Shown: positions 1 through 64,000 of the stretch, in pieces
Layout of the letters: every line of letters begins with the position of its first letter
How positions within the stretch are numbered: position 1 is the first letter of the stretch
Assembly (NCBI RefSeq): GCF_964204645.1
Contig: NC_134033.1
Coordinates: 5,366,231 to 5,430,230, forward strand
Origin: Tubulanus polymorphus
Lineage: Eukaryota > Nemertea > Palaeonemertea > Tubulaniformes > Tubulanidae
DNA length: 64,000 nt
Direction of reading: 5' to 3'
The notes under the pieces: model-generated
Told to the model about the DNA's origin: nothing
Database searches by the model: none
Seen by the model: only the letters and a program-made list of their open reading frames with translations
Program-made: the position numbers and the translations under genes

Positions 1-579
1 CATTAGATCCGTGTTGTGACGATATCATATAGAATCCTGATACACTGTAATGATTTCATCAATTATTTATAAATTTTTCTTCAATGTATAGTTAAACTCA
101 ACACTTAATCTTAAGATACACAATATCCGTGTTCGATGAATATGTAAGACACTACGCCTGATGATGTATCAGTTTATAGCCGAAACATTGCTCGAAATAT
201 AAACTCATTTAAACTCAGGACCTTTCCTTCGTTGGCTGAAATTATTGTGGGATTTCATACACTAAACATGTCCTTCGAACCATTGTCTCCTTCATATTCA
301 CCTTGTTTAACCCCCTTCTCCTAGTCCTAGTTCGCTTTGCTTTAACCAGTTTCCGAACTACGGACACCCTGAGTGCGCCATCTGATCTGAACATCTGGCG
401 ACAATTTGCATGAATAGTTGAATGAATAGCTAACCATTTTAAATATCAGGATTATAATCGATTAAAACCGAGAATATTCGAACCGTTTATTCGAACCAGT
501 TGTCAGAGGGGATATAGCTCAGTGGTAGAGCATTCGACTGCAGATCGAGAGGTCCCTGGTTCAAATCCGGGTGTCCCCT
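1..579. repeat. Left arm of a large inverted duplication
   Basis: Positions 1 to about 579 are the reverse complement of about 7694-8428, with scattered mismatches. Shared landmarks in order are the 'cattagat' start, a CTGATGA...GAAAC motif near 158-186, a block near 375-410, and a tRNA-Cys gene at the inner end. The right arm is 149 bp longer because it carries a MITE. The arm may extend left beyond the window. Confidence 0.85.
508..579 (+). tRNA. tRNA-Cys (GCA)
   Basis: A 72-nt cloverleaf. The acceptor stem pairs GGGGATA with TGTCCCC, followed by discriminator T. The D arm is GCTC/GAGC, the anticodon stem TTCGA/TCGAG has loop CTGCAGA giving anticodon GCA, and the T arm contains GGTTCAAATCC. 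There is no intron and no encoded CCA, as normal for eukaryotes. Short T runs follow within 15 nt and fit a Pol III terminator. It decodes UGC and UGU in the cytosol. Confidence 0.95.
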
Positions 580-909
580 GAATTTTTTTGATACATTTCT
601 TTATTTTAGCCGATGTTTCGCTAGGGCTGCTTCATCTAGAACTAGGTTTAGGTCAACAACACTTGAAGCCATTACTTGTGTGCCTTACACTCCCACTTCC
701 CTGCTATGACCAAGAAACGAATCTTTGCGCACTTGAAGGAGTACTTAATCTAGTTCTTAAATTTAAGATTTAGATTTAGAAACGACCAAGCTGTTTTATT
801 TCGAAAAGGACATATGATTAATTAAATACAAATCTTTATCTGCATGAAAGCAATGAGAGTTTTTAAAAATCTATTAACAGGGATTGACCCTGTTTTCTAT
901 TTGATTGCT

Positions 910-1060
910 AGATTTCGTTTGAACGTTCTGATTTGGTGTCCCTTACAAACCCACCGCACCTGCCGGAAACGAAACAGGGGTTCGATTTTGAAATCAGAAA
1001 TCGAAGTTATACGGATTTAGTTGTGTGATCGGCGGTCGAGTTGACAGAATTTCTTGTTTT
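910..1060. repeat. Dispersed repeat, inverted mate at 5430-5545
   Basis: The block with 'cacctgccggaaacg', 'ttttgaaatc' and 'gtgtgatcggcggtcgagtt' recurs in reverse complement at about 5430-5545. No coding potential was seen. Confidence 0.75.
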
Positions 1061-1166
1061 AATCGAAGAACATAATTCGGTTCCGGTTCATTCAAAAGAA
1101 TGTTGGGAGTTCTAATGAAGGTACTACACACCAGTAACAAAATGTAGCTTTGTAGCACAACTTATA

Positions 1167-1268
1167 AAAAGGGCATTTTGAAACAAAAAGGGCATTTTGA
1201 ATCAAAGGGCATTTTGAAATAAAAAGGGCATTTTGGTGCAAAAAGGGAATTTTGAAACAAAAAGGACA
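1167..1268. repeat. Short tandem repeat, about 20-bp unit
   Basis: Five to six imperfect copies of a unit like 'aaaaagggcattttgaaac' lie head to tail. An apparent minus-strand ORF across it is just the repeat read through. Confidence 0.85.
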
Positions 1269-1575
1269 TCTGAAATTTGGAGAATCTGCATTTTGCTGTT
1301 ATTTCCAAGCAATTAAAGTCCTGCCGTGAAGTGCTTTCTAGCAAATTAACATTAATTTGCATTGAGATGTAGTTTCCAGGCAATAAAGACAAAATCTAGT
1401 GTTTTTTTGTTATAAAATCATCTACCTCGTTTTGTAAAAATGTTCCTTTTTCTACTTTGGGCATGAAAAGAAAAAAATTTAAAAAGCCACGAGATACTCA
1501 CGACGTTTACCGTTGCTACGTTTGATAAGGTACACATAACACATGCTACGAGATAGAATGGTGTGAACATCCTCA

Positions 1576-1790
1576 GGGGCGGATCCAAGCTTTATTCCAC
1601 TGTATTGCAGAATATAGTCGGGAAAATATGGATAACATATTTTCCAGAAGTACCTCATCTAATAGGTCCAGAATGCCTTTAAATATAAGGGAAAAGGGTC
1701 AAATTTCTCTAATGAGCTTCGCAGCTGGCGTATCATTGAGCAATAATTTATAAGAATATAGTCAATTTTACTGGCTGGATCCGCCCCAGA
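1576..1790. mobile_element. MITE-like element with GGGGCGGATCCA ends
   Basis: The left end reads 'aggggcggatcca' and the right end 'tggatccgcccca', a terminal inverted repeat of about 12 bp around 215 bp of non-coding DNA. Similar 'ggatccgcccc' ends occur at 60.9 and 61.3 kb. The superfamily is not certain. Confidence 0.5.
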
Positions 1791-2166
1791 TCCTTGTTGA
1801 CTGGGTTGGCACGAGGCAGGGAAACACTCGCAAACAGGAGACAGAAACATCCGTACGTTTCCCTGTGTTGTGTGCGTTTAGATCAAACGGTTCGTCGAGA
1901 TCAAACATGTCCGTGTTTCCCTGCGTCGTATATGCGTTTGCGAGAAACAATCTACAACTCTGGCTACCAATGGCTATTTTGACGGGCAGTATGAGCGACG
2001 CGTGAGAACAATGTACGTGACCCTGCATATAATGATCGTTTGCTATTCCTCTACCATGGACGCGTTGTAAACTAGTTTTAAACGCCTCGGAAATGTCTGT
2101 AGTGAGCGTACAAAAGACAGGACGGGAGTTATAGAAATTGTTGAACAAAATGGCCCGGTGTAAGAA

Positions 2167-2238
2167 GGGGATATAGCTCAGTGGTAGAGCATTCGACTGC
2201 AGATCGAGAGGTCCCTGGTTCAAACCCGGGTGTCCCCT
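2167..2238 (+). tRNA. tRNA-Cys (GCA), second copy
   Basis: A 72-nt cloverleaf identical to the first copy except in the T loop (TTCAAACC instead of TTCAAATC). The anticodon is GCA. A T-rich stretch follows. Its 3' half plus downstream flank is duplicated directly behind it. Confidence 0.95.
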
Positions 2239-2327
2239 TAACATTTTTTAACTGGTAAGAGTTATCGAGAGGTCCCTGGTTCAAACCCGGGTGTCCCCTT
2301 AACATTTTTTAACTGGTAAGAGTTATC
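2203..2327. repeat. 61-bp tandem duplication with a tRNA-Cys 3' half
   Basis: The unit starting 'atcgagaggtccctgg' at 2203 repeats at 2264 and ends near 2327. The second copy holds only the 3' half of the tRNA (variable loop, T arm, acceptor 3' strand, about 2264-2299), so it is a tRNA fragment and not a gene. Confidence 0.85.
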
Positions 2328-2329
2328 AA

Positions 2330-5300
2330 AAATCCTACCCCTTAGTGATTTTTAACTACTAAGAGTTGAAAATCCCAACTACAACTACAACTCTTATGCG
2401 AGCCCCTGTGGGGACACTCAATCAAAAAATCAAACTAAATTGACCAACCAAATTAATAACAAGGACAATCCCTATTTTAAGATCAAAAGATTGCCTGATT
2501 TTTGCTTTGAAATATTTTATCGAATTCAAATCATTTTTGACGATGCAATAACGTAACCGATTTTGTATTCTGAGGTGATAATCAGACGATGTCGCGCTTT
2601 CCGCACATAGTCGGTAAATTCCGTCAAATCTCCGATATCCAGGAGGAGATTCTCGGCCACTATAATTATATTGAATATAAATGTCTATGGTTCAGATAAT
2701 ATCTGACCGGCATACACGAAATGGAGTATCATATTGATTAAATCAATCAATTTATATATCAGGGCAGATGTATATCGTGTTAGAATGTTTTAATTGACGC
2801 CGGGACCAGTTGGCAGCTGACATCTTGCAAACCAATAGCTTCCGAGGAGCTCAGCCGACATAACCTCATAAACGTATTCCCGTTCCCGCTAGATGGCGGC
2901 CGAGTCAATAATACCCTATCTTACAGCCGTCATCCTCCAATTCAATTCAATTCAATATTTATTTCACGGAAAAGCAGAACAATCGAATCATAAGAAAGCT
3001 AAACAAATTTTAAAAAAAGAACGAAAAAATAAAGAAAGCTCCCCGAGAGCTATGTCCCCTGGTGGCGATATAGAGTTCTTGCTATGACGGCGCTCCATAG
3101 TGATGGGCAGACATTTTTTTAATAGAGTAGATGTATTGCATTGGGCAGAAGTTGGCGGAGAGCTCTCCCCTTTTCTTCAAAAAATCCCTAATTCTTCAAA
3201 GTAGTTAAAAATCCCCCTCCTTTTGAATGGAGTGTGCGTAGATACAATCTTAAGGTCATTCAATTCATATTATTCATACATATACCCAATTTACTCACTG
3301 TGGAACACCGTGGTAAGCATATCATGAGCATACAAACTATAGTATAAACTATTTGCATTAAAACATACCTCAAATTAACAGTTCATTAATACTAAATTAG
3401 TACTTACAGTTATCGCAAAGCTTAATGAAAGGGTTCATCGCACATTTCAAATATATAACACTAGCGTGAATCTAAAAATCTTTCAAGTTCATTATTGTTT
3501 ATAATTCATGGCATCGCACAGCTGAAATATGCCACAAGTTAACACGAGATCACAGTTCAAAAATATTCAAGTTCTTATTCTTATTAATTCTAACAGTTTA
3601 TTTTATTCTAAGAGTTTACTTAAGAATCTATCGCAACGAAACATTTCATTGCACAGTTCAAATATATTTCAGTCTGAATGCAATATGAACGAAATTGGCG
3701 AATCATCTCACTTTGAAATGTTCTTGAAAATCACCGAGTGGGTATTTTACCTACTTTAGATATTTGGGGTTTTTTTACCAACAACCAGAGTCATCGTTAG
3801 TTTTCTGGTTTTATTTCGAAAAACAAGGGCATCTTTTTGCTCTGTATCGCCCGTATGACGTCACGCACAGCAGCGCCATACAATGATTCAATAAGTAGGC
3901 CTAAAATTAACCGTCGATATTTTTCACCAGTAATAAGTAAACTCATGAGATAATGAAAATCCCACAATGATAATGAAAGACTAAGTCCGAAAATATTTTC
4001 AAGAGCCAGTAGTTTATTCGATATTTCGACTTTATTCTAATAGTCATCTTCAAGAATACTGTATTCCTCGAGCTCATAGTTTATTCAACGTTTCGACTAT
4101 ATTCTAATAGTCATCTCCGGGGGATGAATGAGTTGCACCAGAAATTATGAAATATATATACAATCCAAGAATTATCAATATTATTATAACCATTATGAAC
4201 GCTATTGTTATCATATTTGCGATTAGAATTATGATTATCTTGTTACTATTATGATTATTATTCATTACTATGAATTACTGCGTTCGTGTATTAATTAATC
4301 AATCATTTTTTTCTCATGGTTGTACGTAAAATACAAGCTCTGCTTCCTATGTTAACCAATCTGTGATATTGTAACATTTCATATCGTTTATAAATATTGA
4401 AATCACTCATTATGATGAATGATTTTCATATGTGTTTTGTTACAATTTTTCAGAAAAATAAAGCTATGTAATCTAAATTGATTTAAGATATACACAAGAA
4501 AGACGAAAAATGAAATTTACACAAGACACAAGAAGACGACGATAGTGTGGAAACGCCATCTTGAAATAAAAAATATCGACGTATTCTAAGTGGCCTTACT
4601 AAGCGCCGATTCACGTGTAAGCGCAAATCGCTTGTGTAAGCGCGGTATTCCGACAAATTCGGCATCGCACAAGTACAGTACTTCGTGTGAAAGCAACTAT
4701 TTTCAATGGATATGATGCTTTTTCTAGTTAGAATGGTTCGAGAAATTTTGTAAATATATCATTCTAAATGAATCCTAAATTCTGAATTTTATCTGAAAAA
4801 AACTCGGAACGCTCTCGAATACCTAATCATTGACATATATTCTAAAATTTCGAATGACGATTTCTATTTCTATTTTGTAAGCCGCTTATTTTTTCACTCA
4901 TAAGCGGTTTAACATGGTATTAAATCACATTCGAAAGTATCTAATAACCGTTAATTTCGGACTTTGACGTCAACTATTGGGAATCGCCTAAAACAGCCGA
5001 AAAAACCAGGCAAGTGACGTCATTTTCATAAAATCTTACTGAGTCTAGTTTTCTTGCTAAGTTCCTTACTACCTATAGTAATAATCAACTAAGTTAGACA
5101 AATTTTATGAATATGGCTGATGGGGAGAATTAACTCTATGCGGAGCTAGTTCATCGGCTGTTCGTTATTGAAATCGTCGATTCTGAATTCAAAGCCGATT
5201 GAAATTCGTTGTTTCAGAGCAACGTTTATGATACAAAATTCGTTTGATTCCAAGACAAATGCCGGAATTAATACATCGTTACACAGGTTATATACTTATA

Positions 5301-5340
5301 ATATATCATTGTTCATTTGATTTAAAAGTTCTTTCTTTGA
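2330..5340. other. Gene-free stretch with dispersed repeats
   Basis: No convincing exon was seen. Repeats include a block at 3560-3778 that recurs in direct orientation at about 63713-63935, and a twofold repeat at 4005-4130 whose reverse strand has a GACTAT/ATAGTC hairpin followed by GAAACG. An (AATTC)n run at about 2938-2960 resembles a minus-strand retroelement tail. The rest is AT-rich. Confidence 0.6.
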
Positions 5341-5347
5341 TTTTCAG

Positions 5348-5412
5348 AATGTATAAAACACTGTTTATTGCCTTGGCCTTGTTTATGGCCATCGGAGCCA
5401 TAGCCGCAGAAG
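5348..5412 (+). CDS. Candidate first coding exon of a secreted peptide (signal peptide)
   Basis: A pyrimidine-rich tract ending in TTTTCAG precedes the exon. The ATG is at 5349 and the exon ends in phase 1 before a GTAATT donor. It encodes 21 residues, MYKTLFIALALFMAIGAIAA followed by E. That is a textbook signal peptide: a Lys near the start, a hydrophobic core of about 14, and a small-residue cleavage site. The acceptor just before the ATG implies an upstream 5' UTR exon, not located. The mature part must lie in later exons, and none could be assigned with confidence. A fast-evolving short secreted peptide would fit, but the family is unknown. Confidence 0.5.
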
Positions 5413-5429
5413 GTAATTTCTAAACAAAA

Positions 5430-5545
5430 AATAATTCAGTTAACTCGACCGCCGATCACACAACTATATCTGTACTTCGATTTCCGATCTCCGATTTCAA
5501 AATCAAACTCCGTTTCCCGGCAGGTGTGGTGGGTTTGATAACAAT
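5430..5545. repeat. Dispersed repeat, inverted mate of 910-1060
   Basis: Reverse-complement copy of the block at 910-1060. It contains an AG (at 5522) that could mimic a splice acceptor after the signal-peptide exon, but it is shared repeat sequence. Confidence 0.75.
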
Positions 5546-6033
5546 TTTTGAGAGGATGTGCGCTACGTCATCAGTATATGCGGGTAAGACCGGTTGCCAG
5601 TCATTATACAATTATCGATATTCAAAATTAAAATAACTTTATTGATCTTTAAAATTTATATCAGATGATATATGAAATATCTATCATTTATCATTTTACT
5701 TCATTTCATTTGTGAAACTCTTTGTCTTAATACAAAGACAATTGGAGTGATATATACAGTACATAAAAATATACATTATATACGACGTATAGCAGGTACA
5801 TACCTAATTAGATACTGGTTTACATGTGAGCTATCTTTAAGGAAAAGTGAAAAATCACACAATTTTGCCAATAAAAATACAAAGTTCGGCTCTGTCTTTG
5901 TCGACATCATTATGCAATGTGCTATCTTTCGAGGCGTCAATATATTTTCAAGTTATTTTCTTGTTTATCATCCGTTTTCAGGTTCGAATCGTCCGTAATA
6001 ACGTCCGTTCGAATCGTCCGTAGCCCTGATAAT

Positions 6034-6336
6034 TCAAAATTGTCTATGATGAAGGGGGCCCTTCCACAGCTGAGCCGTACTCAAAAACATACGTAAGTAG
6101 CACAGACATGTCTTTTGAGTAAAATAGCTGCGGAAGTTTATGAAGATTTGGGCTTTCTTGAAAATATTCTGAAATGCATAAAATAGTTTTCGGAGGTCTT
6201 CAAAGAAACTACGCTCTAAAACAATATGATACTCATCGCCGATTTTGTTTAGGCTACATTCGGTACAAATTCGTTCTTCTATATCGATGTATTTACGTAT
6301 CTGCCTGTTTCTACCGGTAAACACTGGTTCGAGCAT
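6034..6336 (-). mobile_element. LINE C-terminal remnant
   Basis: Minus-strand translation has C-T-E-C followed by IGDEYHIVLE, then a Phe/Leu-rich stretch. This matches the C-terminal CxxC...GDEYHFILKC zinc-knuckle-like region of the intact RT ORF at 10654-12783, so it is an older fragment of the same LINE group. The last Cys of the motif is lost and no RT core remains. Confidence 0.7.
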
Positions 6337-6339
6337 CGG

Positions 6340-7690
6340 AATTTCATCGTTTTTATATCTAGATCAGAGGTTATTGTCAATGTCTTTGATGATGAGTAAG
6401 AATGATAATTGCAACCGTCTTAAAAATTGCTAATAACGTCTAAAAAACCATTATGCAGTGTCATTATTGTAAATTATCATAACTGTTATTGCTGTAAATA
6501 TTATGATGTGTATCATTATTATTTGCATAAATGATCTCATTTTACCTGATGTATTCACGAACTCGGAAATGGGCAACTCGGAATATAATAGCTAACATGA
6601 AAAAGATTTATCTATTATTTTGTTATCTTTTTCGATCCTGAACGCGGACTTTGCTTAACTCGACTAAACTTGCATGTTAAGGTTTAGGTCCAAAACGTTG
6701 TATACATTTTTCAATGATCCATAGGGAAGAGGTATTAACGAATAAAAACCCAAAGTTAGATCTGTAGGAAACTGTTTATTTCCACACGGTTTCGAGGTTA
6801 AAACTAAACCTAATCTTCAGAGGAACCAAAAATACAATAATAAGGGTTGAGGTGTGTTTATCAGTATAACTATAACGGACCCTCGATTGGCACAGTAGGA
6901 TTACTTGATATTTCTCGTCGAATCTGAGAAATTGAAATTCATTCAAGCTCATCACCCGAATATATGTCACGCGAATTTTTTTGTCGTTTCTTTTTTCATC
7001 TTGTCTTTTAAAATCATGCTGTGAGTTGTTGAACGTTGAAACGACTGTAAGACGTCATCACATCGAGTGGGTTAAATCTGCAGGAAGAAGTTCCACGAGG
7101 TCGACGGCCAAAAATACATTGATCATTGGGTCCTGTCCCCGAAACAGGTGGTGCGACTGTTGCCATCAGTTGACTTCTTGCCTTCTAAATTGTATGTGCT
7201 GGTTATGATACTCGCATCTGAGGCGGAGAGACTAAACTGGTATCGTGCAATCAATTCAATTCAATTTTCAATTCAAATATATTTATCTGCATAAAATAGG
7301 CAAACATATATACAATCTACGCAGGCCTAGCAATGCCAGAAAGGCCGCTTAACGCTAGCACCCGTACGAAAAAACAAAACTAGGCACCGTAACAAATTAT
7401 ACAAATAGAATTAATAATATGACTCAGCAGGAATGTGGATGCGTAATTATTGCGTGATTTAATATTAATTACACAGTTTGGGGATTCAATAATCCTAAAT
7501 GACAGTTACAACAGTTGATATTATCGCCTCATCCTCGTCTACGAAGTCGTAGACCGGGTACTTGCCCAGAAACAAAAACAGCATTGACCCTTAAAACTAT
7601 ACTACTCAGATGAACTCAGTTTATTCGTAAAGAAATAGTTCGCGCAACAGTTATAGAAATGAAACCGCTTAAATAAAATGAGGAACAAAA
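6340..7690. other. Gene-free stretch
   Basis: AT-rich, no supported exon. An (AATTC)n run at 7248-7290 followed by a common dispersed sequence looks like the 3' end of a minus-strand retroelement. Confidence 0.55.
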
Positions 7691-7693
7691 TTT

Positions 7694-7765
7694 AGGGGAC
7701 ACCCGGACTTGAACCAGGGACCTCTCGATCTGCAGTCGAATGCTCTACCACTGAGATATATCCCC
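7694..7765 (-). tRNA. tRNA-Cys (GCA), third copy, D-stem mismatch
   Basis: A 72-nt cloverleaf with the same acceptor, anticodon GCA and T arm as the other two. The D-stem 5' strand reads TCTC instead of GCTC, giving a T-C mismatch against GAGC and altering box A. It may be functional or decaying. Confidence 0.85.
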
Positions 7766-7853
7766 TTCGACACTGGTGAACCAACGGCTCGATTCTTCTG
7801 TGTTCTGATCTCAAATCGATTATAATCTAGATAATCAAATGGTAAAATTATAA

Positions 7854-8002
7854 GTAATATGGTATGTGTTGTTTCATACCAGAGGTCGAAAGGTCAAACT
7901 CGCAAAAAATGAAAATTAATTCTCGCACGCTCGAATTTATTTTTATTTTTCACTCACCCACCCCTTCAACTTCTGATTTGAAACAACACATACCCTATTA
8001 CT
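7854..8002. mobile_element. 149-bp MITE, copy 1
   Basis: Terminal inverted repeat of about 24 bp beginning AGTAATA and including 'gtatgtgttgtttca' on both ends. The core has 'tctcgcacgctcgaattta'. A second copy of the same length lies at 26923-27071. The homologous site in the left duplication arm (around 427-432) lacks it. Confidence 0.8.
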
Positions 8003-8526
8003 ATTCCATTCAACCATCAATTTAGAATGTCGCCAGATGTTCAGATCAGATGGCGCACTCGTGCAGTGCCCGTACTTCAGAAACTAATTAAGGTAAGGCA
8101 AACAAGAGGATTACAAATGAATGAAACGATAGATCGAAGGGAACGTGAAAGTGTAAGAAATCCCACAATAATTTCAGTCAAATATGGAAAGTTCTTGAGT
8201 TTAAATGAGTTTTTATATTTCAAGAAACGTTTCGGCTAAAAACTGATACCTATCATCAGGCGTAGCTAGCGTCTTACATATTCTTCAAACACGGATATTG
8301 TGTATCATCTCGACCTGACACAATAAATGCTGAGCTAAACGAAATTGTAGAGAAATTTAGAAATAATTGATGAAATCATCAGAGTGTATCAGGATTCTAT
8401 ATGATATCGTCACAACACGCATCTAATGTTTCATCGATGTTTAACAATCGCGTTTCTTCTTCGCGAATATCAAATTGCGATAACTAGAATCGTCGAACGC
8501 GAAGTCGGCTGAACTCGACCGGATCG

Positions 8527-8745
8527 TCAGATTCCGCTGAAGATATCTTCCAGACAATCGTAAGTTAAATACTCGAAATCCTGATAGAGTTTATTCAGAA
8601 AAAGTTTCTTGTTCGTCGACGGCACCAACTTCGACAGGTCACCGACTCCCGGAATGCAGATGTCGTTTCTGAATCGACCTTGACATTGAATGGCCTTCCC
8701 GCCCATATAATGACCGCCCATTAATATCTTAAATGAGTCAGCCAA
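8527..8745 (-). pseudogene. GT14 N-acetylglucosaminyltransferase C-terminal exon (core-2 GnT-like)
   Basis: Minus-strand translation includes CQGRF...ICIPGVGDL, then KLFLNK and YDCLED, and stops at 8527. In core-2/I-branching beta-1,6-GlcNAc transferases (family GT14) the C terminus has a VCVFGAGDL-like block, an HLFANKF-like block and a CLEE-like block in this order and spacing. These Golgi type II membrane enzymes branch O-glycans or polylactosamine. An in-frame TGA lies just upstream, near 8757. The likely acceptor is 'tcatttaag', at about 8732. It fits as the last exon of the gene whose preceding exon is split at 10084-10162 and 12905-13010. Confidence 0.65.
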
Positions 8746-8859
8746 ATCGTTGATGATATATCATTTTCAAAGATAGATTTTGTTTCAGTTGTTTAATTCT
8801 GGATGGATTTACCGATCTTTACCGATTTACTTACTATTCAACTCGAGAATCCGTTTTAA

Positions 8860-9055
8860 CCTTTTCAGTGCGTTTACACAACAGTTCGATAAATGAACAA
8901 GTGATGGGTTTTGCTAGTACACCGCACCGCGGTGTATTAGTATGATAAGTAATTAGTTTTTGTCCCTAATGAAAGATAGCAACACCTGCCAAACGCTTTT
9001 GGATATAAGTAACTAACGATACACCGTACCGCGGTGTAGACGCACTGAAGCGTTG
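8860..9055. mobile_element. piggyBac-like MITE, diverged copy
   Basis: Starts after TTAA with CCTTTTCAGTGC and ends with GCACTGAAGCG. Inside are the 'accgcgg' palindromes seen in the well-preserved copy at 34654-34940. It lies in the GT14 intron. Confidence 0.65.
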
Positions 9056-10083
9056 TACGCACAACACTAGAGTAGAATATTTATAATTTTCGAACCTCCA
9101 GCACTTTAAGATTCAGCACCGAAAGAATGTTAACGTCACTTTAGAATCTATTTTTTGACGCCATGTTAAACCAACTTTTCGTTCTAACGCCATCGGATCG
9201 CTTGAAATATATTGCTAAGATTTGAACGTTCCATATTTTCCTAGTGGCGCTGCTATCGCTGACTTAGGCTTTAAATCCTGATAAGCAGGCCAGGTAGAAT
9301 AGAAAAATGTCGTCATAGGAGGTTGACTGAAATTGTGTCTCCTCTCAGTAAAATTAAACAGACGAGACGAAAATGTGTGCGTTTTAGGATCTATGTTACA
9401 TCTTTATTGTAACTACAATACTACGATTTTATTTTTTTCAAATTCAAAATTCCGACGAATAATCGCGAATTCGTCGTTAATTCCAGTTTCGAGTTGTTCT
9501 TTGTGCCATGTAAAAACCAACTTTCTGTTTCAACGCCACGATAGAACCACTTCAATACCTCATAGTCTAATCGTTAACCTGGTCTTATTCGTTCTTGAAA
9601 ATAGGGATTAGCCCTGTTATATATCTTATTTGTCTTATTCGTTTTAGCGCCACGATATAACTATTTCATAACGCCTCGTCGAAACCAACCGTTACCTAAT
9701 CAAAACGAAAACTAACTGTTTAAACGTGACAATAAAACGAAAACAGACTGTCGGAGATTATGTCTAATTTTTTTTCATATTGAATCAGCCACTTTTCGGA
9801 ATTGTTTTGGAGTAATTTTGCGCAAACAACAATCTACTACTTTTACATTACGTTAAGTACGTTAAGTAATGAGTTTGGTGCTAACACATCGCAGGCGTGA
9901 GTGCAGGAAAACAGCGTTAGCGTGTTTACCATCGTCAGTAAACACCGTGATTACTTGATTAAGATGACCAGACGCAGGAAATTTCTGGTAATAGCTACAT
10001 TAGCGGTACCTCATTATAGTAATGGCAAAAATTGTCATTGCCAGTTTATTCCACTACGAGAGCCGCCGCACCTACCTTCGGAA
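9056..10083. other. Probable GT14 intron, no other gene
   Basis: AT-rich sequence between two GT14-like coding pieces. No exon, RNA gene or clear repeat was recognised. Confidence 0.5.
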
Positions 10084-10162
10084 CTACCCGGCATCGAAGT
10101 TCAAGGTCGTGTAGAACAACGCTTCCGGCATCATCGTATCGCGCAGCCAGTAGTAGAACTCT
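10084..10162 (-). pseudogene. GT14 exon, 3' part, cut by a LINE
   Basis: Minus-strand translation reads FYYWLRDTMMPEALFYTTLN. It corresponds to the active-site block of core-2 GnT-like enzymes (DT-x-x-PDE-x-F-x-x-TL). The usual catalytic Glu follows Pro-Asp; here the order is Pro-Glu-Ala, so the Glu is one residue early. After the block the frame hits TAG at 10084-10086. A neighbouring frame reads MPGSSEG and reaches an AAG/GTAGGT donor, so a 1-bp frameshift is likely. Upstream it abuts the LINE. Removing the LINE and one 6-bp repeat joins it in frame to 12905-13010. Confidence 0.7.
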
Positions 10163-10168
10163 AATGTT

Positions 10169-10657
10169 ATGGACTTTGACCGTATACTGTCCGATGTTCA
10201 TTGTGCTATTTATTGTACTCTAGCCTCAGATTGTAATATTGAAAGGAATGAGTTTCTACCACCCAGAGAGAAGGGCAAAATCCGGTGGTCAAAAGATAAA
10301 GAGGGTCTCTTTAGGAATGCTATTGACCAACAGAAATTAAGTCAGTTAAATCTTGATCTAAACGATAACAAAATAAATTGTGAAACTGCGAATAATATTT
10401 CAACGGAGACATTGATTGGAGCTTCCGAACGTACAATGGGTAGAAAAAAGATTGTTTCAAAAAATAATCGTAAAAAGCCGTTTTTATCTGACCGTGAAGT
10501 TTTAAAACACCGAAAATGTTATAGGCGAGCAAGAAAGAGCTGTAAAAGACACCCAACACCACAACGAAGAACACACATGAATTTGGCTTATAGGAAATAC
10601 AATTTGGCTATTAAAAAAGCGAAACAAAAATACCTTTTGGATCAAATAACCTTTTGA
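10169..10657 (+). pseudogene. LINE linker region, frameshifted from RT
   Basis: About 162 residues, Lys/Arg-rich, ending KYLLDQITF and a stop. Typical of the segment between endonuclease and RT. The protein continues in another frame from 10654 (KKLSKTDPRAYWKFF), so one frameshift separates the two parts. Confidence 0.75.
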
Positions 10658-12783
10658 AAAAACTGTCGAAAACCGATCCAAGAGCTTATTGGAAGTTTTT
10701 TTCTAAAGCCAAACAAAATGTTTGTAAAGCCTCCCTATCTGACCTTTTTCATCATTTTTCAAAACTAAATCAAATACCAACAGACGACGACGATGATAGT
10801 AATTATTTTGATGTAAATAACTTTATCGATGTTGACAATGACGACGCCCTCAATCGAGTCATTACGGAATCGGAAATTTCTAAATGTATAAAGAAACTTA
10901 AGAATAACAAGGCACCTGGATGTGACGAGATACTGAACGAATTCCTTAAAACCTCTGAAGATATAATAATGCCCACTTTAGTCAATCTCTTTAATAAGGT
11001 CCTGGAAACTGGGATTATCCCTGAGAACTGGACAATTGGTAAAGTTACACCTATTTTTAAGAACAAAGGCGAGCCACGTGATCCGGACAATTATCGGGGA
11101 ATCACATTACTGAGTTGTATTAGTAAGTTATTCACAAGTATATTAAACGATCGTCTCCATGAATTTCTTGAATCAAATGAACTCCTGAATAGAAATCAAG
11201 CCGGATTTCGAAAAAATCATAGCATTTTGGATCACATTTTCACCCTTCACTCAGTAATTGACACCCTTTTTAGTAAGAAGCGAAAGCTCTATTGTATTTT
11301 TATTGACTACCAAAAGGCATTTGATACAATATGGCGAAAGGCACTGTGGCACAAACTTATCTCAACAGGTATCACCGGAAATATCCTAAACGTAATTCAT
11401 AATATGTATAAACATATCAAATCCATGGTTCACGTGCAGGGTCAATCCTCAGGTTGTTTTCTTAGTAACATAGGATTGAGACAAGGGGAAAATTTATCGC
11501 CAGTGCTTTTTTCTATATTTGTCAATGACCTTGAGGCTTCATTAATTGAAAGTGGTTGTCAAGGGATTTCATCTCCCTTCGAAAACGAAGATCTATGGGT
11601 TCAGCTACTAGTTCTGCTGTACGCAGATGATACGATCTTATTGGCCGATAGTGCAAGTGCACTTCAGAAAAACCTCGATATGTTGGTCGCTTATTGTAAA
11701 AGGTGGAAATTAGTAATCAATATTAGTAAAACTAAAGCCATTGTATTCGAAAAAAGGAAGTCTATTAGACAACCCGTATTTAATATCGATGGAGTATTAA
11801 TCGAAACTGTATCTGAATTTAAATATTTAGGTGTGCTTTTTAATTATACAGGAAACTTTGCAAAATGTAAAAAGCTGATTTGTGAACACGCAAAGAAGGC
11901 GCTTATATTTGTTCTTAAGAAAGTTCAACATTTTTCTCTTGACTTTGATACTGCTTTCCAAGTCTTTGACTCAATGGTTGGATCGATTTTAACATTTGGT
12001 TGTGAGGTGTGGGGCTTTGGAAATTTTGATGTTATTGAAAAAATTCATTTAACATTTTGTAAATATCTGCTAAGCCTCAAGAGGTCAACACCAAATTTGA
12101 TGATATACGGTGAGACAGGAAGGTTTCCATTTGAAATTCGTATCAAAGTTCGTATGGTAAAATTTTGGGGACACTTGATCCTGCATGAAGAGACATACTC
12201 TGGTAAAATGTACCGCATTCTTTATAATAGTCATTTAAATGGTTCGCAAAGTAAATGGATATCCTGTATCAAATCAATCTTACAGAATTGTGGTCTTGGT
12301 AATATATGGTTGGAACAAACTTTTCCGAATATTCCCTACCTTGGGGAACTCGTAAAACTTAGATTAGAAGATCAATTTAAACAGACATGGCATGGATCGA
12401 TGGTACTATCCTCTAAATTAGATACGTATAGAATATTTAAAACTGATTGGGGACAAGAAAAATATCTTTCATCACTACCACGAAGTTTAAGAATCTCACT
12501 ATGTAGATTTAGATGTTCCAACCATAAATTACCAATAGAGACTGGTAGATATGAAAACAAACCACGGAACGAACGAGTTTGTAATAAATGTAACGAGAAT
12601 ACTATTGGGGACGAATATCATTTCATACTGAAGTGCGAATTTTTCAACGCTTTTAGAATTTTGTATATACCTAACAGATATAGAATTGGCGCAAATCATT
12701 ATAAATTCAAGCAATTGCTCAGTAATGAAAACCTGTATTACAGTCTATCTAAATACATTACGACTGCTACACGGTTGTTATAG
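10654..12783 (+). CDS. LINE reverse transcriptase ORF
   Basis: A 709-residue frame without stops (first codon is TTG at a frameshift, not a true start). RT landmarks in order: KAPGCDEI near 86, PIFKNKGEPRDPDNYRGITL near 133-152, AGFRKNHS near 183, motif A with FIDYQKAFD near 216, motif B with LRQGENLSPVLF near 275, and the catalytic YADD at about 323-326. The C terminus has CNKC...GDEYHFILKC, a zinc-knuckle-like motif. It makes cDNA at a nicked target (target-primed reverse transcription). It lacks its own endonuclease domain here, so the copy is probably dead as a unit. Confidence 0.93.
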   Translation: MKKLSKTDPRAYWKFFSKAKQNVCKASLSDLFHHFSKLNQIPTDDDDDSNYFDVNNFIDVDNDDALNRVITESEISKCIKKLKNNKAPGCDEILNEFLKTSEDIIMPTLVNLFNKVLETGIIPENWTIGKVTPIFKNKGEPRDPDNYRGITLLSCISKLFTSILNDRLHEFLESNELLNRNQAGFRKNHSILDHIFTLHSVIDTLFSKKRKLYCIFIDYQKAFDTIWRKALWHKLISTGITGNILNVIHNMYKHIKSMVHVQGQSSGCFLSNIGLRQGENLSPVLFSIFVNDLEASLIESGCQGISSPFENEDLWVQLLVLLYADDTILLADSASALQKNLDMLVAYCKRWKLVINISKTKAIVFEKRKSIRQPVFNIDGVLIETVSEFKYLGVLFNYTGNFAKCKKLICEHAKKALIFVLKKVQHFSLDFDTAFQVFDSMVGSILTFGCEVWGFGNFDVIEKIHLTFCKYLLSLKRSTPNLMIYGETGRFPFEIRIKVRMVKFWGHLILHEETYSGKMYRILYNSHLNGSQSKWISCIKSILQNCGLGNIWLEQTFPNIPYLGELVKLRLEDQFKQTWHGSMVLSSKLDTYRIFKTDWGQEKYLSSLPRSLRISLCRFRCSNHKLPIETGRYENKPRNERVCNKCNENTIGDEYHFILKCEFFNAFRILYIPNRYRIGANHYKFKQLLSNENLYYSLSKYITTATRLL

Positions 12784-12904
12784 CTAGGGCTATTAATATG
12801 TATAAATTTGCCAGCTTTTATATTTATACTATTCATACTATTTTGTTATGCTCGGAAAAATTGTATATCTTTTTTGGAGCAATAAACTAAACTAACTAAA
12901 CTCT

Positions 12905-13010
12905 CGCGCTTTATCGTAAGTCAACGCGAACTCCATAAACTCTCGTCGTGATATTACGCGGAGCCGGGTTTTTCGTTCGTTGATTTTGTTGAAAGGAATC
13001 TCCCATCGTT
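12905..13010 (-). pseudogene. GT14 exon, 5' part, cut by a LINE
   Basis: Minus-strand translation includes VISRREFMEFALTYDKARE just before the LINE junction. GT14 core-2-like enzymes carry a block of the type V-x-SREFV-x-x-VL a short distance before the DT-x-x-PDE block. Joined across the LINE, the spacing to the RDTMMPE block is as expected. The exon's 5' border is unclear; the frame stays open to at least about 13000. Confidence 0.65.
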
Positions 13011-15215
13011 ATTTCCTATCGAACATATAAACATACTTACAACCTGACCGGCAACCAGTCTAGCCCCGAAATTAATGCCGTCAACTCATGCCACTGATAT
13101 TCATCTATGACCAACGCCGATTTTGATCGACCTTCACTGGCTACCGGGATCGGGGTTTGTTCTAGCTCAGATATATGAAATAACTACAAACTAGTGCAGT
13201 ACATGATATGATAGATCCAGATGAAAATAGAGAGTGAGAAAATGAGGACATGATTTAGACACTGATATGACAGTGGCCAGTCCGGCATTCAAAAAAGGTC
13301 AAGCACCTAATGCAGACTGTCCAGTATATATAGCATAACATATAGATAATATTCTTAATTTATCTCAAATATGTTTAGTAAGTTATCGAAATTAATTGCT
13401 AATAATACAATTGGCCGGTACGAATAAAATCAATCACTTAGGCAGAAAACCCGTTATCCATTACAATCCAATGTATACAGCATTACGGTTCATTCATTAC
13501 TAAAGACAATGCTGGTTCAGCAAAGCCTAAAGGCTGCATAACGCTGGTGTCTTGCAGAAGGAAAATGCAAGAAAATGTAGTAGGCTACAGACGGAAGTAC
13601 TTGAAAATTTCTGTATTGAGATTAGAAATCTATCAAAAGAAGAAAATTGAGATTAACCATCATCATTAAGTCATCTAAGGTGCTTTACCGAATCATAGCA
13701 ACGGAATGCGTGTACAATTTAATACGATTAGAATGTAGTACGAGATAAAATTGGGCAGCAGTACAAAACAAGCAATATAGCTTAGGTAAGAAAAACCTTC
13801 TAAAAATATCAGTCGCCATGCTCAAGCGTTTCAATAAACTGGCCTGTTTACTTCAACAAAAAAATCAGTCTACTTTCGATATTCAAACTCAAACAGATAA
13901 ATCAAACTCAAACTGTATAACTGGGAAACCGGTATGGTCGAATACTTCTGACAAAATGCCAGCTAGGCAAAAACCGGTTTTTCAATAATTAACGATGTTC
14001 CCGACAGCCTCGTTACTATTGAACGCTAAACTTAAGTCGCGTACAAGACTGTGACATTTCTAGAACGCAAGCCGTATTCAAATAGAAAATATATCATACC
14101 CACTAGCCTAGTTATATATCATTCTTACATATTGGACCTTTCCGGATTTCATATATACGAAATATACAAAATATTGCACACCGCATCGATAACCGCTTGG
14201 ACTTTGTGTGAAGAAGGTGTCGTCTGGTTTTCAAATCAATATGACGCAATCGAACCATGGAACAATCAGATACATTAACCACAGAGAAATGGAACGGCGA
14301 CTGATCGGTAAAAATTCCTATACTTTTTTTTGTAAACGTCATTCAGATCAAGGTATCTTCACGATTAATATCACGCAGTTCTGGAAGTTGTATTTCCACA
14401 GTGCCCAACCTTAGTGCGTGGTATAACTTCACTGACACTAAGGTTCTCGGTGAACGATTCATAGAAATTACGATGGTAAAGATAAGTTTAAATAGTTTAA
14501 GTATAATACCATTAAAGTAAATGATTAAAACGTTTGACAGGTTCGGAGTTAAGCTAAACTACATCCTAGGAGAAACAAAAATATAAAAATGATCATAAGA
14601 TTACAAGATAAAAACCCACAATGTACAAATTAAAAGAAATTTAAAATCAAGAATTAGATCCACCCCTGAGCCATTATTTAAATTGGTACTAATATCTGAG
14701 TGACGAGTAATTAGGGCAGAATCAACTATGTGGCATTTAGTGATCATGATCATAAAGATATACGGTAAATTAACATTGAAAAATATGGGTTTTACTAAGG
14801 AATGTTAGGGACAGGAACTAATAAGAGATTTCTCGCCTAAAATACAGACACATTAGACAAAAGATTATGTAGCAGATGTTCATACCAGAAGATATGTATT
14901 TAGATACGAGTTTGTTATGGGAGAGAAGATTATTTAATATCCGTCTACCAGCTACATATTTCATATTCGTAATAAGCAAAAGGAGGAATTTAAAAAAAAG
15001 ATTCGCAATTTTAGTTGTTAGTCCAAAAAACACACGAACGCGTCAATTACAAGCAAAGTAAATTGCCGATGACACGACTGAGGAATGCGACACTTCCGGC
15101 CCATCTTAGGGAAAGGGTTTTTTAAGGATGTGAAATGGTCGAATTAATCAGTCTGGAAATAAAGAAATAGACGTATCACTCTCGACGGAGGCCATGCATG
15201 TTGCACAGGGGGCTG
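13011..15215. other. Gene-free stretch
   Basis: AT-rich with no supported exon. A short open minus-strand stretch at about 13040-13175 (VIDEYQWHELTALISGLDW) ends at a GTAAGT-like donor but matches no family I know. No RNA gene was seen. Confidence 0.5.
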
Positions 15216-15330
15216 ATCCATAGTTCGATACTCAAGTCCAAAAATAATCTTTAGACTGGTTTTAAGTTGTTAGATTGGCCATACAACAAAGATGGCGATG
15301 GACTGGTTTTAAAACAACTCGACTGCGCAA
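15215..15330. mobile_element. Diverged palindromic repeat (GGGGCCAGTTGCA family)
   Basis: Shares 'actggttttaagttgttagattggc' style sequence in the middle and 'gactgcgcaatcggggg' at the end with the clearer copies at 18950-19090 and 36608-36745. Confidence 0.5.
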
Positions 15331-15677
15331 TCGGGGGTTAGTTAGATTCAAAGTTCGTTTACGACGTAAAGTAACTTGTTGGTGACATAAATCGCATTGT
15401 CATGTTGGCATTCATCCATGGTTAACGTTAAGCACCTCCTGGCTTCACCTACTTGAGCAAGTTCCGTAAAAATGATATCGATAGATGTAATATAGACATA
15501 CCTTAGAAAGGCCTGCTCGTACATGTTAGGCAGTGAATTGACGAGGTGTCCCGACACAGCCACGGAGGCTGTACAATCACTGTGGACATTCAGACCCCAT
15601 GAACCAGGTAAAAGTTTTATCTACTACTGAGTCATTGAATTAAGTTGATTCTATCGTTTCCTCTTCTCGAATTTCAG

Positions 15678-16048
15678 CGAGCGCGGCATCGACGATCGGT
15701 CAACAGGGGGCACCACGTTATCTCGATTCGTACCTACACGATTGGACAAGTTACCGCACGAATCTGAACCACGACGTCATAGACCAAATGTTCGGCCGTT
15801 ACAAAGACGCTTCCGCGAGACTTCTCGAATTCATGCGCATGAATTTGACAGGTCGCGACGCCGTTTATTCGCCGTCTGCGTTCGACGACGACACGGGTAT
15901 CGATTTACCGGACTGGTCGTCGTCGTCGTCACCGGAACTATCGATGACGCAGTCTCAGCAGCCGCGTTCCGGTTCGGAGGCGACGAACTTGTGGCGCGTT
16001 AGAGTCGAAATACCCAGAGTTTATCTCGACCGCGTTTGTTATAAATGA
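15678..16048 (+). CDS. 3'-terminal exon of an unrecognised gene
   Basis: The acceptor tract 'ctcttctcgaatttcag' precedes the exon, which starts in phase 2 and runs 122 codons to TGA. Codon use is GC-rich compared with the flanks and like the timeless exons, arguing for a real exon. The protein part starts SAASTIGQQGAPRYLDSYLH, has an alpha-helical segment (VIDQMFGRYKDASARLLEFM), a Ser/acidic low-complexity part (LPDWSSSSSPELS) and ends VEIPRVYLDRVCYK. I do not recognise the family. Earlier exons should lie to the left on the plus strand but were not found. Confidence 0.6.
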
Positions 16049-16690
16049 AAAGCGTAATGTGAACAAAAGCCATAAAATCTTGATCTAGATAATCAACCAT
16101 ATTTCTTCGCAGTTTTAGATTCTTTCCTGTTCATAACCACCTCTAATATATGTCGCCTTTTAGAACATTTTTGGTCCAGGTGCAACCACTTAAATCCGCC
16201 CTGCGAGCTTCAAGGGGCCTAATTCTTATTCTACGGCTTACTTTTGGGGAGTTCAGCCCGCTTGAGACCTGACGCCTTCGACCCCAAGTGGGCCGAGTTC
16301 TCTTCCAGGATCCTTCGTTGCAAAAAACATCGGTCAGGTCAGCAGCCACGTCATTTCCGCAAACTCCACTTCAAATCTATCAAACATCTGGACAACATCA
16401 ACGAACAACGAAATATCTCCATATTTATTTCAATATTTATTATTTTATTTATCTCCATAAAATCTATCACAATATTACGATAAAAGTCCACAAAATTTAT
16501 ACACAATGATTGATAACAACAGCGAGATCACTATGAAACGGCGTATCAAACATAGATTTTCTGTATTAACTCGAGGAGTTTGATTATAACAAAAAACGAA
16601 AAAAACCAGTAACACCGTCTGACCAAGAGCTTATTGTCGCATCGACCAAAGAAATCGCCGAATTGAATGCAGAATTTGACCCATCAGACC
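16049..16690. other. 3' flank and gene-free sequence
   Basis: Follows the stop of the plus-strand exon. No strong AATAAA is close by. A moderately GC-rich open stretch at 16200-16400 runs into low-complexity 'atttatttcaatattta' and is not supported as coding. Confidence 0.45.
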
Positions 16691-17780
16691 AACAGAATGA
16701 AGGCATCTGTTGTTTAAGGCAGACTAGGGGTCCAGGGACACCATGCCCACTTGGGGAGTGGTTTCCAATGCTCAACAATCTAACAATTTCAATATTCAAC
16801 GCCCCCTGGTGACCATATACAAAAACCAATGACCTTGAAACTCACTACAATCATAGAACATGTCAGCGGCTACGATTTTCTTATTTATTGTGATAACAAA
16901 ATATGCCTCGTTACCAATTTCATATGGAAATACAAGGTAATTCTACTATTCAACGCCCCCTGGTGACCATATGCAATACCTATTGACCTTGAAACTCACC
17001 ACAATAATAGAACATGTCATAAACTACAACTTTGCAATTGATCATGGTAACAAAATATGCCTAGGTTCCAATCTAATAAGGAAATACTAAGTTATTCTAC
17101 TATTCAACACCCCCTGGTGACCATATAGAATAACTAATGTCCTTAAAACTCACCACAATCATAGACAATGTCATGAGCTACAACTTTGCAATTGATCGTG
17201 GTAACAAAATATGCTTAGGTATCAATATAATGTGGAAAACCTTTTTCCCACCTACGAATGAGTACTGATGATACCAAGATGGCCGCCAACTGCGTCATTA
17301 TTGGCCGATCAAAAATACCTGGCTCAGGTATAAAACATGCTTTTCCAAAGAATACCCATCACAAATTGCAATGAGAAATGGCAAACCAATAGGAAGCTAC
17401 AGGACTCGGAATTCGGGGCAAAATTGACAATTTTGGGCATTTAAAAGGTCATAGGACAGCCATCTTGAGTTCGATCACTCCAATTTATCTTATGGTGATG
17501 GGCCCTTGGGGGATTTAAATATATATGAAAGATCAAGGTAATTGATTTAAGCGTCTTCAAAATTTCCCCCAAAAAGCTCAAAAAGTGCTGATTTTGACAA
17601 ACAACAATGGCTGCCAGTCGGCCATCTTGATTCTGGCAGGGCCAGTTTTTGGACTGAAAATGTGTCTAGGGTAGATACATGTATAAACCAAATATAAACC
17701 AAACGGACGACGGATGAAAAGTTAACGCAATAGCCCGCTGGGACTAAAGTCCCAAGTCGGCTAAAAACGCTGCCAGTCAC
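16690..17780. repeat. Long dispersed repeat with three ~155-bp internal units
   Basis: 'ttcaacgccccctggtgacc' recurs near 16796, 16950 and 17105, each followed by 'aatgaccttgaaactcac'. The right end has 'ggacgacggatgaaaagtta' and 'agcccgctgggac'. Related blocks are at 23870-23990 and 32110-32520. Confidence 0.8.
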
Positions 17781-17819
17781 TTCGCAAGATGATTGGAGCT
17801 TCATTCAGTGATCTGAATG

Positions 17820-18080
17820 GCCAAGATGTAATTTGAAAACCCTCTGTAATTTGATTGGTCTCGCAGATTTATTCCAAATCTGATTGGTCAAAGAGCTAAA
17901 TCCTGCAATGTGATTGGTTGAGGAGATTCATTCTGCAATGTGATTGGTGGAGATCTATCCAGCAATATGATTGGCGGAGGAGGTTCATTCTACTAATTGA
18001 TTGGTAAGAACTTCATCCAGCAATCCGATTGGTCGAATTGATCATACCAGCAATCCGATTGGTCGAGGACAATTCCCTCA
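17820..18080. repeat. Array of ATTGG (inverted CCAAT) motifs
   Basis: About eight degenerate units of 30-40 bp, each with 'tgattggt' or close variants preceded by 'caat(g/c)'. A second array of mixed ATTGG/CCAAT units is at 21785-22340. Confidence 0.75.
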
Positions 18081-18949
18081 GAGATAATACATGTATCACA
18101 AATTACTTACCACCTCTCAGGGTACGATTTTAATATAAAGAGTATTTTCAGATAACACGTGGCGGGCAGGTATCACTTTTGTGCTTCAGTGAATATAATT
18201 TCAAAACTGTTCCTCTTTTTCAAACAGATCGTGACATATTGAGCATTTTACAGATCGAAGATTGTGCCACCGTTAAGCAGCTATCAACCTGCTGACTGTA
18301 CACATCCCTTGATATGTTCGACAAACATTCACCATTTTCCCAAAACACTTCCGTCCAGGTGACGCCGACCCAGTAACAGTACCGCAGAGACTTTTCTTTG
18401 AAATGAACTAGGATATCATGTCTGAACCATCAGTTTTAGACAGAGACATTCACTATATTCGAAAAATGGCGTCCCTTCAGAATTTTCCATTCAAAGGCGA
18501 TCGTCTGAGGGGGTTGGGTACATATAGCAGATTGAAAGCTGCATGAATACATTAAAAACTTTACCCTGTTGTTGGGATTCACGAATATGATAAAAAAGGC
18601 GAACACATTTCCCTGATCAACAAAACTGTAACACCAGCTATCCCGCCAGATGGCATGACGAGCGCTTAGGCTAAAATATAATGTGATACACCTTGCTTCT
18701 TCTTATCGGCTGACCCATTTTGTAAATCGAAATTATAATTTAACTTCATAATTAGTTCATTTCTATACTGCCGGGTCTGTTATGGTTATCACGATCGTGA
18801 TTTTTCAAAAAGAAAAGAAAATATTCAACAAGGTAGGGTAGGCCTAGTGGGTCGTCTTACGAGCACAGCAGAAATGAGAAACGAGGTATCAATTTCTTTA
18901 GCCTTGTTTTCATAATCTGCTCATTATGTGGGACGGATCCAGGGGCCAG

Positions 18950-19085
18950 TCGCACGGTCGTGACCTAAGTCCAAAAGTGGTCTTAAATCTCAAGACTGGT
19001 CTTAAGTTGGTAGATTGGCTATGTAGAACTAAGTTGGTCTCAGACTGGTCTTAAGTCTAAGTCATGACTATGCAACCGACCCGGG
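18950..19085. mobile_element. Palindromic MITE, GGGGCCAGTTGCA family
   Basis: Ends 'ggggccagtcgcacggtcgtga' and 'tcatgactatgcaaccgaccc' are inverted repeats. The centre has 'ttaagttggtagattggc'. A good second copy is at 36608-36745. Confidence 0.7.
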
Positions 19086-19142
19086 AGGCCTAAGTAGCCT
19101 GGGTTACTCGATACTTACAAATTGGCATAAGCAGTTCCACAT

Positions 19143-19335
19143 ACTGCAGAACCTCGTTAGAACCACCTCTAATACACCGATTTATCGATTATTACGAACC
19201 TAGAATTTCGTCCAAAAACGGACAATATGAACTACCTTGGTACTTTCATACCGAATATAACGAACTATCGGTTATAACGAACGGATTTTCTGGTCCGAGT
19301 GAAGTTCGCTGTAACGAGGTTCCGCTGTTATAACT
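19143..19335. mobile_element. pogo/Tc1-like MITE
   Basis: Inverted ends 'ctgcagaacctcgtt' and 'aacgaggttccgctgt' next to TA dinucleotides. Related 'aagttcgctgtaacgaggt' sequence occurs in the 53.6-53.86 kb tandem. No transposase. Confidence 0.55.
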
Positions 19336-20670
19336 TTCATGACATTCAACAAAATACAAAACGACGTATTCGGAAAATTCCCGAATGGACGAAATCAACT
19401 GCGTATTAGAAAACCAGTTGGACGGATAGACAAAAAATTTTGCGACAGGGTTTTTAATGGGAATCGAAGAAGAAAAAGAAGCCTTTGTTCTCCTTCGTCT
19501 AGAATACACGGATATAGTTCAACCGCTGAATTGCTGTTTTGTCAGCAATGTACATCATTAATACGGAATGAAACCAGCATGATTTTATTCGACGACGTAA
19601 AATAACTATGATATTGAAATGTAACGAATTGACAAGTTTCGCCTGCATAAAATAACATTATCGGTAGCTCGGCGCGGTAAGATGAGATGCCGAGCCATGC
19701 TGGCAGCAATTCGAACCTGATGGACTCGAGACTCGCCACGGTACAAAGCCCCTCCACACTAGACCGAGTGCATGGGTTTAAGCGCAGTTTAGACGCTGTC
19801 ATTATTAGCCAATCAGAAATCCTATTTCATTCCAGCTCGGGTTTTTCCATTTGTAGTTCTTCCGTGAAATACGCCTCAGCATACAACGAGCAATCTGATT
19901 GGAGCCGCAAGTTTTTGTGCGGTTTAACCTGCACGTCTGGGGTTTCGTGCCGGGGTTTCGTGCCGTGGCTGAATGCAGCAATCAGGTTCGAATTCTGCCG
20001 GGAGGATGACTGCGTACGGACAGCACTTCAAAGGCGATGGTCCCGTCGTGAGACCAAATAGGGTTAGTCGGCCACGATCGGGAAAATTTCGCCCGGGTCA
20101 AGGCGGCCCCGACCAAATACAAATCGCATTTTGCCCGTGCTTAACTAGAGAGCGAGGTCACACGTAAATCACTGACTCGACACTAGATATAATTTCAAAA
20201 TGACGCAGTGGCAAGTTAGGCAAGTCACTCCCCAAACCAGTAAGCATTCACGCGCAACATTTCGAGGTGCGCTTTGGCATCGGCCCGGCCCGATATTACC
20301 TTTGACCCGCGTCAAAAAAACTCGAGTCGAGATCCAAACCAGGTGAGAGCAAGATAAACAAACAAATAAATACGAGAACCGTACATCAATCGGTTAATAA
20401 CATTAGACGAAACAGAAATTTGCCATTTCTTAATTGCTTTTTGCATACGTTTTCTCGACTACCTTTCTTTATAGCTTTTCGCACACCAGAAAATGGCTTG
20501 ATCTGCGATATCACATACACTGCACCTTCAGACAGCACACGACACTGATGATAACAACAGAATTTATGTAAAACTTGAAGTCGACTTACAAAGTCAACTC
20601 GGAAAGTGAAAAAAAAAATGTTTTTACATTTAAATGCATTATCATATGTCATTTTCAACGTTATAATCCT
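19336..20670. other. Gene-free stretch
   Basis: Moderately GC-rich at 19.7-20.3 kb with several open frames on both strands, but none has acceptable exon borders or a recognisable family. Contains a copy of the 'aattcgaacctgatgga' motif that is tandemly repeated at 23.0-23.45 kb. Confidence 0.45.
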
Positions 20671-20674
20671 ATCG

Positions 20675-20895
20675 TTATCAAACTCTTTCAACACTGACTA
20701 ATCGATAAGCACTGGAGATAATTTTCAAAAGTTCAAAAAATTCCACCTCCGCGTGTTGAATGACAGGCACACTGCTTAAGTGCGTCTACACCGTGGTGCG
20801 GAGTATCGATAGTTACTAATATTTCACTATGTTTGACAGGTGCTGCCATCTTTTGACACGGATAACAACAAAATCACCAATGACCTCAATACGAT
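20675..20895. mobile_element. piggyBac-like MITE, partial copy
   Basis: Shares 'actgacta', 'ctggagataatttt', 'gttactaatatttcactatg' and 'tttgacaggtgctgccatct' with the complete copy at 34654-34940. The left terminus is degraded. Confidence 0.65.
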
Positions 20896-21784
20896 TTACA
20901 CCACGACGTGGTGGGCATCAATTCAGGGCATCTAAGTTTTTTCCTTACATAATTCAAAAATATTCTAAAGCCTTCGTGCAAAAAACAACAACATTGTATC
21001 ACAGTAAGAGACATTACACAGGACGTGGATATTTCATTTCTTTCATTTGCTCGGAGGAGTGCTTTACTCACTCGTGCGGGGAATTTGCACCTGATGGCAT
21101 TAGCAGCCTAAGTCACAGTGCGAACCCCGCCCCATTACCCCCGGTGCACAGCTTTTTAAAACCCCTTTAAGGTTTTTGGCGTTGATTTACGAATTGAATT
21201 GAAATGTTAAAGATATCGAAGGGCCATCTTCCAGTAACCACCAGCGAACCTGGCGGATCGACAAGGAATCCTCGCTCGCCACAGCAGCATTGCCCGGGTA
21301 CCCCGTTGACGCTTGGAGTAGACGGGAGCAATTGAAATCAAATGTTACAAAAAGAAGAGGTAAACTTAGAGGTAGCAGAATATTTTGACTTGAACTATGA
21401 CCTCAGAACTAGGTCGACAGCACGCCGGCTTTCATGTCGAACATAGAAAACATGAAAATCATTACGCTTAATCTAACGAAACGAATAACGTACGAGATGA
21501 AAAATGCGTATTTCATACAAACGCGACATTTCACTTTTTCTCCAGTTCGAACCCAACGCGTACGCAGACACACGGACACGCACGCGGGCGTGCGCGCTAC
21601 GTAGACGCGACCGGCGATCGCTGTTGCGAGTTGGTCGTCTTTTGGCTGACAACATTGTTTATACGACCGATACTCATAGCCCACAAACTGGATGGCATCG
21701 CGGGTCTGAAAAATCAAAGGATAACGAGACATTAGGTTTAATTACGGGGACGAGTCAAATGGCAGCAAGGACAAGCTCTTAGTT
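20896..21784. other. Gene-free stretch
   Basis: No supported exon. A GC-rich part at 21540-21650 is open on several frames, which reflects composition more than coding. Confidence 0.45.
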
Positions 21785-22340
21785 TTTGACGCGATCTGAT
21801 TGGTCCTTATACCAAGTACATCTAGGCCAAACCATCAATAGGAAGGATGAGTACTGAATTCATAGTTTTATAGTTCGTTTTTGAAGCGATGTGATAGGCT
21901 TATATATCGAAGTTACCGACTCAATTGACCAATGAAGAGGAAGAACATTAAAATGATAGAAAGTTTTAGAAACAATCCGAATGGCCCATATAATCTAAGT
22001 CAGTTGATGAGGAAGAACATTAGAGTTTTCAGTTATTGAAGCAATCTGATAGGCCCAAATGTTAAGTTATAGTGTCAAATGACCAATGAAGAAGAAGAAC
22101 ATTAAATCCATAGTTGTAGATGCAATCTGATTGGCCAATATTTTAAGTATCTAAGTCAATTGACCAATAAGGGAGAACATTTGAGTTCTTCAATTTTGAT
22201 GCAATCTGATAGGCCAATACTAAATTGAATACCGTGCATGTTTCCAAGTCGACTGACCAAAACGATGTAGCAAAATTCAAATTAAATCTTAGCAGCAATT
22301 TCATTGGCCGATATACTAAGTATCTACATACGTCAATTGA
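21785..22340. repeat. Second ATTGG/CCAAT tandem array
   Basis: About six units of 85-100 bp. Each has an ATTGG- or ATAGG-type motif ('gcaatctgattggcc'), then 'gtcaattgaccaat', then 'gaggaagaacatt'. The timeless 3' end lies about 300 bp to the right. Confidence 0.75.
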
Positions 22341-22616
22341 CCAATAGGAAGGAACAAGATTCTCATCAGAAGTTGTGAAAAAATCATCAGGGTAACAAAT
22401 TTTGTGAACTTGTTTGAGTACTACGTATCTGTATGTCTGTAGCGATTGTTTAGACTAGGATCATGTTTCATGTGTTTACGTGTTTGGCAGTGGATAGATG
22501 ACTTTTTTGTATATAAAATGTTGTTAGTGTGACTTTTTATCCAAGGCGGTAGTTTCTTATTTTATTTTAAGATATCAAAAAAAAACTCCAGGCGGGCGCT
22601 GATGAGAATCAAGTGA

Positions 22617-22622
22617 TTTATT
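22617..22622 (-). terminator. Candidate poly(A) signal for timeless
   Basis: AATAAA on the minus strand, about 165 bases beyond the TAA of the last recognised coding exon. Confidence 0.5.
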
Positions 22623-22785
22623 TTATATGGCCTTAGATCAATAAACCAACAAGTTTTCAATAAGTATTAAGCATCTGATTGGCCTGCCAGAGCCGGCTTC
22701 CAGCAAATAAAACAATAAGACCAGATAAATACTTGGATCGAATGAGGCAATCCTATAAAACATTTCGAAGATTTTTTCATTAAAC

Positions 22786-22919
22786 TTACGGCGAATGTGG
22801 AGTTGACCTGTTGAAAGATTCAGCTGCATCGTGCATGATTTCGTCGAAATCTTTAGAATAGTTTGTAGATTTAGCAGATGACTCCGCCAGTAAATCATCC
22901 ATCGTGAATTTCAAACGGC
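22786..22919 (-). CDS. tim: timeless exon 20 (last recognised)
   Basis: Acceptor TTTTTCAG. Encodes RLKFTMDDLLAESSAKS to NRSTPHSP and TAA. The stop overlaps a perfect donor (CC/GTAAGT), so the exon might instead splice to a short exon; a candidate at 22657-22696 would add only 13 residues. Either way AATAAA at 22617-22622 is nearby. Confidence 0.82.
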
Positions 22920-25900
22920 CTGAAAAATTTCGAGAAAAGATTTCCTGTTTATTATCGATTCGAAATATGAAAATCAAGAGACTGAACGGTACGAACCCCG
23001 GCCCTAGTAGACACAACCTCAGTTGGCAGGGATTCAAACCTGATGACATAAGACTCTGTCCTAGTAGACACATTCCCCTCAGCATGGATTCGAACCTGAT
23101 GACATCGTGAGACCCTGTCCCAGTACAAACCCCTGCCCCTAATAGACACACCCTCAGTTGGCAAGGATTCAAACCTGATGACAAGACTCTGTCATGGTAC
23201 TAACCCCTGTCCTAGTAGACACACCCTCCTTCAGCAGGGATTCGAACCTGATGACATCGTGAGACCCTGTCCCAGTACAAACCCCTGCCCCTAATAGACA
23301 CACCCTCAGTTGGCAAGGATTCAAACCTGATGACAAGACTCTGTCATGGTACTAACCCCTGTCCTAGTACACACCCTCCCTTGGCAGGGATTCAAAATCG
23401 ATGACATCATTAGACTGTCATGGTACAAACCTGTCCTAGTAGACACATCCTCCCTCAAAGAGAAGAGCCAGCGTACAAGAATAAACTCGAATAAAATCAA
23501 ACTTACTGGCATCGATTTCGGGCGTCAAAAGTTTCGCCTTTTCGTAGAGTTGATTCGCCGTGAACGCGTGCGGAATGCGCGGGAACTCGCCGCGTTCGCC
23601 GAGGTCGAATCCGAACGACACGAGAATGTGTCGGAAGAACTTGTTGGACAACACGTTCTCCTGCGCGTCGGTGTACGGCAACAACGGGATGCAGCGGCCG
23701 AATTCTGCGAAAGGAAAAAATACCACACAATTAGAATTCCATTGGAATTCAACGAGGAGAACACGCTCATCTATTATCACCATTATCATTATCATTAGGG
23801 CAGCTTATTCCACGAGCGTGCAGCCAGGCGTGTTGGAAGCAATCTTTGATTGCCGCAGCCAATTGCGAAAAACGATGGGTCCAGGGACACCATGCCCGCT
23901 GGGAAAGTGGTATGAAATACTCAACAAACAAGCAATTTCAATATTCAACAACCCCTGGTGAACATATTAAGAAAGCAATGACCTAAATGAAATGTAATGT
24001 AATGTAATTTATTTCATCATCAATAAATTACGAATAAAATTTATAGTAAATAAGTAGATTGATGATGAGGGTCTGAACAGAGCCTTAAAGGCTGTACAAT
24101 CACTAGGATGTTCAGGCCCCCTAGAGAAAAAAAAGAAGATTAATGGTAATGATAACAATAGTTATAATTATAATAATAATAATAATAATAACAAAAATTA
24201 TGGTAATAATTATAATGACAATAACAATGATTATTATTATTATCATAATAATTGCAACCGTAATTATAATTATAATTTACTGTAAAAAGCCTCTTATTGA
24301 CATTTGAGCAGATGGAAGATAGATGAATCGAAAAAAATTGCTTTATGTTGGAATGTATTTCATTATCATCAATATGTACTAAGTGTTTGCTTTTTAAACC
24401 TGCTTTTCAATGAAATAATTGATGGGGTGGATTTTATAACGTGCGATTGAGCCTGCCACAATGACGGTGCTTTGCGAAGAAAAGATGAATTCAGTATATG
24501 CAGGGATGAGAACGCCGACCTGTAAAATCCGCGGGTTATTTTTCTTGAGTGACATACGCGAACCAGCTGACGGCGTAGCCGTCAGCACTAGCGAGCGCCG
24601 AAGGCGCGAAGCTATTTCGGGGGGGGGGGGTTTGGGGGCCCTCCCCCAAGAAAATTTTAGAAATTAAATACGTTTTCCGAGCACTTAGAGCGATCTCGAA
24701 CCCATGAACGACTATTATATTTTGGAAGGTAATGGCTAGTTCCAATGTGGTACATCCTCATTTGATGACATTCAGCATCTCATGCATTACGAGTCGAGCC
24801 CTGAATTATTGCATTAAAAATGCGCCGATGAATGCTCACTAAAAATCATCACCAAGTAGTGTATAATATCCGAAAGCGTTCGCCACACACACGCAGCAAC
24901 AGTAAGTAGACCTATATACGTTACTACTGTTGCTGTGCGTGCGTGTCTGCAACCGATCGATAAAATACATACAAACTCATCGTAGTACAAATGTACATAC
25001 AAAATCACTGTGTTGCAATGAATATGCATTGAAATGCGATACTTTTACGTGACGATAAGTAAAACAGGCACTGAACGCTTTTACGGTTCACCTGATTACC
25101 GATCGCGCCGGACCAATTGAGTGAGATCATCACCCCCCCCCCCATACTTTTACATCATTTTTGGACTATTTGGAAAATTGATATTTTTCAATACTGAAAT
25201 CCGCGGGAAACCGCGGATCCGCGGGGAATTCTCATCTCTGGTATATGGGATTTATGTAATTGTATTCTGGGAAAATTCCGTGATCTAGTATTGTATTGAT
25301 GATTAAATGAATTTTGATCAAATAAATTCATTATCAGCTGTGGAAGAGCATTGTTAATAACTCCGTGGACCAGTTTGAGAAATTCTAAGGTGATCATATC
25401 TTCGAATTTTAGTATTCTATATTTCTGGAAAATGGGAGATGTAGGTGTATTAAACTTTGCACCATCTAATGCTCGGATAGCTTTCTTTTGCAGTTTATGA
25501 ATTGTTTTCAAATGTTTTATGGATATAAGTGGTCCCCATAAGGAAAGGCAATAGGTTACGTGTGTATTTATATAGCTGAAATATAAAGAAGACGTTTACA
25601 CCAATTCGGCAATAAATTTTTAACACTTCTCAGTAAAAAAATATTCTTATTCAGTTTAGAGCATAATGCTTTGATGTGTTCGTCAAATGTGAATCTATTA
25701 TCAACAATGAGACCTAAAAATTTATGTGACCGAAAAAAAGCAATGTTGGTGTTACCAAAAGTTAGTAAGGGATCGTCTTCATTTTACCTTTGGGTGTAAT
25801 AAAAAGTCTGGCCGTTTTTGAAATATTTAATTTTATTATGGAGTCATTCTTCATAAAAATTGAGATAGAATTCAAATTTTTTCCAGTTAAACCAAGTGTT

Positions 25901-28900
25901 GTGTTGTTGGCAAAAGTATTCCCTTACAAAATTCTGGATTTTGACAAATATCATTTGAACATATCAAAAACAAAAGTGGTCCTAGGACAGAACCTTGAGG
26001 AACTCCATATTCTATGGAATCGATTTCAGAACAAGTATTGTTATAAATGACAAAAATTTTGCGGTTTTTCAAATAAGATTTGAACCAGTCAAAACCGACC
26101 CCACGAATCCCGTAATATTGAAGTTTGTACAGCAGAATGTCTATATTCAATGAATCGAATGCCTTTGATAAATCCAGAAACTGTCCAATGGTTTTGTCTT
26201 TGTTATCTAATCCTTTGATACAATTTCCCAGAAATTCCATTATTGCGTGGCAAGTTGAATAAGAGTGTCGAAATCCGTATTGACTTAAATAGAGAAGATT
26301 GTATTTAGTGAGAAAATTGTAAAGTCTGTCATGGATGATCTTTTCTAAAATCTTAGATATCGTTGGCAATAATGAAATAGAAATCACCAGAACATAATTC
26401 TTCTATATCTTCACTTGATAATCTATGAAATCTGGTAAATATGTTCTGAATTTATATTTATTTCCTTTTAATCCTTCATATTCCAAGTGAATAACTAATT
26501 TATTACCATATCTATTAGTAATTGTTTCAATATTTGTAATTAAATATTTCTTATGTAATGTTAATTCTGTTAACTTTTTGAATTTATAATCTACAGATTT
26601 AACACTTGTAGTATCTTTGATTCTATTTAAGAATTCACTGTCTATTTTTTTACTCTCCATTTATTATTCATATTTTTTTATTAAAATTGATTTCATTTAT
26701 ATGATATTCATATAATTGATTTTCATTAATATGTTATTATGCTAACACTTTTATGTTTGAAATTGATTTTATTCTAACAACTCATTAAATTCTCGTTACT
26801 TTTTCAAAATATGAATTATTTCACTCACATCTTAATATTCTTATTAAAATTGATTTTCATATATATGATATTCATATAAATAATGTTCATTTATATGATT
26901 TTCATATATTTGGAATTGTTAGAGTAATTGTATAAGTGTTGTTTCAGATCGAAGGTTGAAAGGTTGAGTGAGCGAAAAATAAATAAATTCGAGCGTGCGA
27001 GAATTTATTTCATTTTTTTTATGAGCTCGACCTTTTGACCTTTGATCTGAAACAACACTTATACAATTACTGACGTCATTTCGTTGTTTTGTTAGGAGAG
27101 AGTCCCAGGTTAGTAAACGATAGGTCAGGTGTGGGTAGATGAGGGTATGATGAAGTGTTAAGAGTGATTGTGTATCAAGAAAGTGTGGAATTTGTCGGGA
27201 TTAGACCTATAATTTGTGATATTTTCTTGGGTATTCTATAAATATGCGGTGTCCAATTGAAATTTTTGTGAATGGTAAGACCAATGAAATTTATTTCAGA
27301 AACTCGCTCTAGCAGGGAATTACCAACTTTCATTTGAAAATTTGGATTTAAGAAAAGGTTAACGTGTGGTGATGATGGGAAATTGTGCATTTTGTTTTTG
27401 CGAGTTACTTTACCGGCCATGCATGAAATTGAGGTCGGAATGTTTTGTCAAGATGTATTGTACTAGAGTTTTTAAATTTTTGTGAGATGCTAAGCAGTTT
27501 GTATCATCTGCAAATAGTATATCATTTAAGTGATGAGAGCATTTTTGAATATCATCTATGTAAATTAAAAAGGGGAGAGGCCGAGAATCGAGCCTATGTT
27601 AGAGAAAAGTGGAGAAAAACAGTGTTATTGAAGGAGTCTATATAAATGTTGACGGTTAGATAGATAGGAAAAGACCCAATCTGTCCTAATCCGCTTATTT
27701 CATAGTGTTCGAGTTTAGAAAGTAAAATATTGTGGTTGAGAGTCTCGAATGCCTTAGAGAGATCAAGAAATGTGCCAATTGTCCATTCGTGATTTTCGAG
27801 AGATTTTAAGATACTATCAGTAGTTCTAGAATGACGAGTTCAGTGGAATGACCTTTTCGAAAGCCTGAAATGAAGTTAAGCGTAATCGTGAACTAGTTTT
27901 TCGCAGATCTTAGAAATGGAACTTAGTAGAGAAATTGGTCGATAGTTTTCAATTTGATCGTCATCATTTTTGTGCAGATGTATAATTTTTTTTCAATTTT
28001 GATATTATCTGGAAAAATACCTAACGTTTAAATGAATTAAGACATTTATCTAAGTCTGATGCCTTGATCCAAGTTTAAGCTGATTTATGACTTCGGGCTC
28101 GGTAATTGGACCATCAATAAGGCCGTTTAAATAAGAAACGATTATGTCATGGAAACACAATCTTGAAATCACTCCCAATGTCGGTATAACATAAGCGGAG
28201 TTAGTAAGCTCTGTAAGCCCGGTATTCAGCATATTCGGCGCCACACAAGTACGATATTTTGTAAGCCCTGATCTCGTGTGAACGCTGCTGTAAACATCGT
28301 CAATCATGTCGACATCCTAATTTTCATCAATCATCGTCTTGTTTAGCCACTACACCACTGAGTTCTTGTTTAGAAATTTGTGACCATTGTTGTAACGTCG
28401 GGTGTTGTGACACTATTGACTTACAATAATTTGTGACACTATTGACTTACAATAAATATCCTACCATTCTCTGATACAAGAGTTGCTTATCAGACCCATC
28501 ACAGTGATTTCCAAGGATTGTTCCTTCCAAAATAAGGTCAACATCTCAGAAAGTCACTTTATTTTTGAAAACAAAACTGACAATCAACGATTATTTGACT
28601 GAATTTCTACAGCGTATTTTTGTACAGAAATATTCACGAATTTCCTGTCCCAGTAAAAGATAGATGTAAAAATTAACCGCAAAGTTACACATTTCAATCT
28701 GAACGCAAATATCAAATATGTGTTCTCTCCGTTCCTCGGATATTGGTAAAAATGTTGTAGTAGTGGATGGAAGTGAACACATCGCAAATGCGACTGAAAC
28801 TGTTACTAGCATTATTGTTGTACGTTTTGATTTTGAAGTTTTCTGATCAGACGAAACTATTTTTGAACCTCTAAATAACTGGATTATTATTACAGAATTT

Positions 28901-31900
28901 GATATAATTATCAAAGCTAAGGGTAAAAGGTTAGCGTGGATGACAATTACGGTGAACAGTCTTAATTGATCAATTAATTTATAGTAACATCCGAACCAAG
29001 GGTCGGAAAAATGAATCGACAAAGCAGGGGTGAGAAATATGACCAGCGCATTCACTACAGTAATTATCAATACTGCGATTCTAGCAAATCTCGGTGTACA
29101 TATCAAACGAGCCGTGAACGGGAAGAGCACAACTGCCATACGTTCCAGAGATATAACTACTATTAACCACGAACTATTGCAGGCTGCAAACACGGCTGCA
29201 AATTCATAGATTTGACAACTAATCAGCGAATTCATTATGATTATTGGACCAAAGTTTACGTGCAAGAGAACAAACTGTAAAAGAGGCATCAAAGTTAGAA
29301 CTATACAATACAGAGAATCGCTGAGAGACAAAACGATCAAATAGTTAGCGTAAGGTAAACTGCGGAATCTGCGACTTATCATTATCAGGAAAGTAGCTAA
29401 ATTTCCGAAGGCTCCAAATAGAAACACGATAGGCAGAATGACCAATGACACAATGCGGTGTCTGCCAGACTTGTTTTCCAAAGCCATGATGAGGAAATAA
29501 CTGTGATAAGTTCGACCAATTTGCATCTGCGTTGAATTCATGGTTCAGAGGACCAAAAGGAGAGTCTATACTGACTGAGAGTGTCTGTCTGTGAATGTAC
29601 TGGAACGGAGTGTATATTGCCGCATATTGGAAAATTGATATAACTTTAATATAACGAAGTCTTTATTGCAGCTACATTTCGTTTGTATATATTTGTATGG
29701 AATAAAATTTTAAATCAATTCTCAGAATACAACACAATACACATTGACGAGAGTTTAATGAATGTATATTTAATATAATTCGCGAACATCGTTTAAACGG
29801 AGAATTGTGTTATGTATATGATATTATATTAAGTTATATATTTTCACGCGTTTTTTAATGTATCCTGATATAGTCAACCTTGGTTAATCCGTCTCCGGTT
29901 AAACCGTATAAGTGCGAAATTCCGTATAAATAAATTGGTCCCGTTTTTCAGTAACGTTATTCCCTTTAAAATTCTGTGTCTAATTCGTACTCCACAACCC
30001 GTATTTTCACTTATTCCGTAGACAAATGCGCGGTCCCCGTTGTCCAATTTATATGTAAATCCTTATGTATAATCTGTATCAGCTGTTGGGAACATACACA
30101 ATTCTCATGAAAAAAAATATATTGTTATTGTGGAGGTAAATATTTATGATCACATAAATCAAAGCATTATCAAACCAATAAACATATCAAATATGAAAGG
30201 AATAATAATTACTAGATTTGATATTGAGTTTATTGAATTATGGAATAATGAACCAAATAATGAACAATACGTTGAGTATTAAGCGGTTAAGTGAATTGAT
30301 ATGTTTAAGTACTTCGTCAGCTTTTGTTGGAGCTAAAAAAATTGAATTTTGATTACGAGTCCCTAGATATGATTCAAAGGATTTGTTTGGAGGCGGTATT
30401 TTGCCTGCATAATTTTAACCACTGTACTAAAGAAAGTATTAAAGGAATTAGCTATATGAGCGTTGTCAGAAGCTGTTTTCCCATGAAAAATAATAGAATC
30501 ACTAGTTATTGAACTTTTATCATTGAATTTGCCCATTGATGATTTTAGGATATTCCAAAGTTTCCTGCTGTCACATTTAAATGACTCAATTTGTTTTGCA
30601 TAGTAGGTTTTTTTAGCAGCATGTTTTATCTGATTATATTTATTTCGGTTAAAAACATAGTACCGATATTTAATAGAGGTTTTATCAAGTCCTATAGAAG
30701 CTCTATACAATCTATCATATATATATATATATCCCTCTAGTCATCCAGGGTTCAGTAATTTTGATTTTTCTTGTCTATTTTAATTGTTTGGGTGAAATTT
30801 CATTAATGGTATGGTGTAATCTATCGATAAATGAATTATACGCGCTCTCAGAGTTCATAGTATGAAGGTTATTCCAATCAATCTGACTAAGCCTTTGGCG
30901 TATCAGGTTAACATTATCTTCGATGAAATTTCTATCGTGTATATTGCCTAACTCCATATTTCTACAAGTAGCTTTAGTGATAGAAAAAAAACATGGGTAA
31001 TGATCTGAGAGATAGGAAAGGCCTATAGCAGATTTAACAGGCATGATGTCTTGACTGATATATGTTGTCAATTAAGGTTGCTGTAGTGGGTGTTACTCTT
31101 GCTGGTTTTATCATTGTTGGCCAAAGACCGTGATTTGTATTCAGTTCGAAAAAGTTATTAGTGTTATAATGCTTGTTAATGTTTATAAAATCTAAATTCT
31201 GATCCATGCCTATTAATATTGATTTATTCTCAGTAGAGATTTTATCTAATAACAGTGAATAATCTTCTAGAAATGTTATTAGTCACTAGTGCCTGGCACA
31301 CGATATATTTCACCAATTATTAAATTCTTAGAATTTTGGCAGTTAATCTCAATGAAGCAGCTCTCGAAATAAGCTTCTTTAAATATACTAATATCGTCCC
31401 TAATATTCTGGTTGATATAGATATACGCCACCGCGAGTTTTGGATTGTCTATGTTTTTCTACTATAACGTAGCCAGGAATTTCACACAACGATACCACTT
31501 TGTCCGTAATAAAGGTTTCACACAAAAGTATTATATCAATGTTGAAATTTTGATCTTTACAACTCTGAATAAGAATCTTCAAATCGTCTAATTTATCATA
31601 GACACTGTGAATGTTGTATTGAATAACATTAAGTTTGGATTTGTTGTTAAAAGTTAGGCCAATTTCATCAATATCTATGTATGGACAGCTGGAATCTATT
31701 ATTTGGTGTCCATCGTCTATCAAGTTGTTAAGATTGTAGCTTCTAGAAGACTCTATATCAGTAATCTGCTTGTTTAGAACGTTTTTTAAACACATTATTG
31801 CAGGTCTAAGTGAACATTGAAAATTATGAATTTAGACTTCAATTAGAGCAATTTATCTTTAAATCCACTAAAATTAAGGGTGGTAGCACAGGCAAGTTTG

Positions 31901-34900
31901 TTTGATTACTAATAGAATTCAACTATAAGTGTAAACAAACAAGGAAGTAAACAGGTTCGTGGCTGAGGCAAATTCTAGATGAAATAGAAAAATGAATGAA
32001 TAAGAAAGTAAAAAAAGAACACAGACTAAAAAAGTCTTAAGTAAACACCGATTGGGAATCGGTGGTGATGCAACATGATTACAGTTTAAAGCTTTTTTTT
32101 TAAAGAGAAAGAAAGGGGGATATCATACCTAAACCAAATGGGACGTTGAATGTAATGACCCACTAGCTACAATTTTGCAATTGATAGTGGTTACAAAATA
32201 TGCCCAAAGACCAATACAATATGAACATACTAAGTTATTCAGCTTTTTAACGCCAATGACCTTGAAAGTCACCATAATCATGGACAATGTCACAAGCTAC
32301 AATTTTGCAATTCACTGTGGCTACAAAATACATTACCAATACATTATGAAAATAGTAAGTTATTTGGCTATTCAATGCCCCCTGGTGGCCTTATACAACA
32401 AACAATGACCTGGAATTACTTCACAATCATAGAAAAATAAAGCCTCTCTGAACAGACGGACAGCGGACGAAAAGTAAACGCGATAGCCCGCTGGGACTTA
32501 ACGTAAGTCGCAAGCGGGCGAAACATGTTGAAAATAACTCGTAAGACTTACTTGTGTAATACAAGGTCACCGGCTCTTCTTGAGGTGAATTGCGCGTCAA
32601 TCTCGAACCACCTAGAAATTACCGGAGAAAAAAAAGAGAAATAAAACCTCGGTCGCCGAAGAAAGAAAAAAATTGTTCGCGTTTTAATAAGTTCTTCGAT
32701 CAAAATTCTCTACTTTTCTCCGTTTCTAAAGAACTAAATCAATCATCAATGTAAACAATACGAATCACTGAGTAGAAAATGAAAGACCCGCGCATGTAAA
32801 CTGAAATTAGGAATTTCGTTCGCCAGAAATAATATATGGCTGAAATTTTTACAGGGGTTAGAGTATGTTTTGGGGTGTACGAATCAGATAATTTTTTGGT
32901 AGGTCCTGCGATAATCTATCGAATCGGAAGCCGAAATATTTCAGTGATGAAAGTTGATCGATAATGAACTAATTCTGACGACGTATGACCGAGCGCTCGA
33001 AACGCCATCTGGCGGCATTTATAACCGCAGCCATGCGCAGTTCCCATAGGGCGGTAGACAATCATGGGTCAGCTGTGTAAGGTACCGCGCATTGTGGGTA
33101 GGAGGTCGACTTACCTAGCTTTATGTAGCACGCTTCTAACAGCGTATTCTGCAACCATTCGACGTGTTCGGAGCGCTTTTCTTTGTGTAGTTTTTGAACG
33201 CAGAACGAAATGTAGTCGTTAATGTCGCCACGTTCGCGATCGAATTCGCCCACAGATGCATCGTTCAGCTGCAAGATTAAAATTTGAAAGCGCCTTTCAA
33301 CGACCTGTTTGATGCGAAAAAACATCTAGTACGGCAATGGAGGATTCGACTTGTGGCAAGTGAGGATCCACCAGGTGTCGCTAGTTTGCAGTAGAACATC
33401 AACTACTGCAGCAATTGAGGGTTCTACCTGTGGCAAGTGAGGATTTACCAGGTGTCGCTAGTGTGCAGTAGAACATCAACTACTGCGGCAATAGAGGATT
33501 CAACTTGTGGCAAGTGAGTATCCACCAGGTGTCGCTAGTGTGCAGTAGGACATCAAGTACTGCGGTGATAGAGGATTCTACTTGTGGCAAGTGAGTATCC
33601 GCCAGGTGCCTTTAGCATGCATAAGACATGAACTACCGAGGAGATTGCGGATTCCAGTTTGGGTAAGTGAGGATCCACAATGTGTCGCTTGTGTGCAGTT
33701 GGACCGAGAATGTGTAACTGTTTGGCGCACCATCCGGTGGGATAACTAGTTCCATGGGATCCTCATTGTATTCGTGTATCTGGGCCGTGCGGAAGATATT
33801 ATGAACGTACCATGGAATGAGTGAGCTCATCAGAGAAATGAACTAAGCCTAGTTCCGTCAGTCTCGCCAGCACCTACGACAGAGAAAGAGAACATTTAAA
33901 TGAAATATATCTATACCTACACAGAATCGAGGCTTTTGAACAACCGAACTACCGCCTAAATAATCACAAATATACAGCTTGATTTTCTAAACGAGAATAA
34001 CTGTTCTGTTGGCGAAAATAGGATACTGACTGTTTAAGTCAAGGATTCCACTTATGGCAAGAGAGGATCTGCCACCGGTTCTAGCCGCTATATACTGGGT
34101 ATAGCGCTCAACCTAAACCCAATCCTAATTCATCTTGCAATCGTTAAATCTCACCCTTAACCCAATTCCAACTCTAATGCTAACGAAATTGAAATATTAT
34201 TTGAACCTCTCCCTGGGGAGAAGTAACATCTGAGCTACTACTAGGTGCTCAGGAATCATCGGGCCAGGTACCCATTTACTCCTGGGTGAAGAGAGGCAAT
34301 GAGGAGAAGTGTCCAAGGACACTATGGTAATATACAGGGTTCGAACCAATGACCAGGGTCACCAGAGTTAAACGCCCTAGCCACTCGCCCACACTACCTA
34401 CTCAACTGGCTATTGCCATATATTATCTTACCGATACTTACGGCATTTTTCGTTTTGTGCGTTTTATCCAAGTTCAAACCGGACCAAACCATCGTCAGCA
34501 TGTCCGGTTTATCCATGTACCGTAGGTAATACATGCTGAGCTTCTCCGTCTCCTCGAGCGTCCAATCAGACGACTCGGTCGCATCGCTGGAAATAAAAGA
34601 AAGACATTTCTCGTCAGGACTGTCCAATGTCAATGACTGATCATTTATATTAACCCTTTCAGTGCTGACTAATCAATACCCTATAGTGCTGGAGATAATT
34701 TGTAAATTTTGAAAAATTCCACCCTAGTGTGTTGAATAACGGTAATACCACTATAGTGCGTATACACCGCGGCGCGGTGTATCGTTAGTTACTAATATTT
34801 CACTATGTTTGACAGGTGCTGCCATCTTTCAATAGAGATAAAAACTAATTACTAGTTACATCAATACACCGCAGTGCGGTGTACCAGCAAAATCCATCAC

Positions 34901-37900
34901 CGATTCATACACCCATTGCGGTGTAGGCGCACTGAAAGGGTTAAGCGAACTGATAATAACTTGATAGTCTCAAGATTTAAGACCACTGGATCCAGTTCCA
35001 CAGTTGTGAGTTAAATTTGACACGATAGACCTAAAACAAAACATTGAAAAATGAACCGAGTAAACTCTAACTCACAACTGTGCAACCGGGCCCTGGACTT
35101 AACTCCTCGACTGTGGACCCCCAAGTAAAACCATCAGGAAGTTACTGAACCTGACAAATGGACTACCCCGAATAGCTCAACAATCGAGATTCTTGAGGTC
35201 ATTTCTTTTACCTGTGAATAGCTTCGTCGAACCCGGTCTTCGCGACGACGAGGAATTTCGAGAACGTGTAGTCGATCAAGTCGTCGTAGTTCTGAAGTAA
35301 ATAGAGTAAATCAAAAATAAAACAGAATGAAACCGCGTCGAATTTTGAACTTCAAAATTGTACATATATGAAATGGTTTTAAATGGAAGTTTCTGTAGAG
35401 GTCTGGCCGTAATGTGGTTTTGTCATTACGCTATATTGAACTGATTTACATCATGGCAAACACCCAGTACGTAGCTTCTACAGGCTCTTTATTGTGTCTA
35501 TATCTATTTGCGTGACACACCCCAAAAGATTCCGACAATTACTTTCGAAAGACCTTCCCCGATTTATCAAATTGGAGAATTATCTACATGCACATGCATA
35601 CATAAATACATGCGCTACCGAGTTCCCTGATTGTTAACTCAGTGAAATATTTACAGCAGTCTCAACGCTACCGAGTACCCTGATTGTCAATTCGGTGAAA
35701 TATTTACAGCAGTCTCAACGCTACCGGGTTCCCTGATTCTCAACTCTTGTGAAATATTTACAGCAGTCTCAACGTTACCGAGTTCCCTGATTGTCAACTC
35801 TGTGAAATATTAAGACAACGAATACCAAACGACGTATACGAAACACACGTACCTCTTGCAGTTTATGATTTTCATCGCAGATCGCCGTGAACGTCTCGAT
35901 GATCGGAATTTGCAGAAGCATGTTGGGTTGCTGACAGTCGCCGGCCACGTGGTGCATCATGGTCAACAAACAGTCGTTCAGAAAATCGGTGTTCTGTCGA
36001 AATCGCGTCAGCAATTTGCCGTACTGGGCCATCATACTCTCCGTCGCGAAACTATGAAATAAACGACAACAAGAAATAAGTTAAACAGAGTTGTCGAACA
36101 GCCCGGTACACTCAGACGTCGAAAAAAAGATAATAAGGTTAGAACCGGCTCGACGCAAATTTAAAAGATCAAAAACTGAAATCTATTTATCGACAACGTA
36201 AAATATCAAAAATTCGCAGATAAGATATGAACATCATTAAATCAATGTTTCTTTCCAGTTAAATCAAATTCCCTGCATTACGGCCCGAGACCCTCACGCA
36301 GCTAACTGTCTGGAAACTTTTTCATTTCTCGAAGAAAGTTTTAAAAGGAGAAAAATTTCATCCAAATAGATCCCGAAAAGCCCATCCAAATTTTCAGTGG
36401 GAGGGCCACATACAAGAGCCAACACCAATTACCATGCTTGTAGCACTCGCATTGCCGAACAAGCCCTTAACGGTCCATTCTTATTTTCAGGTCCACCCCT
36501 GTCGAAGAATCATAAATCCTAGAAGTTTCACAATAAACACATCAAAGTATAAAACAACGCAAACCTTATCGAGGCGACGCAGGCTTGGAGTCATGCCATA
36601 TTTTCCAGGGGCCAGTTGCAGAGTCGTGAATTAAGTCCGGTTTAAACAACTGAAGATCGGTCTTAAGTTGTTAGATTGGCTATATAATCAAGTTGGTCTT
36701 AGACTGGTCATAAGTCTTAGCCATTATTATGCAACCGACCCCCCGAAGTGCAGTCACCAGAATGCCGTACGATGCGTACGGATGAACTTACTTTTTAACA
36801 TGAGCCAGCATGTTGAACGTCAGCGTAGTCGCGGCCGCCGCGTTGTTTTGGCTGTTTACGACGTTCTCCATCATCAGCAGCAAACGATGGTTCGTCATGA
36901 TCGCTTTCGACAGAAAATCCAACGTCTGTTCGTCGTCGTTGCTGTTGTTCTTATGCAGACGGATTAACAGAACGTAGAGCATTCGAATGTCGTACGACGC
37001 CGTCAGTCGAACTGTCGAAAATAAATCGAAGTAGCTATTTGTTTATTATTACCACTCATTTTGCTTTCTTTTCCCCTGAATATTCCCTGACATGCGCTTT
37101 GGTTTTCCCTGACTTGATCTGCTAAGAATCTGATCCATTAATTAACACAGCCGAATACGTACATAAAGAGATAAATGGAAACTGTTTGATTTTACATGCG
37201 ATAAGGCTGTCTCAAATTTCCCTCACTTTTTCCGGATGATATTTAGCTTCTTTTTTTCCTTTTTTTCTTATATAAAATTCTCAAACTTTTTCTAAGACAA
37301 TTTCCTGACTTTTCTTGATGCCCAGGTAAGTGAAGAAAATTCAAAATCAGTCTCATTCTTAACATAATGAATGCTTTCGATGATATCTGGGGTGGGAAAA
37401 GACAGGAGAAATTACCTAAGGTGATGGGGGATACAATGAGCAGGTTTTCCATGGGGGTGGGTACAGACAGCAGATTGTCTGAGGGGGTGCAGGGTCCAGA
37501 CAGCAGAATATCTGACGGGGTGTAGGGTCCAGACAGTAGATTGTCTGAGGGGGTGTAGGGTACAGATATAAGATTTTCTGAAGGGGTGCAGGGTACAGAC
37601 CGCAGATTGTCTGAGGGGGTGTAGGGTACAGATATTAGATTTTCTGAAGGGGTGTAGGGCATAGACAGTAAATTGTCTGAGCGGGTGTAGGGTACAGATA
37701 TTAGATTTTCTGAAGGGGTGTAGGGCATAGACAGCAAATTGTCTGAGGGGGTGTAGGGTACAGATATTAGATTTTCTGAAGGGGTGTAGGGCATAGACAG
37801 CAAATTGTCTGAGCGGGTGTAGGGTACAGATATTAGATTTTCTGAGGGGGTGCAGGGTACAGACCGCGGATTGTCTGAAGGGTCGGGGTGAATGTGGTGT

Positions 37901-40900
37901 AGACTCGTACCTTGAAGACTTGTGATGAAATTTTTGTTTCCGTTCAAACCTTCTTCCATCATGAACGTGTCGAGCACGGCCAGGAGTTCATACATCGCCA
38001 TTAAAACATTGTGTAGCCTGAAATACCACGATAAGAAACGCAGATCAATAACAGCGTATCCGACCCTACATCGCGAAATTCCGAGTGATAATGGGTGATT
38101 ATATCACTCGATGTTTACGGAAACCGATTTCAGACACACTTACTGTTTCCAGTAGACACGAGCGGCCGATTCGTCGATTTTCAACGACACTAAATACCGT
38201 TCGCTATAGTCGACCGCTAAATACGTCAGATAGCTGAAGATCTCCGCCGAGTACGCCGGCCTACGAAAAATAAAAACGAACAAATAAATGAAAAGAACGG
38301 CGCGAACAGTCAAAATAGCGCTCGAAGGTAACTAGGAGTCCTAGTTGAAATGCCTGACTACGTATCTGAAAATATCGCTATTCAACACCCTGGGCGAACT
38401 TCAATTATCAGGGTTAGTCGACTATAGTCGAACTAAGTGAAACCGAATGTAAATTAGTTGAAACTATATCGCGAAAATTGTAGTTCGGACCTAATCCCAA
38501 GATGGCTGACATTGTGAAATACGTTAAAACCGAACTATAGTGCGTTCGGTTATTAGTCCTGATGATAGTCCAGTATAGCGTGAGTACCTGTATAGTGGCA
38601 TAGTATAGTAGGCCTATTGGACGGGGAGTACATACGTACAAGCCCAAGATTTTATTCATATTCGAAAATTCATTTTTCAAATCAGGACCTTCTTTGGATT
38701 TGGGTGGTCTGTCGTAACTAACCCATTTAACCCCCAATCACTACGGGCCTGAACATTGCATACCGTAAGTCTGACTCCTGTTTGTAGTTTGTTCAATTGA
38801 CTTCACACGCTGATAGGCTTTTGTAAATTGAGGATGATTTTTAGGCCTATCCATCATTGATAAAATCTTAAATTTCAGCATCCATATCCTACAACACACT
38901 AGCGACATCTGGTGGATACGGTAAGTGGAGTCCTCTATTACCACAGTAGTTGACGTCCTACTGCACACTATTGACACCTGATCCTCCTTGCCACAAATGG
39001 AATCCTTTAAGGCAACAGTATATGTCCTACTGCACATTAGTGACACCTGGTGGATCATCAAGTGTCACAAGTGAAACCCCCAAATGCAGCGGAAGTCGAT
39101 ATCGAAATGCGCGCTAGTGACAAATGGTGGAACCTCACTTGCCGATGAAACGTTAAAAAAATAATAAATCTTGCCACTTACTCGACAGGATCCCAGCCGA
39201 CTTCTTCCATGACGGCGAATTTCGAGAAGAACATCAGCGTCCACAGAAAATACGACTCGGCCTGTTCGTACGATATCCCGTTGTAGTTGTAGTTCGACCG
39301 CAGCAGACTGGCCTGAATACAGAATGGAAACATGTCAATATGATACGAACCGTAAGCTATTCCGTGAGACCTCTAACGGGCAAAACCAGCTATCCCACCA
39401 GATGGCGTGACGAGCAGTAGGTCATCAGTAGGTCAATTTTCGAGCAGTAGGTCAATTTTCGCTCGATCTTTCTTCATCTATAATCTCTAATACATATTGT
39501 ATATTCATCCATTATCAAAATTAATACATTTTCAATGAACTTTGAACTGGATTTTTAGACTCCATAATCCATATATTATCACAGCACCCGCCAAGTATAC
39601 TTTCAACGTCAATAGTAGAGAGGCATCGAAATGTATATTAAGAGCTGGGTTTTCGTTACATGATCTAAAAGCAATTTCATTCGTAAGCAAGTGGAGTGGG
39701 CGAATGATAAGAGCGTTCCACTCAAGGAACCTAGGTTGTGGGTTTGAACCTCGTGCATTACTGTAATGTCCCCGTCCAAGACACTAAACTTCATCGCCTC
39801 TCTCCGCCCAGGAGTGAGTGGGTACTTGGCCTGATAGACGACTCCTAGCAACTGCTCGGATGTTACTTCTCCGCAGGGAGAGATGTTTGATTCATCGTTA
39901 GGCCAGGCGTAATAAAACCTGTTTAATGGAAAGCGCCTTTGAACACTGTATCCCACTGAAAAGGGTGCTATAGAAACTAAATTACTATAGCTCAATTACG
40001 ATCTAAGACAAAAGACATGAAAAGAACATAATAACAACCCCCCTGGTTTTGCAAATAAACCCAGCCAAACACTATCTTCAAGGTGTAAATAGAACCTAAG
40101 GCGTCGATAAACATACCTGCAAGTTGTTGACCAATTGCGCGAAGCCGTGCTTTAAGAACTGTACGGTAAAAATGCAGAGCAAATCGCTGAAAAAAAAAAC
40201 GGAAATAAACACGCTTAACAAAATGCAACAATCGGAACGAAAAAAAAAACACACCTGGAACTGGACCATGGGAACATTCATAATGAGTCATCATCTAATT
40301 TTTGTTTGTTAGTTTGTCTTTTATCTTTAGGTTGTATAATTGTTTTATGTAATAAGCAGTGAGGGCTTTTAGAAAACAGCACTGCATAAAAGCATATTTC
40401 ATCATCATCTTGATCATCATATTATAATGATATCAATAATAATAATTATCATTATCATAATCATCACTTTCATTGGTTGAAAATTGATTCTTCCTCTAAA
40501 GATTAGAGATTATAACAATAATAATAATAATGATAATAATAATAATCATCATTAAGGTCGAAAAATATAGTGTTCCTCTGAAAATTGGGGATTATCATAA
40601 TAACAATAATAGTAAAATTAACGCACATAGAGAATAGATAATAAAAATATTCCATATATACATAAATGCATAAAAAATTTAGAAGAGACTCAAAACCCAA
40701 AATCGACCGTGAACAAATTCATAAGATTAGAATGAAATATTCCATAATCCAAAATAAAATTCTCAACTCTAAAACAAAATGTCCTTTAAACATAAAATCG
40801 TACTCGGTTTGAATCTTTTATTAATCGTTGCTAAATTTGTTTATAGGGGGTTTCGATCTAAACTCGTTCTAAAGACGTTACCCTCTTGCCTAAGCCCTGT

Positions 40901-43900
40901 TCACCCCACCGCGACTACTCCCAAATCCAGGCGACGACCGCGACCGACAAATAACGTTGTAAAGCGATGAACGAACAATGTCTGCTTCTACTGCTTCTAA
41001 TTGGCAAGAGCCAGCAGCGGTTGATTTCGTGAATTCATTTGAAACACATACCCGCACTCCCATAATTCAAACTGTAGTCCGTACGTCATCTCGCGCTGTA
41101 GAAATAATTCATTAACCCTTTCAGTACACTACCCCTTCCAGGAAGCCAGTAAAACATAATTATCCTGATACAACACTCTCTTTGAATCATCAAGGATTGA
41201 TAAATAAAACAGTCCAATTTACCTGATATCTCTAAATGTAGTTGTTTCACCAAAAATTAAGAGTAATTTGACATAAAAAATAATAGTTAATAATTTAAAA
41301 TGAACTATAAATTATTTCAAGAGTATTTCGATATTTTTGGGAGTAGAAACTCATCTCAAATACTCACAGGCAGGTCTGATAAGAGGGTTTTTATGAGAGG
41401 AGAGGGAGAGAGAGATTTTTCCCCTTTATTTCTAATCTATCTAACCCCACCGCCCTGAGTTTTGCAGGTAAGTGGTGGTCACCCCGTAACTGGTGCGTGT
41501 GCTCTTTAAACACGCGTTCATGGATGCCCCATTACGAACACGCGGAAACAATCGCTCCAATAAAAAGAATCAACGTCATTCGATCGACGACGCCTTTATT
41601 TTGTTATGTTCGTTCTATTTCCGTTCTAGCGCGCATACGTGTCCCCGGCGGTCGGCGATTAATTGGCTCGCCGCCAGAAAACGAACGGCAGGAAGAGAGA
41701 GGGATGGTCTCTCGCGCGGGGAGCGGCAATTTCTGATCGCATTTTCTGATTAATGACAATATATATATATCTTTATATAAACATATTGAAAAAAAAAGAA
41801 GATTTCCTGATTAGATGAAAATTGCGTCGTGTTAATTCGCGTTTTTCCGGGGGGCAATTATCGAAATTGGAAATTACGCCGCAAAAAACACTCGCCGCAA
41901 CGACGTCGGTCCATTTCCAGTCGAATATAGAACTTCCCGAAGGTTAGGAAATCAAATCACTTGTGTAAGTGATAAATACAGCAAAAACAAAGCAGCGTTA
42001 TTTCTAGAAAAGTCAAGGCGCGTATACCCGACCTTATTAAGTTTTCACTGCCTATTCTATAGAAAACCCTTATGTTGTTCCCTTGATAATTATTTGAGCG
42101 TTTCGCAAATCCTTTTGTCTTCACTAATAAGGCTGTCTGCTATTTACCAGAAAACCCTATTATTATTCCCTTGATTATCATCAGGGTTTTTCGCTACTTC
42201 GAAAATCTCTTCGCTATACTCTTGGTTTTTATCATTTTCTTTCTTTTCACATTATTAGGGTTTTATGCCATTTCCAAGAAAACCCTTTTGTTATTCCCGT
42301 GATTATCATTGGGTTTTCATTCCTTCTCATAGTTCCCACAGTTATATGAATTCAAAATTCCCAAGTTTTTCCCAAGTATTTCATGGGTGATTTTTCAATT
42401 TTCTCAAATGCAAATGAACACATCGTCATGCTATAGTCAACATTTTAGCGGTGACTGGTTGATGAAGGTGATTTTCAAGGGAAATTACTGAAGAAAGTTG
42501 CCCTTGGCAAATGCAATATGTGAAATGTAATGAATTTCCCAAATATTTCGGAAAACCAGGAATTATTATTTCAAAATTTTTTCCAATTTCCCTGTTCTGT
42601 GGGAACTATGCCTTCTAGTAAATATTTTTTGTATACCTTTTGTTTTCATTAGAGCTATATTGCTATTCTGTAAATTATCATTTGAGATTTCTGCTTCTGT
42701 CCAGAAAGCCTATTGTTGTAGCTACTTTCTAGAAAATCATTTTGCTATCCTCTTGGTCTTCAATAATGATCCTAATGTAACTATCTCTAACTGTCATTAG
42801 GGTTATCCGCTACTTTTCAAGAAAACCCGATCGATTTTTTGCGCATTTCTTGAAAATCTCTTTTCTATCATCGGTATGATCATTCTCTTTTTTGTTAAAG
42901 TTTTCTGCTATTTTCCATAAAAGCCCTATCACTTCCTTGATTATCACAAGGGACTTCGTATCTTTCTAGAGATTCTATTTTTCTATCCTCTAGATTTTAA
43001 TTGCTTTCTTCGCTATTAGGATAATTTTTTGCCATTTTTCAGAGAAGCACGTTGTTATACCCTCGATTATCATCAGGTTTTTTCGTATCTTACAAGAAAA
43101 TCTTTTTCATCCTCTCGGGTTTCATCGTTCTCTTCATTATTAGCATTTTCTGCCACTTTTGAGAAATACGTATTATTATTCCCTTGATTACACCTAAACA
43201 CGGCACAACCCCAGTCAAGAAAGGGTCAACCCATCAGAACTCAAGCCACCCCTATCTGCCCTGCCCTGTCAGTTTTAGTGGGATTTCGAACCCGATAGCT
43301 TATCATAAACCAGACATGCAAGTCCTCCAAATACCTCACCAAAGTCAACATCTTCCTATTCTGGGGGCCAAAAGGACATGATTTTGGTTGCCTACCTCGT
43401 CAAATCTTACATCATATGAAAGCCTATTTACTACAAAATAACCAAAATTTGTAGTACATGGGAATAAACAGGGAATGAGCTATTCGGCATCGTGATAAAC
43501 TTGGATTTTGCCAAATGAATTTTCTGAGGAGTAATCGACACTACATAGTGACGATTCAGTTAAGAATCACAATATCTGTGACAAGTAACGAGACGAGTAG
43601 TACTGTGTAGGTTAACTGTTTATTGTTAACTGTTTTAGCTCGTGCCTCAAATAAACAGTTAACCTATACAGTACTACGTGGTACTCGTCTCGTTACTTAT
43701 TTTAAACCTCGTTAACACGGCTACTCTACGAATAATATCTGTGACAAGACTCGATGAGTATAAAATCTCACAATGTGTGAACGAATCTAAAAAGTTTATC
43801 TAAAATAATTAGTAACATTTCAGGTGGTAACTATACCACCCTTCATCAGTCTGAAATGACTCGCAAATAATTGCCTAATTCTAATGATTGCTAATGGGTT

Positions 43901-46900
43901 AACGTGATGAAAGTGATGAAACCTACCCCAGTTCGTTCTCGAGTGGATTCGATTCAATCGACGAGTCGAGTCTCAGCGAGTTCTCGCCGCCGGCGCACGT
44001 ATCCATAACGCTTAACGCGTCTTCGCGTCGCGAGGCCTCCTCATCGTCGTCGTCATCATCATCGCGGTCATCCTCATCGTCGTCATCGACGTCCATCGAT
44101 TTCATCGACAGACCTGAATCCGAGCAGATGTGATCGCTGCCGACGTAATCGAGCGGCGATTTTTTCTTGCCGGCACCACCTTGAGGCTCATCGTCGTAGC
44201 TGCTGTACGAACAGTCCCGCGACTTGATGCGGGTGGAGCCGTCCTCCGGCTTGTCTCTGGCGCCGCCGCCTGCCGCGATGTCTTTCCGCGACGACCAATA
44301 ACGTGGCAGCATTTTTGCCGTGAAAAGATGGTCGTTCTGAAAAATCCGAAAACGATGATATTCTTATATAAAACTCATATAAAAAGGCGGTGCTGCCATC
44401 TTTCAACAGAGATGAAAACTAATTATTGATAACATCAATACACCGCAATACGGTGTACTAGCAGAATCCATCACTTATACACCGCACTGAGGTGAAGACG
44501 CACGGAAAGGGTTAATGAGAGTTTATTTCAGCGACGATAGATACCTGATGTTTGTAAATGACATTGAGTAGTTGCGCGATCGCGACGACTAGTCGGTTGA
44601 CGGACGGTGAATGCAGCAGCATCAGCAACTCGTTTCCCAAACCTGCACGTAGTAAATTCCTGCAAAAGTTTCCAAGGAGTTAGAAGAGTGGCGAACAAGA
44701 AGCAAACCGAAGGGAAAAATGAGAACAGTTCCAGCTGAAATCCGCGGTTTATTTCGAGAGGTGTCGGTTATATGCCGATAATACCCAGGGTCCAGTTCCA
44801 CAGTTCTGAGTTTAGATTTAACTCATTGAAAATGAATTAGCTTTAACTCAGAGTTAACACTAACTCACAACTGTGGAACTGGATCCAGGACACAGTTCCA
44901 CAGTTCTATGTTTAGGATCTGACTCTGAGTTAACTCGTTGAAAATGAACTAATTTTAAGCTCGGAGTTAACTCAAACTTACATCTGTGGAACCCGGTCCA
45001 GATATATTTTGTCAGCAAGAGCTGGCTCTCAGTTTTCCCCTTTCACTAACGCTAACGTTCTATATCAGTTATATGTAAAGTCTGAGATATTTCATGTAAC
45101 AGACTGTAAACACATAAATAATAATGATAATAATAATCTATTTTCTTATACGGCGATGCACAATTACTAAGTGCAAATCATTTTCCAAAATATCAATTTA
45201 ATTATCATTATTATTGTCATAACCATTATTTTCGGTGCTTTTAATATTGTTAATATTATCGATAACATCATTATTTTTATCATTAATAATATCATTATTA
45301 CTGTACATACCTGAGAAGTCCTCGTGACCGCTCGGCGTGTAGTGGGTTCGACGAAGTGGGAACCTTCAGTAGATTCGCCAGCAGATGTAAACTGAGAACG
45401 GTTAAATCGAGGGCTTCGTCGTCGAGCGGATACTTGCCAGCCTGCGGTGTAGAAAATATATCACGTTTAAACGACATATCGAATATTCATTCGAACGATT
45501 AAATTTGACGGGAAGCTGAAAGTGACGAGAGGATGAGTGATGAGGTGGCCTAGGAGGAGTGGTAAGGTTTATGAGATGAGAGACATGGGAAGAAAAAAAG
45601 TGGAAGGGACGGATAGGAGTTTAAGTTCAGGTTTATTGTGTAAAAGCTCAAGACCAAGGAGAGAAGGAAGGAAAGGAAAGGCTAAGAAGGGGCAGAGAAA
45701 GGCTAAGGGAAAGAGATAGGTGCTAAGAAGGGGCAGTGCAAGGGTAAGAAAGGGAAGGGAAAGCGTAAGGAGGGAAAGAGAAGGGCAAGAAGGGACAGGG
45801 AAAGGCTTAGAAGGGACAGAGAGAGGGAAAGGCTTAGAAGGGACAGAGAGGGGGAAAGAAGGAGCAGAAAAAGGCTAAAAGGGCAGGGAAAGAGTAAGAA
45901 GGGACAGAGTAAGGATAAGAAGGGAAAGAGAAAAAGACAAAGGGCAGAATCATTAGGTTCATAAAACAATGTAGTCATCAATCAGCGCTATAAATACCAC
46001 CACGAGCACGCGGCGCCGCCGGATTATATTTCACGTTCGTTTATAAAAAGAATTGCGTCGGCAATGAATATGGCGATATAGCTGATTGACTAGGAGTGTC
46101 AGCGCTGCCGCGAAACAACTGACAAATGCTATTTATTTCTTCTTCCATCAACTAAATTATTTTTCGCGATGATGTTGATTCATTTAATAAGAGCTCGCTC
46201 GCTCGCACCTGCGCGCCCATTCACTTTACCGCAGCGTCGATATCGCGCGGATCCGGATATTAACCAGCGACAATGGACTGGAGAATTGTCTGAAACTCAA
46301 CGGTATCAACGAGGATGACTAATAGGATATAGTCAAAACGTCAAATAAACTACGTAGCTGAAGGTGCATTTTCGTTTCCTTCAGGGACGGATCCATGGCA
46401 ATTCCTTGGCTACAGCACGGTGAAATAAAAAGGGCACAAACTTAAAGAACAGCCAGTATCCCTGCCCAGCGAGATCCAAGTTCATCACTATCCCGAATAG
46501 CTCATTTGATGTTTATTTCCATGACCACAAGTTCGTGGTTTTTTGAAGTAAATAGGAAGGCTTTCATATGATATAAGATTTGATGAGGTTGGCCACCAAA
46601 ATCATGTCCTTTTGCCCCCCGCCCCGAAATTCATCCAAACATACTTGGATTTGAAATGAGCGCTCAGATCTGTCATGTTCTAACTCCCAAATACTGGAGA
46701 ATTTCAAATAGGAAGGTGTTGATTTCGGCACGGTTTTTCAACGTCTCAGACGTTGGTCATGTCTCGTCTTTACATTAGCCACTCAGTGTTCCTTATGGAC
46801 AACCAGCTCTAGCACCAATTCAGCGTGTCCAAAACATTGCTGCTCGTTTAATTTCTAGAGGCCGTGAATATGACAGGATTTCTCCTAATTTAAAGCGGCT

Positions 46901-47143
46901 TCACTGACCTACCTATCATAGCCAGGATTGATTTCAAGATCCTGTGTAATTAATGTACATCGGTGCATCGGCCCAAACAGACTCTGTCCCATTTGGCACC
47001 CGTGTGAACAGTTGTGCTCGTGTGATCACAGCTTTACTGCATGTCACTGAAGGATGCACCAGATATTGTTCTGCGGATTCACTGCAGATTCATCGCACCC
47101 GTACATAATATGGCGATGGCGCCTTCTCATCGGCTGGACGACA

Positions 47144-47175
<32 letters not shown>

Positions 47176-50100
47176 GACTATCATTACTATTATTATTATT
47201 ATTTCGAGGACTTAAGTACATAGTTTATCATAAGCTATTGGGTTCGAATCCCACTATAACCGTTTTTGCGCAACAGACAACGCCGCTTTACCACTGTTCA
47301 ATTCGAATCAATGACCGCGGCTAAATCTCGATCGGTAAACACGCTGCTCTCTTATTCCGTTTGCCGTCAATGTCCAATGTGAATCAAGCGACTAAATCAA
47401 CAGATACAGATATATACGGATACAGTCTTCTGAGACTTCTGCATCTTCAGGTGTCACTAATTATCACCTTTGTTTCCACGTATGCTGAAACGTATTTTCA
47501 TGTTTCCATGTATGCTGTTTTTGCCAAGTATTTCATGGGTAATTTTTCAATTTTCGCAAATGGAAAAATTGGGCCTTCATAAAAATGAACAGATACCTTT
47601 ATACTACAGTCAACATTTCAGTGGTGACTGGTTCCATAACAAGGTGATTTTCAAGGGAAATGGCAAAGAAAATTGCCCTACGCAAATAAATGCAATACAT
47701 GAAATGAAAATGAATTTCCCAAATATTTCCCTGATTTGAGGTATATTTCTTAAATTCCCAAATATTTCCAAACTGGGAATTATCATTTCAAAATTCCCGA
47801 GTTTTTCCCAATGTCCCTGTTCTGTGGGAACTATGGGTCCTGAAGTGCCCTTTTTGATTTAAAAAATTGCCTTTCCCCAAGAAGCGCCCGATAATTCCCC
47901 GCAAGAGCACCTTCTGATTTCTGTCACATTCTCTAAATAGACAATACGACAAAAAGCTATTTCCGTCGATAACACGCGACATTTCATCCAGTCCACGCGT
48001 GTCCCGAGGCTTTATTAATCACGCCACATCAAAGTCATCTGGTAATTTGTAGAAAAAACTTCCCCACACAGATAACGGCTCCCGTAAACGCCTCAGTCAC
48101 GTCTTAATCTCCCCGAATTGTCTACGCCTCCAAACTAAAGTGATCGATCGCGCGAACGATGCATCACGGGCGGAGGATACCGACCGGAGGATACCACCGA
48201 CTGACCGACCGACTGAACGTCGAAAGGTGACGGATTCGTTAACAATGCCGGACAACGCGTGACGCGTCAATTACAACCGACTTACCACCAGATGATGCAC
48301 AACCTGAGAGGCATAAACTGAGAGGCACGACCTGAGAGGCATAACCTGAGAGGCATGACATCTCCTTTTCTCGCTGCCCCCTATTTTTATATTAACATTA
48401 GTTATCCAACGAAGTCATTTACGCAAAAGTCATAAGTTATTTAAAGAAAAAACGCGTACAGCAGCCATCCTCAGCACTTATTCAACGTGCAAGCACGCAA
48501 CACAATACAATTAGACCGGGTTTAGCATAAAAAACAGACATTTAACGTCCGAAATGCAGAACTGGTTAACCGACAACCGCCATGATGTGAGGAGATGAAA
48601 ATAAAATTTTCTTTTTGTATACCTAGTAGAATCGGACAAATTTAGCAATGGATCCGTTATCCAACTAACAATAAAAAAAAAAGACTTTATCCGTTAACGC
48701 GATAGACCGCAGCACGTGCGTTGACGTATGACTTGTATCTCCACAGAACATCCGCTGTACTTTATACCGCCACCTATATGCCTCGACCTTTGAGGGGGTC
48801 AAAGGTCAAACTTTTGACCTTTGATTGATCGAATCTATTCAGCAACAAAAAGCCTGTATAACTATCTTCAAAATAATTGTAAAGCAGCATTTTCAGTAGT
48901 TTTCACACTGCATCTCTACTAAACTTTTTTTTCGTGCGCAAATTTCATATATAATCGGCTAATACTTCTTTTCAGATGATTTCAATGTTAGCCACCGCCG
49001 TTAGCGGCGCTAGTGTTCGGTCACCTACCTGCAAAATGCATTGAAATGTGGGCAACTTTTGATAGTTTATGAAACTAGTCACAATTTTGATTTTGATAAT
49101 GCCGCTATAATCTTTCCCTGTCCCGATAAAACCAAACGCCACATTACGGAATCTGCCCTTATTATCGAAAAGTAAAAGTGGTTATCGCCATCATCGTCGC
49201 TGTACACGAGTCACGAGGCGAAATCGGATCAACTCGTTTGCAGCGTTTGTCGATTGTCGACGGTTACCACGGCGATGAACAAACGTGCAGAGAGCACGTG
49301 GACGGAGATCGCATGTTTTCGCGTTAGTCTTAAAGCGAAAAACCCGTGCGTCGCGGGTCTTCGCCGGCATTGTCACGCAGCTCTCGCCTCGTGCGTAAAA
49401 ATAACGACGACGCGGAAAGAAAAAAACTATCAAATGCTCTTGACAATGATAGAAGATTGATGATCGAGACTGCCGGTTTTTTTTTCTTTTCGCGGTTAAC
49501 ACGCACTCCGCCTCGCTGCTGAGCGCGTTAGAAATAAAAACCTTTTTAGCGGCCTCGGGCAAAATGGTGCACCAAATAAATATAAGCTAACTTCGAAATT
49601 GGATGAATGCGTATCAATTCCAGATATTTAATTTCAAACTGGATCACAGTTGTGTGAGTTTGATTTTTATTCTAGACCCAGTTCCACAGTTGTGTGGGTT
49701 TAATTGTACTCTGGATCTAGTTTCAAAGATGTGCACGTTTGATTAGATTCTAGACCCAGTTCCACAGTTGTGTGGGTTTAATTTGATTCAAGACCCAGTT
49801 CCAACAGTTGCGTGGATTTATTTTGACTCAGGATCCAGTTCCACAGTTGTGCAAATTAATATGCCTCTAGATCCAGTTCGACAGTTGTGTGAATTTAATT
49901 TGACTCTGAATCCAGTTCCACAGTTATGTGGTTTTAATTAAGACTCTAAACCGAGTTCAATCACAGAAATTTCTACGTTTAAAATGTAACAATTCATTCA
50001 AATTACAATTGCATCACGTACCGATAACGAAACACGCGCGGTCAAAAGCATCAATCCAAATCCCGAAAGCGCGAGAAAACTGAGAGCGTAATACCAACCT

Positions 50101-53100
50101 AACAGTATGAAAGTACGTAAGCCCTAACTATTTGAGGCAATTCACAGAGAGCCATCGACCAAGACGCCGAAAAAAGCTACGAAGTAAATAAATAATCGGA
50201 TGTCTGGACATTTATCTAGACATTACAGTGGCCCCTTTTTGACTTTTCGCCAACTATTCCCTGACATGCACACATTGTTTTCCCTGACTTGAACTGCTGA
50301 GAATCCGATCAATTAACACAGTCGAATACTTAAGACATAGACGGAAACTGTTTGACAAGTAAAGTTCCCACGGCATCCCTCCGATTTCTAGTTGTTTTTT
50401 TTCTTTATTGAAGAAAAGAAAATAGGGGATCAAGAAATTTTTGTTCGCACTACTTACTAACGGTTACGGATACAGGGTCCCCATGGATCAGTCATTCCCA
50501 GATATAAGCAGTTTTCAAGGGGTTTTAAAGTTGAAAATTTCGCGTTTCGAAGAAGCATCCACATCACTTTCGTATCCCAAATTACTGTAGACTCCTCCTA
50601 AATTCGTACCGTTTATCTCGGTTAACCGGTAATTCGGTGGTTTTATACGAGCAAATTTGTATCCTGACACTAACTAAATTCGGTTGCTAATTCGGTAACC
50701 ACCTAATTGGGTATTAACAAAAACATTGCCGTTTAGAAACCGTACCGATTTATTCGTAGTCAATACAACTTCAAAAGGCGCCTAATCTCGAAATTTCTGA
50801 CATTTCGCTCGAACTTAAGTAGTACCGAGCATCTTCAAAAGGATTTACCGCTTCGAAGGAGGTTTCGACGTTTAAATAAGTTGTAGGGAACCTGTAAGAC
50901 GAAAAAAGGAATAAAAACGAATCGTACGAACCTCGCCGGTGACGGTCTGCAGTATTTCGACGATTCGCGCGCCGATCTCCATTTTGCAGACGGCGTCCTG
51001 AATTTGCTGCAGCATTTGCGTCAGGTCCTTCACCAGGCGCGCGTGCGCTTTACTGCGCGACTTCACGATCGCCGGCGACAAAAGAACATTCACCGGTCGC
51101 GTCATGTTCTCAAGCAGCCTGAAAATTAAGACGACGGATGAAAATTAAGACGACGGGGAAAACTAATTACGTGTCAATAGGTTGTCCCTCGATAACGGCC
51201 CCTTAACTGATCGGTCATTCCCAATTTTCAAGGAGAAAATTTCACATTTCTCGGAAGCGTCGACATCGTCTACATTTCCTAATTACAGTAGGCTCCTCCT
51301 AAATCGGTTATACCGCTTGTCTCGCCAAACCGTTTTACTGCATTCGCGCATCTTTCGAATAGAGATGACCCGGGCCGCAATATCACCGCGTAATTCGACG
51401 GTTTCGTAACCGAATCCGTCATCCTTTGATTCGATTGATTTGGCATAAATAATTCGTACAGAGATTATTAACAGAACGGTAATCACGTCCCATGTAGTCA
51501 TCGGTGTAGCAATAGTTTACGCGAGGAATCGAAGAAAAGCCAAAAAGGGTTAATACCAGTCTAAAAACCCCCACACTACACACACTCCAGTCTTGCTTTC
51601 CTAAGCACACATGTGCGCATACATTACTGAAGACGTTCAAAAGTGTAAATACAAATTAGACACGTTTATATTTAGATTGGTAAAGCCTAGCCTACATTGA
51701 CACTGCGATTGGAGACAACTAGTTGCCGGGCAGTTTTCGGCGCATAAGAGTAACTGGCTGGGTGCAATCAGTTGCGCGAACGTGTTGATGTGAGCTAGCT
51801 TACGACTGGTTAGCGTCTATCTCCAGTTCCAGCCAGTTGCCCATGTTCTACTTTTGAGCAACTAGTTGTACTCAGTTACTGTCATATCCATCGATGTGAG
51901 TGCTCCATAATCAACAACACGTGGTTGCAACTGACCAAAAAAACCAATTTGTCAGGTGACTTGAGATGCCCTCAAGAATATTTGCTCGATAACACATCTC
52001 AGTTGCTGTCGATGTGTGCGCTATGGACCTAGCGACCGACATGAGCCACGCAGTTGCTGGTTTTCATTAGATTTTCAATGTGTGCGCTTACTCGCTCACT
52101 AGCAACTAGTTGTCTCCAGTCGTTTAATGAAAAGATCATCGATTCAGTGCGTGTTGCGCCAATTTGGTTTAGAATGCCAATAAATGAAGAATTCGACAAT
52201 TACCAAACACAGTTTACGATTCGGTAAATACCTAACTGGGGCAAAAAAAATCCAGATCCCGACTATATCGATTTAGGGGTAGTTTACTGTACAACTACAA
52301 ACATTCCGAATAATCTGTTCCTCAAAATTGAAGTTTTAAAGAAGTTTTGGGCATTTTGTTCAAATCAAAGGAGTTTCGAACACCTTCATGAGCGTTTTTC
52401 CGTTTTGAAGGAGTTTTCAGGGAATCAAGGAGTCGTAGGGCTCCCGTAAAAACGAAATTATAGCATCACAGTACATAGGCCCTACTTTTCTTTAAATCAA
52501 ATGGTATTTCTACAAGTTATCATGATTATCGTCATCGTAACCTTTTTATGTAAGACTCTATCGTTTATAATAATAGTATAGCTAGCGCTGGTGGAATAGG
52601 ATCGGTATCTGCACTTACTTGATAGAGGCTTGCAGCATAGCTGGATCATCTTTCACAGACAGAATCAAAGGTAGAATTTGCTGCAATAATAAAATGTCGA
52701 TGACAAGTTTTATTTGAGTCTGGATTCAATTCCACTGTTGTGTGGGTTTAATTTGACTCTGGATCCAGTTCGGCAGTTGTGCAGTTTAGTTTGACTTTGG
52801 ACTCAGTTCTGCAGTTGTTATGTGGGTTTAATTTGAGTCTGGATTCAATTCCACAGCTGTTGTGTGGGTTTAATTTGACTTGCATTTAACGTGTATCTTG
52901 TATGAACACGTATTTAGATTTGGCAAACAAAAAATCTACCAGACGCTTCAAAATACGACAGAAATGATGGCGTCGTTATCTTAATAACAATCGCGGCCGT
53001 TGACTTACCAGCTGAACGACCTTACTGAGCCCGAGTTGAACGCGAGCCGATCGCGTGGTAACGTCCTCGTCTTGTAGCAGCTTTAGCAACGTTTCCAACA

Positions 53101-56100
53101 ATTCTGCGAAATAAGAAGTAAATGACAGCTCATCGAAAAGAAGAACAACATCAGTAAATGGGATGAGGACAACGCTAATGTGGCAAGCGAGTCAACCTCT
53201 TTCATTAGTAAATGAAACTTCAGTTCAATCCTGTGAACGAGAGGAACCGGCAATCGCAGGGACGAACTTAGGGAGTGATCTCAACGGTCCAGATCAGCAT
53301 TCCTAATGAGGTTGCCCTCAGTGATCGAGACAAGGATCTTTAAAACATCCTCTCGGGAATTTTAAACTTGTAAGATCTACGCACGTACTTCTTTGAAAAT
53401 ATCTCAATACCAAGGGTGGGACCATGACACTACTGACTAAAACAAAGCGAAATGATGCTCAAAGATGCCCTCAAGAATATTTGCTAGATAACACATCTCA
53501 GTCGCTGTCGATATACGCGCTGTGGACCTAGAGACTGCTATGCAGTCGCTGGTCGCTGCATATTATCAGCTGCTATTTCGATGTACACTATAGCCTTCAT
53601 AGCCTATCTATTCAATCACTCAGATAATTTTTCGGAACTTTCAGCATTTTTAGAACTTCCAGTTCTAACCAATGGACTTTCCGATACCCAGGAGGTCCCA
53701 CTGTATATAGAACTATCAGTTTTAACGAACAGATTTTCTGGTCTCCTGAAGTTCGCTGTAACGAGGTACCGTTGTATATAGAACTATCAGTTACAACAAA
53801 CAGATTTTCGGATGCCCTGAAGTTAGTTCTAATAAGGGTTCCGCTATCTATGAACTCAGATGCCTCCAAATTCTACCATTTCAAATTTTGAGGAAGTGTC
53901 TATGTCGCTTACATATCCCAATTACTCCTCTTCATACTGTTAATTCAGTGACTACGACCTAGACTTGGTTTTAAATTAGATTTAAAAAACCTGCTCCTCA
54001 ACTGTACAGATTTAGGCATAGTCTACTGAACAACTACAAACTAAACAAAAATCTCTAATGGCCTAGATTTCTCGAATTCGAAACCATCTTAGTAGTTTTA
54101 AGCATTTTGCTCAAACCAAAGGATTCTCAAGCACCTGTAGGCCTAAAAGCACTTTCCGTAAAAGAGTTTTTGAGGAATCAGGGAGCCATAAGAACCCAGT
54201 TCATGGTCACTATTATTTGATTCGTTTTTTCCCTGACTTGCCCATGACATGTACACGTTGTTTTTGAAGACCTTGCCCGCCGAAATTCCAAACGATTAAC
54301 ACCACAGTCAAATATACGAGAAAAAACATACACAGAGACTATAAGATTATACACACGATTCAATCTCAACTAATTTCCAAGACCTTTCCCGGATTTTAAA
54401 ATATTTCACAAAAATTCATTTTTATTTCACTTGCTCCCCCCTGACTATTCCCCGACACGCACGTTGTTACCCTCCTGACTTGATCCGCTAAGAACCCAAT
54501 TAATTAACGCGCAACGCATAGATGGAAACTGTTTGATTACGTGCATGATCTCGAAATTCTAACGTATTTACATCACTTCACCACGGAATCGTGGCTGTTC
54601 TTGATCAGGCAATCTCAACCAGTTCTCAAGACTCCCCTCCCCCTGATTTCTAACTATTTTAGAAATCCATTTTCTTTTTATTCAAAGAAAGAAACATTCC
54701 CCCCCCCCCCGATGTTTCCCCGATTTCCTGCGGTAAGCGTACGCCCTACAATATGCTCGAATAAAAGAAAAATGAGAATTAAGACAGTAAGAACATCGAT
54801 AGGTACCTAATTTAGACGAGGCGGTCACTATGGGCATCTTCCAGATGGCGGTTAACGAATTCCACATTCTCGTACGGCGCGGAAAAACAATATCAGATAT
54901 ACGATATACTGGGTGAAACAATGCCCGATAAAACAATGCCGTTGTCGAAAAACAATGCCGGATAAAACAATGTTCGATGAAACAATGCCGGATAAAGCAA
55001 TGTCGTTCTCGGGGAAAAAAATGTCCGATAAAACGATACCAGTTAGAACGAAATTGCTCAGTGGTAAGTGAACAAAAAATGTTGCAGCAGCAGCAGCAGC
55101 AGTTAGCACCGTGCGGACCACGCGGACTGGATCGAAGTGTTCGCCGCGACGCGGGTTACCCCGAAAAATACCCAGTGCCCGCCCGCGCGTAGAATCGCGT
55201 GATTGGCTCGTGTACGCGCGCGGCGTTTGATTGGTCGGCTGCCGCCGTCGCTGAATGACGCAAAGTGGTTTCGTTCATTAAATTCGGTTTATCGTCTTAA
55301 TTCACGTATAGGTGCGTAGGGTGTGATCTATTTACAGTCGGATATTGACGGCGTTATTTAATGGAAGCCTCCGCTCGTTTACGTACACTCAGCGACGATG
55401 ACATCAGACGCCGGATGCGACTTTGAAGCGTTGCGTTCGATCGTGTGGGCAAAAAAAAAAGAGAGATCTATCGCTAGATTACGCGACGATCAGCTGAATT
55501 GAATGAAATGCGACTAAAAAAAGAATCCCCTTTCCCCTCCGCGGAAGTTTATTGGCGGAGTGTTTACCACAATTGGAAGCTTAGCTCTCCATTTAAGCCA
55601 GAGGACCCATTGACGGCTAACCTCGAACGTGCGCTACGCTAGCTAGCAGCCCTCATTCTCGGACCACGGGCAGCTGCTAGCTCCCTGACGAAAGCCAATT
55701 GTTTAAAAAACCCAGAATTCTTAATCTTTCCTTGAAGGACAGAGAGAGTGAGGAGATGAGAGAGAACAAGGGAAGAGGAAGAGAGAGTGAGGGGGTGAGA
55801 GATGGAGGGAGGGGAAGGGAGAGGGGAGGGGGAATGAGGGGGAGGGGGATGGAGAGGGGGAGAGGAGAGGGAAAGGGAGATAGGGAGAGGGAGGAAGGGA
55901 GGGAAAGGGAGAAAGGGAGAGAAGTCCCGTGTCAAGTGCGCAAAAACGTCGTGACATTTTAATACCGACGCTGAGATATTTTTAACCTCTCTGGTCGGGC
56001 GATGAGAATCACGTGCAGGGAGCGAACGTATATTTAGATCTGTCGACACGAGAGCACCTGCCCGGCTTCTCGATATATTAGATAATAAACAAGTGCCTCA

Positions 56101-59100
56101 TCGCCTTTCGATCTGCCATACCGGCAAAATCTTTGGAAAAGGAGTAGAGTAGGCCTGCTTTTTAGTTTTGAGCACAAAAATCGATGGACGTGCAGTTAGC
56201 CTTTCAGGATGAAATTTAGGCGTAGTACCACGCTCAATTTTGATGATATACATGGTAATGGGTTTCCCCAAGACTCACTAGCAAATGGCGGGCCAATCAA
56301 TACTATGTTCGATATGTATTGATTTAATGAAGTGACTGGGGAAGCCCCGACGGCATCTATCAGTGAATTTGCAAACTGAAGGGCTTTTCCAGTGATGTCA
56401 TTATCAAAAACAAGGTCAGGTCAAAATTGGTCGAATGGGGAAACGTGTATTGAAATTTTGTACATTTTCTGCCAACACTACCATACCGCTTTGAGCTGAT
56501 GGACGAAACTTGCCATATCAATTCCAATACCTATATAACTCCTGATGACAAAATATCAGCTGTGTTTATCCAGTGGTTACAATTTGTGTGCCACCAAGAG
56601 CTAACAGAAAGTTACTCATATCAACACTGTTGATCGTAAAAATGCGTTTTCAAGGCAAAAACCAAATAGGCCTATAAAGACAATCCGAAACTTCCCAAAA
56701 TAACTGGATTCCGTCTACGGAAACCCCTCTAAGGTTAGGCCTATATCGCGATCATAGAATTGGATGAATCCGAGATGGATTTTAATTGAATGTGATTAGA
56801 AATCTGGGAGTTATTGGTGCATTAGCAACACCTGGTGGATCCTCACCACAATTAAATCGTCAATTTCTTCAGCAATTGACAGCCTACTACACACTAGTGA
56901 CGCCTGGTGGATCCTCACCATGGTTAGAATCGTCAATTTCCTCGGTAATTGATGTCCTATTGCACGCTAGCGACGCCTGGTGGATCCTCACCACGGTTAG
57001 AATCGTCAATTTCCTTAGTAATTGATGTCCTATTGCACACTAGTGACACCTGGTGGATCCTCACCACGGTTTGAATCATCAATTTCCTTAGTAATTGATG
57101 TCCTATTGCACACTAGTGACACCTGGTGGATCCTCACCACAGTTAGAATCGTCAATTTCCTTCGTAATTGATGTCCTATTGCACGCTAGTGACACCTGGT
57201 GGATGTTCACCGCGGTTAGAATCATCTATTGCCGCAGTAATTCATATAGTCAAGACCCTGGAGCCCACTAGCGTCACCTGGTGCACAAGCGGAGTCAAAC
57301 AGAGAGTCCTAAATCCGATCATCTCTGACAAACTAATGGAATATCGGCAGCCGCGCGTGTGATGTCATTTATTAAGTCATCATTTATGAAACCCATCTGG
57401 TAGACGTGCGTCAATTTCTATACGCGATGACGTACCACAATTTCCTCTTAAATTGCTAGGCTACAAAGTCATTATTTCTCTCCCCGTTTTGAAAGTTTAG
57501 CAGCAGTAGACAGAGCACGTGGCAGGTGATTAATTGACACAACGTGACCGTGCTGACGTCCCTACGGATCAATTATCTTGGATATCGGGGCCCGGTTTCA
57601 TACTATGCGGAAGAAAAATATTACCTGGAAATATTATGAAAATTCGTCAGTTATAACCGCGGTTTCTCGCTGTTACCACAATGGTTATCAACCGGATTAA
57701 GGATTTACCCCTAGGGATAACTTTGATACTCAGTCTACCGCGACCAGTAGTTCCGAATAAGAACCTCGCCTATTACTCCTCACGCAGCCCGTATCCGCCC
57801 TATCACTCCTCAAGCCACCCGTATCCACCCTGACTATTACTCCTCAAGTCACCCGTATCCGCCCTGACGATCACTCCTAAAGCCACCCGTATCCACCCTG
57901 ACTATCACTCCTCAAGCAGCCCGTATCCGCCCTGACTATCATACTTCAAGCCACCCGTATCCACCCTGACTATCACTCCTAAAGCTGCCCGTATCCACCC
58001 TGACTATCACACCTCAAGCTGCCCGTATCCACCCTGACTATTACTCCTCAAGCCACCCGTATCCACCCTGAATATCACTCCTAAAGCTGCCTGTATCCAC
58101 CCTGCCTATCACACCTCAAGCTGCCCGTATCCACCCTGACTATTACTCCTCGAAAGCCGCCCGAATCCACCCTGACTATTACTCCTCGAAAGCCGCCCGT
58201 ATCCACCCTGACTATTACTCCTCAAGGCGCTCATAACGGACGTAAATGCTTTTACTTTCATGACACCAACTTTATGGAATGTCTTACCACAGGAAATTCG
58301 TGAAAGTCTAACTGTCTCATGTTTTAAATCACGTTTAAAAACTTTTTATTTTAGAAATCTGTACAATTAGTGTTTAATCTGCTTTTGTTTTATCTGTTTT
58401 TTTAATAATGTGAAGTGCAATGATTATGTTTTATAGAAATGCGCTTTATAAGTAAATAAATTATTATTATTATCATTATTATCATATCCGCCCTGCTCAT
58501 TAATCCTCAAGCCACCGGAATTCACCCTGACACCTTTTTCCTATGCTGCACAAAAATGCTTAGGCCCTATAGGCCTAGGCCTAATGGGATTCGAACCCGA
58601 TAGCTTTTGATAAACTATAATAATGATAATAATAAAATCTATTTTTATATAGCGCTAAATCTCATAATGACTCAAAGCGCTTTACAGATAGAATATTCAA
58701 CATAACAGATAATTTGAAATACAGTATTCACTTGAGCTAAAAAATTTCAGTTGTAAGTTCCATTGTAGTCGAACTAAGCAAAACCGAATGTCAGTCAGTA
58801 GGAACTAGAGTCCCGAAATAGTTCGGAAATCAAGCGCAATCGGTTATCAGATCCGACCACTAGTCGACTAGCTACGAAAACCGAATTTGGCCTAGGCTAC
58901 AAATGCGAATTTTGGCGTTCATATTGTAAATGAATAATACATTTCGTGGCTCTAATTTCTATCGGAAAAATCTGTTTTCAATAATGATTAGTCAGGATTA
59001 TTATCGACAGCTGTACATTAATTTTTCTTCGAGGTGTAAAAATAATCTAAACTCGAAATCATCGAGCTTTTTTTTTTGGTTTTTTTTTTAACCCCGCAAC

Positions 59101-59199
59101 CAGTCTCTCATTAGTGAACATTTCAAATAACCTACCGATATCCGGTAATTCGTAAGCCACTGATTTCAATCCGGCCGGGTTCATTAACATCCATTCCAT
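22786..59199 (-). CDS. tim: TIMELESS-family protein, 20 coding exons (gene span)
   Basis: Exon-intron gene on the minus strand. Twenty exons join in phase from ATG 59199 to TAA 22786-22788, about 913 residues. Family blocks in order: N-terminal MEWML; the DEDVTTRSARVQLGL armadillo-like start (22-74); ENMTRPVN (about 75); QLLNVIYKHQ (about 209-218), which matches the conserved QLIALMYKDQ-like block; a Ser-rich and Asp-rich segment (219-354); YFLWTLMFFSKFA (about 400); LVVAKTG; DCLLTMMHHVAGD (about 594-606), matching the HCIVKMLHRLAHD-like block of human TIMELESS; EWLQNTLLEACY; IPLLPYT...FPRIPHAFTANQL near the end. In flies TIM partners PERIOD and is light-degraded; the paralogue TIMEOUT acts at replication forks. 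Short length, lack of a long basic middle and the first residues favour the circadian TIM type. Family assignment is firm, subtype is inference. Confidence 0.92.
22985..23460. repeat. Tandem array in timeless intron 19
   Basis: Six to seven degenerate units with 'ggattcaaacctgatgacat', 'agactctgtc' and 'cctagtagacacaccctc'. A segment of about 135 bp is repeated twice nearly perfectly (about 23084-23218 and 23235-23372). It fills the space between exons 19 and 20. Confidence 0.85.
23507..23704 (-). CDS. tim: timeless exon 19
   Basis: Acceptor CCTTTCGCAG, donor GTAAGT. Encodes FGRCIPLLPYTDAQENVLSN and EFPRIPHAFTANQLYEKA, the conserved C-terminal block. Ends in phase 1. The intron before it is 8.8 kb and carries a nested GPCR. 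Confidence 0.93.
23805..24260. repeat. Repeat fragment, retroelement tail and (AAT)n
   Basis: 23870-23990 matches the 16.7-kb repeat. It is followed by 'gtaatttatttcatcatc', a 'ggctgtacaatcact' segment also seen at 15570, and an AAT/AAC-rich microsatellite at about 24160-24260; together they look like a minus-strand LINE 3' end. Confidence 0.55.
25188..26395 (-). mobile_element. 5'-truncated LINE with RT, minus strand
   Basis: Starts in the middle of the RT at NY..ISLLPTISKILEK, then LDLSKAFDSLN (motif A) and GVPQGSVLGPLLF (motif B) in 25887-26387. The YADD motif is lost in frameshifts. The C-terminal part (LQKKAIRAL, KYRILKFEDM, YNTRS) is at 25188-25511. CR1/Jockey-type. It begins about 8 bp beyond the stop of the ORF at 26403-26660, as if inserted there. 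Confidence 0.88.
26403..26660 (-). CDS. Small unrecognised ORF, 85 aa
   Basis: ATG to TAG on the minus strand, 85 residues, Lys-rich: MESKKIDSEF, then LTELTLHKKYLITNIETITN, RYGNKLVIHLEYEG and FRTYLPDF. The pattern (hydrophobic strand, T-x-RYG, strand, YLP) recalls short proteins of unknown function that I believe recur in invertebrate genomes near mobile or virus-derived DNA; this is memory-based and unverified. Surroundings are very AT-rich. It is not part of the LINE or of timeless. Confidence 0.45.
   Translation of the reverse strand: MESKKIDSEFLNRIKDTTSVKSVDYKFKKLTELTLHKKYLITNIETITNRYGNKLVIHLEYEGLKGNKYKFRTYLPDFIDYQVKI
26923..27071. mobile_element. 149-bp MITE, copy 2
   Basis: Perfect 28-bp terminal inverted repeats starting AGTAATTGTATAAGTG at both ends, with further imperfect pairing inward. 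Same length and core ('cgagcgtgcgagaattta') as copy 1 at 7854-8002. Lies in timeless intron 18. Confidence 0.88.
27120..28075 (-). mobile_element. LINE RT remnant, minus strand
   Basis: Fragments in several frames: GTFLDLSKAF (motif A) near 27740-27770, DILFADDTN (FADD active-site box) near 27490-27520, and INFIGLTIHKNFNWTPHI near 27210-27300. Frame breaks and deletions make it dead. Same broad CR1/Jockey group as the neighbour, different lineage. Confidence 0.82.
28591..29541 (-). CDS. Class A (rhodopsin-like) GPCR, intronless, nested in timeless intron
   Basis: 316 residues, single exon, same strand as timeless. Short N terminus with N-glycosylation sites (NST, NKS). Seven hydrophobic segments at about 29-54, 64-90, 105-135, 150-172, 192-221, 240-262 and 278-298. 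Hallmarks: GN in TM1 (46-47), LSLSD in TM2 (Asp 75), Cys 109 at the top of TM3 pairing with Cys 185, ERM (133-135) instead of DRY, CSLP in TM6 (Pro 258), and NFYIY (290-294) instead of NPxxY. The C-tail is short with basic residues and Cys. The pattern fits invertebrate peptide receptors (FMRFamide-receptor-like); the ligand is unknown. It would signal through G proteins at the plasma membrane. Confidence 0.92.
   Translation of the reverse strand: MNSTQMQIGRTYHSYFLIMALENKSGRHRIVSLVILPIVFLFGAFGNLATFLIMISRRFRSLPYANYLIVLSLSDSLYCIVLTLMPLLQFVLLHVNFGPIIIMNSLISCQIYEFAAVFAACNSSWLIVVISLERMAVVLFPFTARLICTPRFARIAVLIITVVNALVIFLTPALSIHFSDPWFGCYYKLIDQLRLFTVIVIHANLLPLALIIISNSVIIIQLFRGSKIVSSDQKTSKSKRTTIMLVTVSVAFAMCSLPSTTTTFLPISEERREHIFDICVQIEMCNFAVNFYIYLLLGQEIREYFCTKIRCRNSVK
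30330..31838 (-). mobile_element. LINE endonuclease plus linker remnant, minus strand
   Basis: Apurinic-type endonuclease motifs in order: LNVIQYNIHSVYDKLDDLKI (Asn motif) and LCETFI (catalytic Glu) in 31400-31795, then SDHYPCFFS (catalytic Asp-His) in 30775-31071. The linker (YYAKQIESFKCDSRKLWNIL) is at 30363-30710. Frames are broken by indels and no RT follows directly. Confidence 0.85.
32110..32520. repeat. Second copy of the 16.7-kb dispersed repeat
   Basis: Contains 'agctacaattttgcaattg' twice, 'caatgccccctggtggcc' and the right end 'gacggacagcggacgaaaag' with 'agcccgctgggac'. It abuts timeless exon 18. Confidence 0.8.
32552..32611 (-). CDS. tim: timeless exon 18
   Basis: Acceptor TTTCTAG, donor GTAAGT. 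Encodes RLTRNSPQEEPVTLYYT; in TIM proteins a 'PxPxxYYT' stretch precedes the IPLxP block. Ends in phase 1. Confidence 0.85.
33115..33268 (-). CDS. tim: timeless exon 17
   Basis: Acceptor TTGCAG, donor GTAAGT. Encodes DINDYISFCVQKLHKEKRS and VEWLQNTLLEACYIKL, matching 'LLWLQNxLxxA'. Ends in phase 1. Confidence 0.9.
33345..33700. repeat. 77-bp satellite, 4-5 copies
   Basis: Units with 'ggatccaccaggtgtcgcta' and 'gcagtagaacatcaactact' at 77-bp spacing. Related arrays in inverse orientation lie at 38880-39130 and 56825-57285. All three are in timeless introns. Confidence 0.85.
33811..33873 (-). CDS. tim: timeless exon 16
   Basis: Acceptor CGTAG, donor GTACGTTC. Encodes VLARLTELGLVHFSDELTHS-M, matching 'HHLVQMGLADSxxD'. 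Phase 0. Confidence 0.88.
34200..34398 (-). mobile_element. tRNA-derived SINE, minus strand
   Basis: Minus strand starts GTGGGCGAGTGGCTAGGGCG (box A-like) and has GGTTCGAACCC (box B) about 40 nt later, then a body with 'cccaggagtaaatgggtacc' and 'gatgttacttctcc'. The same body is in the copy at 39692-39988. Confidence 0.82.
34442..34586 (-). CDS. tim: timeless exon 15
   Basis: Acceptor TTTCCAG, donor GTAAGT. Encodes SDWTLEETEKLSMYYLRYMD and KTHKTKNA, matching the SANT-like 'W(S/T)xEEE...LY' helix of the family. Phase 0. Confidence 0.9.
34654..34940. mobile_element. piggyBac-like MITE, complete copy
   Basis: 287 bp with inverted ends CCCTTTCAGTGC and GCACTGAAAGGG, flanked on both sides by TTAA (34650-34653 and 34941-34944), the piggyBac target signature. 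Inside are palindromes such as 'acaccgcggcgcggtgta'. No transposase. Other copies: 8860-9055, 20675-20895, 44390-44511, and a left end at 41113. Confidence 0.88.
34985..35097. mobile_element. Palindromic element, GGATCCAGTTCCACAGTT family
   Basis: Ends 'ggatccagttccacagttgt' and 'acaactgtgcaaccgggccc' are inverted repeats about 110 bp apart. Related copies at 44788-44890, 44890-45000, 63592-63710. Confidence 0.7.
35212..35291 (-). CDS. tim: timeless exon 14
   Basis: Acceptor CTTCAG, donor GTAAAAG. Encodes NYDDLIDYTFSKFLVVAKTG-FDEAIH. Ends in phase 2. Confidence 0.88.
35605..35812. repeat. Tandem repeat, about 60-bp unit, 4 copies
   Basis: 'ctaccgagttccctgattgt' then 'gaaatatttacagcagtctc' repeats four times with few changes, just downstream of timeless exon 13. 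Confidence 0.88.
35853..36051 (-). CDS. tim: timeless exon 13
   Basis: Acceptor TTCATAG, donor GTACGTG. Encodes NTDFLNDCLLTMMHHVAGDC and LQIPIIETFTAICDE, the strongest family signature (family: N-x-C-I-x-x-M-x-HR/HH...LFQ...F). Phase 0. Confidence 0.93.
36608..36745. mobile_element. Palindromic MITE, GGGGCCAGTTGCA family
   Basis: Ends 'ggggccagttgcagagtcgt' and 'ttatgcaaccgacccc' are inverted repeats. The centre matches 18950-19085. Ends just before timeless exon 12. Confidence 0.78.
36792..37011 (-). CDS. tim: timeless exon 12
   Basis: Acceptor CGACAG, donor GTAAGT. Encodes ASYDIRMLYVLLIRLHKN and IMTNHRLLLMMENVV, the 'TNHxLLxxLE' block. Ends in phase 2. Confidence 0.9.
37430..37885. repeat. 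33-bp minisatellite, about 14 copies, open in frame with timeless exon 11
   Basis: Two 33-bp types alternate (66-bp higher order). On the minus strand, in the frame of exon 11, every unit reads as 11 residues of the type YTPS(E/D)NL(I/L)S(V/M)P with no stop. It starts about 25 bp beyond the exon 11 donor. Confidence 0.93.
37911..38017 (-). CDS. tim: timeless exon 11
   Basis: Acceptor TTTCAG, donor GTACGAG. Encodes LHNVLMAMYELLAVLDTFMM, matching 'MHLALKAYQELLATVNEM'. Ends in phase 1. Reading through the donor stays open for about 220 codons because of the minisatellite at 37430-37885. Confidence 0.9.
38144..38260 (-). CDS. tim: timeless exon 10
   Basis: Acceptor TTCGTAG, donor GTAAGT. Encodes IFSYLTYLAVDYSERYLVSL and ESAARVYWK. 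Ends in phase 2. Confidence 0.9.
38880..39130. repeat. 73-77 bp satellite family, 3 copies, inverse orientation
   Basis: Units with 'gcacactattgacacctg', 'cctactgcacattagtgac' and 'ggtggatc', reverse complement of the 33.3-kb array. Adjacent to timeless exon 9. Confidence 0.78.
39182..39312 (-). CDS. tim: timeless exon 9
   Basis: Acceptor ATTCAG, donor GTAAGTG. Encodes YEQAESYFLWTLMFFSKFAV, matching the 'TYYMWALAFFMAF' block. Ends in phase 2. Confidence 0.9.
39692..39988 (+). mobile_element. tRNA-derived SINE, plus strand
   Basis: Head 'gtggagtgggcgaatgataa' with box B 'gggtttgaacctcg', body 'cgcccaggagtgagtgggta', 'ggatgttacttctccgc', and a 3' part ending 'gggtgctatagaaact'. Longer 3' end than the 34.2-kb copy. 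Confidence 0.82.
40117..40186 (-). CDS. tim: timeless exon 8
   Basis: Acceptor after a long T tract, donor GTATGT. Encodes DLLCIFTVQFLKHGFAQLVN-NLQ, matching the LxxFxxxFLxxxxxxL helix that follows the acidic loop in the family. Phase 0. Confidence 0.88.
40380..40690. repeat. ATA/ATC-rich microsatellite region
   Basis: Impure runs of 'ataataat', 'atcatc' and 'attatc' over about 300 bp. An apparent minus-strand ORF here is only a poly-Tyr reading of the repeat. Confidence 0.8.
41113..41760. other. Intron sequence with a piggyBac-like MITE left end
   Basis: TTAA then CCCTTTCAGTACACTACC at 41113 onward resembles the MITE left terminus. 41490-41740 is GC-rich and open in two frames but has no support as an exon. 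Confidence 0.4.
42050..43190. repeat. Degenerate tandem array, ~100-120 bp units
   Basis: About ten degraded units containing 'agaaaaccc', 'ttattcccttgattatcatc' and 'agggttttt(c/t)gct'. A different repeat block at 42350-42600 (also at 47480-47830) is embedded. Confidence 0.65.
43290..43510. repeat. Dispersed repeat, inverted mate at 46490-46720
   Basis: 'ggccaaaaggacatgatttt' and 'catatgaaagcctattta' recur in reverse complement near 46560-46620. Both are in timeless introns. Confidence 0.7.
43578..43705. repeat. Long hairpin (inverted repeat)
   Basis: Arms 'aagtaacgagacgagtagta' and its complement near 43672-43705, continuing through 'ggttaactgtttatt' / 'aataaacagttaacc', leave a loop of only about 25-30 bp. 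Confidence 0.85.
43927..44336 (-). CDS. tim: timeless exon 7 (Ser-rich and acidic segment)
   Basis: Longest exon, 136 codons plus 2 nt. After NDHLFTAK it is low complexity: Gly/Arg, a Lys cluster (GKKKSPLDY), Ser-rich ICSDSGLSMKS, then a run of about 19 mostly Asp residues (about 300-318). Likely disordered and a phosphorylation target. Acceptor TTTTTCAG, donor GTAGGT. Confidence 0.9.
44390..44511. mobile_element. piggyBac-like MITE, right-end fragment
   Basis: Matches the right part of 34654-34940 ('ggtgctgccatctttcaaca' to 'gcacggaaaggg') and is followed by TTAA. The left half is missing. Confidence 0.72.
44545..44659 (-). CDS. tim: timeless exon 6
   Basis: Acceptor TTGCAG, donor GTATCT. 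Encodes GLGNELLMLLHS and VVAIAQLLNVIYKHQ, one of the most conserved TIMELESS blocks. Phase 0. Confidence 0.92.
44788..45000. mobile_element. Two adjacent palindromic GGATCCAGTT elements
   Basis: Two tandem copies of about 100 bp, each with 'cagttccacagttct' at the left, 'ttgaaaatgaa' in the middle and 'tgtggaac' at the right. Confidence 0.75.
45311..45441 (-). CDS. tim: timeless exon 5
   Basis: Acceptor CCGCAG, donor GTATGT. Encodes DDEALDLTVLSLHLLANLLK-VP, matching the ...LLRNxLHVP helix. Ends in phase 2. Confidence 0.9.
45530..45955. repeat. Purine-rich minisatellite
   Basis: About 420 bp almost only A and G on the plus strand, with repeating 'gctaagaaggggcag' and 'agggaaag' units. Long open frames on both strands follow from composition. 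Confidence 0.88.
46790..47215 (+). mobile_element. LINE 3' end with (TTA)n tail
   Basis: Broken frames read APIQRVQNIAARLISRGREY, then PNLKRLH and later SVPFGTRVNSCARV, the standard C-terminal region after RT in CR1-like LINEs. It ends in a TTA microsatellite (about 47143-47175). Confidence 0.72.
47480..47830. repeat. Dispersed repeat, mate of 42350-42600
   Basis: Shares 'aagtatttcatgggt', 'ggtgattttcaagggaaat' and 'aatttcccaaatattt' with the earlier block, in the same orientation. Confidence 0.7.
47835..49630. other. Timeless intron 4 sequence, no gene
   Basis: Includes short 'cctgagaggcat' repeats at about 48303-48360 and a moderately GC-rich part at 49190-49560 that is open on both strands without exon signals. 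Confidence 0.5.
49635..49965. repeat. Tandem array, ~50-bp unit, 6-7 copies
   Basis: 'cccagttccacagttgtgtg' then 'gtttaatttgactctggat' repeated. A shorter array of the same unit lies at 52715-52880. Related to one end of the GGATCCAGTT palindromic elements. Confidence 0.85.
50932..51118 (-). CDS. tim: timeless exon 4
   Basis: Acceptor TTTTCAG, donor GTTCGT (weak). Starts LLENMTRPVNVLL, the counterpart of the family's LVNLTxP block, and ends EILQTVTGE. 62 codons, phase 0. Confidence 0.9.
51286..52291. mobile_element. ~1-kb Tc1/mariner-like non-autonomous element
   Basis: Ends 'tacagtaggctcctcctaaa' and 'tttaggggtagtttactgta' are inverted repeats, starting and finishing with TA. No transposase frame. 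A left-end-like sequence also lies at 50588. A second element (about 51697-52120, ends 'ggagacaactagttg' / 'caactagttgtctcc') is nested inside. Confidence 0.65.
52619..52680 (-). CDS. tim: timeless exon 3
   Basis: Acceptor TTGCAG, donor GTAAGTG. Encodes QILPLILSVKDDPAMLQASI, equivalent to the 'DLIPLLxxxxDDxxxxxxSI' helix pair. Ends in phase 2. Confidence 0.88.
52715..52882. repeat. Tandem array, ~50-bp unit, 3-4 copies
   Basis: Same unit as 49635-49965 ('ttccac(t/a)gttgtgtggg', 'tttaatttga'), located just right of timeless exon 3. Confidence 0.82.
53009..53103 (-). CDS. tim: timeless exon 2
   Basis: Acceptor TTCGCAG, donor GTAAGTC. Encodes LLETLLKLLQDEDVTTRSAR and on to KVVQL; the Asp-Glu-Asp and Arg residues match the 'YEDQTLR' region of the family. 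Ends in phase 0. Intron 1 before it is about 6 kb. Confidence 0.88.
53464..53562. repeat. Partial copy of the element nested at 51.7-52.1 kb
   Basis: 'gatgccctcaagaatatttg' and 'ataacacatctcagt' match 51966-52070. Confidence 0.75.
53615..53860. repeat. Tandem repeat related to pogo-like ends
   Basis: Three units of about 75 bp with 'tatatagaactatcagtt', 'aacagattttc(t/g)g' and 'ctgaagtt'. Similar to the right end of 19143-19335. Confidence 0.7.
54905..55045. repeat. Short tandem repeat (gataaaacaatgcc)
   Basis: About eight imperfect units of 15-20 bp in timeless intron 1, followed by a (CAG)6 run near 55087. Confidence 0.8.
55735..55928. repeat. GA-rich polypurine tract
   Basis: About 190 bp with almost only G and A on the plus strand ('gagaggggaggggga' type). 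Candidate triplex-forming DNA in timeless intron 1. Long open frames here are compositional. Confidence 0.9.
56825..57285. repeat. 73-bp satellite, 6 copies
   Basis: 'acctggtggatcctcaccac' recurs at exact 73-bp steps (56906, 56979, 57052, 57125, 57198). Related arrays lie at 33.3 and 38.9 kb. Confidence 0.93.
57769..58535. repeat. 34-bp satellite, ~14 copies, split by a LINE end
   Basis: Units like 'ctcctcaagccacccgtatc' plus 'caccctgactat'. The array stops at about 58225, is interrupted by a LINE 3' fragment, and resumes at about 58487 ('tatccgccctgctcatta'). Confidence 0.9.
58226..58487 (+). mobile_element. LINE 3' fragment inserted in the satellite
   Basis: Reads TPTLWNVLPQEIRESLTVSC then FKSRLKTFYFRNLYN and stop, the universal last ~40 residues of CR1/L2-like LINEs, then a 3' UTR with 'gcgctttataagtaaataa' and an (ATT)n tail. 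Extreme 5' truncation. Confidence 0.88.
58613..58710 (-). mobile_element. LINE 3' tail, minus strand
   Basis: 'ataataatgataataat' then 'tatagcgctaaatc' and 'caaagcgctttaca' match, in reverse, the 3' UTR and tail of the LINE at 58226-58487. Confidence 0.6.
59136..59199 (-). CDS. tim: timeless exon 1 (start)
   Basis: ATG then MEWMLMNPAGLKSVAYELPD-I, ending in phase 1 before donor GTAGGT. The start resembles the MDWLL-type N terminus of insect TIM. The leftover G joins AA of exon 2 to give Glu. A TA-rich box lies 38-52 bp upstream. Confidence 0.78.
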
Positions 59200-59236
59200 G
59201 GCGAACGATCGAATGCGTCCTCAGCCCGGCTGAAGA

Positions 59237-59251
59237 ATATATATATATATA
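59237..59251 (-). promoter_or_regulatory. TA-rich box upstream of timeless
   Basis: (AT)n run 38-52 bp before the timeless ATG on the minus strand, a possible TATA-like element. It could also be a plain microsatellite. No CACGTG E-box is in the proximal 300 bp; the nearest upstream is at about 62073. Confidence 0.3.
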
Positions 59252-59259
59252 AGTGCGCG

Positions 59260-60900
59260 TGGTAGAACTCCAAGTAATATCTCAACACGAATTCAACTGA
59301 AAATATGAATGGGAAATCATTAATATTCAATTCAATTCAATTCCATTTTTATTTGCTGAGAATCTGTAATCAGCTATCTTACTAGGCCTAGTACAACACA
59401 ACGGTAAATCGGTTCTTGAAAGCGAAATTAATTCAGATTAATCGATGCGGTTTTTCCGAGCGAAAGCTGGGTTAGTGCCGTACGGCAACGAAGCAAAGAC
59501 ATCAAAGCGGATAAAAATAGGCCTTAAAGCTTCAATGGATCCGTCGATTGATGATGATGATGATGATGATGATGAATTCAATTTTTGATAATAATCATTA
59601 GCCTAATAATCGTTGATAATCTATTCATCGATGAACACGCGTTTCTAAGTTAGGATTTCATTCACCAAGAACCGTAGCGTCTGATGTACCGCAGACACGA
59701 CTAAGACACGAACGACATTTTCTCGATACTTTTCAATCACTGTGACTTTAAACCACCAGTAATTCAGTTTCGCTAAACTGATTGTGAACAATGAACTATC
59801 ATTACAAACCTCACACATTCAGTTTTCTTTATAAGTAATGCATTCGGATACCCGACTTATCACGTCGAATTTCGACTTAATTACTCAAAATTGTGAACAA
59901 AATCAGACAGGTGATATTTTGCCGATGCGGCATTATTCCTGTAAATGCTATTTTGCCAATGGCGCGTTCTGATTGGCTTATTGACGCCGCGTATGTGCAC
60001 TGAGGTACGCGACTTAGAAAATTCAAGGAAAGTGTGGAGAACGGAGTTAGAGGAAATAGAACGGATCGAGCGAGACTCGAACCCGGGCCAGTAAATTACT
60101 AGCGCAGCGTCGTACCACTAGACCACCGAGCTCGCTGACAGCCGGTCGAATGTTTTAACTATCTATAGTACTTCAACTTACCCTAATCCTATCCCTAGGG
60201 GTAAAAACGGAACCCGCTGGACCCTCTTCTCTCCCTCACGACACTAACCCTATTGAAACCCTAACCCAAAACCCAATAAATTGATTTTATTGTTACTTTA
60301 TTTTATTAGTTAATACTATATAATGTACGGTAAAATAGTGGAAGTAAATACTTTGCCGTATACCGTTAAATATCCACTTCGTATTATATATAGCCATTGG
60401 CAAAATAGCATAATTCTAAAATAATGCCGCATTGGCAAAATATCCACTTCCAAAAAATCATCTCGTGCGTCACCTTTTTTACTCTTAGAAGAGGGGATTC
60501 CGTAGGTTAGTCATTGTCATTGATAACGGTTTTGTGCATTCCATTCACTTAAACGTCATACGACAATTCCATCAATTAAGAGTCCTGCTCCCTGTATCAC
60601 AGACAGACAGACAGCGATTGATGACAGTGTTGTGCAATTTTTCAATCAAAAATCCAATTCATTCAATTCAATATGATATTAACCTGACGATGATCTCTAG
60701 GGTGAGATGGAAACGTCGTGTCTTATATATATTTTAGATTGAATAAATAAATTCTTGTTTTTAAATACTTTTAATCTGTAGATAGTGGGTTTTTATCTTA
60801 TTATCCGTTCACCACGTTTGAGTGTGGTAATCGTTCAATATGATATTGATTGATAAACAGTAGCGAGTAGGCCTAGGTGGAGTCAGCAAAGCATCCCTCC
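59260..60900. other. Upstream region of timeless, no gene
   Basis: Contains (AATTC)n at 59325-59345, (GAT)9 at about 59551-59575, 'ttgccaatg' repeats and a CTGACGA...GAAAC motif at 60684-60714. No exon recognised. Confidence 0.5.
60062..60136 (-). pseudogene. tRNA-like remnant
   Basis: Minus strand reads GCTCGGTGGTCTAGTGGTAC (D-arm like, box A) and CCCGGGTTCGAGTC (T-arm, box B). The anticodon stem GCTAG/CTGGC pairs, but position 33 is A instead of T and the acceptor stem pairs only out of register. More likely a tRNA pseudogene or SINE head than a working tRNA. Confidence 0.5.
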
Positions 60901-60908
60901 CTCTGCTG

Positions 60909-61321
60909 GATCCGCCCACAGGGGCTCGTATCAGAGTTGTAAGTAGGAAACGATAATCTGTTAATCCAATGTCTATAGTATATATAAAATAACAAGGGGG
61001 CTACGACGCTCACAAACTACTCAACTTCAGTCGCTTACTATTTCGCTATACACTTATGGGGTAAAAGTGCAGATCCGCACCTCTCGTGATTGACACAATC
61101 TGCTGAATGACAGAATCCAGGCTAAAATTTTTCTACTCTCTCTCTAGTGAAGATATCTTAAAATTAGCCAATGGCAATGTACTGAATTACTGATGACATT
61201 TTGAATCTGAAACAATGATAATTGATTGAACCGTTTTTACGCGCGCGGATATCTGCACTTTTACCCGTTATCGTTTTTACATTACCTACAACTCTGATAC
61301 GAGCCCCTGTGGATCCGCCCC
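60909..61321. mobile_element. hAT-like MITE with CAGGGGCTCGTAT ends
   Basis: Left end 'caggggctcgtatcagagtt' and right end 'aactctgatacgagcccctg' are inverted repeats, with 'ggatccgccc' on both sides. An inner inverted pair ('gggtaaaagtgcagat' / 'atctgcacttttaccc') is also present. Single ends of this family occur near 2390 and 62403. Confidence 0.7.
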
Positions 61322-62064
61322 CTGATCTTAACTAGCAAAGACTAAAGAGTAGGAAAAATTCGACGTACCTTTCAAACTACGATCAATCACTTGAAACGAT
61401 GCCGAATAGATGCGTAATTCATTGTCCAATGAACCAATCTCGGAGAGAGCTGTCAAAATATATAAGACTAAAAACACGTAACGGGACTAGGAATAGCGGC
61501 AGGACTTCTCATGTTCCAGGCTGAATTAAATTCAAAGCGTCTTTATTGCACTGAAATTGGGATCCAAGCAAGTGTAGTTGGAGAAAATGAAGAAAAATCA
61601 TCTCTAGTTTACGCAAATAATGTCGTTATTTTCACAAAAAGTGAAGAAATTGCCCGCGCAAAAAGTAATCGGTAACTTGCGTTTCCATGTCCGAATCCGC
61701 GATTTAGGCTCATACAAAACAGCAACTATCAACCTCTCACCTGAAATATCCATTTCACGATTTAAACGAAGAAAAGATCTTACGATGCGACAAACTTTTT
61801 CAATAGTAAACTGAGCGAAGCTAAATATGCAATATGGGACTGAATCATGGTAAAGAATCGAATGATTTGGCATGGCTTTGAAATTAAACCCTAGTCGACG
61901 TTTCGGCCCAAACAACGGAATAAGATTTGAGATAAAATTTTAGAGAGACTCTTTTATGCGTTAGAAAAGCCCCGTGATCTTCTTTTCGATTGCTCTACTT
62001 TTCTATCGCGGGCAATTACCAGGGTAGACTGGTTGCCTCAAGATAGCGACCGGTAACCAGTTGA

Positions 62065-62240
62065 TTACCAGGGTCACGTGATATACAAAATGGCGGACGG
62101 CTTCGAACTTGAATTTTGATTTTCTAAGCCGAATTTTGTGAGCGAATTATTCCGTAATTTAGGCATCTAACGCCGTTGAGTAATCGTCGCCTGTTAGAAG
62201 AGACGCCCGTGAATAAAAAGCGCATTCATTTTGTTCGATA
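62065..62240 (+). promoter_or_regulatory. Possible promoter and first exon facing right
   Basis: CACGTG (about 62073) followed by 'aaaatggcggacgg', a YY1-like AAnATGGCGG motif often found at transcription starts, then a less AT-rich stretch ending at a strong donor (AA/GTAAGTG, about 62240). The ATG there gives only nine codons, so this would be a mostly untranslated first exon. Confidence 0.3.
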
Positions 62241-62661
62241 AGTAAGTGTTCTCGGCGTGTAAACCTCTCGTGAAAATCTCTCAAAATAGACTAGAACGGC
62301 ATTCGCGCTATTTACCACCGGGAAACGATTAAATCATTGTTGCCGTTCGGGGGAAACGTCGGTTTACTTAGTAAGTTAGTCGATAAAGTGATCGGAATCA
62401 CACAGGGGCTCGTATTTGAAGTTTGGGGAGAACTGTTGCTTAGATCATCCAATATCCAAGACTAAGGTACTAAAATTAAGAAAACCGAAAGGGTGTAAAC
62501 TCACAGACACTTCGTCGATTTGAATTCGCTATTACTCCTAAAATATCCAAAGGATTTAGATAAAATCTGTTTTGAATTGTTCAAAACATCCTATATTTTC
62601 TAAATATGTCTTACTGAAGGCCATTTGATAACGTTTCCACTCTAAATGCGCCGGAGCGGTC

Positions 62662-63075
62662 CTCCTTATTACCGAGATGACGTATTTTACCGAGATCAAC
62701 CGAGATGACATGAAATATAACATATTTATTTATTCCTTATCGATTTTAACACTTGAAATCATATTATATCAGTAATAAATGCCTGCTGGAGTCATATTTT
62801 ACATATTTTGTCGGATATTTTTGTAGTAGAAAAATAACTTTTAACTTTACCGAGATGAGATCGTCGATCAATCAAATGCCATGAAATTCTATTGCTAACC
62901 GAGATTACATATTTGAAGTCAAAATTTTTTTCACAAAATATCCGGAAAAATATGACTTAAGAAGGTATTTATTACTGATATAACATCGTTTCAAGTGTTA
63001 AAATCGATAAGGAATAAATAAATATGCTATATTTCATGTCATCTCGGTAAATTACGTCATTTCGGTAATAAGGAG
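62662..63075. mobile_element. 414-bp fold-back element
   Basis: Ends CTCCTTATTACCGAGATGAC and its near-perfect complement. Inverted arms of about 180 bp cover most of the element ('ccttatcgattttaacactt', 'cagtaataaatacc'), with a short centre. No coding content. Confidence 0.88.
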
Positions 63076-63591
63076 AACCCCGCCGGAGACCCCCAAAATA
63101 CCAAAATATCCTGTACGGCAAATGCTATGGCAGCCAAAAACCTCTACCTTTCAACTTCAAGTGAAGAGCTCGTGGTGATTTCAGCTTCCAAAATCCAACA
63201 AACGATACATCGATCGAAGCACAACATCTTATATTTTGTTCATTACCAAAATTTATTCATCATTCAAATGAACGTATTCTGAGCTTAGGAGAGCAAAATT
63301 TGCAGAAAAACCGGAAAAAATAACTGATAACAAAAGCAAATTCAGATTTGATTTTATTGCGCAATCTTAATATTGGACATCTTTTTATCCGGACCTTTCC
63401 ACTGGAAACCCTGTGTATATTTGGCGGGTGCTGTGATAATGGATTTCAAGTGTCTAAAAATCCAGTTCAAACTTCATTGAAAATTAACTAATTTTGACGA
63501 TGTAAGACCGAGTTCTCGTGACGCCATCTGGTAGGATAGCCGGTGTTGCGGTGTCCCCATCGAGGCGCTAGGAATTGACCAACTGATTAAC

Positions 63592-63710
63592 GGGGTCCAG
63601 TTCCTCAGTTCCGGGTAAAGATTTAACTCTTGAGTTAACTCATCGAAAATGAACTTACTTTAACTCACAGTTAACTCTTAACTCACAGTTCAAAAGCATT
63701 CCATTTCGAA
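63592..63710. mobile_element. Palindromic GGATCCAGTT-family element
   Basis: 'ggggtccagttcctcagttc', 'ttgagttaactcatcgaaaa' and 'taactcacagtt' match 44788-45000. Confidence 0.6.
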
Positions 63711-63712
63711 CT

Positions 63713-63935
63713 TCAAGATGTGACAGATAAGAAGTTCATTATTCTTATTAATTCTGGCGATTTGTTTTATTCTACGAGTTTACTTAAGAACGAAAGATTT
63801 CATCGCACAGTTCAAACATATTTCAGTCTCAATGCAAGTGGATGAAATTGGAGAAACATTTTGCTTTGAAATGTTCTTGAAAATCACCGAGTGGGGATTT
63901 TAGAAACTTTGAATGTTTGGGGATTTTTACCCAGG
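63713..63935. repeat. Dispersed repeat, mate of 3560-3778
   Basis: Shares 'attcttattaattct', 'gagtttacttaagaa', 'cacagttcaa' and 'gaaatgttcttgaaaatcac' with the block near the left end, in the same orientation. Confidence 0.8.
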
Positions 63936-64000
63936 GGATATTTACCTACAACCCTAACTCACAACCGGGAAACTGGGTCCCGCTCTTCGTGATGTCATCA

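Follow-up and report, generated by a model that had tools for sequence, protein, structure and literature searches.

In the fly, once light has been received, the CRY tail in the flavin pocket gives way to the N-terminal helix of TIM, and CRY is also contacted by the first three ARM repeats of TIM; loss of type-I CRY is usually accompanied by loss of TIM (PMC11362059). Proteins of this clock type have been described from lophotrochozoans as well. A clock-type timeless of the annelid Platynereis has already been reported (PMC3913041), TIM of the oyster Crassostrea gigas counts 934 aa and clusters with arthropod TIM (PMC5224872), and the timeless protein of the vent mussel is 1168 aa long. In Platynereis and the vent mussel TIM occurs alongside TIMEOUT, L-CRY and a repressor CRY, which, compared by description, is also the situation found here.

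The window (the whole stretch of 64,000 nucleotides that was analysed) harbours a multi-exon gene of the TIMELESS family on its minus strand, running from an ATG at 59199 to a TAA at 22786, as established by splice-aware alignment and border checks. It is very probably the single-copy clock-type timeless gene (TIM) of a lophotrochozoan, distinct from the replication-fork gene TIMEOUT on another chromosome. For the gene model, fly TIM was mapped onto the genomic strand by splice-aware alignment, after which the exon borders were set by phase and splice score; the fly query matched PDB 8dd7 chain B over residues 1-1398, with zero mismatches in the residues listed. Several exons of the first spliced model, which had 26 exons and fly TIM as its sole guide, were spurious and were dropped on phase, splice and coding checks. 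The 18-exon model (Table 1) comprises 2619 nt encoding 872 aa and remains in frame over 36 kb without a stop or frameshift. Every internal exon border follows the GT/AG rule and the phases fit together throughout; the donor of exon 15 was picked because it keeps the phase. A further exon of 60 nt was the top one of 18 phase-compatible candidates in a 9.4-kb gap. Judged from its sequence it probably belongs to the TIM gene, and it is treated as optional, its addition giving a 19-exon model of 2679 nt and 892 aa. Across all gene versions tested the protein length was 872-927 aa. The earlier note had described an in-phase gene with GT/AG borders from ATG to TAA, which stands, but its count of 20 exons, 2742 nt and 913 aa is replaced by 18-19 exons and 872-892 aa. 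The E-box CACGTG occurs 11 times in the window, approximately as expected from base composition (a rough estimate), and is not enriched near the start of the gene.

Table 1 Exons of the timeless gene and candidate additional exons, in window positions
Feature	Position	Strand	Remark
Exon 1, start codon, MEWMLMNPAGLKSVAYELPDI	59136..59199	-	following intron shared with TIMEOUT (same position, same phase)
Exon 2, N-terminal TIMELESS/ARM domain	53009..53103	-	
Exon 3	52619..52680	-	
Exon 4	50932..51118	-	
Exon 5	45311..45441	-	
Exon 6	44545..44659	-	
Exon 7, acidic/serine-rich insert (poly-D/E), 410 nt	43927..44336	-	
Exon 8, second ARM region, DLLCIFTVQFLKHGF resembling fly NLLKEFTVDFLLKGY	40117..40186	-	
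Exon 9	39182..39312	-	
Exon 10	38144..38260	-	
Exon 11	37911..38017	-	
Exon 12	36792..37011	-	
Exon 13, best-conserved block FATESMMAQYGKLLTRFRQNTDFLNDCLLTMMHHVAGD	35853..36051	-	
Exon 14	35212..35291	-	
Exon 15, single SANT-like block SSDWTLEETEKLSMYYLRY	34442..34586	-	donor 34442
Exon 16, TIMELESS_C region begins	33115..33268	-	
Probable exon, 60 nt, GGSRLTRNSPQEEPVTLYYT resembling fly MEPVAYHC, optional	32552..32611	-	best of 18 candidates
Exon, TIMELESS_C / PAB-like domain	23507..23704	-	
Last exon, TAA at 22788-22786	22786..22919	-	exon end 22790 if GTAAGT is spliced
Speculative alternative terminal exon, 35 aa, needs 22790 as donor	21597..21705	-	coding score

Fly TIM, with 1398 residues and a longer middle, is larger than the window TIM (872-892 aa); the two share 256 identities over 860 aligned residues. 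The middle is not absent from the window protein, as had been stated, since exon 7 encodes the acidic and serine-rich insert. A lysine/arginine-rich exon was sought between this exon and exon 8 (43926 to 40187) and no credible one was seen. At the other end of the protein, MEWML corresponds to MDWLL at the start of fly TIM, and MEWMLMNPAGLKSVAYELPDI of exon 1 is the probable counterpart of the N-terminal helix by which fly TIM reaches into the CRY pocket. The helix of the window protein is shorter by about nine residues than those of fly TIM and TIMEOUT. The interval between exons 1 and 2 was searched for a lost N-terminal exon carrying the GCLEGDTY motif, yielding zero credible candidates. 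The intron in this interval has the same position and phase as in TIMEOUT, and a missing exon is therefore unnecessary; the N-terminal helix is simply shorter.

The C-terminal tail of fly TIM, ~290 residues, appears to be missing or much reduced in the window TIM. The TAA stop overlaps a donor-like GTAAGT motif, and given this overlap a short extra C-terminal exon could exist. If GTAAGT served as an intron donor, at least one further exon would add a tail, and the compact size would be an artefact of the gene model. The candidate exon at 21705-21597 is phase-compatible and has a strong acceptor and the best coding score among the downstream candidates, and vent mussel TIM is, by its reported length, longer than the window TIM. 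However, this candidate does not resemble the fly tail and shuffles score equally high in 81 %, while two AATAAA motifs (22622 and 22566) follow the stop at 164 and 220 nt. Oyster TIM, likened to the window TIM by reported length and not by alignment, is likewise a compact TIM from a lophotrochozoan and comes close to it in size. Truncation of the gene model is thus possible but rather unlikely, and a compact protein ending at this TAA is the reading followed here. The fly C-tail and its CRY-binding C-terminal helix were sought downstream as far as window position 1 and were not found; the best C-tail matches were rejected as antisense to LINE sequence or as chance.

The earlier note had proposed to look for a longer paralogue in the same genome, and this was found in the form of a complete TIMEOUT gene of 24 exons encoding ~1199 aa (C6:6940488-6949143, minus strand, loci L005 and L006). 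It was modelled separately with human TIMELESS as guide, the human query agreeing with the PDB residues listed. The C6 protein shares 541 identities with human TIMELESS over 1168 aligned residues (46 %) and scores 1053.6 bits to it versus 120.8 bits to fly TIM; it is much nearer to human TIMELESS than the window TIM is. Human TIMELESS (PDB 7pfo chain K) and the C6 TIMEOUT have a common ancestor with the window TIM. In a joint alignment 9 of 18 introns were common to TIM and TIMEOUT in position and phase, eight exactly and one a column off, with the intron between exons 1 and 2 among them. By chance less than one exact match is expected (a rough estimate for 18 versus 23 introns, ~850 aligned positions and three phases). 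The nine common introns, eight of them exact, show that TIM and TIMEOUT arose by an intron-copying duplication. Because the C6 gene was modelled separately, the matches also support the exon borders of Table 1 independently.

The assignment of the window gene to TIM is based on scores, phylogeny and layout. A rough concatenation of exons scored 75.9 bits against fly TIM and 28.5 bits against human TIMELESS, and the full model gave pairwise scores of 524 with fly TIM, 138 with the TIMEOUT of its own genome and 104 with human TIMELESS. In a maximum-likelihood tree of five sequences, in which fly TIM was the sole other clock TIM, window and fly TIM were separated from human, C6 and C. elegans with 100/100 support, and an AU test rejected all three alternative topologies tried, including grouping with TIMEOUT. 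The choice of clock TIM over TIMEOUT made in the earlier note is borne out by these results, and the five-sequence phylogeny places the protein beside fly TIM and outside TIMEOUT. Pfam TIMELESS_C was recognised on the whole protein (3e-9, 37.4 bits, cut-off 23.8); Pfam TIMELESS was recognised on the N-terminal 228 aa (1.3e-11, 44.8 bits, cut-off 25) and is unlisted for the full-length protein. Greater nearness to human TIMELESS, an extra middle block and a second SANT-like repeat are features of the C6 TIMEOUT and are all lacking in the window gene, which has a single SANT-like block. Window and fly TIM both begin with M-[D/E]-W-x-L, carry an acidic insert between their two ARM regions, and have one SANT-like block and a TIMELESS_C domain; the MEWML start and the single SANT-like block, previously read as TIM layout, are both seen in the alignment. 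Genome-wide, a second TIM copy was sought and none was seen, the sole other match being sub-threshold and located within the TIMEOUT gene.

Long branches lead to both the window protein and fly TIM, and the introns in common with TIMEOUT point to the same ancestor, so a fast-evolving, shortened TIMEOUT copy might resemble fly TIM by long-branch attraction. The likeness between window and fly TIM, however, goes beyond distance. Positive features are common to both: the acidic insert occupies the same site, and the window protein contains stretches of TIM type (ECC/EACY.KL and EPV). The window protein lacks the entire block that separates, in TIMEOUT, the second ARM region from the conserved FA..Y..LL block; it has one SANT-like block where TIMEOUT has two, and a normal TIMEOUT exists separately in the genome. 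Together with the result of the AU test, this makes a derived TIMEOUT copy very improbable. That the gene is a decaying pseudogene whose frame merely looks intact is hardly credible: LINE fragments and satellite-like repeats lie within its introns and Pfam TIMELESS is weak across the whole protein, but the 2619 nt in 18 exons are free of stops and frameshifts, the splice sites are usable and the conserved cores align with fly TIM along the full length.

Candidate partners of the clock-type TIM are encoded in the same genome. One cryptochrome locus on C1 best matches the light-receptive CRY of Platynereis (278 bits) and another locus on C1 best matches mammalian CRY (300 bits), while PAS exons match PERIOD, CLOCK and BMAL. 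Since a type-I CRY and TIM are both present, and the start and ARM core of TIM are kept, TIM would, by analogy with the fly and Platynereis, pair with PERIOD and repress CLOCK:BMAL, and would provide light input by being bound by the light-activated type-I cryptochrome (L-CRY). A fly-like docking of CRY is plausible in view of the conserved M-[D/E]-W-x-L start and ARM core. It might also be speculated that light input docks differently from the fly in this lineage, because the N-terminal CRY-pocket helix is shortened and a C-terminal CRY-contacting tail would be lacking, yet a light-type cryptochrome is kept; we consider this unlikely. Timeless RNA of Platynereis is mainly light-driven and shows no robust cycling when darkness is constant (PMC3913041), which leaves it unproven that TIM belongs to the core oscillator of lophotrochozoans.

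The last large intron of the TIM gene contains, between LINE fragments, an intact single-exon gene for a rhodopsin-like GPCR (7tm_1, 1e-17; window 28594-29544, minus strand). A first look at the genome gave 2110 GPCR candidates, and at least 126 full-length copies with 66-75 % identity are located on nearly all chromosomes; almost none of them contains a stop. Pairwise comparison of ten copies gave a median dN/dS of 0.32, and their sequences resembled each other chiefly within the coding region and the stretch just upstream. In view of this ratio and the concentration of similarity in the coding region, the set looks like a very large receptor family under selection, perhaps chemosensory. Remains of LINE-type reverse transcriptases lie at window 10615-12783 (plus strand), 25191-27839 and 30366-31831 (both minus strand), and among them a long open frame of 722 aa is found on the plus strand. 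Tandem arrays occupy 37459-37882, 56828-57242, 57770-58230 and 23056-23455 in TIM introns, with periods of 33/66, 73, 34 and 79/152 bp.

The lophotrochozoan nature of the host is confirmed by a Hox cluster of ~316 kb (C6:5318228-5634756, plus strand), in which all ten homeodomain exons share one strand. We take its homeodomains to be of Lox5, Lox4, Lox2 and Post2 types, and UbdA-like motifs (QIKELN/AIKELN) occur in the cluster. These types and the UbdA-like motifs are lophotrochozoan signatures. A search for COX1 yielded no match. A clock-type TIM in a lophotrochozoan is useful for clock evolution, as had been proposed, but its novelty was overstated, since those of oyster, vent mussel and Platynereis are known. 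The window gene is an ordinary clock TIM that was correctly recognised, and related animals were already known to have a TIM of compact size and to keep it alongside TIMEOUT. The genome offers a chromosome-level lophotrochozoan example in which TIM, TIMEOUT, PER, CLOCK, BMAL, L-CRY and a repressor CRY are found together. The same clock set has already been reported for Platynereis and the vent mussel, and the finding supports, without changing it, the accepted view of the clock in ancestral protostomes.
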